Below, one piece after another: positions 1-64,000 of a stretch of 64,000 nucleotides of DNA (positions within the stretch are counted from its first letter, which is position 1; every line of letters starts with the position of its first letter). Both the position numbers and the translations under genes were made by a program. Where the stretch lies: contig CM059587.1 in assembly GCA_030407085.1 (NCBI GenBank), positions 45,978,501 to 46,042,500 of the forward strand. Reading direction: 5' to 3'. Origin of the DNA: Trichopria drosophilae. Lineage: Eukaryota > Arthropoda > Insecta > Hymenoptera > Diapriidae. A model generated the notes under the pieces. The model worked only from the letters and a program-made list of their open reading frames with translations, was not told the origin of the DNA and did no database searches.

Positions 1-1307
1 TCAGATGATATCTTGAAGGTGCACATCTCGTTCAAAGTTTTAGTCAATATACTCACTGGATTGCGATGAAAATTAATAATTACCTCCTACTGGCGGTCTT
101 TTAATTGAAAAAAGAAGGGCCTAGTTGTCAAAGGCCCAATTATATGAGGCGAGAAGGAAGGAAACTTTTATTTGATAAAAAATAACGTTTTTAGGTATTT
201 TTTTCCATACCTACTCAGAGAATTTTTATATAAAATATTATAAAATTGTTTATCAAAAATTGTAAAAGTTTTTAAAATTTTTGGTATAATCGAATTACTG
301 TTGTAATAATTCTAAAAATTATATTAAATTTTCATATAGTAGTATATGAAAATCTAGGTGCCGCAAAGGCGATGGTTTATGCTTCGCATATTTAAATCAT
401 ATACATATACATACATGTACTAGAAAGCTACAACAAAACTTCGCAAATTATATAATAAAAATACCAGGCCAAACAAAAATTACGTTTATATTTTTATATA
501 CCGATTGATAAGCATTAAAAAAACGCGGTGTCAGCTACATATTATCAAGTATTAATGTGAAATTCTATATGAGTAATTCTACAGAACCTTTAACTTTTAT
601 AGTAGATACGCGACGATATATCTTGCAAACAAATGAATATCAAACTAAACGATCAAGATTCTTTTTCTACGGTATATTAAAATGTTAGCCCTTATATTTT
701 TTATTAATATAGTAAACCACTGGAAAGAAGAAAAACGAACGTTAAGTACAATTTTTACTGCATTTCACAACGTACAATCAAACACTTTCATTTTGATATC
801 ACTAAAAAAAAGTAACTCTTAACCAATCACTCTGAAAATTTCAGAGAATCTTCGTACAATCTTGGAATTTCAATAAACAACATGCCAAGAGTGTGCTTAG
901 GTATCTTCTAAAAAATTGTGCAGCTTAAAATGTAAGCGTCCGCCGATTATTTCAAATTCGGGAATTTATTACGGTTTTCAATATATGGAGAAAATAACTT
1001 TTCATTTCTTGTATTCTTAGTTTCATAGAATAATTCTACACTAAAATCTTCAAAAAATAAGTTGCACGGCATACGTGTGCCTCATAAACTAACTTTGTAG
1101 GAGGTCTCTAAAAATTATCAAATCAGTGCATAACTCATTCGGATACACAACATTTTCGAGTGGCACACTTAAAGGGCGCTTACGCACGCTTAAAACTACG
1201 TTGTAATTTGTTCTTTAAAGTACTTATAAATCCCATATCATGTGTTTAACTTGCCATTGGTTATCCTACACCGTGAAATTTTGACTTTATTCAACTTAAT
1301 TAAAAAA
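1..1307. other. AT-rich non-coding stretch
   Basis: No open frame of useful length, recognisable protein motif, RNA gene or clear inverted repeat is visible here. The composition is strongly A+T rich. It is probably intergenic or deep intronic DNA. Confidence 0.5.
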
Positions 1308-1541
1308 TTACGCCAACTGCTTGTTACTCTTGAAGTGCTGTAAAAATAAAAAAAAAATATGTCCCATTAGCATTTCTTTAACAGTTGGGAGCTTTTCGAA
1401 ATATTTAAGCCCTTTCCAGTCACGAAGAGTAACTTGATCTAATTTACAAACAATTATATAAATAATGAGCACATCCCAGGAATCAACAGATAGTCCAATC
1501 GCTTTCAACGAACGCAAATGCTTCTCAAGTGCTTCAACATT
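1308..1541 (-). pseudogene. BEL/Pao-type gag fragment (DUF1759-like)
   Basis: The minus-strand frame reads a short protein segment with the pattern of BEL/Pao gag helices: a leucine-rich block ending HLRSLKAIG, then SVDSWDVLIIYII, KLDQVTLRDW, and LPTVKEML. In this family the segment is part of the DUF1759 capsid-like region of LTR retrotransposons. Only about 75 residues survive. No nucleocapsid, protease, polymerase or LTR is visible nearby. The upstream 60 bases of the same open frame are not gag; they match the dispersed 'AAATGGCGGA' repeat found elsewhere in the window. The assignment rests on remembered family pattern, not on an alignment. Confidence 0.55.
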
Positions 1542-1789
1542 TCGTCCGTCGTACTGAATCCGCCATTTTAAATTTCGAAAAATGTACATCAAATTCGGAT
1601 TCAACTACTCCGAAAACATAAGTAAAAATAATTAAAACTAAATGTTTACTGCCGAATTTCAACGGAATTGAATTAATCATATAAAAAGTGACAATTTTAA
1701 TCTTAAATTTGTTTATAACAAGAACAAAAAAGACAAAATAAGGAAATTCACTAACTATCACAATATTAGTTAATAAAAACAAAGCCATT

Positions 1790-2674
1790 CTTCGTGATTA
1801 CAAAGCTAAGACAGAGGAGAACACAAGGAGAACATCAAGATTTTCATAGTAATAACGTAGGCAAGTCTTTCAGCTATTCAGGTCAATCATACAATGAAAA
1901 TCTACAATCTCACAAGACTTTACACTTTATTACACGTATTACTTCTCCCGTTTAGAGAACATAATCGCAAAAATCCTCAACGACATAGCCTCGAATTAAT
2001 ATAGTAATATTTGCCATAACAATGTGTAAACAAACACACGTTCTGCACTAAACTATAACAACTATTTACTTGGAAATTGCATGACTCTGATGACGATATA
2101 GATGTTGGTTCGAATCATTCAATGTCATGTACGGCTTTTATAAAGATCACAAACCGAACTTTATTTCTCAATATGATTTTTCACCGATTTAGTTCGCTTT
2201 TTTACCTATTCTGCAAAACAAACACTTTATTATTAGGCGGTTCAGTATTATGTTATTAATTTTAAAGACCTTGTTTTTGTTACCCAAACTACTAAAGCTG
2301 GACAAAATAAAATAAAAATTGTTACTTTATGTAAATTTTATAAAACATTTTTTTCTTGGGGGGGTTTTCGCGAATAAATATATTTGCTGTCCCAACTCAT
2401 CTGCTAACGTTTGTGAATCATTTTTAACATTTACCGATACATTTTCTTCGATTACGTCGCAATCCACATTCATTTGTGTAATATCCAAGAGATTTGCAAT
2501 TTTATGTTTTGTCCGGTAGAAAGTCTCTTGACTTTCAAGTCTTTCCAAACATAATGAGGATGTCTTGTCTGTAACAATATTGTTTTCCACAGTCCTTTAT
2601 TTGAGGAATTATTTTATTTCAAATATTCTTTCCAAACAAAGCACTTTATGCACATATCAGTGACGGCTGTTGTA
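1790..2674. other. AT-rich stretch with no recognisable gene
   Basis: Short open frames occur at 2077-2259 and on both strands of 2320-2590. Their composition is low-complexity, they overlap each other, and they show no family motif. I see nothing else. Confidence 0.4.
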
Positions 2675-2850
2675 TTAGTCTGGATACCCTGCTTCGTTAA
2701 CGATACTCAGATGCCTATTCTCTTCTTCCAGCGCATAGTCTGTCATAGCTCCGAGCCACAGGGCCTCCCTTGTTTCTACTTGTTCTAGTTGAACGGGTGG
2801 AAATCCCAATAGCACTTCAAGAGCAACCCTGAGGCAGGACCTTACTCATT
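2675..2850 (-). pseudogene. LINE ORF2 fragment (C-terminal region after RT)
   Basis: Read on the minus strand, about 50 residues form a block of the type ALEVLLGFPPVQLEQVETRE followed by a W/Y-containing helix. This resembles the segment between reverse transcriptase and the C-terminus of R1/Jockey-like LINEs, which typically read AL..L.G.PPL.LE...R. The frame closes at a TAA at 2675-2677. Sequence further upstream (2850-2930) may include a degenerate ADD-containing RT piece, but the frames are broken. It is a short relic of uncertain clade. Confidence 0.4.
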
Positions 2851-2879
2851 CTCACGAGACAGACTCATCTTATATCTAT

Positions 2880-5800
2880 GACAAGGTCATCGGCATAGTG
2901 TCCTGTTCATTTTAATTTGTGCAGATCATCAAATGACTATTCTTCAAAATAAAGATGATGCAGGACTCGAGCGCTTAAATTTTTATTTCTGATTCTGAAC
3001 AATTCAGATGAATGATTCTGCTTTCGAACATATTATGGCTCTCTGTTATGTCTTCCATGAAATGCTTTGGTTTTAGAGCTTTTACGATGAATAGTTGCCT
3101 AACGTGTTACCTTGTGCAAAGAGAAGCAGCTAGTGCGTAATACCTTTAATCTCTCTTGTGATGGTATGAGCTTCTCTAAACTCAGCATTACCTGTAGGGC
3201 CACGTATGGTGTATTGGGCCTCAGGAAAAATAGGTCGAGGCCACGACCACCACACCACTGTCACTAAATCTCTAAAAATAAATTCTTGGATAGGTAAAAT
3301 GTTTAACCGTGAGCGGTATGTGATAATACTAATGGAGTTAACTCACCTTCGCAGTAGATGGCTTTTTTTTCTTTTTCTAAAAGGCCAGCGAACTCCTGAC
3401 CCTGATGGCTGATTCATCCCTGTAGAGGTACAAATTAAACGCTCCATTGGCGCGAAAGTATGGCAATTGTAAGTAATAGTTATCGGTGTGTTGTACCGCA
3501 GATAGGGGAAGTGGGGAAACCAGTAACAAGCCCATGAAAGAATATAGAGAATATATAACTCTATACTTGTAAGAATCATGTGTTTAATCTACACCTGTAT
3601 AAAGTAAATAAGTGAATCTTTTGGTAGAGCGACAAATATCTTTCAAATACTTTCCCACGTACGCCGAAAATAATCCAGAAAATATTATAGAATTTATTCG
3701 ATTGTTGAAAATTTGAAAAAAAATCGACGAAATTCTGCCAAACTATAAGCCTTTAGAATAAAGAAATAAAACGGTTAAAATATGTTTCTTTAATTCTAAA
3801 TATGTTTGAAAAAGTGATGGAACTGGGTCAAAAATTATTTGTGATGAAATCCTATAATATCTGTCAAACTATTTCTCATATCCTGAATAACGTAAGTGAA
3901 TTCGTAAATATTCCGACACAATTATTTTACGTGTATTTCAAATTTCGTCGAAGTCATTATATCTAAGTAAAGTAGAAAAAAATGGGCTTGTTCTGAATAT
4001 TGCCAAAGAAGCATTTTAAAACGGAATTTCACAATCGAAAAAGACATTCTAACAAGTATATTATTTGTTATTACATTCGCTTATACAAGTATGGCTGGGT
4101 CTACAATTTTTGTAAAGTGTAGAAATTTCCATTGAAACTGAATTAATGTGTGACATTTACAAAAAGTACACCAGTACATTAAATTCCTGTATTACAAAAT
4201 TTCGGTACATGTCTCAATTAGTGCAAATGTGCACATTATTGAAATGTATCGCACTGGACCTTCGACTAAAACTCAATTTTATAAGTTTTCCGCAGTTTTC
4301 TACTATGGCTTTCTCCTACAAATTCTTGTATCAATACGATGTAATTCAAAATTTTTTTAAATGTAACGAAAAGCATGTTTTTTTTAATTAAACAATCTAA
4401 ATGTGCGCGCATTGTATTTTTTAGAATAGGATACAATTCCAGCACCATTTATTTCTTTATTCGCATGCTAAAATGAGTTTACAAAATGGCAGGAAGAGAA
4501 GGAGCTATCTATAAGATATATATGTTGCTGTGAGTGTATCCGAATTTTGTCATTTCCTCCGCGACAATCGAAGAGATAATTTTCAGATTCATGATTATTA
4601 ATGTGCAAATATAAAGGGACTGCATTTATGTTTAAGAAGGCAAAATTATTATGGCAAATGCTATTTTTTTATTAACACATTTTGTTTCTAAATTGTTCTA
4701 ATTTATATACCAAATATGAATCGATTTATATAAATCCATTTAATGCAAGTTCTTCAAAATCTTAAAACTTATGCACGCCATTCGCAGGTATTTTTTTGTT
4801 TTGATCAATTCTGTCCACAACAATGTATACTCTATACTTATTATTATTATTAATAATTATATTATTAATAATAATTGCAGGAACGTTTTGATGTAGACTA
4901 TTAATAAATAGCAGTAAGGGATATTAGAGTATACAAGTTACAAAAAACAATCCCAATTTTTTGTTGTTTGAAATATTTATAAGATTGATGTATCAACAAT
5001 ATTTCTGCATAACAGTATATTTTGTATAAATTATGCGTACAGGATATTTGTAAACACAGATTCATCGATTGCTCGAGAATACTTGTTATTCTTGTCTTAT
5101 TAATTTAAATGTCATCCAATCTGACAAAAATTTAGGTTAATCAGAAAAAATAGATAATATTAGCTCATAATTAATAGTATATTATGAAACTCGGGTCGTA
5201 ATCACATTCGCAGAATAAACATTTAAGCACATGTTTTATACGATATTTTATGTCACTTGAGTATGCAACCGAAAAATTTCCAAAGTGTGTAAAATAGCAT
5301 TTTACGCATCGAATGGCATAAAGTATTTTATAAGTATTAGGTAATATTGGTTCATTTCAAGTTTATATATGAATAAAGTAACTGTTTATTTCCTTTTGCA
5401 GTTAAATGATTCAAAAATTTACTGTTATTTTTAAATCTTATTTGAATTTATTATGTGAATTATTTATATATATAGGCGTGCTTTATTTTTTTATCGTTTC
5501 TGTAAGTACATGTTGCATGATAAGATGAATATTGTCATTTAATTAAGGATTTAATTTGAAAAAATTAATCACAGAATCAATTGGCATCCGAAAACATTTC
5601 CAAAAGAAAAACTTTGAATAAAAGTAGGGCACGTTCAAAAGTTCAGGAACACAGAAACGCTGAGAAAATTGTTGAAATATCAGTTCAAGAGAGTCGATTC
5701 TGCACCAGGTTCACCATACGATACAAAATTATGTGTATGGGTATACATTTATTTACATATTTGCAGGATAACTTACAATCATTATTCTTACAATTATTCT

Positions 5801-5940
5801 TTAATTTTACTATAAGCACATTATCTGGTATTACCTCGCCAATGACTTGAGCAAATAAAACATTACATTTAACCTTTTTTTTAAATTGTCACGGAGGATC
5901 CTAGTCTTTTTCGTGAGAGAATTAGACTCCTCAACGCCAG
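2880..5940. other. AT-rich stretch with no recognisable gene
   Basis: Only short overlapping open frames are present (for example around 3206-3580, 4146-4448 and 5581-5850). None shows a domain motif. A palindromic ATT/AAT run lies near 4838-4880. Confidence 0.4.
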
Positions 5941-5945
5941 TTCAT

Positions 5946-6091
5946 TCCCTACTAAAAAATTCAGGTGAATTTTTCAACGTGGTCTCGACTTGGTAGTTTT
6001 GGCCCATTTGACCAGGCCGAGAAGCTGTCTGATTTTGCCACCAGGTCATGACCACCTGGTCAAAACGGTGTACCCTACTGAAAATTGTCAC
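5946..6091. repeat. Small MITE-like repeat, copy 1
   Basis: The segment begins CCCTACTAAAAAATTCAGG and ends TACCCTACTGAAAA. It carries an internal hairpin made of ACCAGGTCATGACCACCTGGT. A related copy lies at 6523-6602, with the shared order TCAGTAGGGTA, GACCACGTGG, CACCTGGATTTTTTCA and TTAGGGT. It looks like a short non-autonomous hairpin repeat. I could not identify target-site duplications. Confidence 0.35.
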
Positions 6092-6522
6092 ATGACATAT
6101 CATGTGATATGTAATATGAGAATTTGTGAATTGATATATCATGTGATTTATCATGTGATAAATGTAAACAAACACAACAAACTAAAATAACAGGACAAAT
6201 TATTATAGATATTTAATTTGCTTTTTATTAATATTTATGCGAATATTAGATATGTTATTTCGGAATATAGTTTTACAATTTCTCTCGTAAATAAATATAT
6301 GAACTTGAAACTAATTTACCCATATAGGTTACCACTAGGCTACGCTCGCATATATGTTACTACGTGAATAAGAAAAACGTATACTCTAGTGCAGAAGGAA
6401 TATTGATAAATGCGGATTTAATTAAAAAACAAATACTAACACAATTCTTTGGAGAATTTAATAGTTATTAACAAAATAGTAAATGCAAACAGTTTATGCA
6501 GTTATTTTTTTTTTAAATATTT

Positions 6523-6602
6523 CAGTAGGGTAGAAACGCCAGGTCGAGACCACGTGGTCCGACCACGTGGAAAAACCCACCTGGATTTTTTCATTAGGGT
6601 TA
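6523..6602. repeat. Small MITE-like repeat, copy 2
   Basis: An 80-base hairpin repeat related to the copy at 5946-6091. It contains the palindrome CCACGTGGTCCGACCACGTGG and ends ATTTTTTCATTAGGGT. Confidence 0.35.
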
Positions 6603-6609
6603 TTAATTT

Positions 6610-9246
6610 CCGGCATCAACAGTGGCACCTCTTTGGTATATCTACAGCTTGAGAAACAAACGGAAAGTAATGGAAATAGGCATTTTTTACTCGAATATAC
6701 AAATGCTTTCAACATTGCGAGGTGTAGTGTTCGTTGTTTGTCCACAGTTCTCTTTGCCAGCGACATTTTTTGGTTTTCGTTGATTTTTTGAAATCGTGTT
6801 TAATTTCGGGTTCATTGGACGATGCAAGGCTTCGCGCCGACCTTCGACATGGCCCACTTATGAACCAAAAGTAGGGGTTGAATTAAAAAAAAATAAAAAA
6901 ACTACACATTTTGTATATAATATTATTTAAGAAATCCATCCCTACAAAAATTTACTAATCAGACGTCCAAACTCAAGGGTACCTAGAAAGCTCTTTCCTA
7001 ATCATTCAAAGTTTTCTGTGACATTAAGCCTAATAAAGATACTTTTATATAATTGTTGTATACTTACAATTAGTTAATAAAATACAAAAATGTACGTGTG
7101 AAACTTTCTTAGTACTGAAAATTCCTACACGAACGTTTTCTCACAGGAAACGAAGATTTAAATTTATCCCGTGGAGAAAAAGGTTAGTTCCTGTAGTGAT
7201 AGCCAGTAATCTCTTAATTTATTTTTTATTTCGAATGTTATTATTATCTTTAAATCCTATAGTATTACGCATGTATTGTTCATTACACTTACCATCCCGT
7301 TCTCGTGATTACTGTTGTAGTATCGTTACTTTACCGCTGATAAAGTATAACTTCATTAATTTCTTAATGTTAAAAGCTATGCCATCAGAGTTTACGCAGT
7401 ATAAACTGTATTTTAATCGTCAACGTTAGACATCACAGCAAACAATGATCTTGCAATGAGTGTAACATTTATGATTTGAATCACAAAGTTAATATATTAA
7501 AAAAGGATATAAAAAAAATAAAATGTAAACTTGCCGATTTCGACAATGATTCAATTCATTATCTCTGTCGTATTCCTATGTCAACGTAATTTCCTTTAAT
7601 TTATTATCTCCATCGTATGAGAAGCATGCGCGTGAGAATGTGTCACGTAGCTCCAATTCTCAATCTTGAAATAATAATTCACCAGAACATTTGAAATCCG
7701 CATTGGTTATAGAGAGTGGGTTGATTCAGATGAGATGTTGATCGATCGTATTACTAGATAGAGCCTGTGTATATGTAGAGGACTTATCTAACATTTTCGA
7801 AAGCCCCCCGATATCACATAGTATATACTCGTATACAAAAAAGTAAATAATGTAATACCCCCTACATTTAAATGAATATTATATTCTATTATAACTTAAC
7901 AATTTAATATATTATTACATTTTTTAAATTATTCTGGAATTATGAAATACTAGAGAAATCGCCATCCATCCCCTCCTTTACTTAAAAAGAGTCCACATGA
8001 AATATCTTATTAATAAATTTTTATTTTTATTGAATATAAATGATACATCGTATTATCATAATAACTAATGTAAGTTATTGTTTCTAAAAATTATAATAAT
8101 ATACAGTTTAAATATTGCAATTTTTTAATAAATCGAGTTTTTTATTATATATACTAGATGATTATTAATGTTAGACAATTTATACTGAATATACTACATA
8201 CCGCGTCATTGAACATTTTCAAATCGAATGACAAGTTTATCAATTATTTTACTGATTAATTAGTACACATATTAAATGTAATTTGGTAATTACTCAAATT
8301 TAATCGAATCATTTTTATTTCGACCTTATAATTCGGCACTAATGCGGGAAAGTACTATTTTCACTATTAATGCTATAAAAAGATATCTCAACGGTTTTTT
8401 TATATTTACAAAATTAGCTTAGTAATGTTTACATTAAATTTTTACTTAATTTTTGTTATTTACTTCGTAATTCGGACGCGTATGATTATAGATCAACTCC
8501 TTATGGTATCATTAATAATTGGTAACAAATATCATTATGAGACATGCTAGACTTTTCAACAAAAAAAATAAAATGTTGTACAGCGTTTAACATCGCCCTT
8601 TAAATAATTAATGAAACTGAACTGTTAGGTAAAGCTGGGATACTCCGTCGATTTAAAGAATTTTCATCGAAAGTTGAATAATATTTAATGTATTATAACT
8701 TAAATGCTACAAAGTAGTTCAGTACATTTCGGATGCACGGAAAGACTTCTGGTTGTAATTTTACGATAAATGACATTATATGTTATTATTTTATAGTTGG
8801 AAAGAAGGGATATAAGGAAACTTGTGTAATGTTCACGATATCATGTAGTGATATGAATAATAACTAAATTTATTGAAATAAAAACTAAGTATTTTGTACT
8901 TATTGAATAAAGAGTTATATTATCTGCATACTTTTATTGTAAATGCTAGTCTCCTCATGGATCAGTTCCAATAGAAAGTAGTATTACATGTTGTAAAAAT
9001 TACTTCTTGTGGTAAAAAATATCACTACATATTTTGTAATTATTAGTCGAATCAATAGGAATATTTAGAAAAAATGTAATATAAGTTGTAATGTTCTGAA
9101 AGTCACAAGACATGGGTACTTAAATATTGTACTAGATAGGGCAGGTTAGTTCCGATCCGACCACCGTTGCGCGTAGTGTGTAGCCAACCTTCCGCCGAGT
9201 AACACTGCATTCCGAGCGGGTTTTTTTACTTTGTATCAGCAAGATA
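6610..9246. other. AT-rich stretch with no recognisable gene
   Basis: No coding, RNA or element structure could be supported. Open frames are short and low-complexity (for example 7196-7429). Confidence 0.45.
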
Positions 9247-11420
9247 TGTTTATTCATTTATTTATTATTTATTAAAGGACTGTAAGTTCTTGAATAAAAT
9301 GTTACAATACATAAATACGCAAAATATTACATAAAAATAATGTAATAATTAGACGCTGACAATTACATGGGTAATAATATAAAAATGAATAAAAATTCAA
9401 GATAAAAAGAAGTACATAAAATAATGCCAGCATTAACGTAACTCATACAAGTATAAAAAATAAAATAAAATATAAACAGACATAAATGAAAATAAGACGC
9501 CATACAATGAATATAAAATAATATAAAACGCACCGAGTAAACAAAAGATTTAGTCATAATATTGGTACACGATACGCACATTACGTTTAAAAGTAGCGCA
9601 AGAATTTATCGCACGGGTATTAACATCAAGACTATTCCAAACGCGTTCAAGACGAGCGACAGGATAATTAGATGTATAATTCGATCTCCATAAAGATTCC
9701 TGACGTGTTCTGTGATTACGGAAAGAATAAGGGAGGACACGAGAAGGGAATAATGACGGTAAATTAAAAAGTTCTGGTAAGTGTAGATTTCGGAAAACAG
9801 TCGATGCATCGTGATATCGGTGAATTGAGCTGAAAGTAGGGAAATTAAAATTGAAAGCTATGTCGTGATAACTGTGATTGAAACGGGACATAGGGTTCCC
9901 TGATTTAAATGACAGATAACGAAGTGCCCACCTTTGCCATTGCACTCCCTCTAAAAGATCAATATCCGAAAGCGTGTATGGTGATCAAATCGGAGCTGCA
10001 TAGACAAAATGTGGCAAAACAAGAGTTCGTATCAGGTGTGAAATCATTAAAGGATTTTTAGTCTTTAGTAGATATTCGAATAAAGCCCAGCATCTTTGAT
10101 GCTGCACTGAGAGAAGACCGGTTGTGCACATGTACGGTCTATCGCGCAACAGCAGTCCTATAGTTTACGACGTATGCTGCGCCAAATTTAGGGCAACTGC
10201 TACCCTAAGAGATTTGACATCTGCTGCCCTATAAATGCCGCATCGAGAACTCGTTGTTTATTTACATTATTTGTTTATAATTATACATTTCCTGTACAGA
10301 ATATAGGTAAATAAAGAACGCAGAGTAGACAAGAATGTAAATACATGTTGTTTTTATATTATTTTTATGTATCAAAACCGGTAATGAAATTAAGGGATTC
10401 TCGCGCACCTTACCGTTCGGACACGGGTTACACTAAGCTTAGGGCAACTGTTGCACTAAATTCGGAAAGCGTCTGCCCGAAGGCTACGGGCGACACGATT
10501 CCCTTGGTTAGTGCAGCTGATGTTCCCGATAGTGTAGCTGCTACACCAAAGTTCTCTCAGTGTGTGGATCATACGTTTAATAAATGGCCCTGAAACGTGA
10601 ATTTATCGGACATAGTAACACCAAGATCAGTGATGTGATAGTAAAGTAAAGGCACATTAAGTAAGTAATAATTATATAAAAATTTGTCAGAACTTCGCGA
10701 AAAAGATATAATATTGTACTTAAAAATATTTACGTTCAAACCGTTCCTCTTAGACCACGCCTCAACTGAATTTAGATCCTGCTGAAAATTTGATGCATTC
10801 AAAGGTGATCGGATTAAATTAAAAATTTTGATGTCATCAGCATAAATCAGAAATTTTGAAAACCTTGTAACTTGACCAATGTCATTAATAAAGAGGTTGA
10901 AGGAAATTGGTCCCAGATGGGATCCCTGTGGTACACCCGAAGGAACAATACAAGGATCCGATCTGATGTTTTTTATTCTTACCCTTTGGATTCTACCAGA
11001 CAAATAGGATTCGATCCATCTCAGAAATGAGCCGGAAAAGCCAAGGTCATTTAATTTGCATAAAAGCAAGGAATGGTTGACAATATCAAAAGCTTTCGAG
11101 AAATCTAAGTAGATCGAATCCACCTGACTATAAGATTTGATTGCTCCAGATACAAAATCGGCAAATAATAACAAATTAGTTATTGTCGATTTGCTTTTAG
11201 AAAAGTCATGTTGGTTCTCTATAACAATATCCCGTAACGAAATCGATAGCTCAGTTATAATGGCATCAAAAAGTTTCGGAATGCAATTGATAATTAAGAT
11301 GGGACGATAATTGCTTACGTCTAGCCTTTTTTCCATGTCGGAGTAATAAACGTTTTTTTTTCATTTTATAGGGAAAATGCCACGATCCACAGATTCTTTA
11401 AATAGGTAACTAACAAGACG
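9247..11420 (-). pseudogene. Jockey/CR1-group LINE relic (reverse transcriptase)
   Basis: Minus-strand frames at 11336-10569 and 9945-9550 are two parts of one LINE ORF2. The first contains the RT landmarks: DVSNYRPI, a palm motif with LDFSKAFDIVNH, SGVPQGS followed by LGPI..NLFINDI, and the catalytic YADD. The second is the typical LINE C-terminus, with LFNLPSL, RTRQESL and LERVWNSL. The bridge near 10010-10100 reads MLGFIRIS and VLPHFVYAAPI. The 3' end of the element is the TTTA-rich run near 9250-9280. The element is 5' truncated near 11420, has in-frame stops, and is split by a 458-bp insertion at 10105-10562. It is a dead copy. Confidence 0.8.
10105..10562. mobile_element. Small inverted-repeat element inserted in a LINE
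   Basis: The insertion begins CACTGAGAGAA and ends with the exact reverse complement TTCTCTCAGTG. It interrupts the LINE ORF between the RT palm/thumb and the C-terminal part. Internally, GGGCAACTG-type blocks occur near 10190 and 10441. There is no coding capacity. A target-site duplication was not clear by eye, so the superfamily is not assigned. Confidence 0.5.
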
Positions 11421-11714
11421 GTGTCACGAGTATCATCATAAATGGCTCAGAAACCTACCTGCACTATTACGGCACTTCGTACCTGGTGAAACGACGACCT
11501 AATGATGGAAATGCTCGATGTGCAGTTCCAGGTGTCTACGATGATGCTTCCCCACACAGCCATATCAGCAGGTTAATTGCTCTCTCTAGTAAAACGAAGT
11601 GCAGCAACCGAATTAGTGCCGATGCCTTCGACGAAGGGGTACGATGGTGCCATACGTCCACGTCGGTGCCACCAATGCCTGTGACCTGCACGTGCAGGGG
11701 CGGCCAAACCTGTA

Positions 11715-11775
11715 TGGAGTGTATGGAGCATTCCATACCCCGGATTGAGTGGGGTATGGAATTCCATACCCGAGC
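11715..11775. repeat. Short hairpin
   Basis: CCATACCCC and GGGGTATGG flank a short GC-rich loop at about 11736-11760, with further CATTCCATACC/GGTATGGAATTCC symmetry. The open frames on both strands between 11486 and 11955 are by-products of this GC-rich palindromic DNA. Confidence 0.4.
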
Positions 11776-11888
11776 TCAAGCACATCGTTAGTGGTAATTG
11801 GATCATGTGAATGTGTCAAATTCCAAATGTATTCGTTACACCAAACGCGTCGCAGATTTCGGTACAGCGATGCAGCCGCCAAACACAT

Positions 11889-12016
11889 ACACCCAACGAA
11901 TTTAATTCGCACGGGGAAACCCGCAGTCGTCCTTGTTTTTACCTATATATCTTAATGTGAGAATCACAGAAATCCGAGGTAATTCCCCGTGCGAATTAAA
12001 TTCGCTGGGTGTACAC
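11889..12016. repeat. Inverted repeat (hairpin element)
   Basis: TACACCCAACGAATTTAATT plus CGCACGGGGAA at 11889-11918 is mirrored by TTCCCCGTGCG plus AATTAAATTCGCTGGGTGTA at 11983-12015. This makes a stem of about 32 bases around a 65-base loop. It probably belongs to a MITE. Confidence 0.6.
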
Positions 12017-12106
12017 CGTTACTGCACCATTTCGTCCGAACACGTGCATTCGGGCAGTGGATCCACGGTGCAGCTGCGCGAATAGTACGCGATGCATTGG
12101 GGCACT

Positions 12107-12332
12107 GTATGTACACCCAGTTGCATTTATTCGTGTTGATACTAGGACTGCCAAAACTTTCGAGTTCACAGAAATCTAGGTAAATTTGTATGGTTCATGA
12201 TTGAATCAAAACAGTCATCGCATCAAAACTTTCATTCGCTCATGAAACATACAAATTTTGTGAGATTTCTGTGCACTTCAAAGTTTTGGCCGTTCTAGTA
12301 ACAACGCGAATGAATGCAACTAGGTGTACATA
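12107..12332. repeat. Foldback/MITE with ~70-bp arms
   Basis: The left arm starts TGTACACCCAGTTGCAT and includes ACTAGGACTGCCAAAACTTT. The right arm mirrors it, with AAAGTTTTGGCCGTTCTAGT and ending ATGCAACTAGGTGTACA. Arm ends share TGTACACC with the neighbouring hairpin at 11889-12016, so the two may be related families. Confidence 0.6.
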
Positions 12333-12516
12333 AGATTGATGAAATGCGATTTGCGATCACTAGCATGGTGTGCACCCGGTGCAGAGAAGTGCGGTTTTTG
12401 TAAAGAGCCTGTGTATTCAGTGCGTATGATCATTGCATTCTTTACACCACGATAAAGACCATAACCTAACATAACCTCATTGCTTTAGTGCGAAATATTG
12501 AATACTGAAAACTGAA

Positions 12517-12621
12517 ATGGACAAATTTATCATAAGGAAAAATGTATTGAAGGAAAGTGAAGGGCAGGTAGTGCATAAATCTTCAGGAAAGTTATTTTCT
12601 AGTCCCCTGATAACAAATTAA
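12517..12621 (+). pseudogene. Possible N-terminus of a transposase-like ORF
   Basis: An ATG in an otherwise unremarkable stretch opens a 34-codon frame beginning MDKFIIRK. Several hAT-like and zinc-finger transposases start in this way. After a TAA the same frame continues with acidic residues to a GTAAGT at 12699-12704. It may be a broken first exon. No catalytic domain is visible and the call is weak. Confidence 0.2.
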
Positions 12622-12710
12622 AAAGAATTATCTATAAACAATGATGAAAGTGAAGAAAATAATTGTAGGCAACAGCAAGATGCAAATACAAACAAATGTA
12701 AGTAAATGCG

Positions 12711-12812
12711 AGGTGCGTGTGCGCGTGTGTGTGTGTGAGCGTGTGTGTGCGTGTGCGTGTGCGAGCGTGCGTGCGTGCGTGCGTGCGTGTGTGTGTGGGG
12801 GGGGGGTGTATA
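12711..12812. repeat. GT/GC microsatellite
   Basis: An alternating purine-pyrimidine run of GTGTGC, GTGCGT and GTGTGT followed by a G9 tract. Open frames over it are artefacts of the repeat. Confidence 0.95.
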
Positions 12813-12875
12813 TATAATATGATATTTTAAAGTTCATCGCCTCACCGCTAGTTTTACTCCAGATGAAATATGTAT

Positions 12876-12902
12876 AGGTTAGGTTAGGTTAGGTTAGGTT
12901 AG
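12876..12902 (+). repeat. Interstitial (TTAGG)n telomere-type repeat
   Basis: Five perfect AGGTT units, i.e. the insect telomeric pentamer TTAGG in register, lie at 12876-12900 with a partial sixth. A related TAACCTAACATAACC lies at 12461-12475. The array is too short to be a chromosome end and is an interstitial site. Confidence 0.85.
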
Positions 12903-13031
12903 ATTCGTCTGGACAGAGATTTATTCCATAGGCCGCATACTTACGTTTGGCTGCCCCTGTGCACGTGGGATCCGGGGTGGACGATTCTGTCAATTAAACT
13001 CGGAGTAAACCCAGATTTGAAAAACAGCAGT

Positions 13032-13146
13032 TGTGGTAGTTGTAGTAGTTTTGGTAGATTTGGTGGTTGTGGTGGTTTTAGTGGTTTTGGTGGTTTTGGT
13101 GGTTTTGGTGGTTTTGGTGGTTTTGGTGGTTTTGGTGGTTTTGGTG
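13032..13146 (+). repeat. 9-bp minisatellite (GGTGGTTTT)n
   Basis: About eight near-perfect units of GGTGGTTTT run at 13072-13146, preceded by degenerate versions (TGTGGTAGT and similar) from 13032. There is no coding signal. Confidence 0.9.
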
Positions 13147-13325
13147 AGATCCTAACATCCTAACAAAATTTGATTCGAAAAGTTTAAAACACGATACGCG
13201 ACACTTTAATCAACATCCGGCCGAAGCCACTCACCCCAATCAGTATCTCACCGCCGTACGTGGTCTTCTCCCGACGCCACTTCGCCCTGACGACGGTCCG
13301 TCGTGACCAGGAGTCGATCCGGAAT

Positions 13326-14258
13326 CAGGGGGCATCAACTGCTATGGAGTAAAGGTACTACCGTTAAGGCGTAGTTCCGCAGTTTTTAGGCGCTGTAGAC
13401 GGCGCTACTAGTATCGAAATAATTGCATGTGTATATCTGATGATACACACACATGCATAGAAATTTTCTCCGAAAACCGGGTTATTCGAGAACACCAGCT
13501 GAAGACAGTTTAAAGTAATTTGCGCTATTTTTCATTTACTGTTATTAAATTAAAAACTATTAGTTTATTTGTAATTAGATTTCACCATTTTGTGAAAGTT
13601 TGACAGCAAAGTCAAGTTGAAGATATCACGAAATTAATACTTTAAAAACCATTCAAATCAAAATACAAAAAAATTCAGTGGAAATAAGTCACCAATCAAG
13701 TGTTAAATATTAAAAGTTAATAAATCAATGTATAATCGCAAAAAGTGTAGATGAACGTTACAATGTACCGCAATATTACGAAAAAATAAAAATAAAAATG
13801 ATTAAAAACTGATTTTTTATAGGACAAAAGTCCAATTGAGTAATATTCGAAATAAAAATACGACATAAATAAAACAATAAAAGACAAAAATGAAATGCAA
13901 ACTGAAATAGTAAAATAAGAGATAAAAATCGAAAAAAGGAAGGCACTGAATTTAGATTAAATTAAAAATAGTCGATAAAACTTTACTGGAATGTATACAA
14001 ACCCACTTTTTATGATATTCATAGATTTTGCATTATTAAATTTAAATTTAACACTAGTTTCTACATAAAATTAAAGTTTTTCACAATTACTGCTCAGATA
14101 AGCAATTTTTCGTTTCAAAAATCGCTTTGTTTTGATTGGTTCCCACGTCACTCCCATACTCCGCTGCAATGTTAGTAGCGCCGTCTACAGCGCCTAAAAT
14201 ACTGCGGAACTACGCCGTAACGGTAGTACCTTTACTCCATAGCAGTTGATGCCCCCTG
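13326..14258. mobile_element. Non-autonomous hAT-like element (933 bp)
   Basis: The termini are CAGGGGGCATCAACTGCTAT and its reverse complement, and inverted similarity extends about 85 bp on each side (to GGCGCTACTA). The 8-bp flanks are TCCGGAAT on the left (13318-13325) and TCAGGAAT on the right (14259-14266), a 7/8 match. CAGGG termini plus an 8-bp duplication are hAT hallmarks. The interior is AT-rich with no transposase. Confidence 0.8.
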
Positions 14259-14269
14259 TCAGGAATGAA

Positions 14270-14640
14270 AAAGAGGCGAGTATCTGGTGGGATATCCTTT
14301 TATAACCATCGCCCTACCCAGCACTTTTGCACAGTCGACAACAAGCTGGGGAATCCGGTGAACAGGCTGGAGCACCCAGTGAACAGCGTGTGGTTATTTA
14401 TTTATGTTTTTGGGGAACACGCTTTCGCCGACAGTAAAAACTAACGCGCCCCGTACCCTCGCTCGACATCGGACCCTCGCAGTGCGCGGTACTTAGGAAC
14501 TAGGCCAACGGCTCTGTTCGAACGCGCGAAATTCAGACATACGGGAGTTGACGAAGTCACCCGTTACAATTTCATTCCGTATTAAACACGTTTCTTTATT
14601 GAAACACAATCTCACCCCCTTATCCTCGACTACGCTCGAC
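14270..14640. other. GC-richer unclassified segment
   Basis: This block is less A+T rich than its surroundings and carries repeated AACAGG and CCGGTGAAC words, a region of CGCGCC, and a late ATTAAA. It could be part of an LTR or a promoter fragment, but no paired LTR or primer-binding site was found. Confidence 0.25.
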
Positions 14641-14834
14641 AGTTCTGTATTACTAATCGCATACGCAATTTATACATAACGCAATACATGTGGGCTTTCT
14701 TTCCATCAGATTTTTTTTATCTACTGATCGACAGAATCTCTTGTCATTCGCGAGAATCTGCTATAACAGCGTAGCGCATCTGCCGAGTACTCGCTCGATG
14801 GAAATCTTTTAGTACCGAAATATACTATTTCTAA

Positions 14835-15360
14835 TATTACAGACGTGGAACAGTTAATTTTGAAGGTTAATAATGTTAAAGTTTGCTCTGGATTTAAGTT
14901 ATCATCTGATCAGGTGACTCATAACATGAAATTGACCTATCAAGATAGTATGGGCATTCAAAGGGCATTATAAATGTTCTTTTCTGTCGAAAAAAACTTG
15001 CGAAAGATGCATTCGTATTAAAAAAACTATCCTTCAACGTACTGCACGAATGAGGAAATGCGAAAAAAGACGTAGAGTGCGTTTTATGGTGGCCCAAATC
15101 AACAATAACTATTGGAAATATTGCGAAAGAAAGAAAGAGCAGCCAAGGTGAGAAAGAATCGTCCACTGAAAAATATTGAAAAACGACGAACAGAGCAATG
15201 AACCAAAGAAAAAATATCTCTGAAATATGTGAGAATAAATTGGATGAATTACTCCGTACACCTGAGAAAGGAAAATCTCTCAGTGAAAATGAATGTACAG
15301 TTGTCAGGGATATTTTGAAGGCAGCAAAATGCACAAATTTGAAAGGAAGGCGTTAAGATA
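14835..15360 (+). pseudogene. Decayed THAP/P-element-like transposase fragment
   Basis: Plus-strand frames, broken by stops and shifts, give a mosaic. It reads VEQLILKVNN and YQDSMG, then TCERCIRIKKTILQRTARM (a CxxC with a basic helix), and near 15240-15355 a block with LDELLRTPEKG, VVRDILKAAK and NLKGRR. This order resembles the coiled-coil/helix-turn-helix part of THAP9/P-element-type transposases, where a similar '...SKAKN.KGRRY' segment precedes the catalytic domain. The catalytic part is absent. The 146-codon frame on the opposite strand (15334-14894) is a shadow. Confidence 0.35.
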
Positions 15361-15989
15361 CGATGAACGCTCGAATGGAAATTGTTCTTGCAGGTACATG
15401 TGTAACAATTCCTTTTGTTACACATTATATATAAATATATTATATGGAAGTAGACCTGTATAGATGAGAAATATATTTAAGAACATAATTTCAACGAGTA
15501 TCTGAAAGAATATATAAATATAAATACAAAAAAAAAGTTAAGATACGATGACTGCTTGACAGTAATCATAATGTGTTAATAACAGATTATTAACTAAGGA
15601 TTTCTAATGTTTTGGAATCTGCCATTAACTGATAGAACTACTGTTCAGTCCGCAAAGTCTGTCGGAGTCGGAGTCGGTTGAGCAGCAAAGGCGATCGCCG
15701 ATTCGGCTGAATTCGTGATCATTTAGCAGTCCACTAGAAGGACTCTCTGAATGAATAGTAGTTTTATTGGCAACACTATTAAGTACACAGTCATTTTACA
15801 TCTAGACTCGCCATCTTGATTTATAAGCGTGATACATTCGGATTTAACGATACATATAGTATCTTAAATTTAAACTCAATCAATCAGAATTAATACAATT
15901 AGTATAGCTAGTTTTAAATTTCTTCGCCCTTAAATATTACGTTTGATGCTCAATACAAATTTGACTAAACTTTTGAATACATTTCTGTT

Positions 15990-18580
15990 GAATAATGACA
16001 AAAAGAATAATGACAGAAAGGATGTAGCCCAATAAGGTCCGTATTTTATCTCCTTGTGAATTTCCGAAATCATAACTTTCCTTTTCTCTTAGGGCAAAGG
16101 ACAGCACCAAAATACATGTTCGATATTGTTATCGTCCGCAACACAATCGCACAAACCTGACTCGAAAATGTCTTTATGATACAAACTTGAATTTAGTGAC
16201 GAGTGGTTAATTCTTAATCTATTTATGGTAATGATTGATTTTCTTGACAGGTCATAGTCGTGGAACCATGGCTTGCCTTTGTCAGAATAGGTTTTCGAAA
16301 TAATATACGCCTTTTACCCTCCCCGTATTTATTATATCAGCTTCGTTTTCGGATTTACATTTAGGCTTATATTTAGTTACCAAATCTGTAAATGGGGTAT
16401 CTATGTTGAGCAGGAAGCAATCGGTAGCACCATATTTGGTACTGGTATCTACCCTCTCATTACCCATGATTCCCACATGGGCTGGATCCAGGTCAACCGA
16501 ATATCCAGACCTAAGTCAGCTACCAGGGCTAGTTTTTGCCTAATTCTAAAAATAAGAAGAGTCGGTCTGGAATTCCTCGTGTAAGTAAGGGCTTTAAGGA
16601 CGCTTTCCCAATCGGAGAATATAATGCTTTTGGTTTTTTTTCTGTATTATTTTGTCTATCGACGTTTCCAATGCCATGCATTCTGCAGTGAAAATGGATG
16701 AGTCATCTGGGATCTTATCATACATTATATATGATTATAAACTATAATCCGCGTTCCGACTCCACGCGGCTTGTTTGAGCCAGTTTGAGCTTTCCTATCT
16801 TCGCCTATCAATTTGGATCCATTTAGTTAAAGAATCTATTATCAAATTTATCATTGGGATTAAGAGCCCTACCGATTATTCTACCCGTACTGATGTCAAT
16901 GTTTGGTATAAAAAAGGAGTGCTTAAATTCCTCTTCAAAACAGAAATAGATGACCATTTTTTTTTATTAGGTGGGCATTTAGCCCATAAAAATGCCATAT
17001 GTCCTGGAAACAATTGACTATTAAGGATGGTTTAAAATTGTGTTGATATGAAATCAATATGAATATATCAAAACATTCCGATGCCGTAATTATATTCTCG
17101 ATATTTTCTTAGTTCTGCGATTGTTATTGTGGCATACATCTAAGAATGTATTTATAGCCAATTTCTTGAAATCGATATTTGACCCCATACAGCACACTGT
17201 CTTGAGGACGTCTTCAGGAGCTCCTCAGGACGTCCAAATGTCCGATTTTATCGTCCTATTAACGTCCTTAAGGCGTCCTGTGTCCTGAGCATGTCCTGTG
17301 AACGTTAACAGGATGGTAAAAGCGGACATTTGGACGCCCTGAGGAGCTCCTGAGGACGTCCCCAGGACAGTGTGCTGTGTGGGACGAGGGGTTTTTTGGA
17401 TTCACCCGTTATGACGTTAATCGGGGTATTGTCTCTTTAACCCATGATGCATCTCAATGCTACATTTTGAATTTTTTTGAGCCTGTAAAGGTTTGCATCA
17501 ATACACGGACATATAAGGAACACCCCATATTCCATTCTTGAGCGTACTGAGGCCTTTTATAGAGATTAGCCAGGATTATGGGGTGCGCCCCTCACCATGT
17601 TTTCCTCAAGCAACTTATGATTCTTAATGCAGATTGACATTTATTTATAGTGTTGTTTACGTGGGTTTCCTAATTCAGTCCGCGATCTAGGTGCATTCCT
17701 AAGAATTTCACACTGTTTGATTCATGAATCGTTGTGTTATTAATTCTTAAATGATAATCGCTGTTAGGCTTCATTTTACCGTGATTAAAGTTTACAAAGA
17801 CGCATTTTGCGGAGCCATTTGCAATCCTCTTTGATTTAAAAATTGAACCAACCTATCCATGCCAAATTCCAAATTTTCAACGTTCGTGTCGATATTGTTG
17901 TCTAAATCCCGAGAATACAATACAATGGCATCCGCAAACTTCTACGTGATACCCACATTGTGCTCAATTTTTCTTGTGTAAATTTCATACAGTCAGGGCG
18001 CTGCCCTAAGCTAAGCTTTAATTTCTATTAACAACTTTATTAACCGTAGAAATATTTGTGCAAAATGTGATGTGGCGTTCCAACAGCAGGTTGTAACCTT
18101 ATGTTTGTAAACAAAAGCGCATACAGACTTTGGAATTTTTAACGTTACAATGTCTTTAATTAAAATGTCCGGGATGACATTATCGTATGCACCATGAATG
18201 CCGACGAAGACCGTGAGTATCTGTTCTTTTTGGAAAAAACCGTGTTGGACGTCCGAAACAAGAATTATAAGGTTACCCGTACACGATCTCCCTTTCCGAA
18301 AGCCGAATTGAGTTTTCGCCAATAGGTTATTTTCCAGCCACCATTATGTAGTCTTTCTTTTAACATTTTTTCTAAAAGTTTGAGTACACATGATGTCAAT
18401 ACGATGGGTCTGACTTTGAATAGTGGTAATTTGGAAATAAGATCATAACTCAATTTGTCGAGGCCAGGAGCTGATTTTAATTTAACATTACTGATAGCAA
18501 AATTTAGTTCTTTAAAAGAAAAGGGAAGCGATAGAAAGTTGGAATTTGGTCATAATTTTGATTTTCTGGTAAATCGTCAA
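15990..18580 (-). pseudogene. R1/Jockey-group LINE relic with RNase H
   Basis: Minus-strand fragments lie in the order expected for a LINE ORF2 with RNase H. RT comes first, at 18453-18011: RPIVLTSCVLKLLEKML, then TQFGFRKGRSCTGNLI, and a palm motif with VGIHGAYDNV. RNase H follows at about 16690-16280: WESVLKALTY, then IPAHVG-like and MGNERVDTSTKYGA. Last is a C-terminal zinc knuckle at about 16200-16080: RLRINHSSLN, then CDCVADDNNIEHVFWCCP. Stops and shifts are frequent, and a 192-bp MITE (17189-17380) interrupts it. The element is inactive. Confidence 0.75.
17189..17380. mobile_element. MITE with ~70-bp terminal inverted repeats
   Basis: ACAGCACACTGTC at the left end is mirrored by GACAGTGTGCTGT at the right. 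The mirror continues through GGAGCTCCTCAGGACGTCC and its complement to about 70 bp. The loop is short and contains GTCCTGTGTCCTGAGCATGTCC. It is inserted into the LINE relic at 15990-18580. The target-site duplication is not clear. Confidence 0.75.
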
Positions 18581-18924
18581 TACACATGGCTATGAGGGAC
18601 TTTAATCATAGGCTCCAGCGACATCTCGCGGCACGTTTGGAACTAAAAATATCTACAATAAGGTGCACAGGAATTTTTAGCGAAAAACAGAGTCAGTATC
18701 AGGATGGAGACTACTGTTAACTGTACCTATTCTGACTCTACAGTATTTTTACATCGGGGGTTTTTTACAGTGTAAATAGCGCTAAGCAGCGTTGGATTTT
18801 ATGTTATACACTATATAACTCTAAGGGTGGTTTTCTATATTCCATTACTGTTACGGGTACTACTTTTTTTTCTCAAAAAGTCTAATATATGTCCCAAAAT
18901 AATATTTTCACCAATTACACAGGC

Positions 18925-20155
18925 TGAGAAAATTCGCGTGACTCTCGGACCCAGTGACCAGAATATACTTTTCCGAAGGTTTTCGTTGCTCTGAACCCGA
19001 ATTCGAGGTCCAAATCTTGCAATTGACTCTAGTTTTCGAGATATCCTAACCTGAAAGTGAAAAAATAGCGACTTTGGGAATTTGAGGTTATGTAGCAGCG
19101 AACTTTTTCTTTTACTAAAAAAAAAACTATTCACGTAATATTAAAGTATAAGTCTTCACCTTTCAAATGCCACGTAGTTTGATGAAATATCTCTTTTTTT
19201 CGCAGAGATATTGCATTTTGAAATTTTCATGTTTTGGAATTTATGTATACCTCATTTGGCAAAGCCCATTAACCCTTTGAAGCATACATTTTTTTTCGCG
19301 CAGAAAGCAGTTAAAAATTGGTACCCGGGAGATTTTGCTGTTCACGAATCTGACCTCAGATTTGCAAAATTCAAAATGGCGGATCTAGGGTCGCGGATCA
19401 AAATGTAAAGTCCCTTGATCAAACTGAAACTGGATACTCCGGGGGTTTCGGGGTGGCTGGTCACGAATTCAGGCATACAATTGCAAAATTCAAAATGGCG
19501 AATCTTAGTGTCCGAAAATCTCAGAGTATCCAGTTTCAGTTACAAGCCCACAAACCCCAAGCCCATAAACAGCAAGCTAACAAACCCAAATCTTGTAAAT
19601 CCTATCCCAATAGAATCCAACCCTTACAGGCTTCATTATGACGATACCGCTCGCAGCTGAACCCAGAGTCACGAAACGAGGACGTGATGGTGTGGTCTCT
19701 ACTTTCGTTGTTGTTGTTATTTTAATTAGTTTGTATTTTTTTTTTAATTTTTAAATATTTTGCAAATCTAAGGCTAGATTCGTGACCAGCGACCGGAGTT
19801 CGGAGGTAAAGTTAATGAATAGCGACCCCGAAATCTCCCGAGTGCCAATTTTTAACTGTTTTCCGCGTGAAGAAAAATGTATGCTTCTAAGGGTTAATGG
19901 ACTTTGCCAAATTAGGCATGCATAAATTAAAAAACATGACAATTTCAAAATGCAATATCTTTGCGAAAAAAAACGAGATATTTAATCAAATGACGCGGCA
20001 TTTGAAACCAAACACGCTATTTTTGCAATTTGAGCTTAGGATATCCCGAAAACTAGAGCCAATTGCAAGATTTGGACCCCGGATTCGGGTTTAGAGCACC
20101 GAAAACCTTCGGAAAAGTATATTGTGGTCCCTGGGTACGAGAGTCACTCGATTTT
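18925..20155. repeat. Large foldback palindrome A
   Basis: Arms of about 500 bp mirror each other around 19540. CGTGACTCTCGGACCCAGTG near 18933 pairs with the complement near 20130. The pair CTAGTTTTCGAGATATCCTA and TAGGATATCCCGAAAACTAG lies at 19030 and 20038. CATTAACCCTTTGAAGCATA at 19269 pairs with TATGCTTCTAAGGGTTAATG near 19880. The inner part contains the 'AAATGGCGGA' repeat. No coding capacity is apparent; the short frames are shadows. Confidence 0.75.
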
Positions 20156-20175
20156 TTTTTTACAAAAATTGAAGA

Positions 20176-21866
20176 TATATTTTTGGTAGACCTTCGGAAA
20201 GACTGGGTCACCTGGAAAAAATTTTATTGACATGTTTTCCGCCTTATTTGGGCTCGCTTAACACGAATCTGAAGTCAAAATTTGTCGCTCGTCCATATCT
20301 TGGCCGCTATATTGAAAAAATATCGAAAAAACGTCCTTTTTTTTAGTTTTTTCCATTTATCTTGAAAACTCGAACTCGCACGAAAAAAAGTTTCAAACAA
20401 AAACAGCTTGAATTTGTCTACAAAAAATATTCAATACAATTTCTTCCTAAAATTGAAAGTAACGCCGTAAATGAAGGTTGAATTTGAGAATGTAGTCAGT
20501 GAATTTCAGAAGGATAGGAACTAGCCGGATTCAAACTCCGCTAGATGGCGAATTGCGATTCCGCGGTCGATACGCGTTCTCGTCCCAATAATAGGTTATT
20601 GTTTTGCTGATTAGGCTGCTTGTTAGTCACAGCAATATACAGCAAAGATGGAATTTACGCATACCCAATTTATTATTGGATGCGCTGATGAGAGATGGTG
20701 TATTCAATTTCTCATTGACGAACAAACGAATTCAGCTTAGTTATGACAATCAGATGTTTCGTTTTTTAATTTTTTACATCTTGCTGAGTATTTGCTCAAA
20801 CGAGGCCACCCGTTAAAAATTAGAATCTCTGCGTTTTTCGACGTGATCGCCGAATTTCAAAAAAACATGATGTCAGCTAGTTCCATCGAGTTACCGACTA
20901 ATTAAGAGGAGGAATACATGAGAACGCACACACCCACAAACGTGCGCAAACGAGCACGTACACATTCACACGCACAGAAACGCGCGCACAAACACACACA
21001 TACACACACACGCACACGCACATACGCACACATGCACACACACAAACAGGTGACGTGACGGCAATGGGAACCACCTGTACAAAGCACCCCGAAGAGACGT
21101 AAACCCGACCGTGCAACCTCCACGCGATACATCTCGGGTAATGCTAATGCCGGAGGTAATGTCAGAAATGATTGATCATACATATCGTGGGATGCTTGGT
21201 TCACCCATAGACGGAGTTTAGGCAAACCAAGAAGGTTAGGTTTTTTTTAGCGGGGGGTCTGGGGGGCCGCAGGCCCACCCAGTAGGCAGCCGAGTGTGGG
21301 CATTATGCTAAAAACAAGCCAAGTCAATTGATCTCATATTCAACCTCCATTTACGGCGTTATTTTTGACATACGAAGAAAATGTATAGGAACTTTTTTGT
21401 AGAGAATTTCGTGCTCTACATTTTTTGGTTGAAACTCTTTTTCGTGCGACTTCGAGTTTTCAAGATAAATGCAAACAATTTTTAAATAGTATATTACTCA
21501 ACGAGGGAGGTAAAATAAAGAATGTCTCAGACTGCGTGCAATTTTTACCCGAGGTAAAGCCGAGGGTGAAAAACATGTAGTCTGAGGCATTCTTTTTTAC
21601 TTCCCGAGGAAAGTATACGATTTTTCTTCATGACAGGGAGGAAAAGAAGTAACTTTCCTCCCGCAAGCGGAAGGAAAGTTACTGCTTTCGTCCCAGTGTG
21701 ATGAAAAATGACATTTTTTCTATGTTTTTTCAATACAGCGGTCAAGATATTTCCGAGCGACAAATTTTGACGTCAGATTCGTGTTCAGCGAACAAAATAC
21801 GTCGGAAAACATGTCAATAAAATTTTTTCCAGGTGACCCAGTCTTTCCGAAGGTTTACCATATTTT
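20176..21866. repeat. Large foldback palindrome B
   Basis: GACCTTCGGAAAGACTGGGT near 20190 is mirrored by ACCCAGTCTTTCCGAAGG near 21837. AACACGAATCTGAAGTCA (20260) mirrors TGACGTCAGATTCGTGTT (21767), and AACGCCGTAAATGAAGGTTG (20461) mirrors CAACCTCCATTTACGGCG (21341). The arms surround a CA microsatellite and a GC-rich block. The right arm carries an extra insertion at about 21490-21700 that includes CAGACTGCG/GTAGTCTG-type symmetry. Confidence 0.7.
20920..21055. repeat. CA-rich microsatellite
   Basis: CACACA, CGCACA and ACACGC runs over about 130 bases. The cysteine/valine-rich open frames on the minus strand (20898-21225) are artefacts of this repeat. Confidence 0.9.
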
Positions 21867-22789
21867 CTAAACGACGGCATTTTGCAGTTAATTGTTTATT
21901 TAGAAAACAAATTTTTTTTTCATATTTGAAATCTAAAAACTTACTCATTTTTTACAACTTAATTCGATACGGTAAAATAAAATTAATGGCAATCTAAACT
22001 ACGTGACCTAATTATGAGGAAAATAAAAAAAAGTAAACAAACATTTAATGTAAACATTACCAAGCTAATTTTGTTTTTGAGAATTGTGACCGATTATTGA
22101 AATTTATTTATATAAAAATTGAATGTATACTAAACACATTCAATCTAAAAAAATTCTCATTCAATAACTATTAGAGACAAACTTAATTATTTTCCAGAAA
22201 TAGCGTAATTGAGCGGCCAAATTCTATAACTCGTTCGACGCTCGAACGGCCGGAAAAGTTTTGCCCAACGAAAAAAAAAGTTAAAATTTTAAAAGTAGAT
22301 ATTTGGATTTTAAAAAATACATGAATGTAGAAAATGACAAACAGAGCAAGTTTTTCCCAAGAATTGTTTAATAATAATGAATAGATTCCGCTTCAATAAA
22401 TAAAAACAATAAAATTTAGAACCAAAATTTTAATTACATTTTAAAACATAAATCGTCATATCTCGGCCAATTATTGTTAAAATTGTTTGAAATTTGTGTT
22501 GTACATCGAACAGATCCTAGTGATGCTGATGAAGTGATAAAGCATTGTAAAAGTTAATTTCGTTATCAACAAATTAATTTTTTTAATGGCAACTGTTGAA
22601 ATCCGCGAATAGTCAACGGCGTCGCCGAAAAGTCTGTGGGGAAATTTCGATTTCAAAAACTTCAAGCGAGTAATTTGTTTCTTACAAGTAGAGGAAGTTT
22701 TTCGGAAAATTTGAAATCGATTGGAATTAAATTCGGAAAGTTATGGCGATTCTTAATAAAGGGCGCGGCGAAACACGGAACGTGTTTTA

Positions 22790-22960
22790 TAGCGTATTCG
22801 GGCGGACTGCACCGCCTGCACTGTCACAGTGCACGTGTTCCGACGGTGAACAACTCACACTCAAACGCTATATGTTTAGCATTATTCTGTGGAGTCTCCC
22901 CAAGCGGTGCAAAACAGTGCAAAAACGGTGCACGCGGTGCAGTCCCCCCCGAATACGCTA
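22790..22960. mobile_element. PIF/Harbinger-like MITE (171 bp)
   Basis: The termini TAGCGTATTCGGGCGGACTG and CAGTCCCCCCCGAATACGCT(A) form an inverted repeat of about 25 bp. They are flanked by TTA on both sides (22787-22789 and 22961-22963), the three-base TWA duplication expected of PIF/Harbinger. The GC-rich interior explains the overlapping open frames here. Confidence 0.75.
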
Positions 22961-23169
22961 TTAGTTCCGTATAAGGAATGCGCGGCTTTTACACTTTTTG
23001 ATGAGCAAGGGTTCAAAATCCTTTACATTGTGGGGCAGCGCGCCCCGATCGCGATTTTGCGCACGAATCTTGTGCACCTCCAAAACCGCGGAAAAGCATT
23101 CCAAAATTCTCCCCCCTTTTTCGAATTCACTTCTGTCCAGTCTGCTGCTAAGTGCGCCTGTGATACCTG

Positions 23170-24440
23170 CGTGAAGTTAACCGGCCATTGTAACGAAATC
23201 GATCGAAAATAGCGCGAATCGTTTGCGATTCGTTTGCGAATGATTGCGATTGCCGATTTTTCGTTTGCGACTTCGTCGTTTTTGAGTTATTTGCAAAAAA
23301 CGACATGGCCGGCTAACTTCACGTTAGCATTTTTGAAAACGCAAATACTCGGCAACCAATCGACCAATTGAGAAATTATAACAATCTCCCGAATATCATA
23401 ATAAATAATGCGAAAATAAACGAATTATCGAAAGTTACTAGATCCAGCCCTCCTCGATATACAAAATCCTTTAAAAGGTTGCGATTTTTTTGCAATCGTT
23501 CTCAAACGTTTGCGATTCGTTTGCGACTTGAGAAAATATAGCAATCTCCCGAATATCATAAATAATGCGAAAATAAACGAATTAAAGGATTTTAGGACAA
23601 TTTTTTTTTATTTTGCAATTGAGCGGAAAATGCACATTTAAATCATAAATCGCAAACGAATCGCCTAATTTGGTCGAAATTTATTGATTGGTTACTGAGT
23701 AAAAGGATTTTGTATATGGAGGTGAGCTGGATCTAGTAAGTTTTGATAATTCGTTTATTTTCTCTATTATATTTGGAAAATTCGCATATTATCTCAATTC
23801 GCAAACGTTTGAGACCGATTGCAAAAAAATCGCAAACCTTTTAAGGGATTTTGAAGCGAACGTGAAGTTAGCCGGCCACGTCGAGTAACTTTCGATAATT
23901 CGTTTATTTTCGCATTATTTATTATGATATTCGGGAGATTGTTATATTTTCTCAATTCGCAAACGAATCGCCAACGTTTGATACCGATTTAAAAAAAATC
24001 GCAAACCTTTTAAAGGATTTTGTATATCGAGCCGGGCTGGATCTAGTAACTTTCGATAATTCGTTTATTTTCGCATTATTTATTATGATATTCGGGAGAT
24101 TGCTATATTTTCTCAATTCGAAAACGAATCGCAAACGTTTGAGACCGATTGCAAAAAAATCGCAAACCTTTTAAAGAATTTTGTATATAATGGGGCATAT
24201 AGGATAATTTATTTTTTTTTATTTTACAACTTATCGGAAAAAGCATTTTTAATTCATAATTCGCAAACGAATCGCAAACGATCAAGCCTAATTTGGGCGA
24301 AATTGGTCGATTGGTTGCCGAGTAATTGCGTTTTCAAAAATGCAAACGTGAAGTTAGCCGGCCATTTCGTTTTTCGCAAATAACTTGCTTAAAGTAGCAA
24401 ACGAATCGCAAACGTTTGAGATCGATTACAAAAAAAATCT
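23170..24440. repeat. Palindromic repeat cluster C ('GCAAACGAATCGCAAACG')
   Basis: GGCCGGCTAACTTCACGTTA near 23308 is mirrored by ACGTGAAGTTAGCCGGCC near 24345. Between them several direct and inverted copies of a block with TCGCAAACGTTTGAGACCGA, TGCAAAAAAATCGCAAACC and GGATTTTGTATAT alternate (near 23490, 23800, 23960 and 24120). Internal foldbacks are nested, so this looks like repeated insertion or duplication within one family. Confidence 0.65.
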
Positions 24441-26159
24441 AAAAAATTTCCGTGATATTTCTAGATGAATTCGGAGAACTTTTCATTCTTACCATTGTAT
24501 TAAAAAAGATCGTTGTTTTTGAGTTAGAACGTCCAGAAAATTTCAAAGAAATTTTCATTGTTGCGGCCATTTGGAGGTCGTTAGAATGATGAAGTGTATA
24601 AAAGTAAAATTTTTCCTTAAAATTGCAGTATTTTATTCACCTTTATTTAGAGTGTCAAAAGAATCCCAATATTCTAAGGGCTCAAAAAAATTGGTAAGAA
24701 TAAATATTTCCCAATTTTTTTGACATTTTTTTTCAAATTCGGCGCCATATTGGAATTCCTAATGGCCGAAACTCAATTTTGACCACCCATTTTGATACAA
24801 AATACTCGATTGAAATAGAAGGAAGAAAAAGTGTCCTTTGGGCATTAATGAGTCAAGCAGAAAAATGAATAAAAAAATCTTCTTTCTTAAAATCTTATAT
24901 ATATTTTTTAACATAAACATACCCGGTATTTACAGATTTATTAAGATACTGACAATGTAGTATTGTACAATTACAGTGTACCAAGGCGTTTACCCTATAG
25001 TTTTCTAAACTTCTTTCTTACATTTAAAAATAGCATATCGAAAACAAGATCTGATAAAGTCGTTGCTTTTGTTAATAAAAACGATCGAACTTGTCGATTT
25101 ATATAATGTTAAAAGTAAGGGTGAGGGGGGAGACAGAGAAACTTCATACAATGAAGTTTCGATTCGACGGTCAATAAAAATTCTAGTCTCTCTCCCACAA
25201 AAAAAAAAACAGATCAATTCCATTCAATTTTACCAGAATTGTTAGAATAACTTATCGCATATTTTTATAACTTAATGGCAAGTTTTGTAAACAAAATAAT
25301 TATTTGTAATGATATTTTGTACTTACAAATTTCCCTACCATAATCAACTGCTAGTATGCTGTCGTATAAACTATCTTCATTTCCTATTCTTATGGAGTTT
25401 ACGCGTTAACCAGCTTTATAATCGGTCTTTTATAGACGAGCTGCATTACAAATAAAATAGAACGACAATTGTTATCGCTGCAGAGTTTACATAAAGTTCT
25501 AATCATAAAATTAAAAAACGCATTTATATGAAAAACTTTTGTAAAATCTATGAACACACGTTATAGATTTTACTAAAAATAATTATTCAGTCGAGGCAAA
25601 CACAATATACGGTTGTGTTTGAACTATAAAATTGCATTAGATGACATACATGTTCGTGTGCGTTTTTTATTACAATGGAGAATGTGATTTTTTCTATATT
25701 ATGTACAGTTGCTTTCACGATGTGTAAAACAGTCCAAATCATTCCTAAGAATATAAACGTCATAATAAACTTCCATTAATTAAGCCCAACTGCAATAGTT
25801 CTTCTGCAAAAATATTTTTGTCTTCCTGAATTACCCACTGATGACAATGTACGAAGTTTTCAAACATATAATTTCCTCAGTAAGCTTATATTCTTGCAGC
25901 GCCGTCTAATTTGATTCAATTCAATTTTCTACTAGCTACCAGCATCTTTCAATTTCTAGTCCCCGAACACGTTAGTCTTGATGTTGCATTTATATCAAAC
26001 ATAATTTATTTAGCCTAAAAGAACATTTTGCTTAGAAATCTAAAATTGATTTTAAATTATCGATAGAATTTCTCTAATGTACCTTAAGTTTTGAAACCAA
26101 CATAAAAACGAACATGGACGGTAGGTTATTTGGCACATCTGGATCCAGAATTGAACATT
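24441..26159. other. Downstream region of Uxs; AT-rich
   Basis: The minus-strand 3' UTR of Uxs should lie immediately below 26160. An AATAAA in the minus sense occurs near 26005 and could serve as a polyadenylation signal. No other gene is visible. Degenerate repeat pieces with GGCCATTTGGAGGTCGTT occur near 24560-24600. Confidence 0.35.
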
Positions 26160-26428
26160 CTACAGTTGCTCTATGATATCGTGCTCATTTTTATACGACA
26201 TTCTCCCGATACTCTGTTTTTGCGTATACTTGGTCCTTTGTAGCTCTTTTTCAAAGTAACTAATAGTCTTTTTCAAGCCCTCGGCCAATGGAACTTTCGG
26301 TTCCCACAATAAATATTTCTTGGCTCTGCTAATATCTGGTCTCCTTCTTTGAGGATCATCTTCGACTGCCGGCAATTCTACTATTTTACTCGTTCCTCCT
26401 ACCAAGTCTTTGATTATCAGAGCAAACT
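26160..26428 (-). CDS. Uxs: Uxs exon 5 (C-terminus of UDP-xylose synthase)
   Basis: Terminal coding exon. The minus-strand acceptor TTTTTAG precedes AGTTTGCTCTG at 26428. With the phase-1 G from exon 4 it gives EFALIIKDLVGG, the segment that follows HTI in the family, then DDPQRRRPDISRAKKYLLW and EPKVPLAEGLKKTI. These are the conserved C-terminal substrate-domain motifs of extended SDR UDP-glucuronate decarboxylases. It ends with a TAA at 26160-26162. Its upstream exon lies 25 kb away, across an intron full of transposons. The exon itself is intact. Confidence 0.93.
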
Positions 26429-26807
26429 CTAAAAATAAAATTACATTTTAATTCTTATCAATTTGGAATAAATGAAACATTCGGTTTAATTTTGATTTTA
26501 ATTATGATACAAATTATTTCTGACGACCTCATTTCTTTATCTTGAATATCATCTACATAATGTTTCTTGTGCACTCAATCACCTTGTAACCGTTTACAAA
26601 GAAAATATTTAGGGACGAGTTATGTAATGACATATATTTACAACTAAGCACGTAATTATTTTAGTGCTAATAATTTATATAACTCAATCTCATGTCATGT
26701 GCAATTACGTACTGATGAGTGAATTATGTAATTTTTTAAAATGCAGTGACTACACACATGTATATATATTCTATAAATAGAATTCACAATTTCTATAAAT
26801 TTATTTC

Positions 26808-26811
26808 TTAA
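26808..26811. repeat. TTAA target duplication, left side of intron-4 foldback
   Basis: TTAA immediately precedes the terminal CCCCTTCGCTGCGG. The matching TTAA is at 51440-51443. Confidence 0.7.
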
Positions 26812-27822
26812 CCCCTTCGCTGCGGCGAGAATTTCACAAAAAGTGGCCAAAATACGGGAAAAAAAATTTGGTTAGATTTTATTGTAAGGGTTTTTTAGGG
26901 ATGCCGATTACGAATCTGAAGTCAGATTTCAAGAATTTAAAATGGCGGACGAATTCTCTAAATTCCAACTATTTTGCTTGACATTTTGTTACTCAGAGGT
27001 TTTCCGGGTCACTGATTCCGAATCTGAAGTCAGATTTCGCAAATTCAAAATGGTGGATGCAATATGGTGGACGAATTTTCTAAATTCCAATCATTTTGCT
27101 GGACATTTTGTTACTCAGAGGTTTTCCGGGTCGCCAATTCCGAATCTGAAGTCAGATTTCGTAAATTCAAATTTTGCTTGATACTTTTTCTCGGGGGTTT
27201 TCGGGACCTCGAATACGAATTTCAAGTCAGATTTCAAAACTTTAAAATGTTGGATTCAAGACAGTGGACGCCGTAATAAAAATTCATACTGATTAAGAAT
27301 CTTATGTCAGTTTTTGCATGTTTAACATTGCGGCATTTTGTTATTCATAGGCCTCCTGTAGAGCGCAGGAAAACTCGCTTTGTTACCTGATAACAATGCT
27401 ACTCGTGGCAAGTTTTTAGAGCAATAGAAACATTCTCGTCATTATTAATAGAATATTTATACCGAATTTTTTGTTTGTACCAAAAACTTGTTCGATTCTT
27501 CACCTACAAATCTATATTTTCAGTTTTTATCAATATTTTACAGAGTTTATTATCCATACAGATAATCCCGTGTAAAGTTCACATTTTTTTACGTACTCTC
27601 GAGTTACTGTGTTACATGTGCGATAAAACACTGATTTCTGGAGTTCAACATTTTACAGTTTTTATTTTAAAAATCAAAAATATCAAACAAAAAAATACGA
27701 AAATACAGAAAATACAAAAAAAAGTGCACTTTAAAGACCTTTCTCGAACCTCCTCGTTGTAAAGTGTGTAAGTAGATATTGCATATCGAAGCTAATGGGG
27801 GAAGGCTAACATAATTTTTTGA
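26812..27822. mobile_element. TTAA-type foldback element, left part
   Basis: It begins CCCCTTCGCTGCGG next to TTAA. It contains about three tandem units of roughly 120 bp with GAATCTGAAGTCAGATTTC, AAAATGGCGGA and ACTCAGAGGTTTTCCGGG (26915-27250). The matching right part is 50628-51439, in opposite orientation. Together they would make an element of about 1.8 kb, now split by the giant transposon at 27831-50619. The TTAA duplications and CCC ends suggest a piggyBac-like origin, but no transposase is present. Confidence 0.7.
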
Positions 27823-27830
27823 AAAATTTA
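27823..27830. repeat. 8-bp target-site duplication, left
   Basis: AAAATTTA directly precedes GGGGTGATAG. An identical octamer follows the right terminus at 50620-50627. Confidence 0.85.
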
Positions 27831-27842
27831 GGGGTGATAGCG

Positions 27843-27975
27843 AGTTGCCGAATATCGTTCTGCCGAAAATTCGTTTTGCCGACCGTCGTTTTGCCGAAAA
27901 TCGTTTTACCGAAATTCGATTTGCCGAAAATCGAGTTGACGAATGTCGATTTGCCGAACCGTCGTTTTGCCGACA
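27843..27975 (+). repeat. Subterminal 15-bp array, left (putative transposase sites)
   Basis: About nine tandem units of consensus TTTTGCCGAAAATCG. Each carries a CGA-(2 to 4 nt)-TCG dyad, e.g. CGAATATCG, CGACCGTCG and CGAATGTCG. A further isolated TTTGCCGAACG lies near 28198. The array begins 12 bp from the element end. Arrays like this next to a terminus often bind transposase; that function is inferred. Confidence 0.85.
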
Positions 27976-28708
27976 AATGTTCTTGCCCCAGTACTGCTCC
28001 GGTCGGTAAAGAAGAGTGTCCAGAGCAGGAGAATTCACATCCCCACCGCGTTCCAGCCACGGAGATTTCGACCCCTTCCAATTTCTCCTGCGCACTCACA
28101 CTACCAAAGTCGACGTGCCCGTGTGATATCCCCACCGCACTCACACTAGCAAAGTCGGCGTGCCTGTGTGAGCTCTGCAGACGCTGTTAAAAGGAAATTT
28201 GCCGAACGTATCATTCCGCGAATTTCTATACTATAAAGAACATAAATATAATATGTGGCTCCCGATTCGATCCTGAATTTTCATTTCTCTTATGATTTTG
28301 GAATAAATCTAGGCGCGAAATTCAAAATGAAGATTCGGTTAATTATTGTTATTTATCAGGAAAATTCATACTTTCATAAATCAAGTTGTTTTAATCGAAA
28401 TGAATTATTTTTTAATGTAAATTCAATTCGATAAAGAATAATTAATTAAAAATAATATTGATAATAAGATATTAATTTCATTGTATGAACAAAAATATGC
28501 TCAAAAATATGCTCAAAAATATGCTAGCCAAGTTTCAACTATCCTGAATAATTTTTTTTTTTCAATTTTTAAAATTATGTAATTTTCAATATTACATATA
28601 GATTGCTTTCTTTATTTCTCTTGTTAATGTTAATTATTTTTTCATTAAACAAATTTCCTATGCCGATGTTCATATACAACATTACTACATACATAATTTC
28701 GTAATGCT

Positions 28709-28777
28709 TGGTAGCCTAGTGGTTAAAGTGCTGGAATGTGGCGCAGTTTTTTGGTGTTCGCGCCCAGTACGGGACGA
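28709..28777 (+). repeat. tRNA-like SINE head, left arm copy 1
   Basis: TGGTAGCCTAGTGGTTAAAG resembles a pol III A box, and GTGTTCGCGCCCAGTACGGG a T-arm/B box. A T-run follows. The cloverleaf is not intact. The flanking sequence is an inverted, diverged copy of the repeats at 29347-30577. Confidence 0.6.
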
Positions 28778-29618
28778 TTTATTTTTTTTTTTTTTCAACA
28801 AAATTCCTGTTTTTCTTATTTATTTGCATAATAAAGATTGTGTATATGAAAATTATTTATCAGATAATTTAACATATGTTTATGTTTTCTTCATTTATTT
28901 TGGCTTTGAATTATTTTTATAAAACTATATCAGTTGTAACCCTAACTAAAAGAATCATTATTTTAATCATTTATTTTTCAAAAATATTTTTAACTTATTG
29001 ACATGTCTGAAATTCTTAATTTCTTAATTAATATATTAAAGAAACTTTACTTCTTTTAAGGAGATATGCAAAAGCAATGTATTAAATTTATTCATGCAAT
29101 CCAATATCAATTGTTATTGTATTTTAACCAATTCGAGTGTTTTTAATATTGAAAATCTATAAAATGCGATTCAGTCATATACATCGAACCAAAGAATTCT
29201 AAATTCAGATTTCAGAAGTTAATTAATAATTCTTTTTGTTCAACTTTTATGATTTAAGTTCAATTTATACATTTTTCACATAAAAAAAATCAAAATTTTA
29301 TTATTCGCGATTATAATACGGAAATTTTTGCTAATGGATGACAATAGGCAATGTATTGAATCCAACGAAACTGCTTTTATAATAATAATAATTCTTTTAA
29401 TTAGGATTGCAACTTAAATATATTTGTATAAAAATGCTGTAAAGCCAGAATTAATAATATTTAATGGAATAAATGTTGTGGGAATCAAAACAGAGTATTT
29501 TAGTATTTGCTTTAACATTACGTGTGCCAAAATAAATTTTAAAAATGTACTATTAAATTGTCCAATAAACAATTTGATAAGCATGATCGTTATTATGAAA
29601 AGAAAAAAGAAAAAAAAA

Positions 29619-29690
29619 TCGTCCCATATTGGGCGCGAACGCCAAAAATAATTTTAACTTTCCAACGCTTAGACCACTCGGCTACCAAAT
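29619..29690 (-). repeat. tRNA-like SINE head, left arm copy 2
   Basis: On the minus strand: TTGGTAGCCGAGTGGTCTAA (A box-like), then GGCGTTCGCGCCCAATATGG and a T-run. It is related to Ser/Leu-type tRNAs but lacks a proper anticodon arm. Confidence 0.6.
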
Positions 29691-30002
29691 GGTACGTAAA
29701 ATTTAACAAAAATCCTGCTAATAAAGTTTTACCCGACGGTACACTATATATTAAGAACAATTTCATTAATCAATTTATTTCATCGTTTTGCGAAAAGTAC
29801 CATATTGAAACGGATAAATATTACTTTATTCTTATATACAAATTCATAAAAAAAATACCTACTTCAATTGCATCAATAATCAAACATGGGCGTTGTTAAG
29901 AATTAAGGCGTTACATTATTTTGGCAGATGTAATGTTAAAGCAAATACTACAATACTCTGTTAAATAGGCAATGTATTGAATCTAACGAAACTGCTTTTT
30001 TA

Positions 30003-30040
<38 letters not shown>

Positions 30041-30265
30041 TCTTTTAATTAGGATTGCAACTTAAATATATTTGTATAAAAATGCTGTAAAGCCAGAATT
30101 AATAATATTTAATGGAATAAATGTTGTGGGAATCAAAGCAGAGTATTTTAGTATTTGCTTTAACATTACCTATGCCAAAATAAATTTTAAAAATGTACTA
30201 TTAAATTGTCCAATAAACAATTTGATAAGCATGATCGTTATTATGAAAATAAAAAAGAAAAAAAA

Positions 30266-30336
30266 TCGGCCCATATTGGGCGCGAACGCCAAAAAAAATC
30301 TTAACTTTCCAACGCTTAGACCACTCGGCTACCAAA
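30266..30336 (-). repeat. tRNA-like SINE head, left arm copy 3
   Basis: The same tRNA-like block as at 29619-29690, inside the second direct repeat, with small differences (GGGCCGA in place of GGGACGA). Confidence 0.6.
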
Positions 30337-30567
30337 TGGTACGTAAAATTTAACAAAAATCCTGCTAATAAAGTTTTACTCGATGGTAAACTATATATTA
30401 AGAACAATTTCATTAATCAATTTATTTGATCGTTTTGCGAAAAGTACCATATTAAAACGGATAAATATTACTTTATTTTTATATACAAATTCATTAAAAA
30501 AATACCTATTTCAATTGCATCAATAATCAAACATGGGCGTTGTTAAGAATTAAGGCGTTACATTATT

Positions 30568-33298
30568 TTGGCATATAATGGTGACATAAATGTGGACCTG
30601 CTAAGCAATAATGATCTTATTGACGAATACAAAAACATGTTCAGCTTGCTGGGATTTAATTCGGCAATAAATGCAATTACTCATCCTACAGGAAATAAAG
30701 GAACCTGGATAGACCATTTCTTTATAAAAACATGTAAGGAAATAAGTAAAATATCAGCTTATGTTGTAGAAAGTGACTTAATATCATATCACTATCCAAT
30801 CGTACTAACATGGCCAGGAAAGGACCTAGAAGCTAACGTATCGAGGAAGGACGGAACGTCGTACTCCCTTGTGAACTATAAAACTCTCGGATCAGCTCTA
30901 CGACAGGAAACCTGGGATGTAGTTTATAATGAGACCGATGTGAATTTAGTAACCGATCAATTCATCAAGAGACTCACTCAACACATTGAATCATCAACAG
31001 TAACCAGAATCGTTACTTCGCATCGAAAGAAGAAGGAGTGGTTATCTCAATACTTGATAGACCAAATGGGTAAACGTGATAAATTGTATAAAAAATGGAA
31101 ACAAATGACAAATAGTAGCTATAAGAACAAGGCTCGTGATGATTATATTAAAGCTAGGAATAATATAGTTAGGTTAGTTAAGGAAGTCAAAATGAGCAAC
31201 CACTCAAGAAAGGTAATGAAAGCAGGAACGGATAAACGGCAATTATGGAATGCAATAAATGAAATAGTAAAAGGTAATCCAACTAATAAAACAAACTTCA
31301 TTAATGTAAGGGTTAATGATAAGTTAGTATCTGACAAAAATGAAATAGCTACCGAATTTAATAAGTACTTTTCTCGAGTGGGAGCTGGTTTGGCAGCTAA
31401 GTTTAAAAATTCAGATCTAGTTACTAGTTGTAAAAAATCGGTGAAAAACTCGATAGTGTTATTCGATACAACACCAGGAGAAATCGCTAATTACATGAAA
31501 CGTCTCAAAATTAATAAGTCACCGGGTCATGACAAAATAACACCAATAATATACAGAAATTTTACAGAATTCCTATCAGGACCAGTATCATACATTATCA
31601 ACCTAGCCTTCTTAACTGCAATATGCCCTTTTCATTTCAAATATTCAATAATAATACCAATTTATAAAACAGGTGACAGGACGCAAATAGCAAATTAAAG
31701 ACCTATTTCCCTATTGCCTATAATTTCAAAACTTTTTGAAGTTAGTCTTAAAAATAGAATCTCAAAATTTTTAACTTTACATAGCATATTAAATAAAAAG
31801 CAATTTGGTTTCATACCGGGGAAATCCACTCAGACGGCTATTGAAGAATTAGCAAAGAATATATACTTAGCACTTGAACCCGGAGAACCTTGTGCAGCCA
31901 TATTCGTTGATTTGGCAAAAGCGTTTGATACGTTGGACCCTACAATATTAATTAAAAAACTGTATAATATTGGTGTAAGGGGTTTTCCATTAAAATTAAT
32001 TGAAAGTTATCTTTATAACCAGATACCAAAGTACTAAAGTAGGAAACAATATCAGCGAGAGATGTTTAATATCCCGTGGAGTACCGCAAGGGTCGATATT
32101 GGGACCTTTATTGTTCCTAATATATATTAACGACTTGTTTGATGTAGTTAACGATGAAGTACTGGCTTTTGCGGATGATACAGTGATATATATGAAAGGG
32201 AAATCGTGGAAGGACCTGTCTAAAACGGCGTCGGACAGGTTTAACTCGGTGTGCTCCTGGTTTGCCGACAATCATCTGACGGTAAACCCAGAGAAGACTG
32301 TAATCGTTCCATTTGGGTACTACCATGACAGTATACCAAGGAACTGGTGTGTCAAACGACATAGTAACTCGAGCTGTAATAGTAATTTTAACTACTGTCA
32401 ATGTCCTCAAATACGCCAAGAACTGCATACAAGGTACCTCGGCATAGAATTTGATTCGCGCATGAAATGGGACTATCACACCCAAATTATTCTAAATAAA
32501 CTTAGGTACTTAACTTATGCAGCAGTCAGGTTGAAAAAAATTCTAAACTATGATCAACTATTAAGTACATATCATGCTCTTTTTTCTTCCCGTCTTCACT
32601 ATGGAATTGTTGTTTGGGGTGGACTTTATAATAAATATTTAACTAAATTAGAAGTAATACAGAAGAGAATACTAAAAGTTATTCTAGGTAAAAATAGACT
32701 ATATCCGACATACAATATATATGCTGATCTTGAGTTATTAGATATAAGACAGAGATATGTTCAAGCTTCACTTACCTATGTCTTAAAAAATAATTTATTG
32801 TCGTTTAACACCAGCATGGTTCACACTAGGACGAAAAAATTAATTAACTAATGTACCTAAAAGGATCAAAACCGTTTCAAGACAATGTTACGATTACATA
32901 GCCGCTAAGGCATTCAATCGCTTTATTAATAATATGGAATACCCACGTGTAAAATTATCTGCGTTTATAAAATAAATATTATTGGCATTTTCGAGACTGA
33001 CATGCCGTGATTTGTATGAACAAATGTGCTTTGCGTAATCTCCACTTTATAATATCTATGACGTGAAAAATGTAAAATTTTGTTAGCACTGCGCAATCTT
33101 CACTTTATAATATCTACGACGTGAAAAATGTTAAATATTGTTAACATCTGCTTAGGTGACACTCATGGTCACCTTTTCTCACAGCCAGGCCTTGCCCTTG
33201 TGAGATACACATTCCAGTGTAAAGACACTATATGTAATATATATGCAATGTATAGTTGTACAGGAAATGTTAAATAAATTTTTATTCATTCATTCACA
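30568..33298 (+). pseudogene. Dead Jockey/CR1-group LINE, left copy
   Basis: A 5'-truncated LINE starts within the endonuclease domain (NGDINVDLL, then WIDHFFIKT). Reverse transcriptase follows: KSPGHDKITP, RPISLLPIISKLFE, KQFGFIPGKSTQTAI, FVDLAKAFDTLD, RGVPQGSILGPLLF, and the catalytic FADD near 32170. A TAA at 31696-31698 replaces the Tyr expected before RPIS. A +1 frameshift near 32020 separates the palm motifs. Both lesions recur in the right copy. The 3' UTR ends with ATTCATTCATTCA near 33298, so on this side the LINE runs 273 bp past the arm boundary. Confidence 0.9.
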
Positions 33299-34204
33299 AA
33301 GCCACCTTTTCAATTTCATACTAAAATACTGCATATGTTTTTCACTTTTCCATCATACATACTGTTCGAATTCACGTACACCAGATACGCGCTGATATGG
33401 GTAATTCTCCTGAATGGGACCCTGAAATGCGTCGCCATCGCTATTTCCAAGATTCGCAATGAAATTCCAATATAACGTATATTTTTTGCAATTTTGAATA
33501 AATTAATTCTTAAACTAGAATATATTAGCTAACTTTTGACGTATATATAGAAAATTTAATACGTCACTTTCATAGCTTAACACGCGTTTGCAAAATCGTT
33601 GCATGTTTTTTATAAAAATTGCATTTCATTGTAATTATTCATTATAACGTACAAAAAGAATACAAATAATTTTTTAAAATGCATGAAAAATAACTTTAAG
33701 CTATACTACTTATATTGTATAAGGCCAATTGAGTGTAAAAAATGTTTTTGATTTTATATAATTACTCAAACATTGTCATTTTTTGCGAGTAAAAATTCGG
33801 GTGATCTCCGAAGCCACCTATTTTTAACAATAAATATGTATTAACATACTAAAATCGAATCCTACGGCCTTAAAACTTAAGTACTAATTAGTCCTAAAGT
33901 GGTGTTAGAAGAATTTTTCGTTACAACATTCGATTTTTATCTAAAATCTAATAATATGTCGATTTGTGATCTCCGAAGCTTGGTGATCTCCGAAACCATT
34001 TTCGGGAACCGCATACAATGTTTATTTACCTGTATTTTTATAATTAATCATTCAAAACATTTTAAAAAATGTTACTGTAAACATATACGGGAGTTATAAA
34101 TCGTTTAAACGTATATTTTTTTATACTATGGATATAATTATAAACAACAATATGTCCAGAAAATACCTATTTAGTTGTAGGCATATTCGCTAAACTTTTA
34201 ATAT

Positions 34205-35005
34205 TTCCTTCCCTCAGATGAACTCGAAATTTGTTACTCATAAGTTTTTGGGGTCGCTGATTACGAATCCGTTGTCAGATTTTTGATATTCAAAATGGCG
34301 AATCCAATATGGCGGACCAATTTTGTAAAAGAGTTCCGATTTACCTGAAAATCTTTACTCGGGGGTTTTCGGGGTCGCTGTTCCCAAATGTAATGTTAGT
34401 TTTTCGAAATTTAAAATGACAACAAAATTATTAAAGCAGAATTTAGAGACCGGAAAATCACAGAACCATGCTGCAGAAGATCAAAAAGAAAAACTAAAAA
34501 CTAATTACGTGATTATCAAGTTCAGTATTTTTTATCAAGAAACAAGATCAGTATATTTTATTAAGAATCACGTTCGGCATTCTTTATCAAGAAATCATTT
34601 TTTATCATGTAAATATGTAAGCTAATAAATAAGGATTAATTATTAAAATATCATAAACTTGATTTTTTCTTATATTTTATAGTTCACGAAAGATAGTAAC
34701 ATATTTTCGAATGTCCATATTGTTATAATGAATCTTAAAATTCTACGACTATCAAGTTTCATATTAAATAAAAAAGTTTCGAATTTTGGTTCGCCATATT
34801 GGATCCGCCATTTTGAATTTAAAAAATCTGACAACAGATTCTTTATTAGGAACCCCAAAAATCCCCACCTAAACAAACTTCTAGTCAATCGAGCAATTTT
34901 TCTGTTTTTGGTCCGCCATATTGGATCCGCCATTTTGAATTTCAAATTTGACAACGGATTCGAAATCAGTGACCCCAAAAACCCCCGAGTAATACATTTC
35001 TAATT
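34205..35005. repeat. Foldback carrying the 'AAATGGCGGA' repeat
   Basis: TTTTTGGGGTCGCTGATTAC with AATGGCGAATCCAATATGGC (34240-34315) is mirrored by GCCATATTGGATCCGCCATT and AAATCAGTGACCCCAAAAA (34915-34980). The centre is near 34600. It lies inside the giant transposon. Confidence 0.7.
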
Positions 35006-37769
35006 AATTGGATAAAAGGAATAATTTGTAATACCAAGTTAAAACCATGTTAATATATTAACATTTAAGAAGGGCTATAAAATGTATAATAATAATAATG
35101 AATTTTGCGCAACATCATATTTTCACTTTAGAATATACCCTGAACATGTTTCAAAAGTAACAATATTTAATTTCATAAAAAAATGTTGCCTTGAAATTTT
35201 TTCGGAAACGGGTCCTTTTCAGTAGAATTACCAATATCTGATTGGCCTAGTTTCAATGTAACTAGATTCTGGTGATGCTCTTTACCAGAGATATGTTCTA
35301 TATATTTTTCGGCAATAATTGAGGGGTTATCATAAAATTTGCTTGCACCGACCCGGCCATAATTGAGGGGTTCTACTGTATATATTAGTTACAATTTTCC
35401 GTACAGAGCCTGAATTTGTCGAAATTGATTCAGTAATTTCTCATTTACGTACTTTTTTAGCATAAATCTCGACCTTATCGACCGATCCGACCAAAACACT
35501 GTTTGTTACTATATTACCGATTGATATGTCTAGCGTACAGGCTGCTGCCAACTGGTGAGTATACTTTAAATTCACATTTAATCATTGTATCTCGACAAGT
35601 AAGTGTCTCTTTGAAGTTTTTTCATATTTATACCTACTTTATAACGTTGTTCCCAAATTCGGAGAAAGACAATTCAGGTATGTAATCTTTGCAAGTATGC
35701 AGTATGTACTTTTTATTCGTCTCCAGTGTGCTTTTTTTCAAATTTGAATTCGCGGAAACCCAACAATCTGACACGAACCACTGACAAGATAGACATCGGA
35801 ATCAATGTTAAGAATAATTTTTTAACATTTTTTATTAATGCAATATTACAGTCAATATGGATCCAGAATCCGCTACAGGAAAATATTGAATGACTGCCGC
35901 AACTGGTTACATTATTGATGAACATTTTTTTTGTGTATAACGATACACTTGCATATTGAAGAACGAAATAATTCTTTTTTTTAGTCCTCCGGCCGTTAGG
36001 AATAAAATAATACAAGTAATTCCTGTGCATTTTCATACATCCGTGTAATTATTACAATCCAAATAGAAGCAAATTCCGTTTACAGGTTACAGGGTTCGGA
36101 AGAAATGGTACGATTGCTCTTCCATGGAACTGGCTTTCCAAGTATTTTTTTTTTAGGCTACATAATTCGAATGTAATTTTTCTGCATTTGCCAGAGATGC
36201 ATTTGTCCACATTGAAAATAAAATGAAAGTAGATTTTTCAATACTTTTATATCGTTTCATTCTTCGAAAAAAGAGACGCGCGTGCATACCCGGAAATGAA
36301 ATTCCTTTGCACCTAATTCCAGGAAAAACAGTGAATTGTGCTATTTCGTTCCGACGCCATATAATTTACCATATTCAAATGCATTTATGACAAATGTTGA
36401 TAATTTGGTTAGCATTATTACATATTATTTTGTAACTTTTTAAGGGGGTTCTAAAGTCTTTTGTCGATGAGGTAAAATTTTACGCGAAAAAAGAAAAAAA
36501 AATTACTAGGTATATTTCTGAAAATTCGGGCTCTTTTACGTCACTTCTAACCGTTATACACGATCTCATAAAAGGAATATAAATATTTCAAAAATCTGTT
36601 TCCATGAAGGTAATTGTTATCATTATACTATCATAACGCCTAAAAAATATAAAATAGTTTACTTCAAAATTAACGGAGAATTTTCGGAAATAGATGATTT
36701 TTTTCCGAAAATACTCGATCAAGTCTCAACTAATCTTTTTTCATATTTATTAAGCGCTATTATCTGATTATTCCAATTGTCTCCGTGAAAGCCGATTTTT
36801 AGAAAATCAATTCAGTCATGTACATACTAATAAATTCCTCCTTTATTGGCGAAGCAATTTAGAACCCTCGTAAGGGGAGGACAACCCGAAAATCGAGTCT
36901 ATGAAATACACCTGTGACAAATTTGAAAAAAAAATTGTTTTGACTCATCAATTTCTGCTCTAAAAGACATTTTTTGTTTTCATAATGTTACTACATTTTT
37001 TCAAATTAATTACAAAATTAAACGAAAATTAGGGTGAACATAAAAAACAATTTCTAAATATTTACATTCATCAATCTATTTTTTAAATATCCATTTTCTT
37101 CGAAAAAAAAGGATTTTTACAAAAATAATAATAATAATTTATTCAGGTTTATATTATACGATGTGGTTATTTATCAAGTATTTACAAAGGGTGATTTACA
37201 CAGTGCAAAATAACTTTCAATACTTATCCGCAATAATTTGAAAAATCTGCAGTCAAGGGTAGGACTGCCCTATATTTCTAATCGCAAATACTAACTACGT
37301 AAAAAAATTAATAAATTTAAAAAATAATAAAATACATACAATAATAATAATAAAAGACAAGATTCAAAAATTTGCCATTTTCTGTTTTTTTTTAAGCGAG
37401 TGAATATAAAATAATTTATGGGGATTAACACAGCAACACAAAAAAAAAATTATTGTTTCGGCCTGGCCGCATGGGTATCTCACTATGTATACATGTATAT
37501 CAAGTTTCAAACGTTGGAGTCCAACGAAAAAAAATTTTTCAGTCTTCGGCATAAGTAGACCTCCAAAACGATGAAAAACAAATTTTCGAACGCTGGGGAA
37601 TCGGTGGTGGGGGTAATAAAAAAAACTCAAAAACCAAAAAAAGTCGTCTAAAACCCGTAATTTATTTAGCATATGGAAGTTTTGATCGATCAATGATCGA
37701 AATTTTTTTTCTTTTTTTTTTTGTGTTTAAACAATTTAAAATAGCAAAATAATAACTTCCTATAAAGGA

Positions 37770-38073
37770 AAATCGATCAAGTAGAGGCGAATGAGACGTA
37801 AATTTTACAAGTCCGTAACTTTTGTAAAAATAATTTCTACCAGTTTTAACTAATAGAGGGTATTAATATAACCGTAATTAATCTACCAATAAAAGCATTA
37901 AGCTACAGTATGGTCGGAAAGTGTTCATTTTCGAACTTGGAGATTGTGAAAAATCGATCAAGAGCGGGCGGATGAGGCGTAAATATTACAAGTTCATAAC
38001 TTTTGTAAAAATAATTTCTACCAGTTTTAACTAATAGAGAGTATTAATATAACCGTAATTAATATACCATTAA
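37770..38073 (+). repeat. Two direct repeats (~120 bp each)
   Basis: AAATCGATCAAG, GAGGCG/GGGCGG and ATGAGACGTAA/ATGAGGCGTAA, then CTACCAGTTTTAACTAATAG and TATAACCGTAATTAAT, occur at about 37770-37886 and again at 37950-38073. Confidence 0.75.
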
Positions 38074-38234
38074 CCCGTTTCGTCCTGAAATGCCGTAAAT
38101 TTTGAATTCTTTTCATCAGGTGCTTCCTTAGGGAAAAAATCACTCAATCGTTTTGATATAACCATACCTATTGTATTTTTCCGCGAACAAAAATTGTGAA
38201 CTTTGAAAAAAATTGTTCAAATAATCGTATTTTT

Positions 38235-39085
38235 GCACAGGAAATCGTGTTCGGAACAAGCTAAGTCTCTGTATCTGGTGGAGTAATTAGTTACACTAAA
38301 AGAAAGGAAGGTTATTAATTCTCCATTCAAAATGGCGGATTCAAAATGGCGGACCTCAGTCAAAATTTTTTTGAAAAATTTCTGGACGACCTAATTCAAA
38401 AGCTACGAGCTTTTAAAAAAAAATGTTAAGAATGAAAAGATCTTAGAATTCATTGAGAAATATAGTGGAATTTTTTCAGATTTTTTAAATGAAGTTTTTC
38501 AAATTTTTTTTTTTTTAATTTTTTTCAAAATTGTAATTTATTTAAGAAAAATTCTGAACAAAATTTAGTACATTTTCTGATAAATTCTAAGAGATTTTTG
38601 TTCTTTGCAATTCTTTCCAAAAGTTGATGCTTTTCGAGGAAATGAATTTCAAATATTATAGTTTAAGATTTTTCTTTTTCGAAAACTATCAAGTTTTGGG
38701 AAAAAATGCATAGAATAAAAAATTCTTAGAATTAATCAGAGAATGCACTAAATTTTGTTCACAATTTTTTGAAAAAAAAATTACAATTTTGAAAAGAATT
38801 TTGAAAAAAAATTTTTTTAAATTCATTTAAAAAATCTGAAAAAAATCCACTATATTTCTCGACGAATTCTAAGAATTTTTTATTGTTAGCATTTTTTAAA
38901 ACAAGCTCATGATTGTTCAGTTAGAGCGTCCAGAAATTTTTCAACAAAATGTTCACTGAGGTCCGCCATTTTGAATCCTCCAATTTGAATGGTGAATTAA
39001 TAACCATCCTATCTTTTAGAATAACTATTTACTCCACCAGATACAGAGATTCAGCTTGATTCGAACACGGTTTCCTGTTGAGGTC
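38235..39085. repeat. Foldback element (~0.85 kb)
   Basis: CAGGAAATCGTGTTCGGAAC and TCTCTGTATCTGGTGGAGTA (38237-38286) are mirrored by TACTCCACCAGATACAGAGA and GAACACGGTTTCCTG (39028-39078). Inner arms contain AAATGGCGGACCTCAG and its complement. There is no coding sequence. Confidence 0.75.
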
Positions 39086-39535
39086 GGTTAAACCCCAGCA
39101 CGTATTGTAAATATGTAATTTAAAGTTGATCACTTAACACAAAATAACTTAAGTAACATTTAACGGTTTTTATGGAACAAAACAATTTGTTCAAGGATCA
39201 AAAGAGATTGTCACAATTTTTATTCGAGCACCACTGAATTGGACGTTAAAAATTACTGTACAAACAATTTTTTTACTCCTGCATTTTAGCGCGAAAAAAA
39301 TTAGTTTTTTTTCGAAAAATGCTTCTCTTTTTACTATATGGATGTAAAAATGTAACAAAAATTAGGGGGAACATAAGAACAAATCTTGTAAATAATTACG
39401 TGAAGTTAAAAAATAATAATCTTCTTTTCCGTGTATTGTTTTCTTAAGTGAAAATATTTTTTGATGAAATGACATTCTTTCTTGAATTGCGGAAATAATT
39501 AAACATTGTAGAAAATAAAATCCATATAAAATTAC

Positions 39536-39580
39536 GTTTCGACCTATTTATTTTTTGTCCTCTTCAGATTAACTTGAGTT
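39536..39580 (-). repeat. LINE/SINE-type 3' stem-loop tail
   Basis: On the minus strand: AATCTGAAGAGGACAAAAAA, then AGGTCGAAACGTAATTT. The CTGAAGA...TCGAAACGT pattern is a common 3' hairpin of non-LTR elements. A similar tail is at 60082-60115. Confidence 0.45.
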
Positions 39581-40537
39581 AAAATAGACTCTTCTTATTT
39601 GTCAATGATTAAAATCAATAAATAAATAAATAAAAAACACTTCAATGGGTTCAGTCCATATTTAACAAGAACGAGGGATATACACAGACATCACGAGTAG
39701 ATATTAAAAAATTTAATGTTTTTTATAAAGAAAAATTTATTTGTTAAACAAAATTTTTTACATTTTTAATTGTAGCACGACTGAATTCTACGTTCTAAAA
39801 TTCGGAAAGAAAAATTGATTTCGAATTCGTTAAAGGGGTTTTTCGTGCAGTTCATTTTTTGGTTGCTCCTCTCCTTTTGGAGATTCCAGTCGGAACAGTC
39901 GGTAAGGTAGTAATTTACCTTGATAATCACACATTAAAAATAATTGAATCGATTTTTCAAAAATGTGGGCTCAGTACTGAAAATTGTAAACAACATATCA
40001 TGTCTTAAAAAATATGGAATACATTGGCTAAGAATTCGTCTAGAATCATTCGGAATAGATGATTTTTCCTTATTCCGCCGGACGGTTTCTTATCAAACTC
40101 GCTTATCATTTTTCAGCACATCATGTGTAATGTTTACAATTTACAGTGTATAGCCCTTTTTTGGGTAATAGATTAATAAAATAGATTCGATCTATATAAT
40201 ATCACTTTTTTACCGTCCATTGTTGTCTTATCGACTAAGCCGAATGGAATAAGGTCGCTGATTATGAATCTGAATTCCATAAATTTAAAACAACGGACAC
40301 AATTAACAGGGTTTATAGTTAATGCGTAAACTGGTCATATGTTAGGATTAATAGGTTCTCTGGTGCATTGTGAACGATGCAGAACGGTGAAGGGATTCAT
40401 CTTCCACCTCCATCAACAATACTTCAGAGAATTGTTGATGGTTACGTGTACAATCACGACAACGTTAATGAGAAGAGGAATAAAACGTAAGCATTTTGCC
40501 AGTGTCAGGTTACGCTCGAGAGCCCTTATACCTTGCT

Positions 40538-40818
40538 ATGGGGTATTTTTATCCGAGACAAGCAATTAAACAGGAAAATGATTTAGCAATTAATGTACCT
40601 TTCAGATACGTCAGATGCCAAGACCGCAAAAATTGTAAAGGACGCGGGTATTTTTTGGGAGACATGTCGCCCGAAAACTTTACATTGACACACATCCATA
40701 CGCACGTATCGAAACCTAGTGCACGAAGAGAGGCCCAATTTCGCAATGCACTCGCACAAAGTGTCATGAACAACACCCACGAAGGAAACAAGCTCATATA
40801 TGACAGGGTCCGCATAGA
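40538..40818 (+). CDS. MULE transposase exon 1 (FLYWCH zinc finger)
   Basis: The frame opens at least from 40505, and the first in-frame ATG is at 40538. It encodes a FLYWCH-like finger: LYLAMGYFYP, then FRYVRCQDRKNCKGRGYF with the Cys pair, and THIHTH with the His pair. It ends with donor GA|GTAAGT after 40818, phase 2, and joins exon 2 in frame as DHPEAAVELTF. The true start may be upstream: an ATG at 40377 opens a well-formed 37-codon frame (MQNGEGIHLPPPSTILQ), but it is one frame off and no good intron bridges the gap. A frameshift or a missed exon is therefore possible. The FLYWCH-MULE pairing is typical of Phantom elements. Confidence 0.75.
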
Positions 40819-41100
40819 GTAAGTTGAAGGTAATGAGGCTCACTCGCAAAATGAAATACGACAGTCAATTTCATAACAAATGATATTTGAAGTACTAATC
40901 TTTTTTACTACGATGCTGAAGGCAGCCACCTGGGAAATCCAGTAGCGTAGTAATAAGTCTTCAGAACATATACTTCTTTATCCCTACAATTATTGAAACC
41001 CTATAATTTCAGCACTTTTGCGAGTGAGTCTCCTCAAAGGCAACAGTTTATATTCAATTTAATTACAATCGAACATCATTACATCAAAAGTTTTTATCAG

Positions 41101-41458
41101 TCATCCAGAAGCTGCTGTGGAGCTTACGTTTAAAAGAGTGGAGTCCATGATGAACCGTATTAGGAAGAAATTCATTCCTCCCTCTCCTCGCACTTTTGCC
41201 GATCTTATGATCAGTTTGCGGGATGATGAAAGGTGGAACAACGTTCTCATTTATGGCAACAGGAGGTTACGTCTATTTACGTGCGAGATATTAGGAAAAC
41301 CAAATGCCATTTGGGGAGATCCGGAGTACATTGCACTCTTCCAGCGAGACGCCGACGACGATGATATTATTTTCCTCGTTGATGGGACGTTTAAGGTTGT
41401 CCCCAACATTGAAGGGGCTTACCAATTGGTCACAGTAATGTGTTTTCGATTCGGGAAG
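41101..41458 (+). CDS. MULE transposase exon 2 (first catalytic Asp)
   Basis: The acceptor TTTTTATCAG precedes 41101, and donor AAG|GTACTG ends it at 41458, phase 0. It encodes a helical linker (RIRKKFIPPSPRTF, DDERW) and then the start of the MULE RNase H-like fold, DDIIFLVDGTFKVVPN. The Asp of DGTF (about residue 188 from the 40538 ATG) is the expected first catalytic residue. There are no stops within the exon. Confidence 0.82.
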
Positions 41459-42406
41459 GTACTGTATTATATCTGTTCATAATTGAATTGAACTGTATAG
41501 GAATTCAGAAACATTTCTGAGGTAATTTATTAGAACTAAACTATTTCTTATATTATTGGCTACTGAATAGGTGATGTTGGGTAGATTATGTTACTAAAAT
41601 TCAGTTAAAATAGATACAGAACGTACAAATTGAATTACCGGTTACAGATATGACAGATTCAGGTTCTCTAACCTGTTATTCTATGCATAACTTCTGCATC
41701 CATTTTTAACAGTTCCTAGCAGCAGAATGTATCGAAAATCGTTTATTCCGAAGCCAATAACATAAGAAATAATTCAGTACAAATAAATTACGTGAAAAAC
41801 GTTTCGTAATTCCCGAAAATTGTCGAAAAATTTTTTTGCTCTTCAGCCCTCATATATTTGCGCGCTAGGGCCCATAACGGTGCTCTGTGCTGGATTGTTT
41901 TTGAGCTACAACACCGGAAGTGCTTTATTATTACAAACTACGGCTTTAATTTTAATGTTACAACAATGTCATAAATACGCTAGTAAGCTATAATATTCGT
42001 AGATGGCGGGGAAACTTACTTTGGGTGGTTATGATTTTTTTCGCGTCGCAAAAAAAAATATTGAAATATGACCTTTTTATTAGGTATTTTGGATGATTAA
42101 TTCTATAATTAATTACGCCGCTGATAATACACTAATTCGAAAAAAGGAAGTTTCCCCACGATTCTGATATCAAGCTGATTATTTTAAGCCTCATTGATCA
42201 TGTTTTATGCCGATTTCGAGTCGCAGTTTGTAATGAATGAAACCAACGTGAGCGCCCACTGTAATAGCGACTTCTCCTGGTTGTCAAGTCTTACAAATAT
42301 AGTTCGACGTTATGCCACATACAAATTTCAGGTGGCGTGACACTCGCGATACTGTCCTCCGGTAAAATTGCAACGCACTTTTAAGTATTAACACATTCTT
42401 ATGCAG

Positions 42407-42607
42407 GCCCTTCCCCTTTGTTGGGCACTGATGTCCGGAAAGACGGAGGCGGAATATACCGAAGTATTTCGGGTCATCAGGCGCCAAGTGCTGGGAAATC
42501 TTCATCCAACGGTTATAATGACCGATTATGAGAAGGGGCTGCAAAATGCCTTGCAGAACGAATTCCCTGGGGCTGATCTAGATGGATGTTTCTTCCATTA
42601 TGCACAA
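42407..42607 (+). CDS. MULE transposase exon 3 (second catalytic Asp)
   Basis: The acceptor CTTATGCAG precedes 42407, and donor CAA|GTAGGT follows 42607, phase 0. Joined to exon 2 it reads FGK then ALPLCWALMSGKTEAEY, the classic MULE core strand/helix. Next come VIMTDYEKGLQNAL with the second Asp (about residue 253) and DGCFFHYAQA with the family's C..H motif. It is intact. Confidence 0.85.
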
Positions 42608-42960
42608 GTAGGTACATTTATATAAACGTTGTAAAACGAAAATATAAACAGCATTTTATGTACCGGTAGAAATGACCTAAAACAGGCTATTATACCACCA
42701 TCCGCCATCGAGCTATAATGTACTCATTATTCGCCTAGGGTAATTGAGTAATGACTCCATTATTGCCCGCTGTGTCGTGCCGCAGAATGTTCTACTTTAG
42801 CCCCTCTCTACGCGTGAATAAAACGAAGTTGTGTCTATGTGACATCAAATATGGTGTACACCATGGGAGATATATCATCTTTCCTCGCGACGATTGCCGT
42901 AATGACACGCCTATATCTCCCTCGATGTATAATATACTATTATATACGTAATTGTTACAG

Positions 42961-43303
42961 GCATTGTTTAGGCGGTGTCTAAAATTGCGGATATCCTCAT
43001 CAATAAAAGCCACGACTTGCCCAGAAGGCAATGAGGTGTTTCGGCGAATAGTATCACTTGCCTTACTTCCGGCAGATCGAATTCTACAGGGATTCAGATA
43101 CGTGGTTAGAAACACCTCCGAGGACGTTCAGCTGGCTCTGCAGCCATTTCTTACGTATTATAACGACTACTGGTTGCAATTAGTCACTCCTGAAAAATTT
43201 TCCGTGTACGGAAAAATTGTCCGAACGAACAACGCAATTGAATCATATCATCGTCAGTTGTCGCTGAAGGTTCCCAAACATCCGACAGCCTGGAAATTTT
43301 TTA
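42961..43303 (+). CDS. MULE transposase exon 4 (catalytic Glu region)
   Basis: The acceptor TTGTTACAG precedes 42961, and donor TTA|GTTAAG follows 43303, phase 1. It reads ALFRRCLKLR, then FRRIVSLALLPADRI, a FLTYYNDYWL helix, and RTNNAIESYHRQL. In MULE transposases of this type the TNN..E..H segment carries the third acidic residue (here about Glu374). The exon is intact and in frame with exon 3. Confidence 0.83.
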
Positions 43304-43557
43304 GTTAAGATTAATTACTTTCAAATTATTTTTATTTAACGAAGTTGTATGGTAAATAAATTTAACATCGAGATTCCGATTAAACTTTATAAGAAGTTCA
43401 AATATGCTATTAAGATGCTTCTGCTAATATTTGATGAGGCTAGGGTACTTATAAGAAATGTTATCCGCGATTAGATTTTTCCTTACGCCTTTCATACGTA
43501 TACTGAAAGTATTTCTGTTTTTCGAGTTCATATAATCATGAAGTTCAATTTTCGTAG

Positions 43558-43779
43558 GCATGATGAACAATGTACAAAGTGCTGCAATGAGTGATTTGGC
43601 TCAGCTTCGAAATGGACGTCGAGTAACTCGAAAATGTATAAAATCACTCATCAGGAACCATGACCTACAAGCTATTTGGAAACTGTACGAAGAAACCTTT
43701 TCGTTTGAAGACCTGTTGATCCAAGCATCCAATTTAGTGTCAAATCCAGTTGCCAACTTAATATTTTTCGAAACTGAAG
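43558..43779 (+). CDS. MULE transposase exon 5
   Basis: The acceptor TTTTCGTAG precedes 43558. The split codon A|GC gives Ser and then MMNNVQSAAMSDLAQL, a basic helix with RRVTRKCIKSLI and a hydrophobic C-terminal helix. It is taken to end at donor GAAG|GTGACT (43779, phase 1). If not spliced there, the frame would stop at 43809-43811, giving a shorter protein. This post-catalytic helical region has no named motif. Confidence 0.7.
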
Positions 43780-44559
43780 GTGACTACATTTTTTTATATT
43801 GTACTTTTTAGTGAAAAGTCAGATACGTGGACTGTGGTGCAATCAAAATAATAGAAATTGAAATTATCTCGTTTCGCTGGCTTGGTTGTTATTAGATTAT
43901 TCGTTTTTGTGAGTCCTTCTTTAAACTTAATCATTTTTAATACTTCAATCACGACTGACCCGTTTATTTTGAATATTTCTCAATATTTATAAATTTATTT
44001 TATAAAGCCAATGGTTTTGAATACTTCTGAAAGCGTTTGTGGGACTAATTTTAAAATGTTCTCAATGCTTCGACATCAAGTCGTGTGCGTTAGTACCCGA
44101 AAATCTTTTAAATCTTCTGGAAGCAGTTTTTTATTTTTCCAATACCTCTCATACGCGAATACTTTTTTATTCTTCCGGAGTATCCTTAAGTATAAACATT
44201 TTTTAATTTTTTAACTATCAAGATTTCGCGTATCTCTTAGCGTTTTCGAAATATTTTAGAATTTAAAAAATATTTATTTCTACAAATGTTCAAAATTTAT
44301 CTGCATGTATGCGTTAATCGACTCGAGGTTAACCCTCCTTTTTACAACCTCCAAAATTTTTTTGATTTCGCGTATCTTTTGCCATTTTCGAGATATGAGA
44401 TAATTTTCAAAATTTTCGAAATTCGTTTGTGTGTATCCGTTAATAGACTCAGATTTCGCGAATCTCGTGACGTTATCCAGATAATTAAGAATGTTTAACA
44501 ATTTTAACGTGAAACACAAATATCATATTACATTGCTGACATTGGTCGATAGTGGCAGA

Positions 44560-44650
44560 CCAGTAGTCTGTGTCACGCGCGGACATTATTTCTAGTTAAG
44601 CATCCTTGTTGGGAAACACTACTTGGATAGGTGACCACTTGAGAACAGGT
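44560..44650 (+). pseudogene. 5S rRNA-like fragment
   Basis: The sequence contains TAGTTAAGCATCCTTG, GGGAAACACTACTTGGATAG and GTGACCACTTGAGAACA. This matches the order of the internal pol III promoter and 3' half of 5S rRNA (GTTAAGCA, then TACTTGGATGGGTGACC, then CTTGGGAACA). The 5' half is poorly preserved. It is either a 5S pseudogene or the head of a 5S-derived (SINE3-type) repeat. It lies in the last predicted intron of the transposase gene. Confidence 0.65.
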
Positions 44651-45046
44651 CATTTAAGAAAAATAAGTTAAGAGTATAATTCAACTAAATACAAACTAAT
44701 ATAATTAAAAATAAAAAACAAATTGTTTGTTTTTATAAAAAGAGGAAAAAATTTAAGAACAAAAAAGTTAACATTTTCTATGTTTCTTAATTCTTACTGA
44801 AGAAAGGGAAGGATTCAGATAGAGAATTCGGAAGTATTGGAAATTTCTATGCTTCTCAATTATTTTGGTTTGCTGGTTCCTTAAAATCACAATTCAGTAT
44901 GACCTATTAGGCGTTAATGGACTCAATTTTTTTTCTCAAATATTACAAATGTAACCATCAGGATTGTGTCTAATATTTCGTGATACAAACTTCTTATTTT
45001 TAACTAACTAATGATATCCTTATACGTGCTGTTTAATGCGTTGAAG

Positions 45047-45291
45047 CAAATAGCGAGGTTGCACCCCAAGGAGAGATTGCGGCCCAAGAACAGGTTGCAG
45101 ACCAACAACATGTTGCGGACCAAGAAGAAGTCGCGGTCCAAGAAGAGGTTGCGGCCCAAGGAGAGGTTCCAGCCCAAGAAGATGTTGTGTCCCAACAAGA
45201 GATTACAGACGTTGTTGCAAACGCGCAAAGAGACTGTTCATCGCCATTATCTGAATTGCAGTACGAAGATATTGAATATCTTGAATTTTAA
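45047..45291 (+). CDS. MULE transposase exon 6 (acidic Q/E-rich tail), predicted
   Basis: The candidate acceptor TTGAAG precedes 45047. Joined in phase 1 it reads ANSEVAPQGEIAAQEQVADQ, then further six-residue VA.QE-type repeats, and ends DCSSPLSELQYEDIEYLEF before a TAA at 45289-45291. A purposeful-looking acidic, repeat-rich C-terminus directly before the right arm suggests a real terminal exon. The acceptor is weak, though, and the alternative frame (Arg/Lys-rich, open to about 45328) cannot be excluded from sequence alone. With exon 6 the six exons total 549 codons plus stop from the 40538 ATG. Confidence 0.5.
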
Positions 45292-45414
45292 AATAATCGT
45301 AACTGCATTTGTTACTTATAAACTTTAAATTTTATAATTTGTTAAATTACAAATATAACTATTAACGTTAATGTAAAATGAAAATTATGTCTGCTAAATC
45401 AGTCATTATAGAAA

Positions 45415-47872
45415 ATTTGTTCATACAAATCACGGCATGTCAGTCTCGAAAATGCCAATAATATTTATTTTATAAACGCAGATAATTTTACACGTGGGTA
45501 TTCCATATTATTAATAAAGCGATTGAATGCCTTAGCGGCTATGTAATCGTAACATTGTCTTGAAACGGTTTTGATCCTTTTAGGTACATTAGTTAATTAA
45601 TTTTTTCGTCCTAGTGTGAACCATGCTGGTGTTAAACGACAATAAATTATTTTTTAAGACATAGGTAAGTGAAGCTTGAACATATCTCTGTCTTATATCT
45701 AATAACTCAAGATCAGCATATATATTGTATGTCGGATATAGTCTATTTTTACCTAGAATAACTTTTAGTATTCTCTTCTGTATTACTTCTAATTTAGTTA
45801 AATATTTATTATAAAGTCCACCCCAAACAACAATTCCATAGTGAAGACGGGAAGAAAAAAGAGCATGATATGTACTTAATAGTTGATCATAGTTTAGAAT
45901 TTTTTTCAACCTGACTGCTGCATAAGTTAAGTACCTAAGTTTATTTAGAATAATTTGGGTGTGATAGTCCCATTTCATGCGCGAATCAAATTCTATGCCG
46001 AGGTACCTTGTATGCAGTTCTTGGCGTATTTGAGGACATTGACAGTAGTTAAAATTACTATTACAGCTCGAGTTACTATGTCGTTTGACACACCAGTTCC
46101 TTGGTATACTGTCATGGTAGTACCCAAATGGAACGATTACAGTCTTCTCTGGGTTTACCGTCAGATGATTGTCGGCAAACCAGGAGCACACCGAGTTAAA
46201 CCTGTCCGACGCCGTTTTAGACAGGTCCTTCCACGATTTCCCTTTCATATATATCACTGTATCATCCGCAAAAGCCAGTACTTCATCGTTAACTACATCA
46301 AACAAGTCGTTAATATATATTAGGAACAATAAAGGTCCCAATATCGACCCTTGCGGTACTCCACGGGATATTAAACATCTCTCGCTGATATTGTTTCCTA
46401 CTTTAGTACTTTGGTATCTGGTTATAAAGATAACTTTCAATTAATTTTAATGGAAAACCCCTTACACCAATATTATACAGTTTTTTAATTAATATTGTAG
46501 GGTCCAACGTATCAAACGCTTTTGCCAAATCAACGAATATGGCTGCACAAGGTTCTCCGGGTTCAAGTGCTAAGTATATATTCTTTGCTAATTCTTCAAT
46601 AGCCGTCTGAGTGGATTTCCCCGGTATGAAACCAAATTGCTTTTTATTTAATATGCTATGTAAAGTTAAAAATTTTGAGATTCTATTTTTAAGACTAACT
46701 TCAAAAAGTTTTGAAATTATAGGCAATAGGGAAATAGGTCTTTAATTTGCTATTTGCGTCCTGTCACCTGTTTTATAAATTGGTATTATTATTGAATATT
46801 TGAAATGAAAAGGGCATATTGCAGTTAAGAAGGCTAGGTTGATAATGTATGATACTGGTCCTGATAGGAATTCTGTAAAATTTCTGTATATTATTGGTGT
46901 TATTTTGTCATGACCCGGTGACTTATTAATTTTGAGACGTTTCATGTAATTAGCGATTTCTCCTGGTGTTGTATCGAATAACACTATCGAGTTTTTCACC
47001 GATTTTTTACAACTAGTAACTAGATCTGAATTTTTAAACTTAGCTGCCAAACCAGCTCCCACTCGAGAAAAGTACTTATTAAATTCGGTAGCTATTTCAT
47101 TTTTGTCAGATACTAACTTATCATTAACCCTTACATTAATGAAGTTTGTTTTATTAGTTGGATTACCTTTTACTATTTCATTTATTGCATTCCATAATTG
47201 CCGTTTATCCGTTCCTGCTTTCATTACCTTTCTTGAGTGGTTGCTCATTTTGACTTCCTTAACTAACCTAACTATATTATTCCTAGCTTTAATATAATCA
47301 TCACGAGCCTTGTTCTTATAGCTACTATTTGTCATTTGTTTCCATTTTTTATACAATTTATCACGTTTACCCATTTGGTCTATCAAGTATTGAGATAACC
47401 ACTCCTTCTTCTTTCGATGCGAAGTAACGATTCTGGTTACTGTTGATGATTCAATGTGTTGAGTGAGTCTCTTGATGAATTGATCGGTTACTAAATTCAC
47501 ATCGGTCTCATTATAAACTACATCCCAGGTTTCCTGTCGTAGAGCTGATCCGAGAGTTTTATAGTTCACAAGGGAGTACGACGTTCTGTCCTTCCTCGAT
47601 ACGTTAGCTTCTAGGTCCTTTCCTGGCCATGTTAGTACGATTGGATAGTGATATGATATTAAGTCACTTTCTACAACATAAGCTGATATTTTACTTATTT
47701 CCTTACATGTTTTTATAAAGAAATGGTCTATCCAGGTTCCTTTATTTCCTGTAGGATGAGTAATTGCATTTATTGCCGAATTAAATCCCAGCAAGCTGAA
47801 CATGTTTTTGTATTCGTCAATAAGATCATTATTGCTTAGCAGGTCCACATTTATGTCACCATTATATGCCAA
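45415..47872 (-). pseudogene. Dead Jockey/CR1-group LINE, right copy
   Basis: Minus-strand mirror of the left-arm LINE, with the same TAA before RPISLLP and the same +1 shift before RGVPQGS. One residue differs by eye (KDRTSY here, KDGTSY in the left copy). The 3' UTR is cut at the arm boundary, so the last 273 bp of the LINE seen in the left copy are missing. Shared lesions show that the LINE had already decayed before the arm was copied. Confidence 0.9.
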
Positions 47873-48105
47873 AATAATGTAACGCCTTAATTCTTAACAA
47901 CGCCCATGTTTGATTATTGATGCAATTGAAATAGGTATTTTTTTAATGAATTTGTATATAAAAATAAAGTAATATTTATCCGTTTTAATATGGTACTTTT
48001 CGCAAAACGATCAAATAAATTGATTAATGAAATTGTTCTTAATATATAGTTTACCATCGAGTAAAACTTTATTAGCAGGATTTTTGTTAAATTTTACGTA
48101 CCATT

Positions 48106-48174
48106 TGGTAGCCGAGTGGTCTAAGCGTTGGAAAGTTAAGATTTTTTTTGGCGTTCGCGCCCAATATGGGCCGA
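48106..48174 (+). repeat. tRNA-like SINE head, right arm copy 3
   Basis: Mirror of 30266-30336; TTGGTAGCCGAGTGGTCTAA and GGCGTTCGCGCCCAATATGG are in plus orientation here. Confidence 0.6.
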
Positions 48175-48399
48175 TTTTTTTTCTTTTTTATTTTCATAAT
48201 AACGATCATGCTTATCAAATTGTTTATTGGACAATTTAATAGTACATTTTTAAAATTTATTTTGGCATAGGTAATGTTAAAGCAAATACTAAAATACTCT
48301 GCTTTGATTCCCACAACATTTATTCCATTAAATATTATTAATTCTGGCTTTACAGCATTTTTATACAAATATATTTAAGTTGCAATCCTAATTAAAAGA

Positions 48400-48449
<50 letters not shown>

Positions 48450-48761
48450 AAAAGCAGTTTCGTTAGATTCAATACATTGCCTATTTAACAGAGTATTGTA
48501 GTATTTGCTTTAACATTACATCTGCCAAAATAATGTAACGCCTTAATTCTTAACAACGCCCATGTTTGATTATTGATGCAATTGAAGTAGGTATTTTTTT
48601 TATGAATTTGTATATAAGAATAAAGTAATATTTATCCGTTTCAATATGGTACTTTTCGCAAAACGATGAAATAAATTGATTAATGAAATTGTTCTTAATA
48701 TATAGTGTACCGTCGGGTAAAACTTTATTAGCAGGATTTTTGTTAAATTTTACGTACCAGT

Positions 48762-48830
48762 TGGTAGCCGAGTGGTCTAAGCGTTGGAAAGTTAAAATTA
48801 TTTTTGGCGTTCGCGCCCAATATGGGACGA
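48762..48830 (+). repeat. tRNA-like SINE head, right arm copy 2
   Basis: Mirror of 29619-29690. One base differs upstream (CCAGTTGG versus CCATTTGG). Confidence 0.6.
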
Positions 48831-49672
48831 TTTTTTTTTCTTTTTTCTTTTCATAATAACGATCATGCTTATCAAATTGTTTATTGGACAATTTAATAGT
48901 ACATTTTTAAAATTTATTTTGGCACACGTAATGTTAAAGCAAATACTAAAATACTCTGTTTTGATTCCCACAACATTTATTCCATTAAATATTATTAATT
49001 CTGGCTTTACAGCATTTTTATACAAATATATTTAAGTTGCAATCCTAATTAAAAGAATTATTATTATTATAAAAGCAGTTTCGTTGGATTCAATACATTG
49101 CCTATTGTCATCCATTAGCAAAAATTTCCGTATTATAATCGCGAATAATAAAATTTTGATTTTTTTTATGTGAAAAATGTATAAATTGAACTTAAATCAT
49201 AAAAGTTGAACAAAAAGAATTATTAATTAACTTCTGAAATCTGAATTTAGAATTCTTTGGTTCGATGTATATGACTGAATCGCATTTTATAGATTTTCAA
49301 TATTAAAAACACTCGAATTGGTTAAAATACAATAACAATTGATATTGGATTGCATGAATAAATTTAATACATTGCTTTTGCATATCTCCTTAAAAGAAGT
49401 AAAGTTTCTTTAATATATTAATTAAGAAATTAAGAATTTCAGACATGTCAATAAGTTAAAAATATTTTTGAAAAATAAATGATTAAAATAATGATTCTTT
49501 TAGTTAGGGTTACAACTGATATAGTTTTATAAAAATAATTCAAAGCCAAAATAAATGAAGAAAACATAAACATATGTTAAATTATCTGATAAATAATTTT
49601 CATATACACAATCTTTATTATGCAAATAAATAAGAAAAACAGGAATTTTGTTGAAAAAAAAAAAAAAATAAA

Positions 49673-49741
49673 TCGTCCCGTACTGGGCGCGAACACCAAA
49701 AAACTGCGCCACATTCCAGCACTTTAACCACTAGGCTACCA
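49673..49741 (-). repeat. tRNA-like SINE head, right arm copy 1
   Basis: Mirror of 28709-28777, followed by a slightly different homopolymer length. Confidence 0.6.
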
Positions 49742-50474
49742 AGCATTACGAAATTATGTATGTAGTAATGTTGTATATGAACATCGGCATAGGAAATTTG
49801 TTTAATGAAAAAATAATTAACATTAACAAGAGAAATAAAGAAAGCAATCTATATGTAATATTGAAAATTACATAATTTTAAAAATTGAAAAAAAAAAATT
49901 ATTCAGGATAGTTGAAACTTGGCTAGCATATTTTTGAGCATATTTTTGAGCATATTTTTGTTCATACAATGAAATTAATATCTTATTATCAATATTATTT
50001 TTAATTAATTATTCTTTATCGAATTGAATTTACATTAAAAAATAATTCATTTCGATTAAAACAACTTGATTTATGAAAGTATGAATTTTCCTGATAAATA
50101 ACAATAATTAACCGAATCTTCATTTTGAATTTCGCGCCTAGATTTATTCCAAAATCATAAGAGAAATGAAAATTCAGGATCGAATCGGGAGCCACATATT
50201 ATATTTATGTTCTTTATAGTATAGAAATTCGCGGAATGATACGTTCGGCAAATTTCCTTTTAACAGCGTCTGCAGAGCTCACACAGGCACGCCGACTTTG
50301 CTAGTGTGAGTGCGGTGGGGATATCACACGGGCACGTCGACTTTGGTAGTGTGAGTGCGCAGGAGAAATTGGAAGGGGTCGAAATCTCCGTGGCTGGAAC
50401 GCGGTGGGGATGTGAATTCTCCTGCTCTGGACACTCTTCTTTACCGACCGGAGCAGTACTGGGGCAAGAACATT

Positions 50475-50607
50475 TGTCGGCAAAACGACGGTTCGGCAAA
50501 TCGACATTCGTCAACTCGATTTTCGGCAAATCGAATTTCGGTAAAACGATTTTCGGCAAAACGACGGTCGGCAAAACGAATTTTCGGCAGAACGATATTC
50601 GGCAACT
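50475..50607 (-). repeat. Subterminal 15-bp array, right
   Basis: Mirror of the array at 27843-27975. It ends 12 bp before the right terminus CTATCACCCC. Confidence 0.85.
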
Positions 50608-50619
50608 CGCTATCACCCC

Positions 50620-50627
50620 AAAATTTA
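50620..50627. repeat. 8-bp target-site duplication, right
   Basis: AAAATTTA, identical to 27823-27830. Confidence 0.85.
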
Positions 50628-51439
50628 CCCACTGTATTGCATCCGCCATTTTGAATTTTCAAAATATATCATCAGATTTGTAATCAGCGACCTCGAAACA
50701 CCCTGAGTGTAGCAAGTTTCAAGCAAAATGGTTCGATTTTTAGAAAATTCGTCGTCCATATTGGATCTGCCATTTTGAATTTTCAAAATATATCATTAGA
50801 TTTGTAAAATATAATTGAAATTTCAAAATATATCATCATATTTGTAATCGGCGACCTCGTAAAACCCTAAGTGTAGCAAGTTTCAAGCAAAATGGTTCGA
50901 TTTTTGGAAAATTTGCCGTCCATATTGGATCCTCCATTTTGAATTTCCAAAATATATCATCAGATTTGTAAAATATGATTGAAATTTCAAAATATATCAT
51001 CATATTTGTAATCAGCAACCTTAAAAAACCCTGAGTGTAGCAAGTTTTAAGCAAAGTGGTTCGGTTTTTGGAAAATATGTCGTCCATATTGGATCCGCCA
51101 TTTTGAATTTTCAAAATATATCATCAGATTTGTAATCAGCGACCTCGAAAACCCCCGATTTCAATGCAGAAATTGACCGAATAAACAGTGTCATAGCTAA
51201 TGACAAAGATTTTTACACAATGGTAAAAACAACATATTTTAAGAACTTGTATCTTTTTTAGGACATTATGTTTTTGAAAAAGGACAACGGCCTGTTGATC
51301 GGTATGCCTTAGACTTTCTAGAAATGGTTGAGTTTTTAAATCGGATACATTATTGCCTTTGTTAGACTAATTTATGTCATGATAAAGATTTGCGTTTTTG
51401 CAGCAGTCAGAAAGATCTTTGTCATCCGCAGTGAAGGGG
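50628..51439. mobile_element. TTAA-type foldback element, right part
   Basis: It contains tandem units with CCGCCATTTTGAATTTTC, AAAATATATCATCAGATTTG, AATCAGCGACCTCG and GTGTAGCAAGTTTCAAGCAA, in opposite orientation to the left part. It ends CCGCAGTGAAGGGG followed by TTAA (51440-51443), the partner of the left end at 26812. Confidence 0.7.
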
Positions 51440-51555
51440 TTAATTGTTCATAATTCAAATTTGTATAGAATTGCAATTGTATACGATGAATTCTATACAA
51501 ATTTCCCATTACTTAGACTTTAGAAATGAAATAATCTAGAATTAAATGAAATTAC

Positions 51556-51876
51556 CTTCAATAGTATGTTCGACTGGATTTCCGATGTTAATAGGTTGAC
51601 TGTAATTAGAAGCCATTAATGAAACCAGACCATCTACCAAATCAGAGACGTATTGGAATGATCTTGTTTGTTTTCCATTGCCGTAAATAGTAATGGAATG
51701 GTTTTGCAATGCCTGAAGAATGAAATTTGATACCACTCGTCCATCATTCATATGCATTCTAGGGCCAAATGTATTAAAAATACGAGCAACTCGAACAGAA
51801 ACTCCTTCTTGTCGCATGTATGCATAACTGAGGGTTTCGGCAACTCGTTTACCTTCATCGTAACACGCTCTTGGTC
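51556..51876 (-). CDS. Uxs: Uxs exon 4 (catalytic Tyr/Lys)
   Basis: The acceptor TTCGCAACAG precedes GACCAAGAGC at 51876, and donor GAAG|GTAATT ends it at 51556; both junctions are phase 1. It encodes [14 protein letters not shown] with the SDR catalytic pair Tyr249 and Lys253 (YxxxK), then [50 protein letters not shown] and [11 protein letters not shown]. These are hallmark blocks of UDP-glucuronate decarboxylase. The next coding exon lies 25,127 bp away. Confidence 0.96.
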
Positions 51877-51953
51877 CTGTTGCGAATAATTTAGCATTGA
51901 AATTAATTGTATACAATTTTAATAATGAAGATATTACGATTAATATTGCTTAC

Positions 51954-52067
51954 CAATTGGATTTACATTGCCCCAGTAAGTCTCAGATTGAGGATGCTCA
52001 TTTGGATCACCATAAACTTCTGAAGTACTGGCAATCAATACTCTGGCACCAACTCGTTTCGCAAGAC
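51954..52067 (-). CDS. Uxs: Uxs exon 3
   Basis: The acceptor TTACATAG precedes GTCTTGCG at 52067, and donor ATTG|GTAAGC follows 51954; both are phase 1. It encodes [20 protein letters not shown], then [18 protein letters not shown]. The TSEVYG motif supplies the Ser/Thr and Glu of the active site (about residues 220-222). The intron to exon 4 is only 77 bp. Confidence 0.95.
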
Positions 52068-52114
52068 CTATGTAATGAGTTGGTAATAATGTATTAAATA
52101 AATTTATCAATTTT

Positions 52115-53911
52115 TTAGCCCATTAACGTCAAGAAGGACACTTTTTTCACTTAAGGAGGTAGTCGCGTGAAACGATTTTTTTACGAAGTCTTTCATATTT
52201 TCACCAAACGTTAATGACGTTGATATCAATACGTGGTTAAAATTTCAGAAAGCCTGTCCATACGATAATGGAGATAATCGTCCTCAAAGTTTCACTTTTT
52301 AACACGTGTTTCCCATACTAAGCCTTTGCCGACATGACATATTAATTATTTACAGAAAAACGGTATTTACCGTTTTTATAAAAAACTAATATGTTGTGTA
52401 AAATATATTAAAGAACATTGTAAAAAAAATTGAAGAACCCTAGCGGTACAGTTTTGTAATAATATTAATAAATAGACATTTAATTATGTCGTATAAAGCA
52501 CGTGAACGTAAAATGCGAGGTTGCCGTTTCGAAATTTTGCTGATGTTGGTGTACACAGACACGATTCCTTGAGAAATTAGTGTGTAACAGGCGTCCATCA
52601 AGTACATTCTCCCCCAAAACGTTCATTACGCGCACTGAAGAAACAAAGTGGCGTCTGTGGATTTATGTGGGGTAGACTTTTGACGGGTACTGTCGCACGA
52701 CTACCTCCTTAAATTCCAATCAAAAATTTCATATGAAAATCCAAGTTCAAATAAATTGAAAGGTACGTGTCTTACTATTTTCGAGGTCGCTCTTTTCAGT
52801 GCTGTTGTCAAAATTGAGCTATCTTAATTAGATAATTAAATATGTCGATTTAAATGTCAAAATAACACGAAAAATCGAGTGTTCTTTTTTATAAAACATT
52901 TTTTCTCATCCAATAATTGCAGTATTAAGATTAATTTTTTTAATATTTAAAAACTAACATGGTGATCACAAAATGGCGTCTCCAATGACAAATTTCTAAT
53001 TAAAACTTAACAATAGTTTTTCTTGAAAACTATAGACTTCAGAAAAAATTTTCTAAAAATAAATACGTTTTAGAATGAGTCAAAAAATCCTCTTAAATTT
53101 TTTCAGAATCTTTTTTTACAATTTTTTATTTTTCGAATATTCGAAAAATCGATAATTTTAAAAAAGTCGTCCAAAAAATCTGAAAAAATTTGAGAGTGTT
53201 CTTTGAGCAATTCGAAGATTTTTTCTAAAGTCTACAGTTTTCAAGAAAAAAAATTACTAGTCTTGAAATCTAGAAAAGTTTAATAATTAAATAAAAAAAA
53301 ATTTCCTTAGAACAAAAATGTTCTCGAATTGGTCAAAGAATACTCTTAAATTTTTTCTGCTTTTTTGGATGGCTTTTTTAAAAATTTCGATTTTTCGAAT
53401 TTTTGAAAGATAAAAAATTTTAACAATATATTCTGGAAAAATTTGAGAACATTTTTTGACTCATTCTAAAACGTATTTATTATTAGCAACATTTTTCTGA
53501 AGTCTAGAGTTTTCAAGAAAAACAATTGTTAAGTTTTAATTAGAAATTTGTGATTGGAGTCGCCATTTTGTGATCACCATGTTGGTTTTTAAATATTTAA
53601 AAAATTTATCTTGATACTGTAACTATTGGGTCCACGTTTAATGAAGAAATTTTCTGCCGATAAATATTCTTTTGATGAGAAATAAATGTTTTATAAAAAA
53701 GAACACTCGATTTTTCGCGTTATTTTGAGATTTAAATCGACATATTTAATTTTCTAATTAAGATAATTCAAATTTGACAACAGCATTGAAAAGAGCGACC
53801 TCGAAAATAGTAAGACATGCACCTTTCAATTTATTTCAACTTGGATTTTCATATAAAGTTCTTTATTGAAATTGAAGCGAAAAAGTGTCCTACTTGACGT
53901 TAATGGGTTAA
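52115..53911. mobile_element. TTAA-type foldback filling Uxs intron 2
   Basis: The ends are CCCATTAACGTCAAG at 52119 and its mirror CTTGACGTTAATGGG at 53907. TTAA follows on the right (53908-53911); the left flank is TTAG (52115-52118), one change from TTAA. Arms of about 500 bp (GGTCGCTCTTTTCA, AACACTCGATTTTTCG/CGAAAAATCGAGTGTT and so on) mirror each other around 53260. The left arm is interrupted by the element at 52155-52708. The structure is piggyBac-like in ends and target, with no coding sequence. Confidence 0.7.
52155..52708. mobile_element. Nested TTAA-flanked MITE (554 bp)
   Basis: The termini GGAGGTAGTCGCG and CGCACGACTACCTCC are near-perfect inverted repeats, flanked on both sides by TTAA (52151-52154 and 52709-52712). 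The uninterrupted right arm of the host foldback shows the corresponding sequence without the insertion. TTAA duplications occur in piggyBac and Kolobok families; the GG start does not fit typical piggyBac. Confidence 0.75.
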
Positions 53912-53924
53912 TATATGTACTCAC

Positions 53925-54482
53925 CGAGCATATTGATTGTTCCTAAAGTATTTGTTTTGACAGTCTTGACAGGATTAAGCATGTAATGCGGTGGGCTTGC
54001 TGGACTAGCAAGGTGGTAGATTTCATCCACTTCCAAGTATAGCGGTCGAACTATGTCATGGTGTACTAACTCAAAGTTTTCATGACCAATCCAATGATCT
54101 ACATTTCTTTTACGACCAGTGAAAAAATTATCAACAACAATAACCTCATGACCAGCAAGCATCAAACGATCAACCAGATGTGAGCCCACGAATCCAGCAC
54201 CACCAGTTACCAAAATCCTTTTTCGATTTTTATAATTCAAAAACTTAACAATTGGAAAGTTCTTTGTGACATGATTCTCCAACTTATCCTCTATGTGTCG
54301 GAGCTTCCCTTCCAGTTCACGGATCCTGATTCTTGCTTCTTCTAAATTATTTATCTCTGTACTTTTCTTAGATTCATAATTTGGCACGCTTGAAACTGTC
54401 AAAATTTCGTTGGTTAATCTACGATGTGAATTCAGGAATGGAGAGTTTTCAACTTTTGCAAACCCTTTGTAAATTCCTAAAA
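53925..54482 (-). CDS. Uxs: Uxs exon 2 (NAD-binding domain of UDP-xylose synthase)
   Basis: UDP-glucuronate decarboxylase converts UDP-glucuronate to UDP-xylose, the donor that starts glycosaminoglycan chains. In animals it is a Golgi/ER type II membrane enzyme. This exon completes the membrane segment, then carries a coiled-coil stem ([20 protein letters not shown], residues about 68-87). The Rossmann motif [15 protein letters not shown] (GxxGxxG at 113-119) follows, then [34 protein letters not shown] and [10 protein letters not shown]. The acceptor TATATCAG precedes 54482, and donor CTCG|GTGAGT follows 53925, phase 1. The full joined protein is 439 residues, close to the animal family's roughly 420. 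An open frame continuing upstream of 54482 is intron 1 read-through. Confidence 0.96.
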
Positions 54483-54547
54483 CTGATATAAAGTTCACAT
54501 TAGTATGTCTGAGTTTCAAGTGGCAGGATAAATTTTTAATAACTTAC

Positions 54548-54605
54548 TGAGAATTACAGCAACGATGAAAAGGATGATCTTCATTTTTCGATGAATCATC
54601 ACCAT
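54548..54605 (-). CDS. Uxs: Uxs exon 1 (start codon and membrane anchor)
   Basis: The minus-strand ATG at 54603-54605 opens MVMIHRKMKIILFIVAVIL. Joined to exon 2 (phase 1) the anchor continues ILGIYKGF, a basic-then-hydrophobic type II signal anchor as in other Uxs proteins. Donor CTCA|GTAAGTT is strong, and intron 1 is 65 bp (54483-54547). A second in-frame ATG at codon 3 and another at codon 8 are alternative starts. Confidence 0.9.
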
Positions 54606-55048
54606 TCTTTCAACATCTTTGTAATATTTTAAATTTAAATACTGTTGTATCAGTTTTTACGAACGTGAATAAACTTATCATTCACTTTCAAACATTGAAT
54701 AGTCAGCAGCTGCGTGAGTACATGCAGTATTTATACATGTATGTGTACATACTCCGGCACATCATAACCTCAGGGTCCATATATATACATAATATATATG
54801 TTGTAAATGTTGACTAAAATAATTGCAACAATATTGGGATTGCATGTGACGAAATTAAGCACGCCAATGCAAACATGCAATTAATTTTTATACCCATGTA
54901 ATCAGAAGCGAAATGTTTTAACCGTGTTAAAGACTGGAAACACCTAATGGGAAATATACGCCGTGTAACGCCACCTACACGGAAAGAAATTTGAAGTAAA
55001 TGCCACTGCTCAGGGAAGTCATACACTGTGAAAAATCCCTTTGTAAAA
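54606..55048. other. Upstream flank of Uxs (5' UTR/promoter region)
   Basis: No coding sequence. It should contain the Uxs 5' UTR and core promoter for the minus strand. No convincing TATA or initiator could be singled out in this AT-rich DNA. Confidence 0.4.
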
Positions 55049-56082
55049 TTACTGTATTCGCCTTGTTAACACTGCTGCCTACGATCTCTACCGGCAGAAG
55101 AGCGAACTAAAATGTTAGGGTCAGAGTCAAAAAATAAGACCGGCAAGATGAGCGAAACCCAATATTTAATTTGTAGTTTTGTAGATTTAATAAATTACAT
55201 TGGACCAGGTTCGCGATGCTACATTGAAGGCGAACTGATTCTCAATGCAAAATATACAATGTTTTGTGCATTGACACACGTTTCCGATGTTAAATGGGAA
55301 ATTTTACGGTTGTGTTTACGGACGTTTAAATCGGTAACAGTGTCTGAAAATAATAATGGAAAAAATTAAATGACAGTTTGTTTAATTATTATTTGCCTTT
55401 TAATTACTTACAATATAGAGTTCCTGTTAATGAAATAGGAAATGCCAGCTGTTCCGACATTCGACAGAAATGGAGAAAACTGAAAAATGATGCTAAGGAC
55501 ACGTATAGTGTCGTCCCTTGCAAAAAATTTTGCAACATAGAGAAACCAAAAATATTTGAAAAATTAGATTTTTTTATAACGCTGGTGAAGATTTTTACAT
55601 CAGAGACATTTTAAAATGTAAATTTAATCCATTTTAAATATGTATAAAATCATTCACTACGATTAAAGAAATAAATGTAATAAAATTATTATAAATTACG
55701 TTTTACAGGTGCACCGAATAGCGTTGCATGAACATTTGGAATTAATATTTATAACGTCATTATCTTTATTTATACAAACTGTAACTCCATGCGGGCTTTC
55801 TGAGAGACATTACGTCCGTAAACACAACCCTAAAATTTCCCATTTAACATCGGAAACGTGTGTCAATGCACAAAACATTATATGTTTTGCATTGAGAACA
55901 AGTTCGCCTTAAATGTAGCATCGCGAACCTGGTCCAATGTACTTTATTCAATCTACAAAGCTAATTAAACATTGGGTTTCGCTCATCTTGCCTATTTTAT
56001 TTTTTGACTCTGAGCCTATCATTTTAGTTCGCTCTTCTGCCGGTAGAGATCATAGGCAGCGGTGTTAACAGGGCGAATAAAC
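55049..56082. mobile_element. Foldback element with possible Myb/SANT-like remnant
   Basis: The ends share TATTCGCC(T/C)TGTTAACAC and its complement. Arms of about 270 bp (ATCTCTACCGGCAGAAGAGC at 55086 against GCTCTTCTGCCGGTAGAGAT at 56029, and TTTCCGATGTTAAATGGGAA against TTCCCATTTAACATCGGAAA) mirror around 55560. The loop holds a plus-strand frame reading SDIRQKWRKLKNDAKDTYS, similar to the Myb/SANT-like helix of Harbinger accessory proteins. That suggests a Harbinger-related element, but the likeness is short. Confidence 0.6.
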
Positions 56083-56732
56083 GATGAAACACTAAACCGG
56101 AAGTTCGTTTTCCAAAATTGGATCTGAGGCTTAAAATTTGATTGTCCTGCCATCGAAGTTTCGAAAAAAATCAACATTTTTGCAATAACTCGGTTCTTTT
56201 TGAAATTATGTTAATTAGTGAAAGTCCTATTGAAGATATTTTCAAGCTCTACTATTCATCTCGGAAGCTCTTTGACCTGCTATGGATATTTCTTTTGTTA
56301 TAGCCAAAAAAAGGGGAAAAATTATTTTTGATGACGTTTTTTCGCGTCTAACTTTTCTCGCTAAACAGCTAACGAAATATCACACAGAAAGAAGATGTAG
56401 GCCTTGAAAAAACAAACACAATTTAACTCTTAATACGACGTGATTCGATAAAAATTGAAACCACTAGGAGCCTTTTAAAGTCATGGAATTGGTGGAAAAC
56501 AAGTTTTGCGAATATCAAGATGTTTTTCGTCAATTCTGCGACTTTAAAATACTCCCTGCGCACGGAAAAACCTTTGAAAGCTCTGCTCACCCAAACCGGG
56601 CGGGCAGCCGTCCCGCAGCACTTTTAATTTTTCAAATAATGACTAAAAATATAAGAGCGTAAAAATAATTTTTTTCTGAATAGATATCGATTTATACTAT
56701 TAAGAAAGGTTATGCACTATTTTTATAACATA

Positions 56733-56934
56733 TCGTAGATGTAATTTTCCTATACTGTAAAAATTCGTAAATGTAAATAACCTATTAATTGTGATAATTT
56801 TACAACCCATTGTAATTTTCCTTCGCTTAATGTTGTAAATTTACTACAAATTCACTACACCACGTTGTTATTTTTGTTACCGGCTTAAGTGTGAATTTAC
56901 AACATTAAACGTAGGAAAATTACATCTACGATTT
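56733..56934. repeat. Hairpin MITE (~200 bp)
   Basis: ATCGTAGATGTAATTTTCCT at 56735 is mirrored by AGGAAAATTACATCTACGAT at 56912. Inner symmetry continues with ACATTAA/TTAATGT and TAATTTTACAAC-type words. No coding sequence. Confidence 0.65.
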
Positions 56935-58180
56935 TTTATCGTGCACTCAATGTTTACTTCAGGCTGAATTACTGAATGTGGCTGACTGAAGTACTGAACA
57001 GTGAAGACATTACTCGCATCTCCAGTTTCAACCATTCCATGCTCTCTCACGGCCAATGGGGAGAACCGTATGGGCTGGAACTGGCCAATCAGGAACGCTC
57101 TACCTTTAACATGGTATGCCCTATGTTTGGATCGTACGCACGCACCCTGTATGTATATCCACGTACGGTTTCCTACATGGCGCGTGAGAGGAAGAGATAT
57201 GGATGCAACAAAGGTTTTCCGTGTTTGGTTATGTTCGTATAGTGTTAGAAGGGTCTGAGAGACGGCAGGCCGGAGAAGATATCCCGAATTCGAGGTAAAA
57301 CAAGTTTACGCGATTTGACTGCAGAAGCCAAGTTTACATAAAATTAATTCATACGTGAATTTAGACACAACCTTTATTTGAGGGAACCTTATACGAATCG
57401 TATATCAATTGTACCCCAAACGGTCATGGTATCCCATTATATCCTGATCGTGGATACGAGATGCGATTAGGCTCCGTTTGGGAAACGATTGGAATACGGT
57501 TCCTGTGCAAATTAAACGCAACCAATCGTTAAAAAAATAAAATAATTGAGATACGTTCAATATATACAGTTTTTTTTATTTATCAGGTAAAATGCAGATA
57601 AAATTGTACTAAATCATAAATTATTAGGTATAATGAATGAGAAAAGTGGTAATACATTCAAAAGAGGATTTGTCAGAAAGAAAGCTTTTATATAAAAAAA
57701 CGTTTATTACAGAAAGTATAAATGTAAAAGAACTAAAATAACAAATGTTTAATCATGAATTTACATCACTATCACAACATTAATGATTAAGACATTAATA
57801 ATTTCAAGTGTATGCTAATTTTGTTACTTAAATTCTCAAATTACATTATATATATTAATTTTTATTTTATGATTGTTAATTACGATAATTTCGTTAATGT
57901 AAAAATGTATTCGAATAATTTCATTAAAATACATCACAACTATATTTCAGTTTGAATAGCAGAAAAGTAAATATTAAGTATTTTTAATATATTGATAATT
58001 ATTACGAATTTAGAGAAATAATAAAAACAGAAACGAACAATATTATTTTAAAGTCATTTAAATTTTATTTCTCATTGTAATCACTAAAATAAATATAATA
58101 AATAAAATACCTAAAGTAGAAAATGCGATAATTATAGTAATCACTGCGCGAATTAAACAACAAATAAAGAATAAGCTTTT
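56935..58180. other. Mixed stretch: GC-richer block then AT-rich DNA
   Basis: 57000-57300 is less A+T rich, contains two GGCCAAT words (57051, 57083) and ends near GAGGTAAAAC. Overlapping open frames there have no motif. 57520-58130 is AT-rich with nothing recognisable. Confidence 0.3.
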
Positions 58181-58182
58181 CC

Positions 58183-58250
58183 CGACGGAGATTCAAACTT
58201 CAAAATATCGAATTACTAACTCGACGCTTCGACCCCTCAGACCATTGTAG
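58183..58250 (-). repeat. tRNA-like repeat
   Basis: On the minus strand, ATGGTCTGAGGGGTCGAAGC (A box-like) and GAAGTTTGAATCTCCGTCGG (T-arm/B box-like) are spaced as in a tRNA-derived SINE head. The cloverleaf is incomplete. Confidence 0.45.
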
Positions 58251-59574
58251 GTATACATATCGTCATTAATTCGGTCACCAACACCACTATATTATCCTTT
58301 TTTAATCACCACCTTAGATAGAGGGATCAGCTATCGGACTCCCATCAGCGCTGTATCGAACTGTCCGCGTTTCTCTGTCGAGGCATCCATTTGGACGAGT
58401 AAGTCATCTGCTCTCGTCTCTAGGATGTTCCGTACCTTCACTTCGAGTTCATTCGGGCTTTTTGAGCACATCCACACATTGCATACCCTCCGCTGGAGTA
58501 ATGAGGACGGCATCGTCACAAACGTGGGAGAAAAGGGTAAACATTAAAATTTACGTTTCTCAATATACCATCCTTTTCTGTTGCTTGCAGTTAAAAAAGT
58601 ACTGCATTCATTCAAGTTTCTCGTTTACAGTTTTCAGTGTAAGACTGCATGGAACGAAGGATCTAGGTTATGTAGCGTGATTGTATTCTATTGCATTTTA
58701 CAATATATTTTCGAACTAATCGATCATAATTTCTAACCTTGTAATAGTGAAGGGCTTTATGAAATTTATACGTGCCACATATGACACTACTGGTACTTTT
58801 CCCGTGTATTATAAAAATTCCTACAGTCTCTCTGCATGTATCTAATGTAGTCAAATGCCGCGATGCTGAAAGCGCTACCATTGCGGACAGCGCTAGCTAT
58901 GTTGCTCTCTTTGTCCCCTGTACCCTCCTCCAGATCCTGCAACGCTGATTATAGGGACCTACAACGTACTCTCCCTTATTATCGGACGAGTCCACTGACC
59001 TATCTGCGCACCGATTGGAGGCTGGCATTCTCCCCTTTTCCTCATTCCCCCTAAGTGTTTTCTCGTGTGCAAAGTATCGAGTTGACTTACTGAGAACGGA
59101 TATACCCGATATACCCACAGCTCCATCATGCAGTCGACCCCAGTACTCCGGAGCCCCGCCATTGCCAATTAGCCAGTCCCGGAATGCCAGACGGACGGTA
59201 CTCGCAAAAGCAATGCAGGCTCCGGCGGAAAACAACACCGACAAAGCACAGTGCACCCCAGGCGATCTGGTTTTGGCTAGCGTCGGATATTTTATTTCTC
59301 CGATACCTGTCACAGGCATTCCCCGATCCACCGCCCGGGACGCGTCTGGTAGGAGTACCCTTAAAACTTCTCGGTTATGACCGCTACCCGAAATGCGCAT
59401 GGACTTATCCATATGATCACATCAAGGATAGATTCGACTCCCGAACGCCGTTATCTGCGAGAAATGACTTTCTGAACACCAGTCCGTGCGGGATTAGGTA
59501 GGAAAAACTCTTCGGCTACATCCGTTCCCCTGGAAAGGACATGGACATACCCATATGCCAGGTCCCAGGCAGAC

Positions 59575-59869
59575 TCGACACCCAGTTTCCATTAACAACC
59601 ATATGGAGCTCGTCAACGGAAGTGTCATCCGCCACCTTAGCGCCGGGGAAGCCTACACATACCTGGGAGTGCCTCAGAGGCATGTCCAGGATGTGCAGAC
59701 TGCTAAAACGAACATCGTTAAGAAATACCGGCGCCTTCTCCGTCAGATCTGGTCATCAGAATTGACGGGGAAAAATAAGGTGGCAGCCACGAATATGTTG
59801 CCCGTTTCACCAGTGCTCTATACATTTGGAGCACTTGAGTGGAACGTTGACGAGCTAAGGGGTCTATAA
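59575..59869 (+). pseudogene. R4/Dong-like LINE reverse transcriptase fragment
   Basis: The frame reads NGSVIRHLSAGEAYTYLGVP, then a helix with VKKYRRLLRQIWSSELTGKN and AATNMLPVSPVLYTFGALEW. The YLGV..., 'SELtgKNK...A.N...PVl.Y.fG...W' sequence is the thumb region characteristic of R2/R4-type LINEs. It ends in a TAA at 59867-59869. Sequence at 58850-59550 is of similar GC content and may be the decayed upstream RT, but its frames are broken and unrecognisable. Confidence 0.65.
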
Positions 59870-60081
59870 ATTCAAAACCGGCTCAAGAAAATATCAACAC
59901 AACAATTTATTACAGGTAAGCAGAAACAAAATTAAACAAACTCAAAATCCCAATAAAACCACAAAACAAAAGATACTGACAAGTTTTTCAGAAATAATTA
60001 AAAAAAAGTTTTTTATTGTTGTAATTTTATCACTATAATATTTATTATTTTGTAAATTTTTTAATATACAGAAATATATTC

Positions 60082-60115
60082 TGAAGAGGGTCAAAACAAA
60101 TGACCGAAACGTCAA
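60082..60115 (+). repeat. LINE-type 3' stem-loop tail
   Basis: CTGAAGAGGGTCAAAACAAA then TGACCGAAACGTC forms a GGTC/GACC hairpin typical of non-LTR 3' ends. It lies about 210 bp past the R4-like fragment and may be its tail. Confidence 0.5.
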
Positions 60116-60119
60116 CTGT

Positions 60120-61555
60120 CTAATTTATTTAACACCAATTAAATCTGACATACAATACAAGTACAACCAAAGAACATTTCACTTATGAAAGAGTCAGAAA
60201 AGAAAGAAAGATTTATTTATTTTTGCATCTATTTTGTAAAAATACAAATTTTATTAAAAAATATTTCAAACAAAAAAAATAGAGCATTAAATTCTCTATA
60301 AAAAAGGTTGTATGCATTTACTTCCTAAAGTCAACGATAATGCCATAAAAATTGTTTTAAAATGCGCATGACTATTGTATGACGAAGTATTGAATTTGGT
60401 AATCTCCGGAAAAAAAATTATCGTATAGTTTTTCATCAAATATCTATGTTCCGACCCCTCCCCCCCCCCTTGATTCAAAAATAACTATTTCGATATATCT
60501 AAAAGATGTTTTGTAGAAATGTAGCCATCTAAAAGATCCGTTGGATATATTTTCGACACTTTCAAGATATCTTTGACAAATTATATGTATATATATTGAA
60601 TATATACGATCATAATAATACAGACACTAATTAGCAAAATATAGTAAACATGCAATATGCATTGAATAGTCTATTACAATACAAGTGCGTGAATTAAGTG
60701 TTTTACAAGTATTATTTATTAATACTTCGGCTGGCCTGTCGTCGGGGTCGAAGTTTTGAAAATGCTCATTTCTAACTTTACTTCGAACCAAGCCATAGGG
60801 CATAGTTACACGACAACACTAGTTTTTCCATGATTTACCAACAACAATTTGTATTTTTTAAATTTATTTACAAATTCATATAAAAAAGCCCTCTAACTAC
60901 GGGAATCGCATTGATTTCGATAAGTAGGTACAAATATTTTTAGATTCTATCTAGAAATTCTCTGCACTGCCATCTTTCACGAACAGTAATAGTCATATAT
61001 AATATATTTATTTTCATTTATTAACGATTTATTTAATAACTTTAAAGATCCGTTTTCCAGAATTGTCAATCATATACATCGAATTATCCGTAATGGCATT
61101 TTGAAACAGTGTATTCTTATATCGGGTTTACATGAAACGTTTATTTGTGGCATTCCATACGGATGCCACGGCCATAAATTAATTTTGTTAGTTTTTATGT
61201 TCGTCTATTTTAATGGTTTCTATTAATATTCATATATATAATATTGTATGAGCTTGTACATAATATTATATTTTATAATCCTTTATCCTATTATCCTATA
61301 ATTATTAATTATTATGATGATCATCATATAGAAAAATTCAATTATATTCCTGTTATGTATTACATAATAAGATTGTAATTTTATTATAAAATGTACGAAA
61401 TACAATTAATTTTGTTTTTTTATAAATCTCTTATGTTGATCGTTGGTGTTTGTTAAATGTGACAGTTTGGTCCTGTAACAGTTAATTGAGATAAGGACTG
61501 TCTTAAAAACGCTTAAATTAAAAGCATTAAATGTATATTACAGCTTCAATTAAAG
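60120..61555. other. AT-rich stretch with no recognisable gene
   Basis: No motif-bearing frame, RNA or element could be supported. A C10 tract occurs near 60462. Confidence 0.4.
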
Positions 61556-62130
61556 TTTTCTCATAGAGCGAACAAAATCTGAAAAAAGCTTTGTTCATTC
61601 TCAAAAATTTTTAATGTATTTTAAATGAATTCCTAACTAAGATTTTTGAGCTGCAGTTTATTCGTAAGGCATAATAAATCGTTTAAAAAATTGCTTCATT
61701 CACTCTTACAAGACTCATTTTCTTTCACTTTTAAGTAAGCGTTCTATGAACGCGTCAATCAATGTTTTCGTATATAACGTATCAAAATTTAAAAAGCTTT
61801 CCATTCACTCTCTGCAGACGCTTAATGAACACTTAAATAAGAGTACCGAACGTTTCACTAAAGTTTACTTAAATAACGTACAGAAATAAAAAAACGTTTC
61901 ATTCTCTCTCTACGAACGCTATACTCGATAAAGTTTACTTAAGTAGCATATTAAAATAAATAAAAACGCTCCATTCACTCTCTACAAATACATAACGGGG
62001 CGTTTAATGAACCTTAAGCGTCATTCAAACATGCATTAAGCGAATGATTCGTTTTATTGAAGCGTACAATTCTATAAAACGCTTTGTGTACGCTTTATAG
62101 ACGCTTTACTCAACGCTTCCATTTTACCAG
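61556..62130 (+). repeat. Diverged tandem repeats (ACGCTCCATTCACTCTCTAC)
   Basis: Blocks of the type AAAACGCT(T/C)CATTCACTCTCTACAAACGCT, followed by ACTAAAGTTTACTTAA and ATAACGTA, recur near 61690, 61795, 61900 and 61970, and degrade to AAAACGCTTTG and GACGCTTTA near 62080-62110. Spacing is about 80-105 bp and copies are diverged. Confidence 0.6.
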
Positions 62131-62538
62131 GGATAGTAAGTTAACAAACTTTAACGATTAGAAATATAAAATCGCACCGATATTATTATTTCTATTAGCT
62201 TTTAGTTTAATATTTAATACTGTAGAATTTATATTATCCATAATAGGATTAAGAATTAGGAAACGTGTTTCTATTTGACAGTCTAATGGCACACTATATC
62301 AACAATTTCAAGTATATGTACTGCATCATATTTTCTATTATCGTGTTTTCACATAAGAGCGAGGGCGAATATATCCTAAAATTCCCAAACAAAGATGCAC
62401 ACATGCGCAATGGTTCTGTCATTTTTATAGATTTTATATATTAAAGAAAAAGATAAAAGATCTGTAAAAGCGAGAGATTCATGGCACACGGGTTTACCCT
62501 GCCAAAAATCGTCCATTAAGAGTTCATAAACCGTGAAA

Positions 62539-62650
62539 TAGTGATGGGCATATAGTCATCGATACCGAAGTCTCGATTACTTTTGGTCATCTACATAGAT
62601 GGGCAAAAAGTAATCGATACCCACATATCGATTACTTTTACCCATCACTA
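62539..62650. mobile_element. hAT-type MITE (112 bp) with perfect target duplication
   Basis: The ends TAGTGATGGG and CCCATCACTA are exact inverted repeats. The interior is also palindromic (ATCGATTACTTTT/AAAAGTAATCGAT). CCGTGAAA flanks both sides (62531-62538 and 62651-62658), an 8-bp duplication as made by hAT transposases. Confidence 0.88.
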
Positions 62651-62659
62651 CCGTGAAAT

Positions 62660-64000
62660 TGACGTTCGGGAAACGGGCAAGAAACGTGCATTCCACTTCC
62701 ACGAAAGTTCGATAGGAGTACTTAATGCGTGAATACGCACCTTTTAAGAGTTCAAGGCTTTGCATTTGTGAATGGCTGCGTACGCTATGAAAAGCATACA
62801 TCAGGAAGAATTCCTGATTAATGTGTAAGAAAAAATAGTTATCTTGAAAACATGTGTATTTATTTTATATTGTTTTCTACATTTTATTTAAAAATTAATT
62901 TGTTGTATGTAATTTAATGTTTTTAAAGATATATTAATTATCTTTTGTACATAGAAAATGACAGAGAGATTAATTAAAAACTGTTGATAAAAATCACTTA
63001 TTTCCGAAGATTCACGGGCAGTTCTTAATCAATATCTTTGGTATTTTCCAGAAAACTGTTTATGGTGATTACAATTCGGGTACAGAGCACGAAAAGAGCC
63101 CTTAAACCGAATGAATAAATCAAATTTATTAAAGAAAGGCATAAAATTTAATTCAATTTTAACGTCCTCGTACATTAAATTACAGTATATTTTCCTGTAC
63201 AGCTCCATTACATTTCATGCAAAATAAACATTAATTTTCATGAAAATGTGTTATATATATATATCAATTTACTGAATTGAAATTTCTTGAAAGAATTCTT
63301 AAAATTCATGCACTTAAGTATTACATTTCAGAAACGTTCATTGAATTTCATTTAAATGTACCCAAATATTAATTTAACGTACGGTTACATTAAATTTCAT
63401 GATATTTTTTACAGTGCATGTAATACCAAACCCTGCTTTTATTATTTTATATACCGCTTAAATCTTTACGCAGTAGAAAATTGCCGATTTTATGCAAACT
63501 ACAATCGGGTAATTATTCAATAGTTTTTCAGTAACAACTATACTCACAGTCGAATTTCAGGAACTATTATTTAACTAGCTGTTTATTACATAACTACTAA
63601 CAGTATTTACTAAATAAGTTCGGCAAAGCTTATTTTGTTTTCGGCTGGGCCGATTTTACCTAACTTAGGTAAAAACTTCTTACGATTTCTTCCCATGCAT
63701 GTTATCATTCCAATGTAACAGCTTTTATAATACAAACAGTGTACATAACTAATTAATTTAATTGCTAAATTGTTTAGATTCAAGTGTATATATGTAGTAC
63801 TAAAAGATATTTTGTATTTATTGGACGACATTGAAATGAACTTATAATTTTGGAAATACTTTTTGCATATATATATGTATGTATGCCTGTGCAAGATTTG
63901 CGAAATTATTTTATCTATGAGAAACCACGATACCTATATCTAAAAGTTTCTCGTTTATACAAAAAGAAACGCTGATACACACTTAGGAATTGACATTTAT
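62660..64000. other. AT-rich stretch with no recognisable gene
   Basis: Short low-complexity frames only; no family motif or repeat structure is evident. Confidence 0.4.

Follow-up and report, generated by a model that had tools for sequence, protein, structure and literature searches.

A 22.8-kb Mutator-superfamily transposon in Trichopria drosophilae and the probable secondary origin of its giant inverted arms

In the window, a stretch of 64,000 nucleotides of the Trichopria drosophilae genome, two nearly identical 5.2-kb arms face each other across a core with a transposase gene. Did this structure insert as one unit, and how did it come by such arms? We put at roughly 90% the probability that it is a Mutator-superfamily (MULE) DNA transposon inserted as a single 22.8-kb unit, whose arms are secondary and subject to arm-to-arm copying.

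Anatomy of the element and its transposase gene

The window element spans 27831-50619 (22,789 bp), with inverted arms of 5,195 bp (left) and 5,205 bp (right). In a self-BLAST, 27824-33025 matches 50626-45415 at 99.73% identity over 5,212 aligned bp; in the alignment, the arms are told apart by 3 substitutions and by 2 indels, one in a T-run and one of 9 bp (TAA). The termini are GGGGTGATAG at 27831 and CTATCACCCC at 50619, and the 8-bp target-site duplication AAAATTTA adjoins both. The preliminary description had reported a 22.8-kb unit with nearly identical 5.2-kb inverted arms, precise ends between identical octamers and a MULE transposase gene between the arms; each of these observations is borne out.

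27823..27830, no strand: left target-site duplication AAAATTTA, found as a single octamer in uninterrupted target repeats
27831..33025, + strand: left giant inverted arm, 5,195 bp, with its inner boundary at the same position in copies A-F and J
27845..27987, + strand: subterminal 15-bp tandem repeats at the left end, 9.3 copies of TTGCCGAAAATCGTT
28081..29906, + strand: arm segment resembling a separate dispersed repeat family (92-95%)
29379..30573, + strand: 548-bp repeat in two direct copies (29379-29926 and 30027-30573)
30577..33200, + strand: 5'-truncated LINE passenger, both limits approximate
33026..45414, + strand: core, 12,389 bp
45415..50619, - strand: right giant inverted arm, 5,205 bp, a left-end copy terminating inside the 3' part of the LINE
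50477..50609, - strand: subterminal 15-bp tandem repeats at the right end
50620..50627, no strand: right target-site duplication AAAATTTA

The left subterminal repeats are presumed to be the original TIR and a putative transposase-binding zone, by analogy with the account of Muta1/Muta5 in the part of PMC5225508 used here. The transposase would recognise the 15-bp repeats, which lie in the outermost 155 bp or so at both ends, and cut at GGGG/CCCC, giving 8-bp duplications. Both the 15-bp and the 548-bp repeats vary in number between arms, and copy B has three 548-bp units on the left and a single one on the right. Terminus DNA folds no better than its shuffles (z=0.12).

The transposase gene lies in the core on the + strand, from 40377 to about 45291. 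Its product matches the Pfam MULE domain (PF10551) at E=3.3e-16 with 60 bits, against a cut-off of 27.6. The reading frame of the window element is open through six exons, and the regions of the catalytic motifs can be aligned with five homologues.

40377..40486, + strand: exon 1, start codon at 40377-40379
40606..40818, + strand: exon 2, with a weak FLYWCH match together with exon 1
41101..41458, + strand: exon 3, VDGTF, first catalytic Asp
42407..42607, + strand: exon 4, MTDYEKG (presumed second Asp) and GCFFHY
42961..43303, + strand: exon 5, RTNNAIE (presumed catalytic Glu)
43558..43779, + strand: exon 6
45054..45291, + strand: probable last exon, in which an 18-bp minisatellite encodes a Q/E-rich tail; splice junction provisional

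The minisatellite occupies 45055-45201 (8.2 copies), and its placement inside the last exon hinges on the provisional junction. The FLYWCH match (E=0.0053, 17.3 bits) lies under the Pfam cut-off of 23.6, and a THAP domain, part of the P-type transposase of Galileo, is absent among the five Pfam matches of the transposase at E<=0.1. Five other core ORFs that were scanned have no Pfam match. A Pfam search restricted to the larger ORFs (these five, three from the left arm, and the LINE and transposase ORFs) returned no viral-type gene such as a DNA polymerase or capsid. ARAGORN detects no tRNA in the left arm and Rfam, at gathering thresholds, has no match in the whole window; the suspicion that the arms hold tRNA-derived SINEs was thus not confirmed.

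Copies, duplications and empty sites

Nine paired copies occur in the genome besides the window element. Both termini are present in nine copies, eight of which, the window element among them, are flanked by a perfect 8-bp duplication, different each time; the exception is copy G. The 900-bp flanks of these eight have no match between copies. In copy I the right terminus is indistinct, most of the core is missing and the right arm carries 8.6 kb of additional sequence. The preliminary description proposed a search for copies by their end, and had allowed that other copies might end differently: other copies with giant arms and the same ends do exist elsewhere in the genome, but the 10-mer GGGGTGATAG alone is undiagnostic. 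It gave 589+573 matches, versus 481+508 for the reversed pattern, and sits in another repeat family in four of the first eight loci examined (L003-L005 and L008); a longer terminus is diagnostic.

Empty target sites, which it had also suggested looking for, were found for all three insertions tested. Joined-flank queries were used for A, J and H, and target repeats were counted when they reached at least 70 bases on both sides of the junction. Of the 70 rows for A, 40 show such an uninterrupted repeat; the figures are 37 of 40 rows for J and 15 of 25 for H. Three target repeats of the A site were fetched; two have the identical single octamer, and the third differs by one base.

A palindromic segmental or assembly duplication, containing a MULE by chance, is a very improbable source of this structure. 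Copy G is indeed such a palindrome, with no 8-bp duplication and with about 400 bp of flank inverted as well. The eight copies with precise ends, different perfect duplications and unrelated flanks speak against it, as do the three empty sites and the scattered positions of the arm differences. An assembly duplication of the right arm in particular is disfavoured because the two arms are not identical and are found again at unrelated sites.

The copies also record how the transposon moved. A core deletion (41177/45229) is common to C and F, and a 1-bp gap in exon 5, causing a frameshift, to D and E; therefore units of about 17-23 kb moved whole. The transposase is broken in B, C, D, E and F. 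We infer that transposase acted in cis or in trans, and activity was presumably recent. The cores of A and B differ at 17 of 11,851 aligned sites, all at separate places, and core divergence from A is 0.14-0.85%.

Origin and evolution of the arms

The LINE has a reverse transcriptase (30577-32851) with one inherited stop, and its 3' part crosses from arm into core at the left boundary (33025) only. A provisional statement that this LINE is absent elsewhere above 69% identity was wrong: three copies at 95-96% lie outside the element. They have no arm sequence past their 5' truncation, and all three run past 33025 into core-left, not core-right, sequence. Since independent LINE copies span the left arm/core boundary, the right arm was copied from the left end, the direction of the founding copy being left to right. 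The LINE and other repeats would have accumulated at the left end, after which the right end would have been replaced by a copy of it, in a tract that stops arbitrarily inside the LINE. The preliminary description had not foreseen giant arms as the secondary growth of a shorter end.

Two complete inverted ends do flank unrelated sequence, as they would if two separate elements in opposite orientation had moved jointly by their outer ends. This composite is the least probable of the alternatives considered here: the inner-boundary sequences of A-F and J hold no second terminus, and the LINE links the left arm to the core without a break.

After their founding the arms evolve in concert. When core-left and core-right arms are constrained to separate clades, the likelihood falls by 244.7 lnL (AU p=6e-8), and grouping by side is rejected. 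Both arms of copy I contain the same 1.6-kb insertion, with 5 differences in 1,680, missing from the other ten stretches (A-H, J and K). An insertion of 4,565 bp in copy F is confined to one arm. In A, as in B, a small indel state peculiar to that copy occurs in both arms. The right arm of copy B extends, behind a 468-bp remnant, through a further 1.2 kb copied from the left core. Between D and E, arm variants are swapped relative to the core. A simple flip of the core fits eight inner variants; a 15-bp repeat indel at the end unit misfits unless it is recurrent or a second exchange occurred. We read this pattern as probable arm-arm exchange, in that general sense only. Homogenisation is incomplete: the arms of C differ at 14 of 3,209 sites, and the left arm of C differs from the F arms at only 6 and 8. 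Support for grouping C with F (71) and D with E (74) is weak.

The arms could be alike merely through the youth of the copies, with no arm-to-arm copying after the founding duplication. The low core divergence from A agrees with this, and some arm differences outlast transposition in D/E and C/F. We nevertheless judge it improbable. The arm duplication is older than the split of A-F and J, yet by-side grouping is rejected; moreover, the private insertion of I and the indel states of A and B each occupy both arms.

Alternatively, the giant arms may be under selection for a function, as binding platforms or as a source of hairpin RNA, and not be passengers. The inner arm is retained at both ends in seven elements, in keeping with such a role. 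We find it unlikely, if somewhat less so than mere youth: the inherited stop of the LINE is common to all 12 arms read, 3 of these 12 have a further frame change, and the arms of G and H are shorter.

We favour instead passenger arms maintained by later, continuing inter-arm repair. Such repair would spread insertions from arm to arm, could extend an arm into the core and would keep the arms similar within an element lineage. With a slight preference over doubt, we propose to regard this MULE lineage as arm-ratchet transposons. Their arms would grow without set limit, as one end is overwritten by the other, insertions spread to both and repair runs into the core; the outer 155 bp would keep the unit mobile, and foreign retroelements would ride and multiply along.

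Relation to known transposons

The element has a MULE-type DDE domain, 5.2-kb terminal inverted repeats and, in all copies with both termini but G, perfect 8-bp duplications, within the 8-11 bp of MULEs. Foldback/Galileo-like elements, too, are characterised by long TIRs whose internal tandem repeats differ from copy to copy. The comparisons below refer to the portions of the cited papers used here.

Muta1 and Muta5, MULEs of Aedes aegypti, resemble it in their 8-9-bp duplications, in TIRs made of a short terminal motif and nine 12-15-bp subterminal tandem repeats, in a transposase of two or three exons and in non-autonomous derivatives with mainly the ends in common; they measure 3.2-3.5 kb with TIRs of 145-151 bp, however, against 22.8 kb and 5.2-kb arms (PMC5225508). 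Phantom (group 20 in PMC6446971) is likewise an invertebrate MULE, with 8-10-bp duplications and FLYWCH in some members. Aphid members have a minisatellite after the transposase ORF, comparable to the 18-bp repeat here, whereas the listed TIR range, descriptive and not a definition, is 18-613 bp (PMC6446971). The preliminary description called the element Phantom-like; the minisatellite accords with that possible placement, although the FLYWCH match falls below the Pfam threshold. Tm1, a Mutator/Foldback element of root-knot nematodes, has a Phantom-like transposase inside TIRs of about 14-bp tandem repeats, but these are short, with 1-9 units (PMC3169594).

A 2026 survey of arthropod MULEs gives 1,875-9,972 bp for complete elements and TIRs of 13-1,193 bp in its text, with a maximum of 1,527 bp in its table (PMC13359780). 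Its elements are of the same superfamily and have G/C-rich termini, and the present one is about twice the size of the largest. As 5 kb was added on each side of a hit, a 22.8-kb element was hardly recoverable there, and because surveys of this design would miss such elements, they may be commoner than believed.

Galileo of Drosophila has long, internally repetitive and variable TIRs. Its authors proposed that one TIR is repaired from the other and internal sequence copied into the arm (PMC3573991); such copying is seen here in the extension of copy B and the founding of the right arm. Galileo differs in its P-superfamily transposase, its longest TIR of about 1.26 kb and the non-autonomous state of its longest-TIR copies (PMC3573991). 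Teratorn differs by a piggyBac-like transposase, herpesvirus genes, a size of 41-182 kb and 18-bp TIRs (PMC6431247).

An element of cut-and-paste type, about 17-23 kb long, has thus spread in an animal genome. Its copies form a natural series (left end onto right, one-arm insertion, two-arm insertion, arm extension and swapped arm variants), which bears on the long-proposed growth of Foldback-like arms through arm-to-arm repair.

Several other loci are related to the element. A transposase locus on C2 (67% amino-acid identity) shows neither giant arms nor clear ends in the 18 kb fetched. A divergent relative on C1 at 67.89 Mb (94-97% in the core) keeps the LINE at right, and the left stretch fetched matched no arm. 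A C1 pair at 126.67/126.70 Mb has part of the outer arm in common and nothing more, and L042 and L043 share arm sequence with the element but have other ends.

Anatomy of the element and its copies

The window copy of the giant-armed MULE element, copy A, resides in a 936-Mb genome, of which the window covers C6:45978501-46042500. Its arms, the terminal inverted repeats, were delimited by self-comparison.

27831-50619: MULE element, window copy (A), 22,789 bp
27831-33025: left arm, matching the right arm
45415-50619: right arm, matching the left arm

The preliminary description of a 22.8-kb unit with 5.2-kb near-identical arms is borne out: the arms are 99.73% identical across 5,212 bp, their alignment showing three substitutions and two indels, one of 1 bp in a T run and one of 9 bp (TAA). 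Its precise ends and identical flanking octamers are also real, with termini GGGGTGATAG/CTATCACCCC and AAAATTTA on either side.

The search for further copies with the same ends that it proposed was productive. With a 669-bp outer-end query (best 40 of 286 candidates scored, hence a lower bound) and a 521-bp arm-segment query (best 40 of 231), we found at least ten paired copies, named A to J, and fetched the sequence of all nine outside the window. Eight of the ten are complete at both termini and flanked by perfect 8-bp duplications, and no 900-bp flank of these eight matches that of another.

Octamer duplications and lengths of the eight copies
A: AAAATTTA, 22.8 kb
B: AAATCCGA, 24.0 kb
C: CATGTCGC, 16.9 kb
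D: CGTACAGA, 30.8 kb (~8 kb extra or rearranged core)
E: AAAATGGG, 22.8 kb
F: CACCCTGT, 20.5 kb (4.6 kb insertion)
H: TAATATTT, 7.1 kb (near-palindrome, 3.3-kb arms)
J: GTCGAAAC, 22.5 kb

Copy G, a 5.3-kb near-perfect palindrome (C6:52538200-52543515), has both element ends; it lacks an 8-bp duplication, and ~400 bp of its flank is inverted on both sides. It may be a hairpin-type duplication or an assembly palindrome. Copy I (C6:46440183 onward), 434 kb from the window copy, is rearranged: its core is mostly gone, and its right arm is split by ~8.6 kb, with no clear terminus. A further stretch, K, holds a single arm. An inner-arm-end search, all 28 candidates scored, located the arm's inner end on both sides in seven elements.

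Other repeats occur in and around the element. It sits within a dispersed repeat, with a 164-bp unit present three times at its right flank (50651-51135). Positions 28081-29906 are 92-95% shared with a separate dispersed inverted-repeat family, which has ~3-3.6 kb between its repeats and outer parts that differ from the giant element. Imperfect palindromes of 0.7-0.8 kb, ~83% complementary, lie at 38237-39078 and 52910-53629. Positions 60220-60771 and three fetched stretches (L003-L005) match a family with 280-bp-spaced repeats; since this family carries GGGGTGATAG internally, the 10-mer is a poor probe.

Transposase and movement as a unit

The MULE transposase claimed between the arms is present. 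Its six exons (40377-43779) lie inside the core, with GT/AG junctions and an open spliced frame, and Pfam identifies a MULE domain (E=3.3e-16); a FLYWCH match is below threshold. A candidate last exon at ~45054-45291, its splice junction provisional, would add a Q/E-rich tail encoded by an 18-bp minisatellite. The catalytic-motif regions align with those of five homologues, three of them from Prorops nasuta, Trichogramma kaykai and Hydra vulgaris. Within intron 3, stretches 41507-41848 and 41897-42319 have 71-78% matches at 5 and 26 further scored loci, respectively, and are probably nested small elements.

Compared with the window copy, exons 1-6 of copy J are gap-free (coverage of exon 6 begins at its fourth base). 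Copy B lacks part of exon 6, copies D and E have in common a 1-bp gap in exon 5, and the transposase of C and F stops within exon 3. Related MULE transposase families, at ~67% amino-acid identity, occur at C5:82811415, C3:87010734, C2:84732927 and C4:68387007. The C2 locus, the one of the four fetched, showed no giant arms in the 18 kb covered; it holds relatives of the 38237-39078 palindrome.

Empty sites, a check suggested earlier, were sought for three of the eight insertions (A, J and H), using queries that fused the two flanks across a single octamer. All three gave uninterrupted matches, extending at least 70 bases either side of the junction: 40 of 70 rows for A, 37 of 40 for J (two of the other three being J's own flanks) and 15 of 25 for H (the other ten being H's two flanks and eight partial matches). 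The J and H sites are known from search matches, and those of A also from fetched sequence, where two of three read AAAATTTA then CCC and one AAAATTTT then CCC.

Copies C and F, at different genomic places, have a core deletion in common, D and E have a frameshift in common, and the cores of A and B differ at 17 of 11,851 sites. Units of ~17-23 kb therefore moved after those changes; C/F and D/E were probably mobilized by transposase supplied in trans. The element is real, multi-copy and moved as a unit.

It is still a MULE, and exceeds the size of those found described in the literature searched. In the accessible text of PMC13359780, a survey in which hits were extended by 5 kb, complete arthropod MULEs measure 1,875-9,972 bp, with TIRs up to 1,193 bp in the text and 1,527 bp in a table. 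The portions seen of other reports give 18-613 bp for TIRs of Phantom, a MULE group (PMC6446971), describe 12-15-bp subterminal repeats (PMC5225508) and discuss arm expansion (PMC3573991, PMC3169594). MULE arms above 1.6 kb were not found in this search, most subscription journals being outside its reach.

Origin and concerted evolution of the arms

The left arm/core boundary at 33025 is crossed by a 5'-truncated LINE, which encodes a reverse transcriptase with one stop common to all 12 arms read. Three copies outside the element, 95-96% identical (C4:120793932, C3:133432282 and C6:46207576), each have their own 5' truncation, beyond which arm sequence was not found. Past the equivalent of 33025, all three continue into core-left, not core-right, sequence. 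The LINE therefore landed on the left side, and the right arm arose as a left-end copy that breaks off within the LINE. Copies A-F and J have their inner boundary at the identical place (with a one-base difference beside it in J), so the right-arm copying preceded the split of these copies. Copy B repeats this event: its right arm, starting from a 468-bp remnant, carries on as inverted, copied left-core sequence up to window 34235. The extension fits the repair scheme proposed for Galileo, a Drosophila P-superfamily element, in the available part of PMC3573991.

Had the arms evolved apart since founding, the core-left arms would form one clade. In our tree (partial right arms for C and F; J right arm without its first block), the A/B arms cluster by element (support 100), as do those of J (100); the D/E (74) and C/F (71) groupings are weak. 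A side-wise constraint is rejected, at a cost of 244.7 lnL (AU p=6e-8), and a constraint by element lineage is not rejected in the topology test. Arms within an element differ at 1/3419 (A), 4/3431 (B), 14/3209 (C), 4/3425 (D), 6/3425 (E), 7/2296 (F) and 13/3138 (J) sites, against 9-35 differences between lineages. Copy C is the exception, its own arms differing more than its left arm does from those of F (6 and 8).

Individual variants add to this picture. A and B each have one private indel state in both arms. Both arms of copy I carry a poly-A-ended ~1.6-kb insertion that begins at the same point, the two versions differing at 5 of 1,680 positions; this insertion is absent from the ten other stretches examined (A-H, J, K). 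In copy F, a 4,565-bp insertion occupies the left arm only. Between D and E, eight variants in alignment columns 700-1537 show the reverse of the core's phase, and the end unit agrees with it; further inward, two substitutions and a TAA-repeat indel distinguish the elements, each state occurring in both arms of its element. This pattern points to arm-arm exchange plus conversion.
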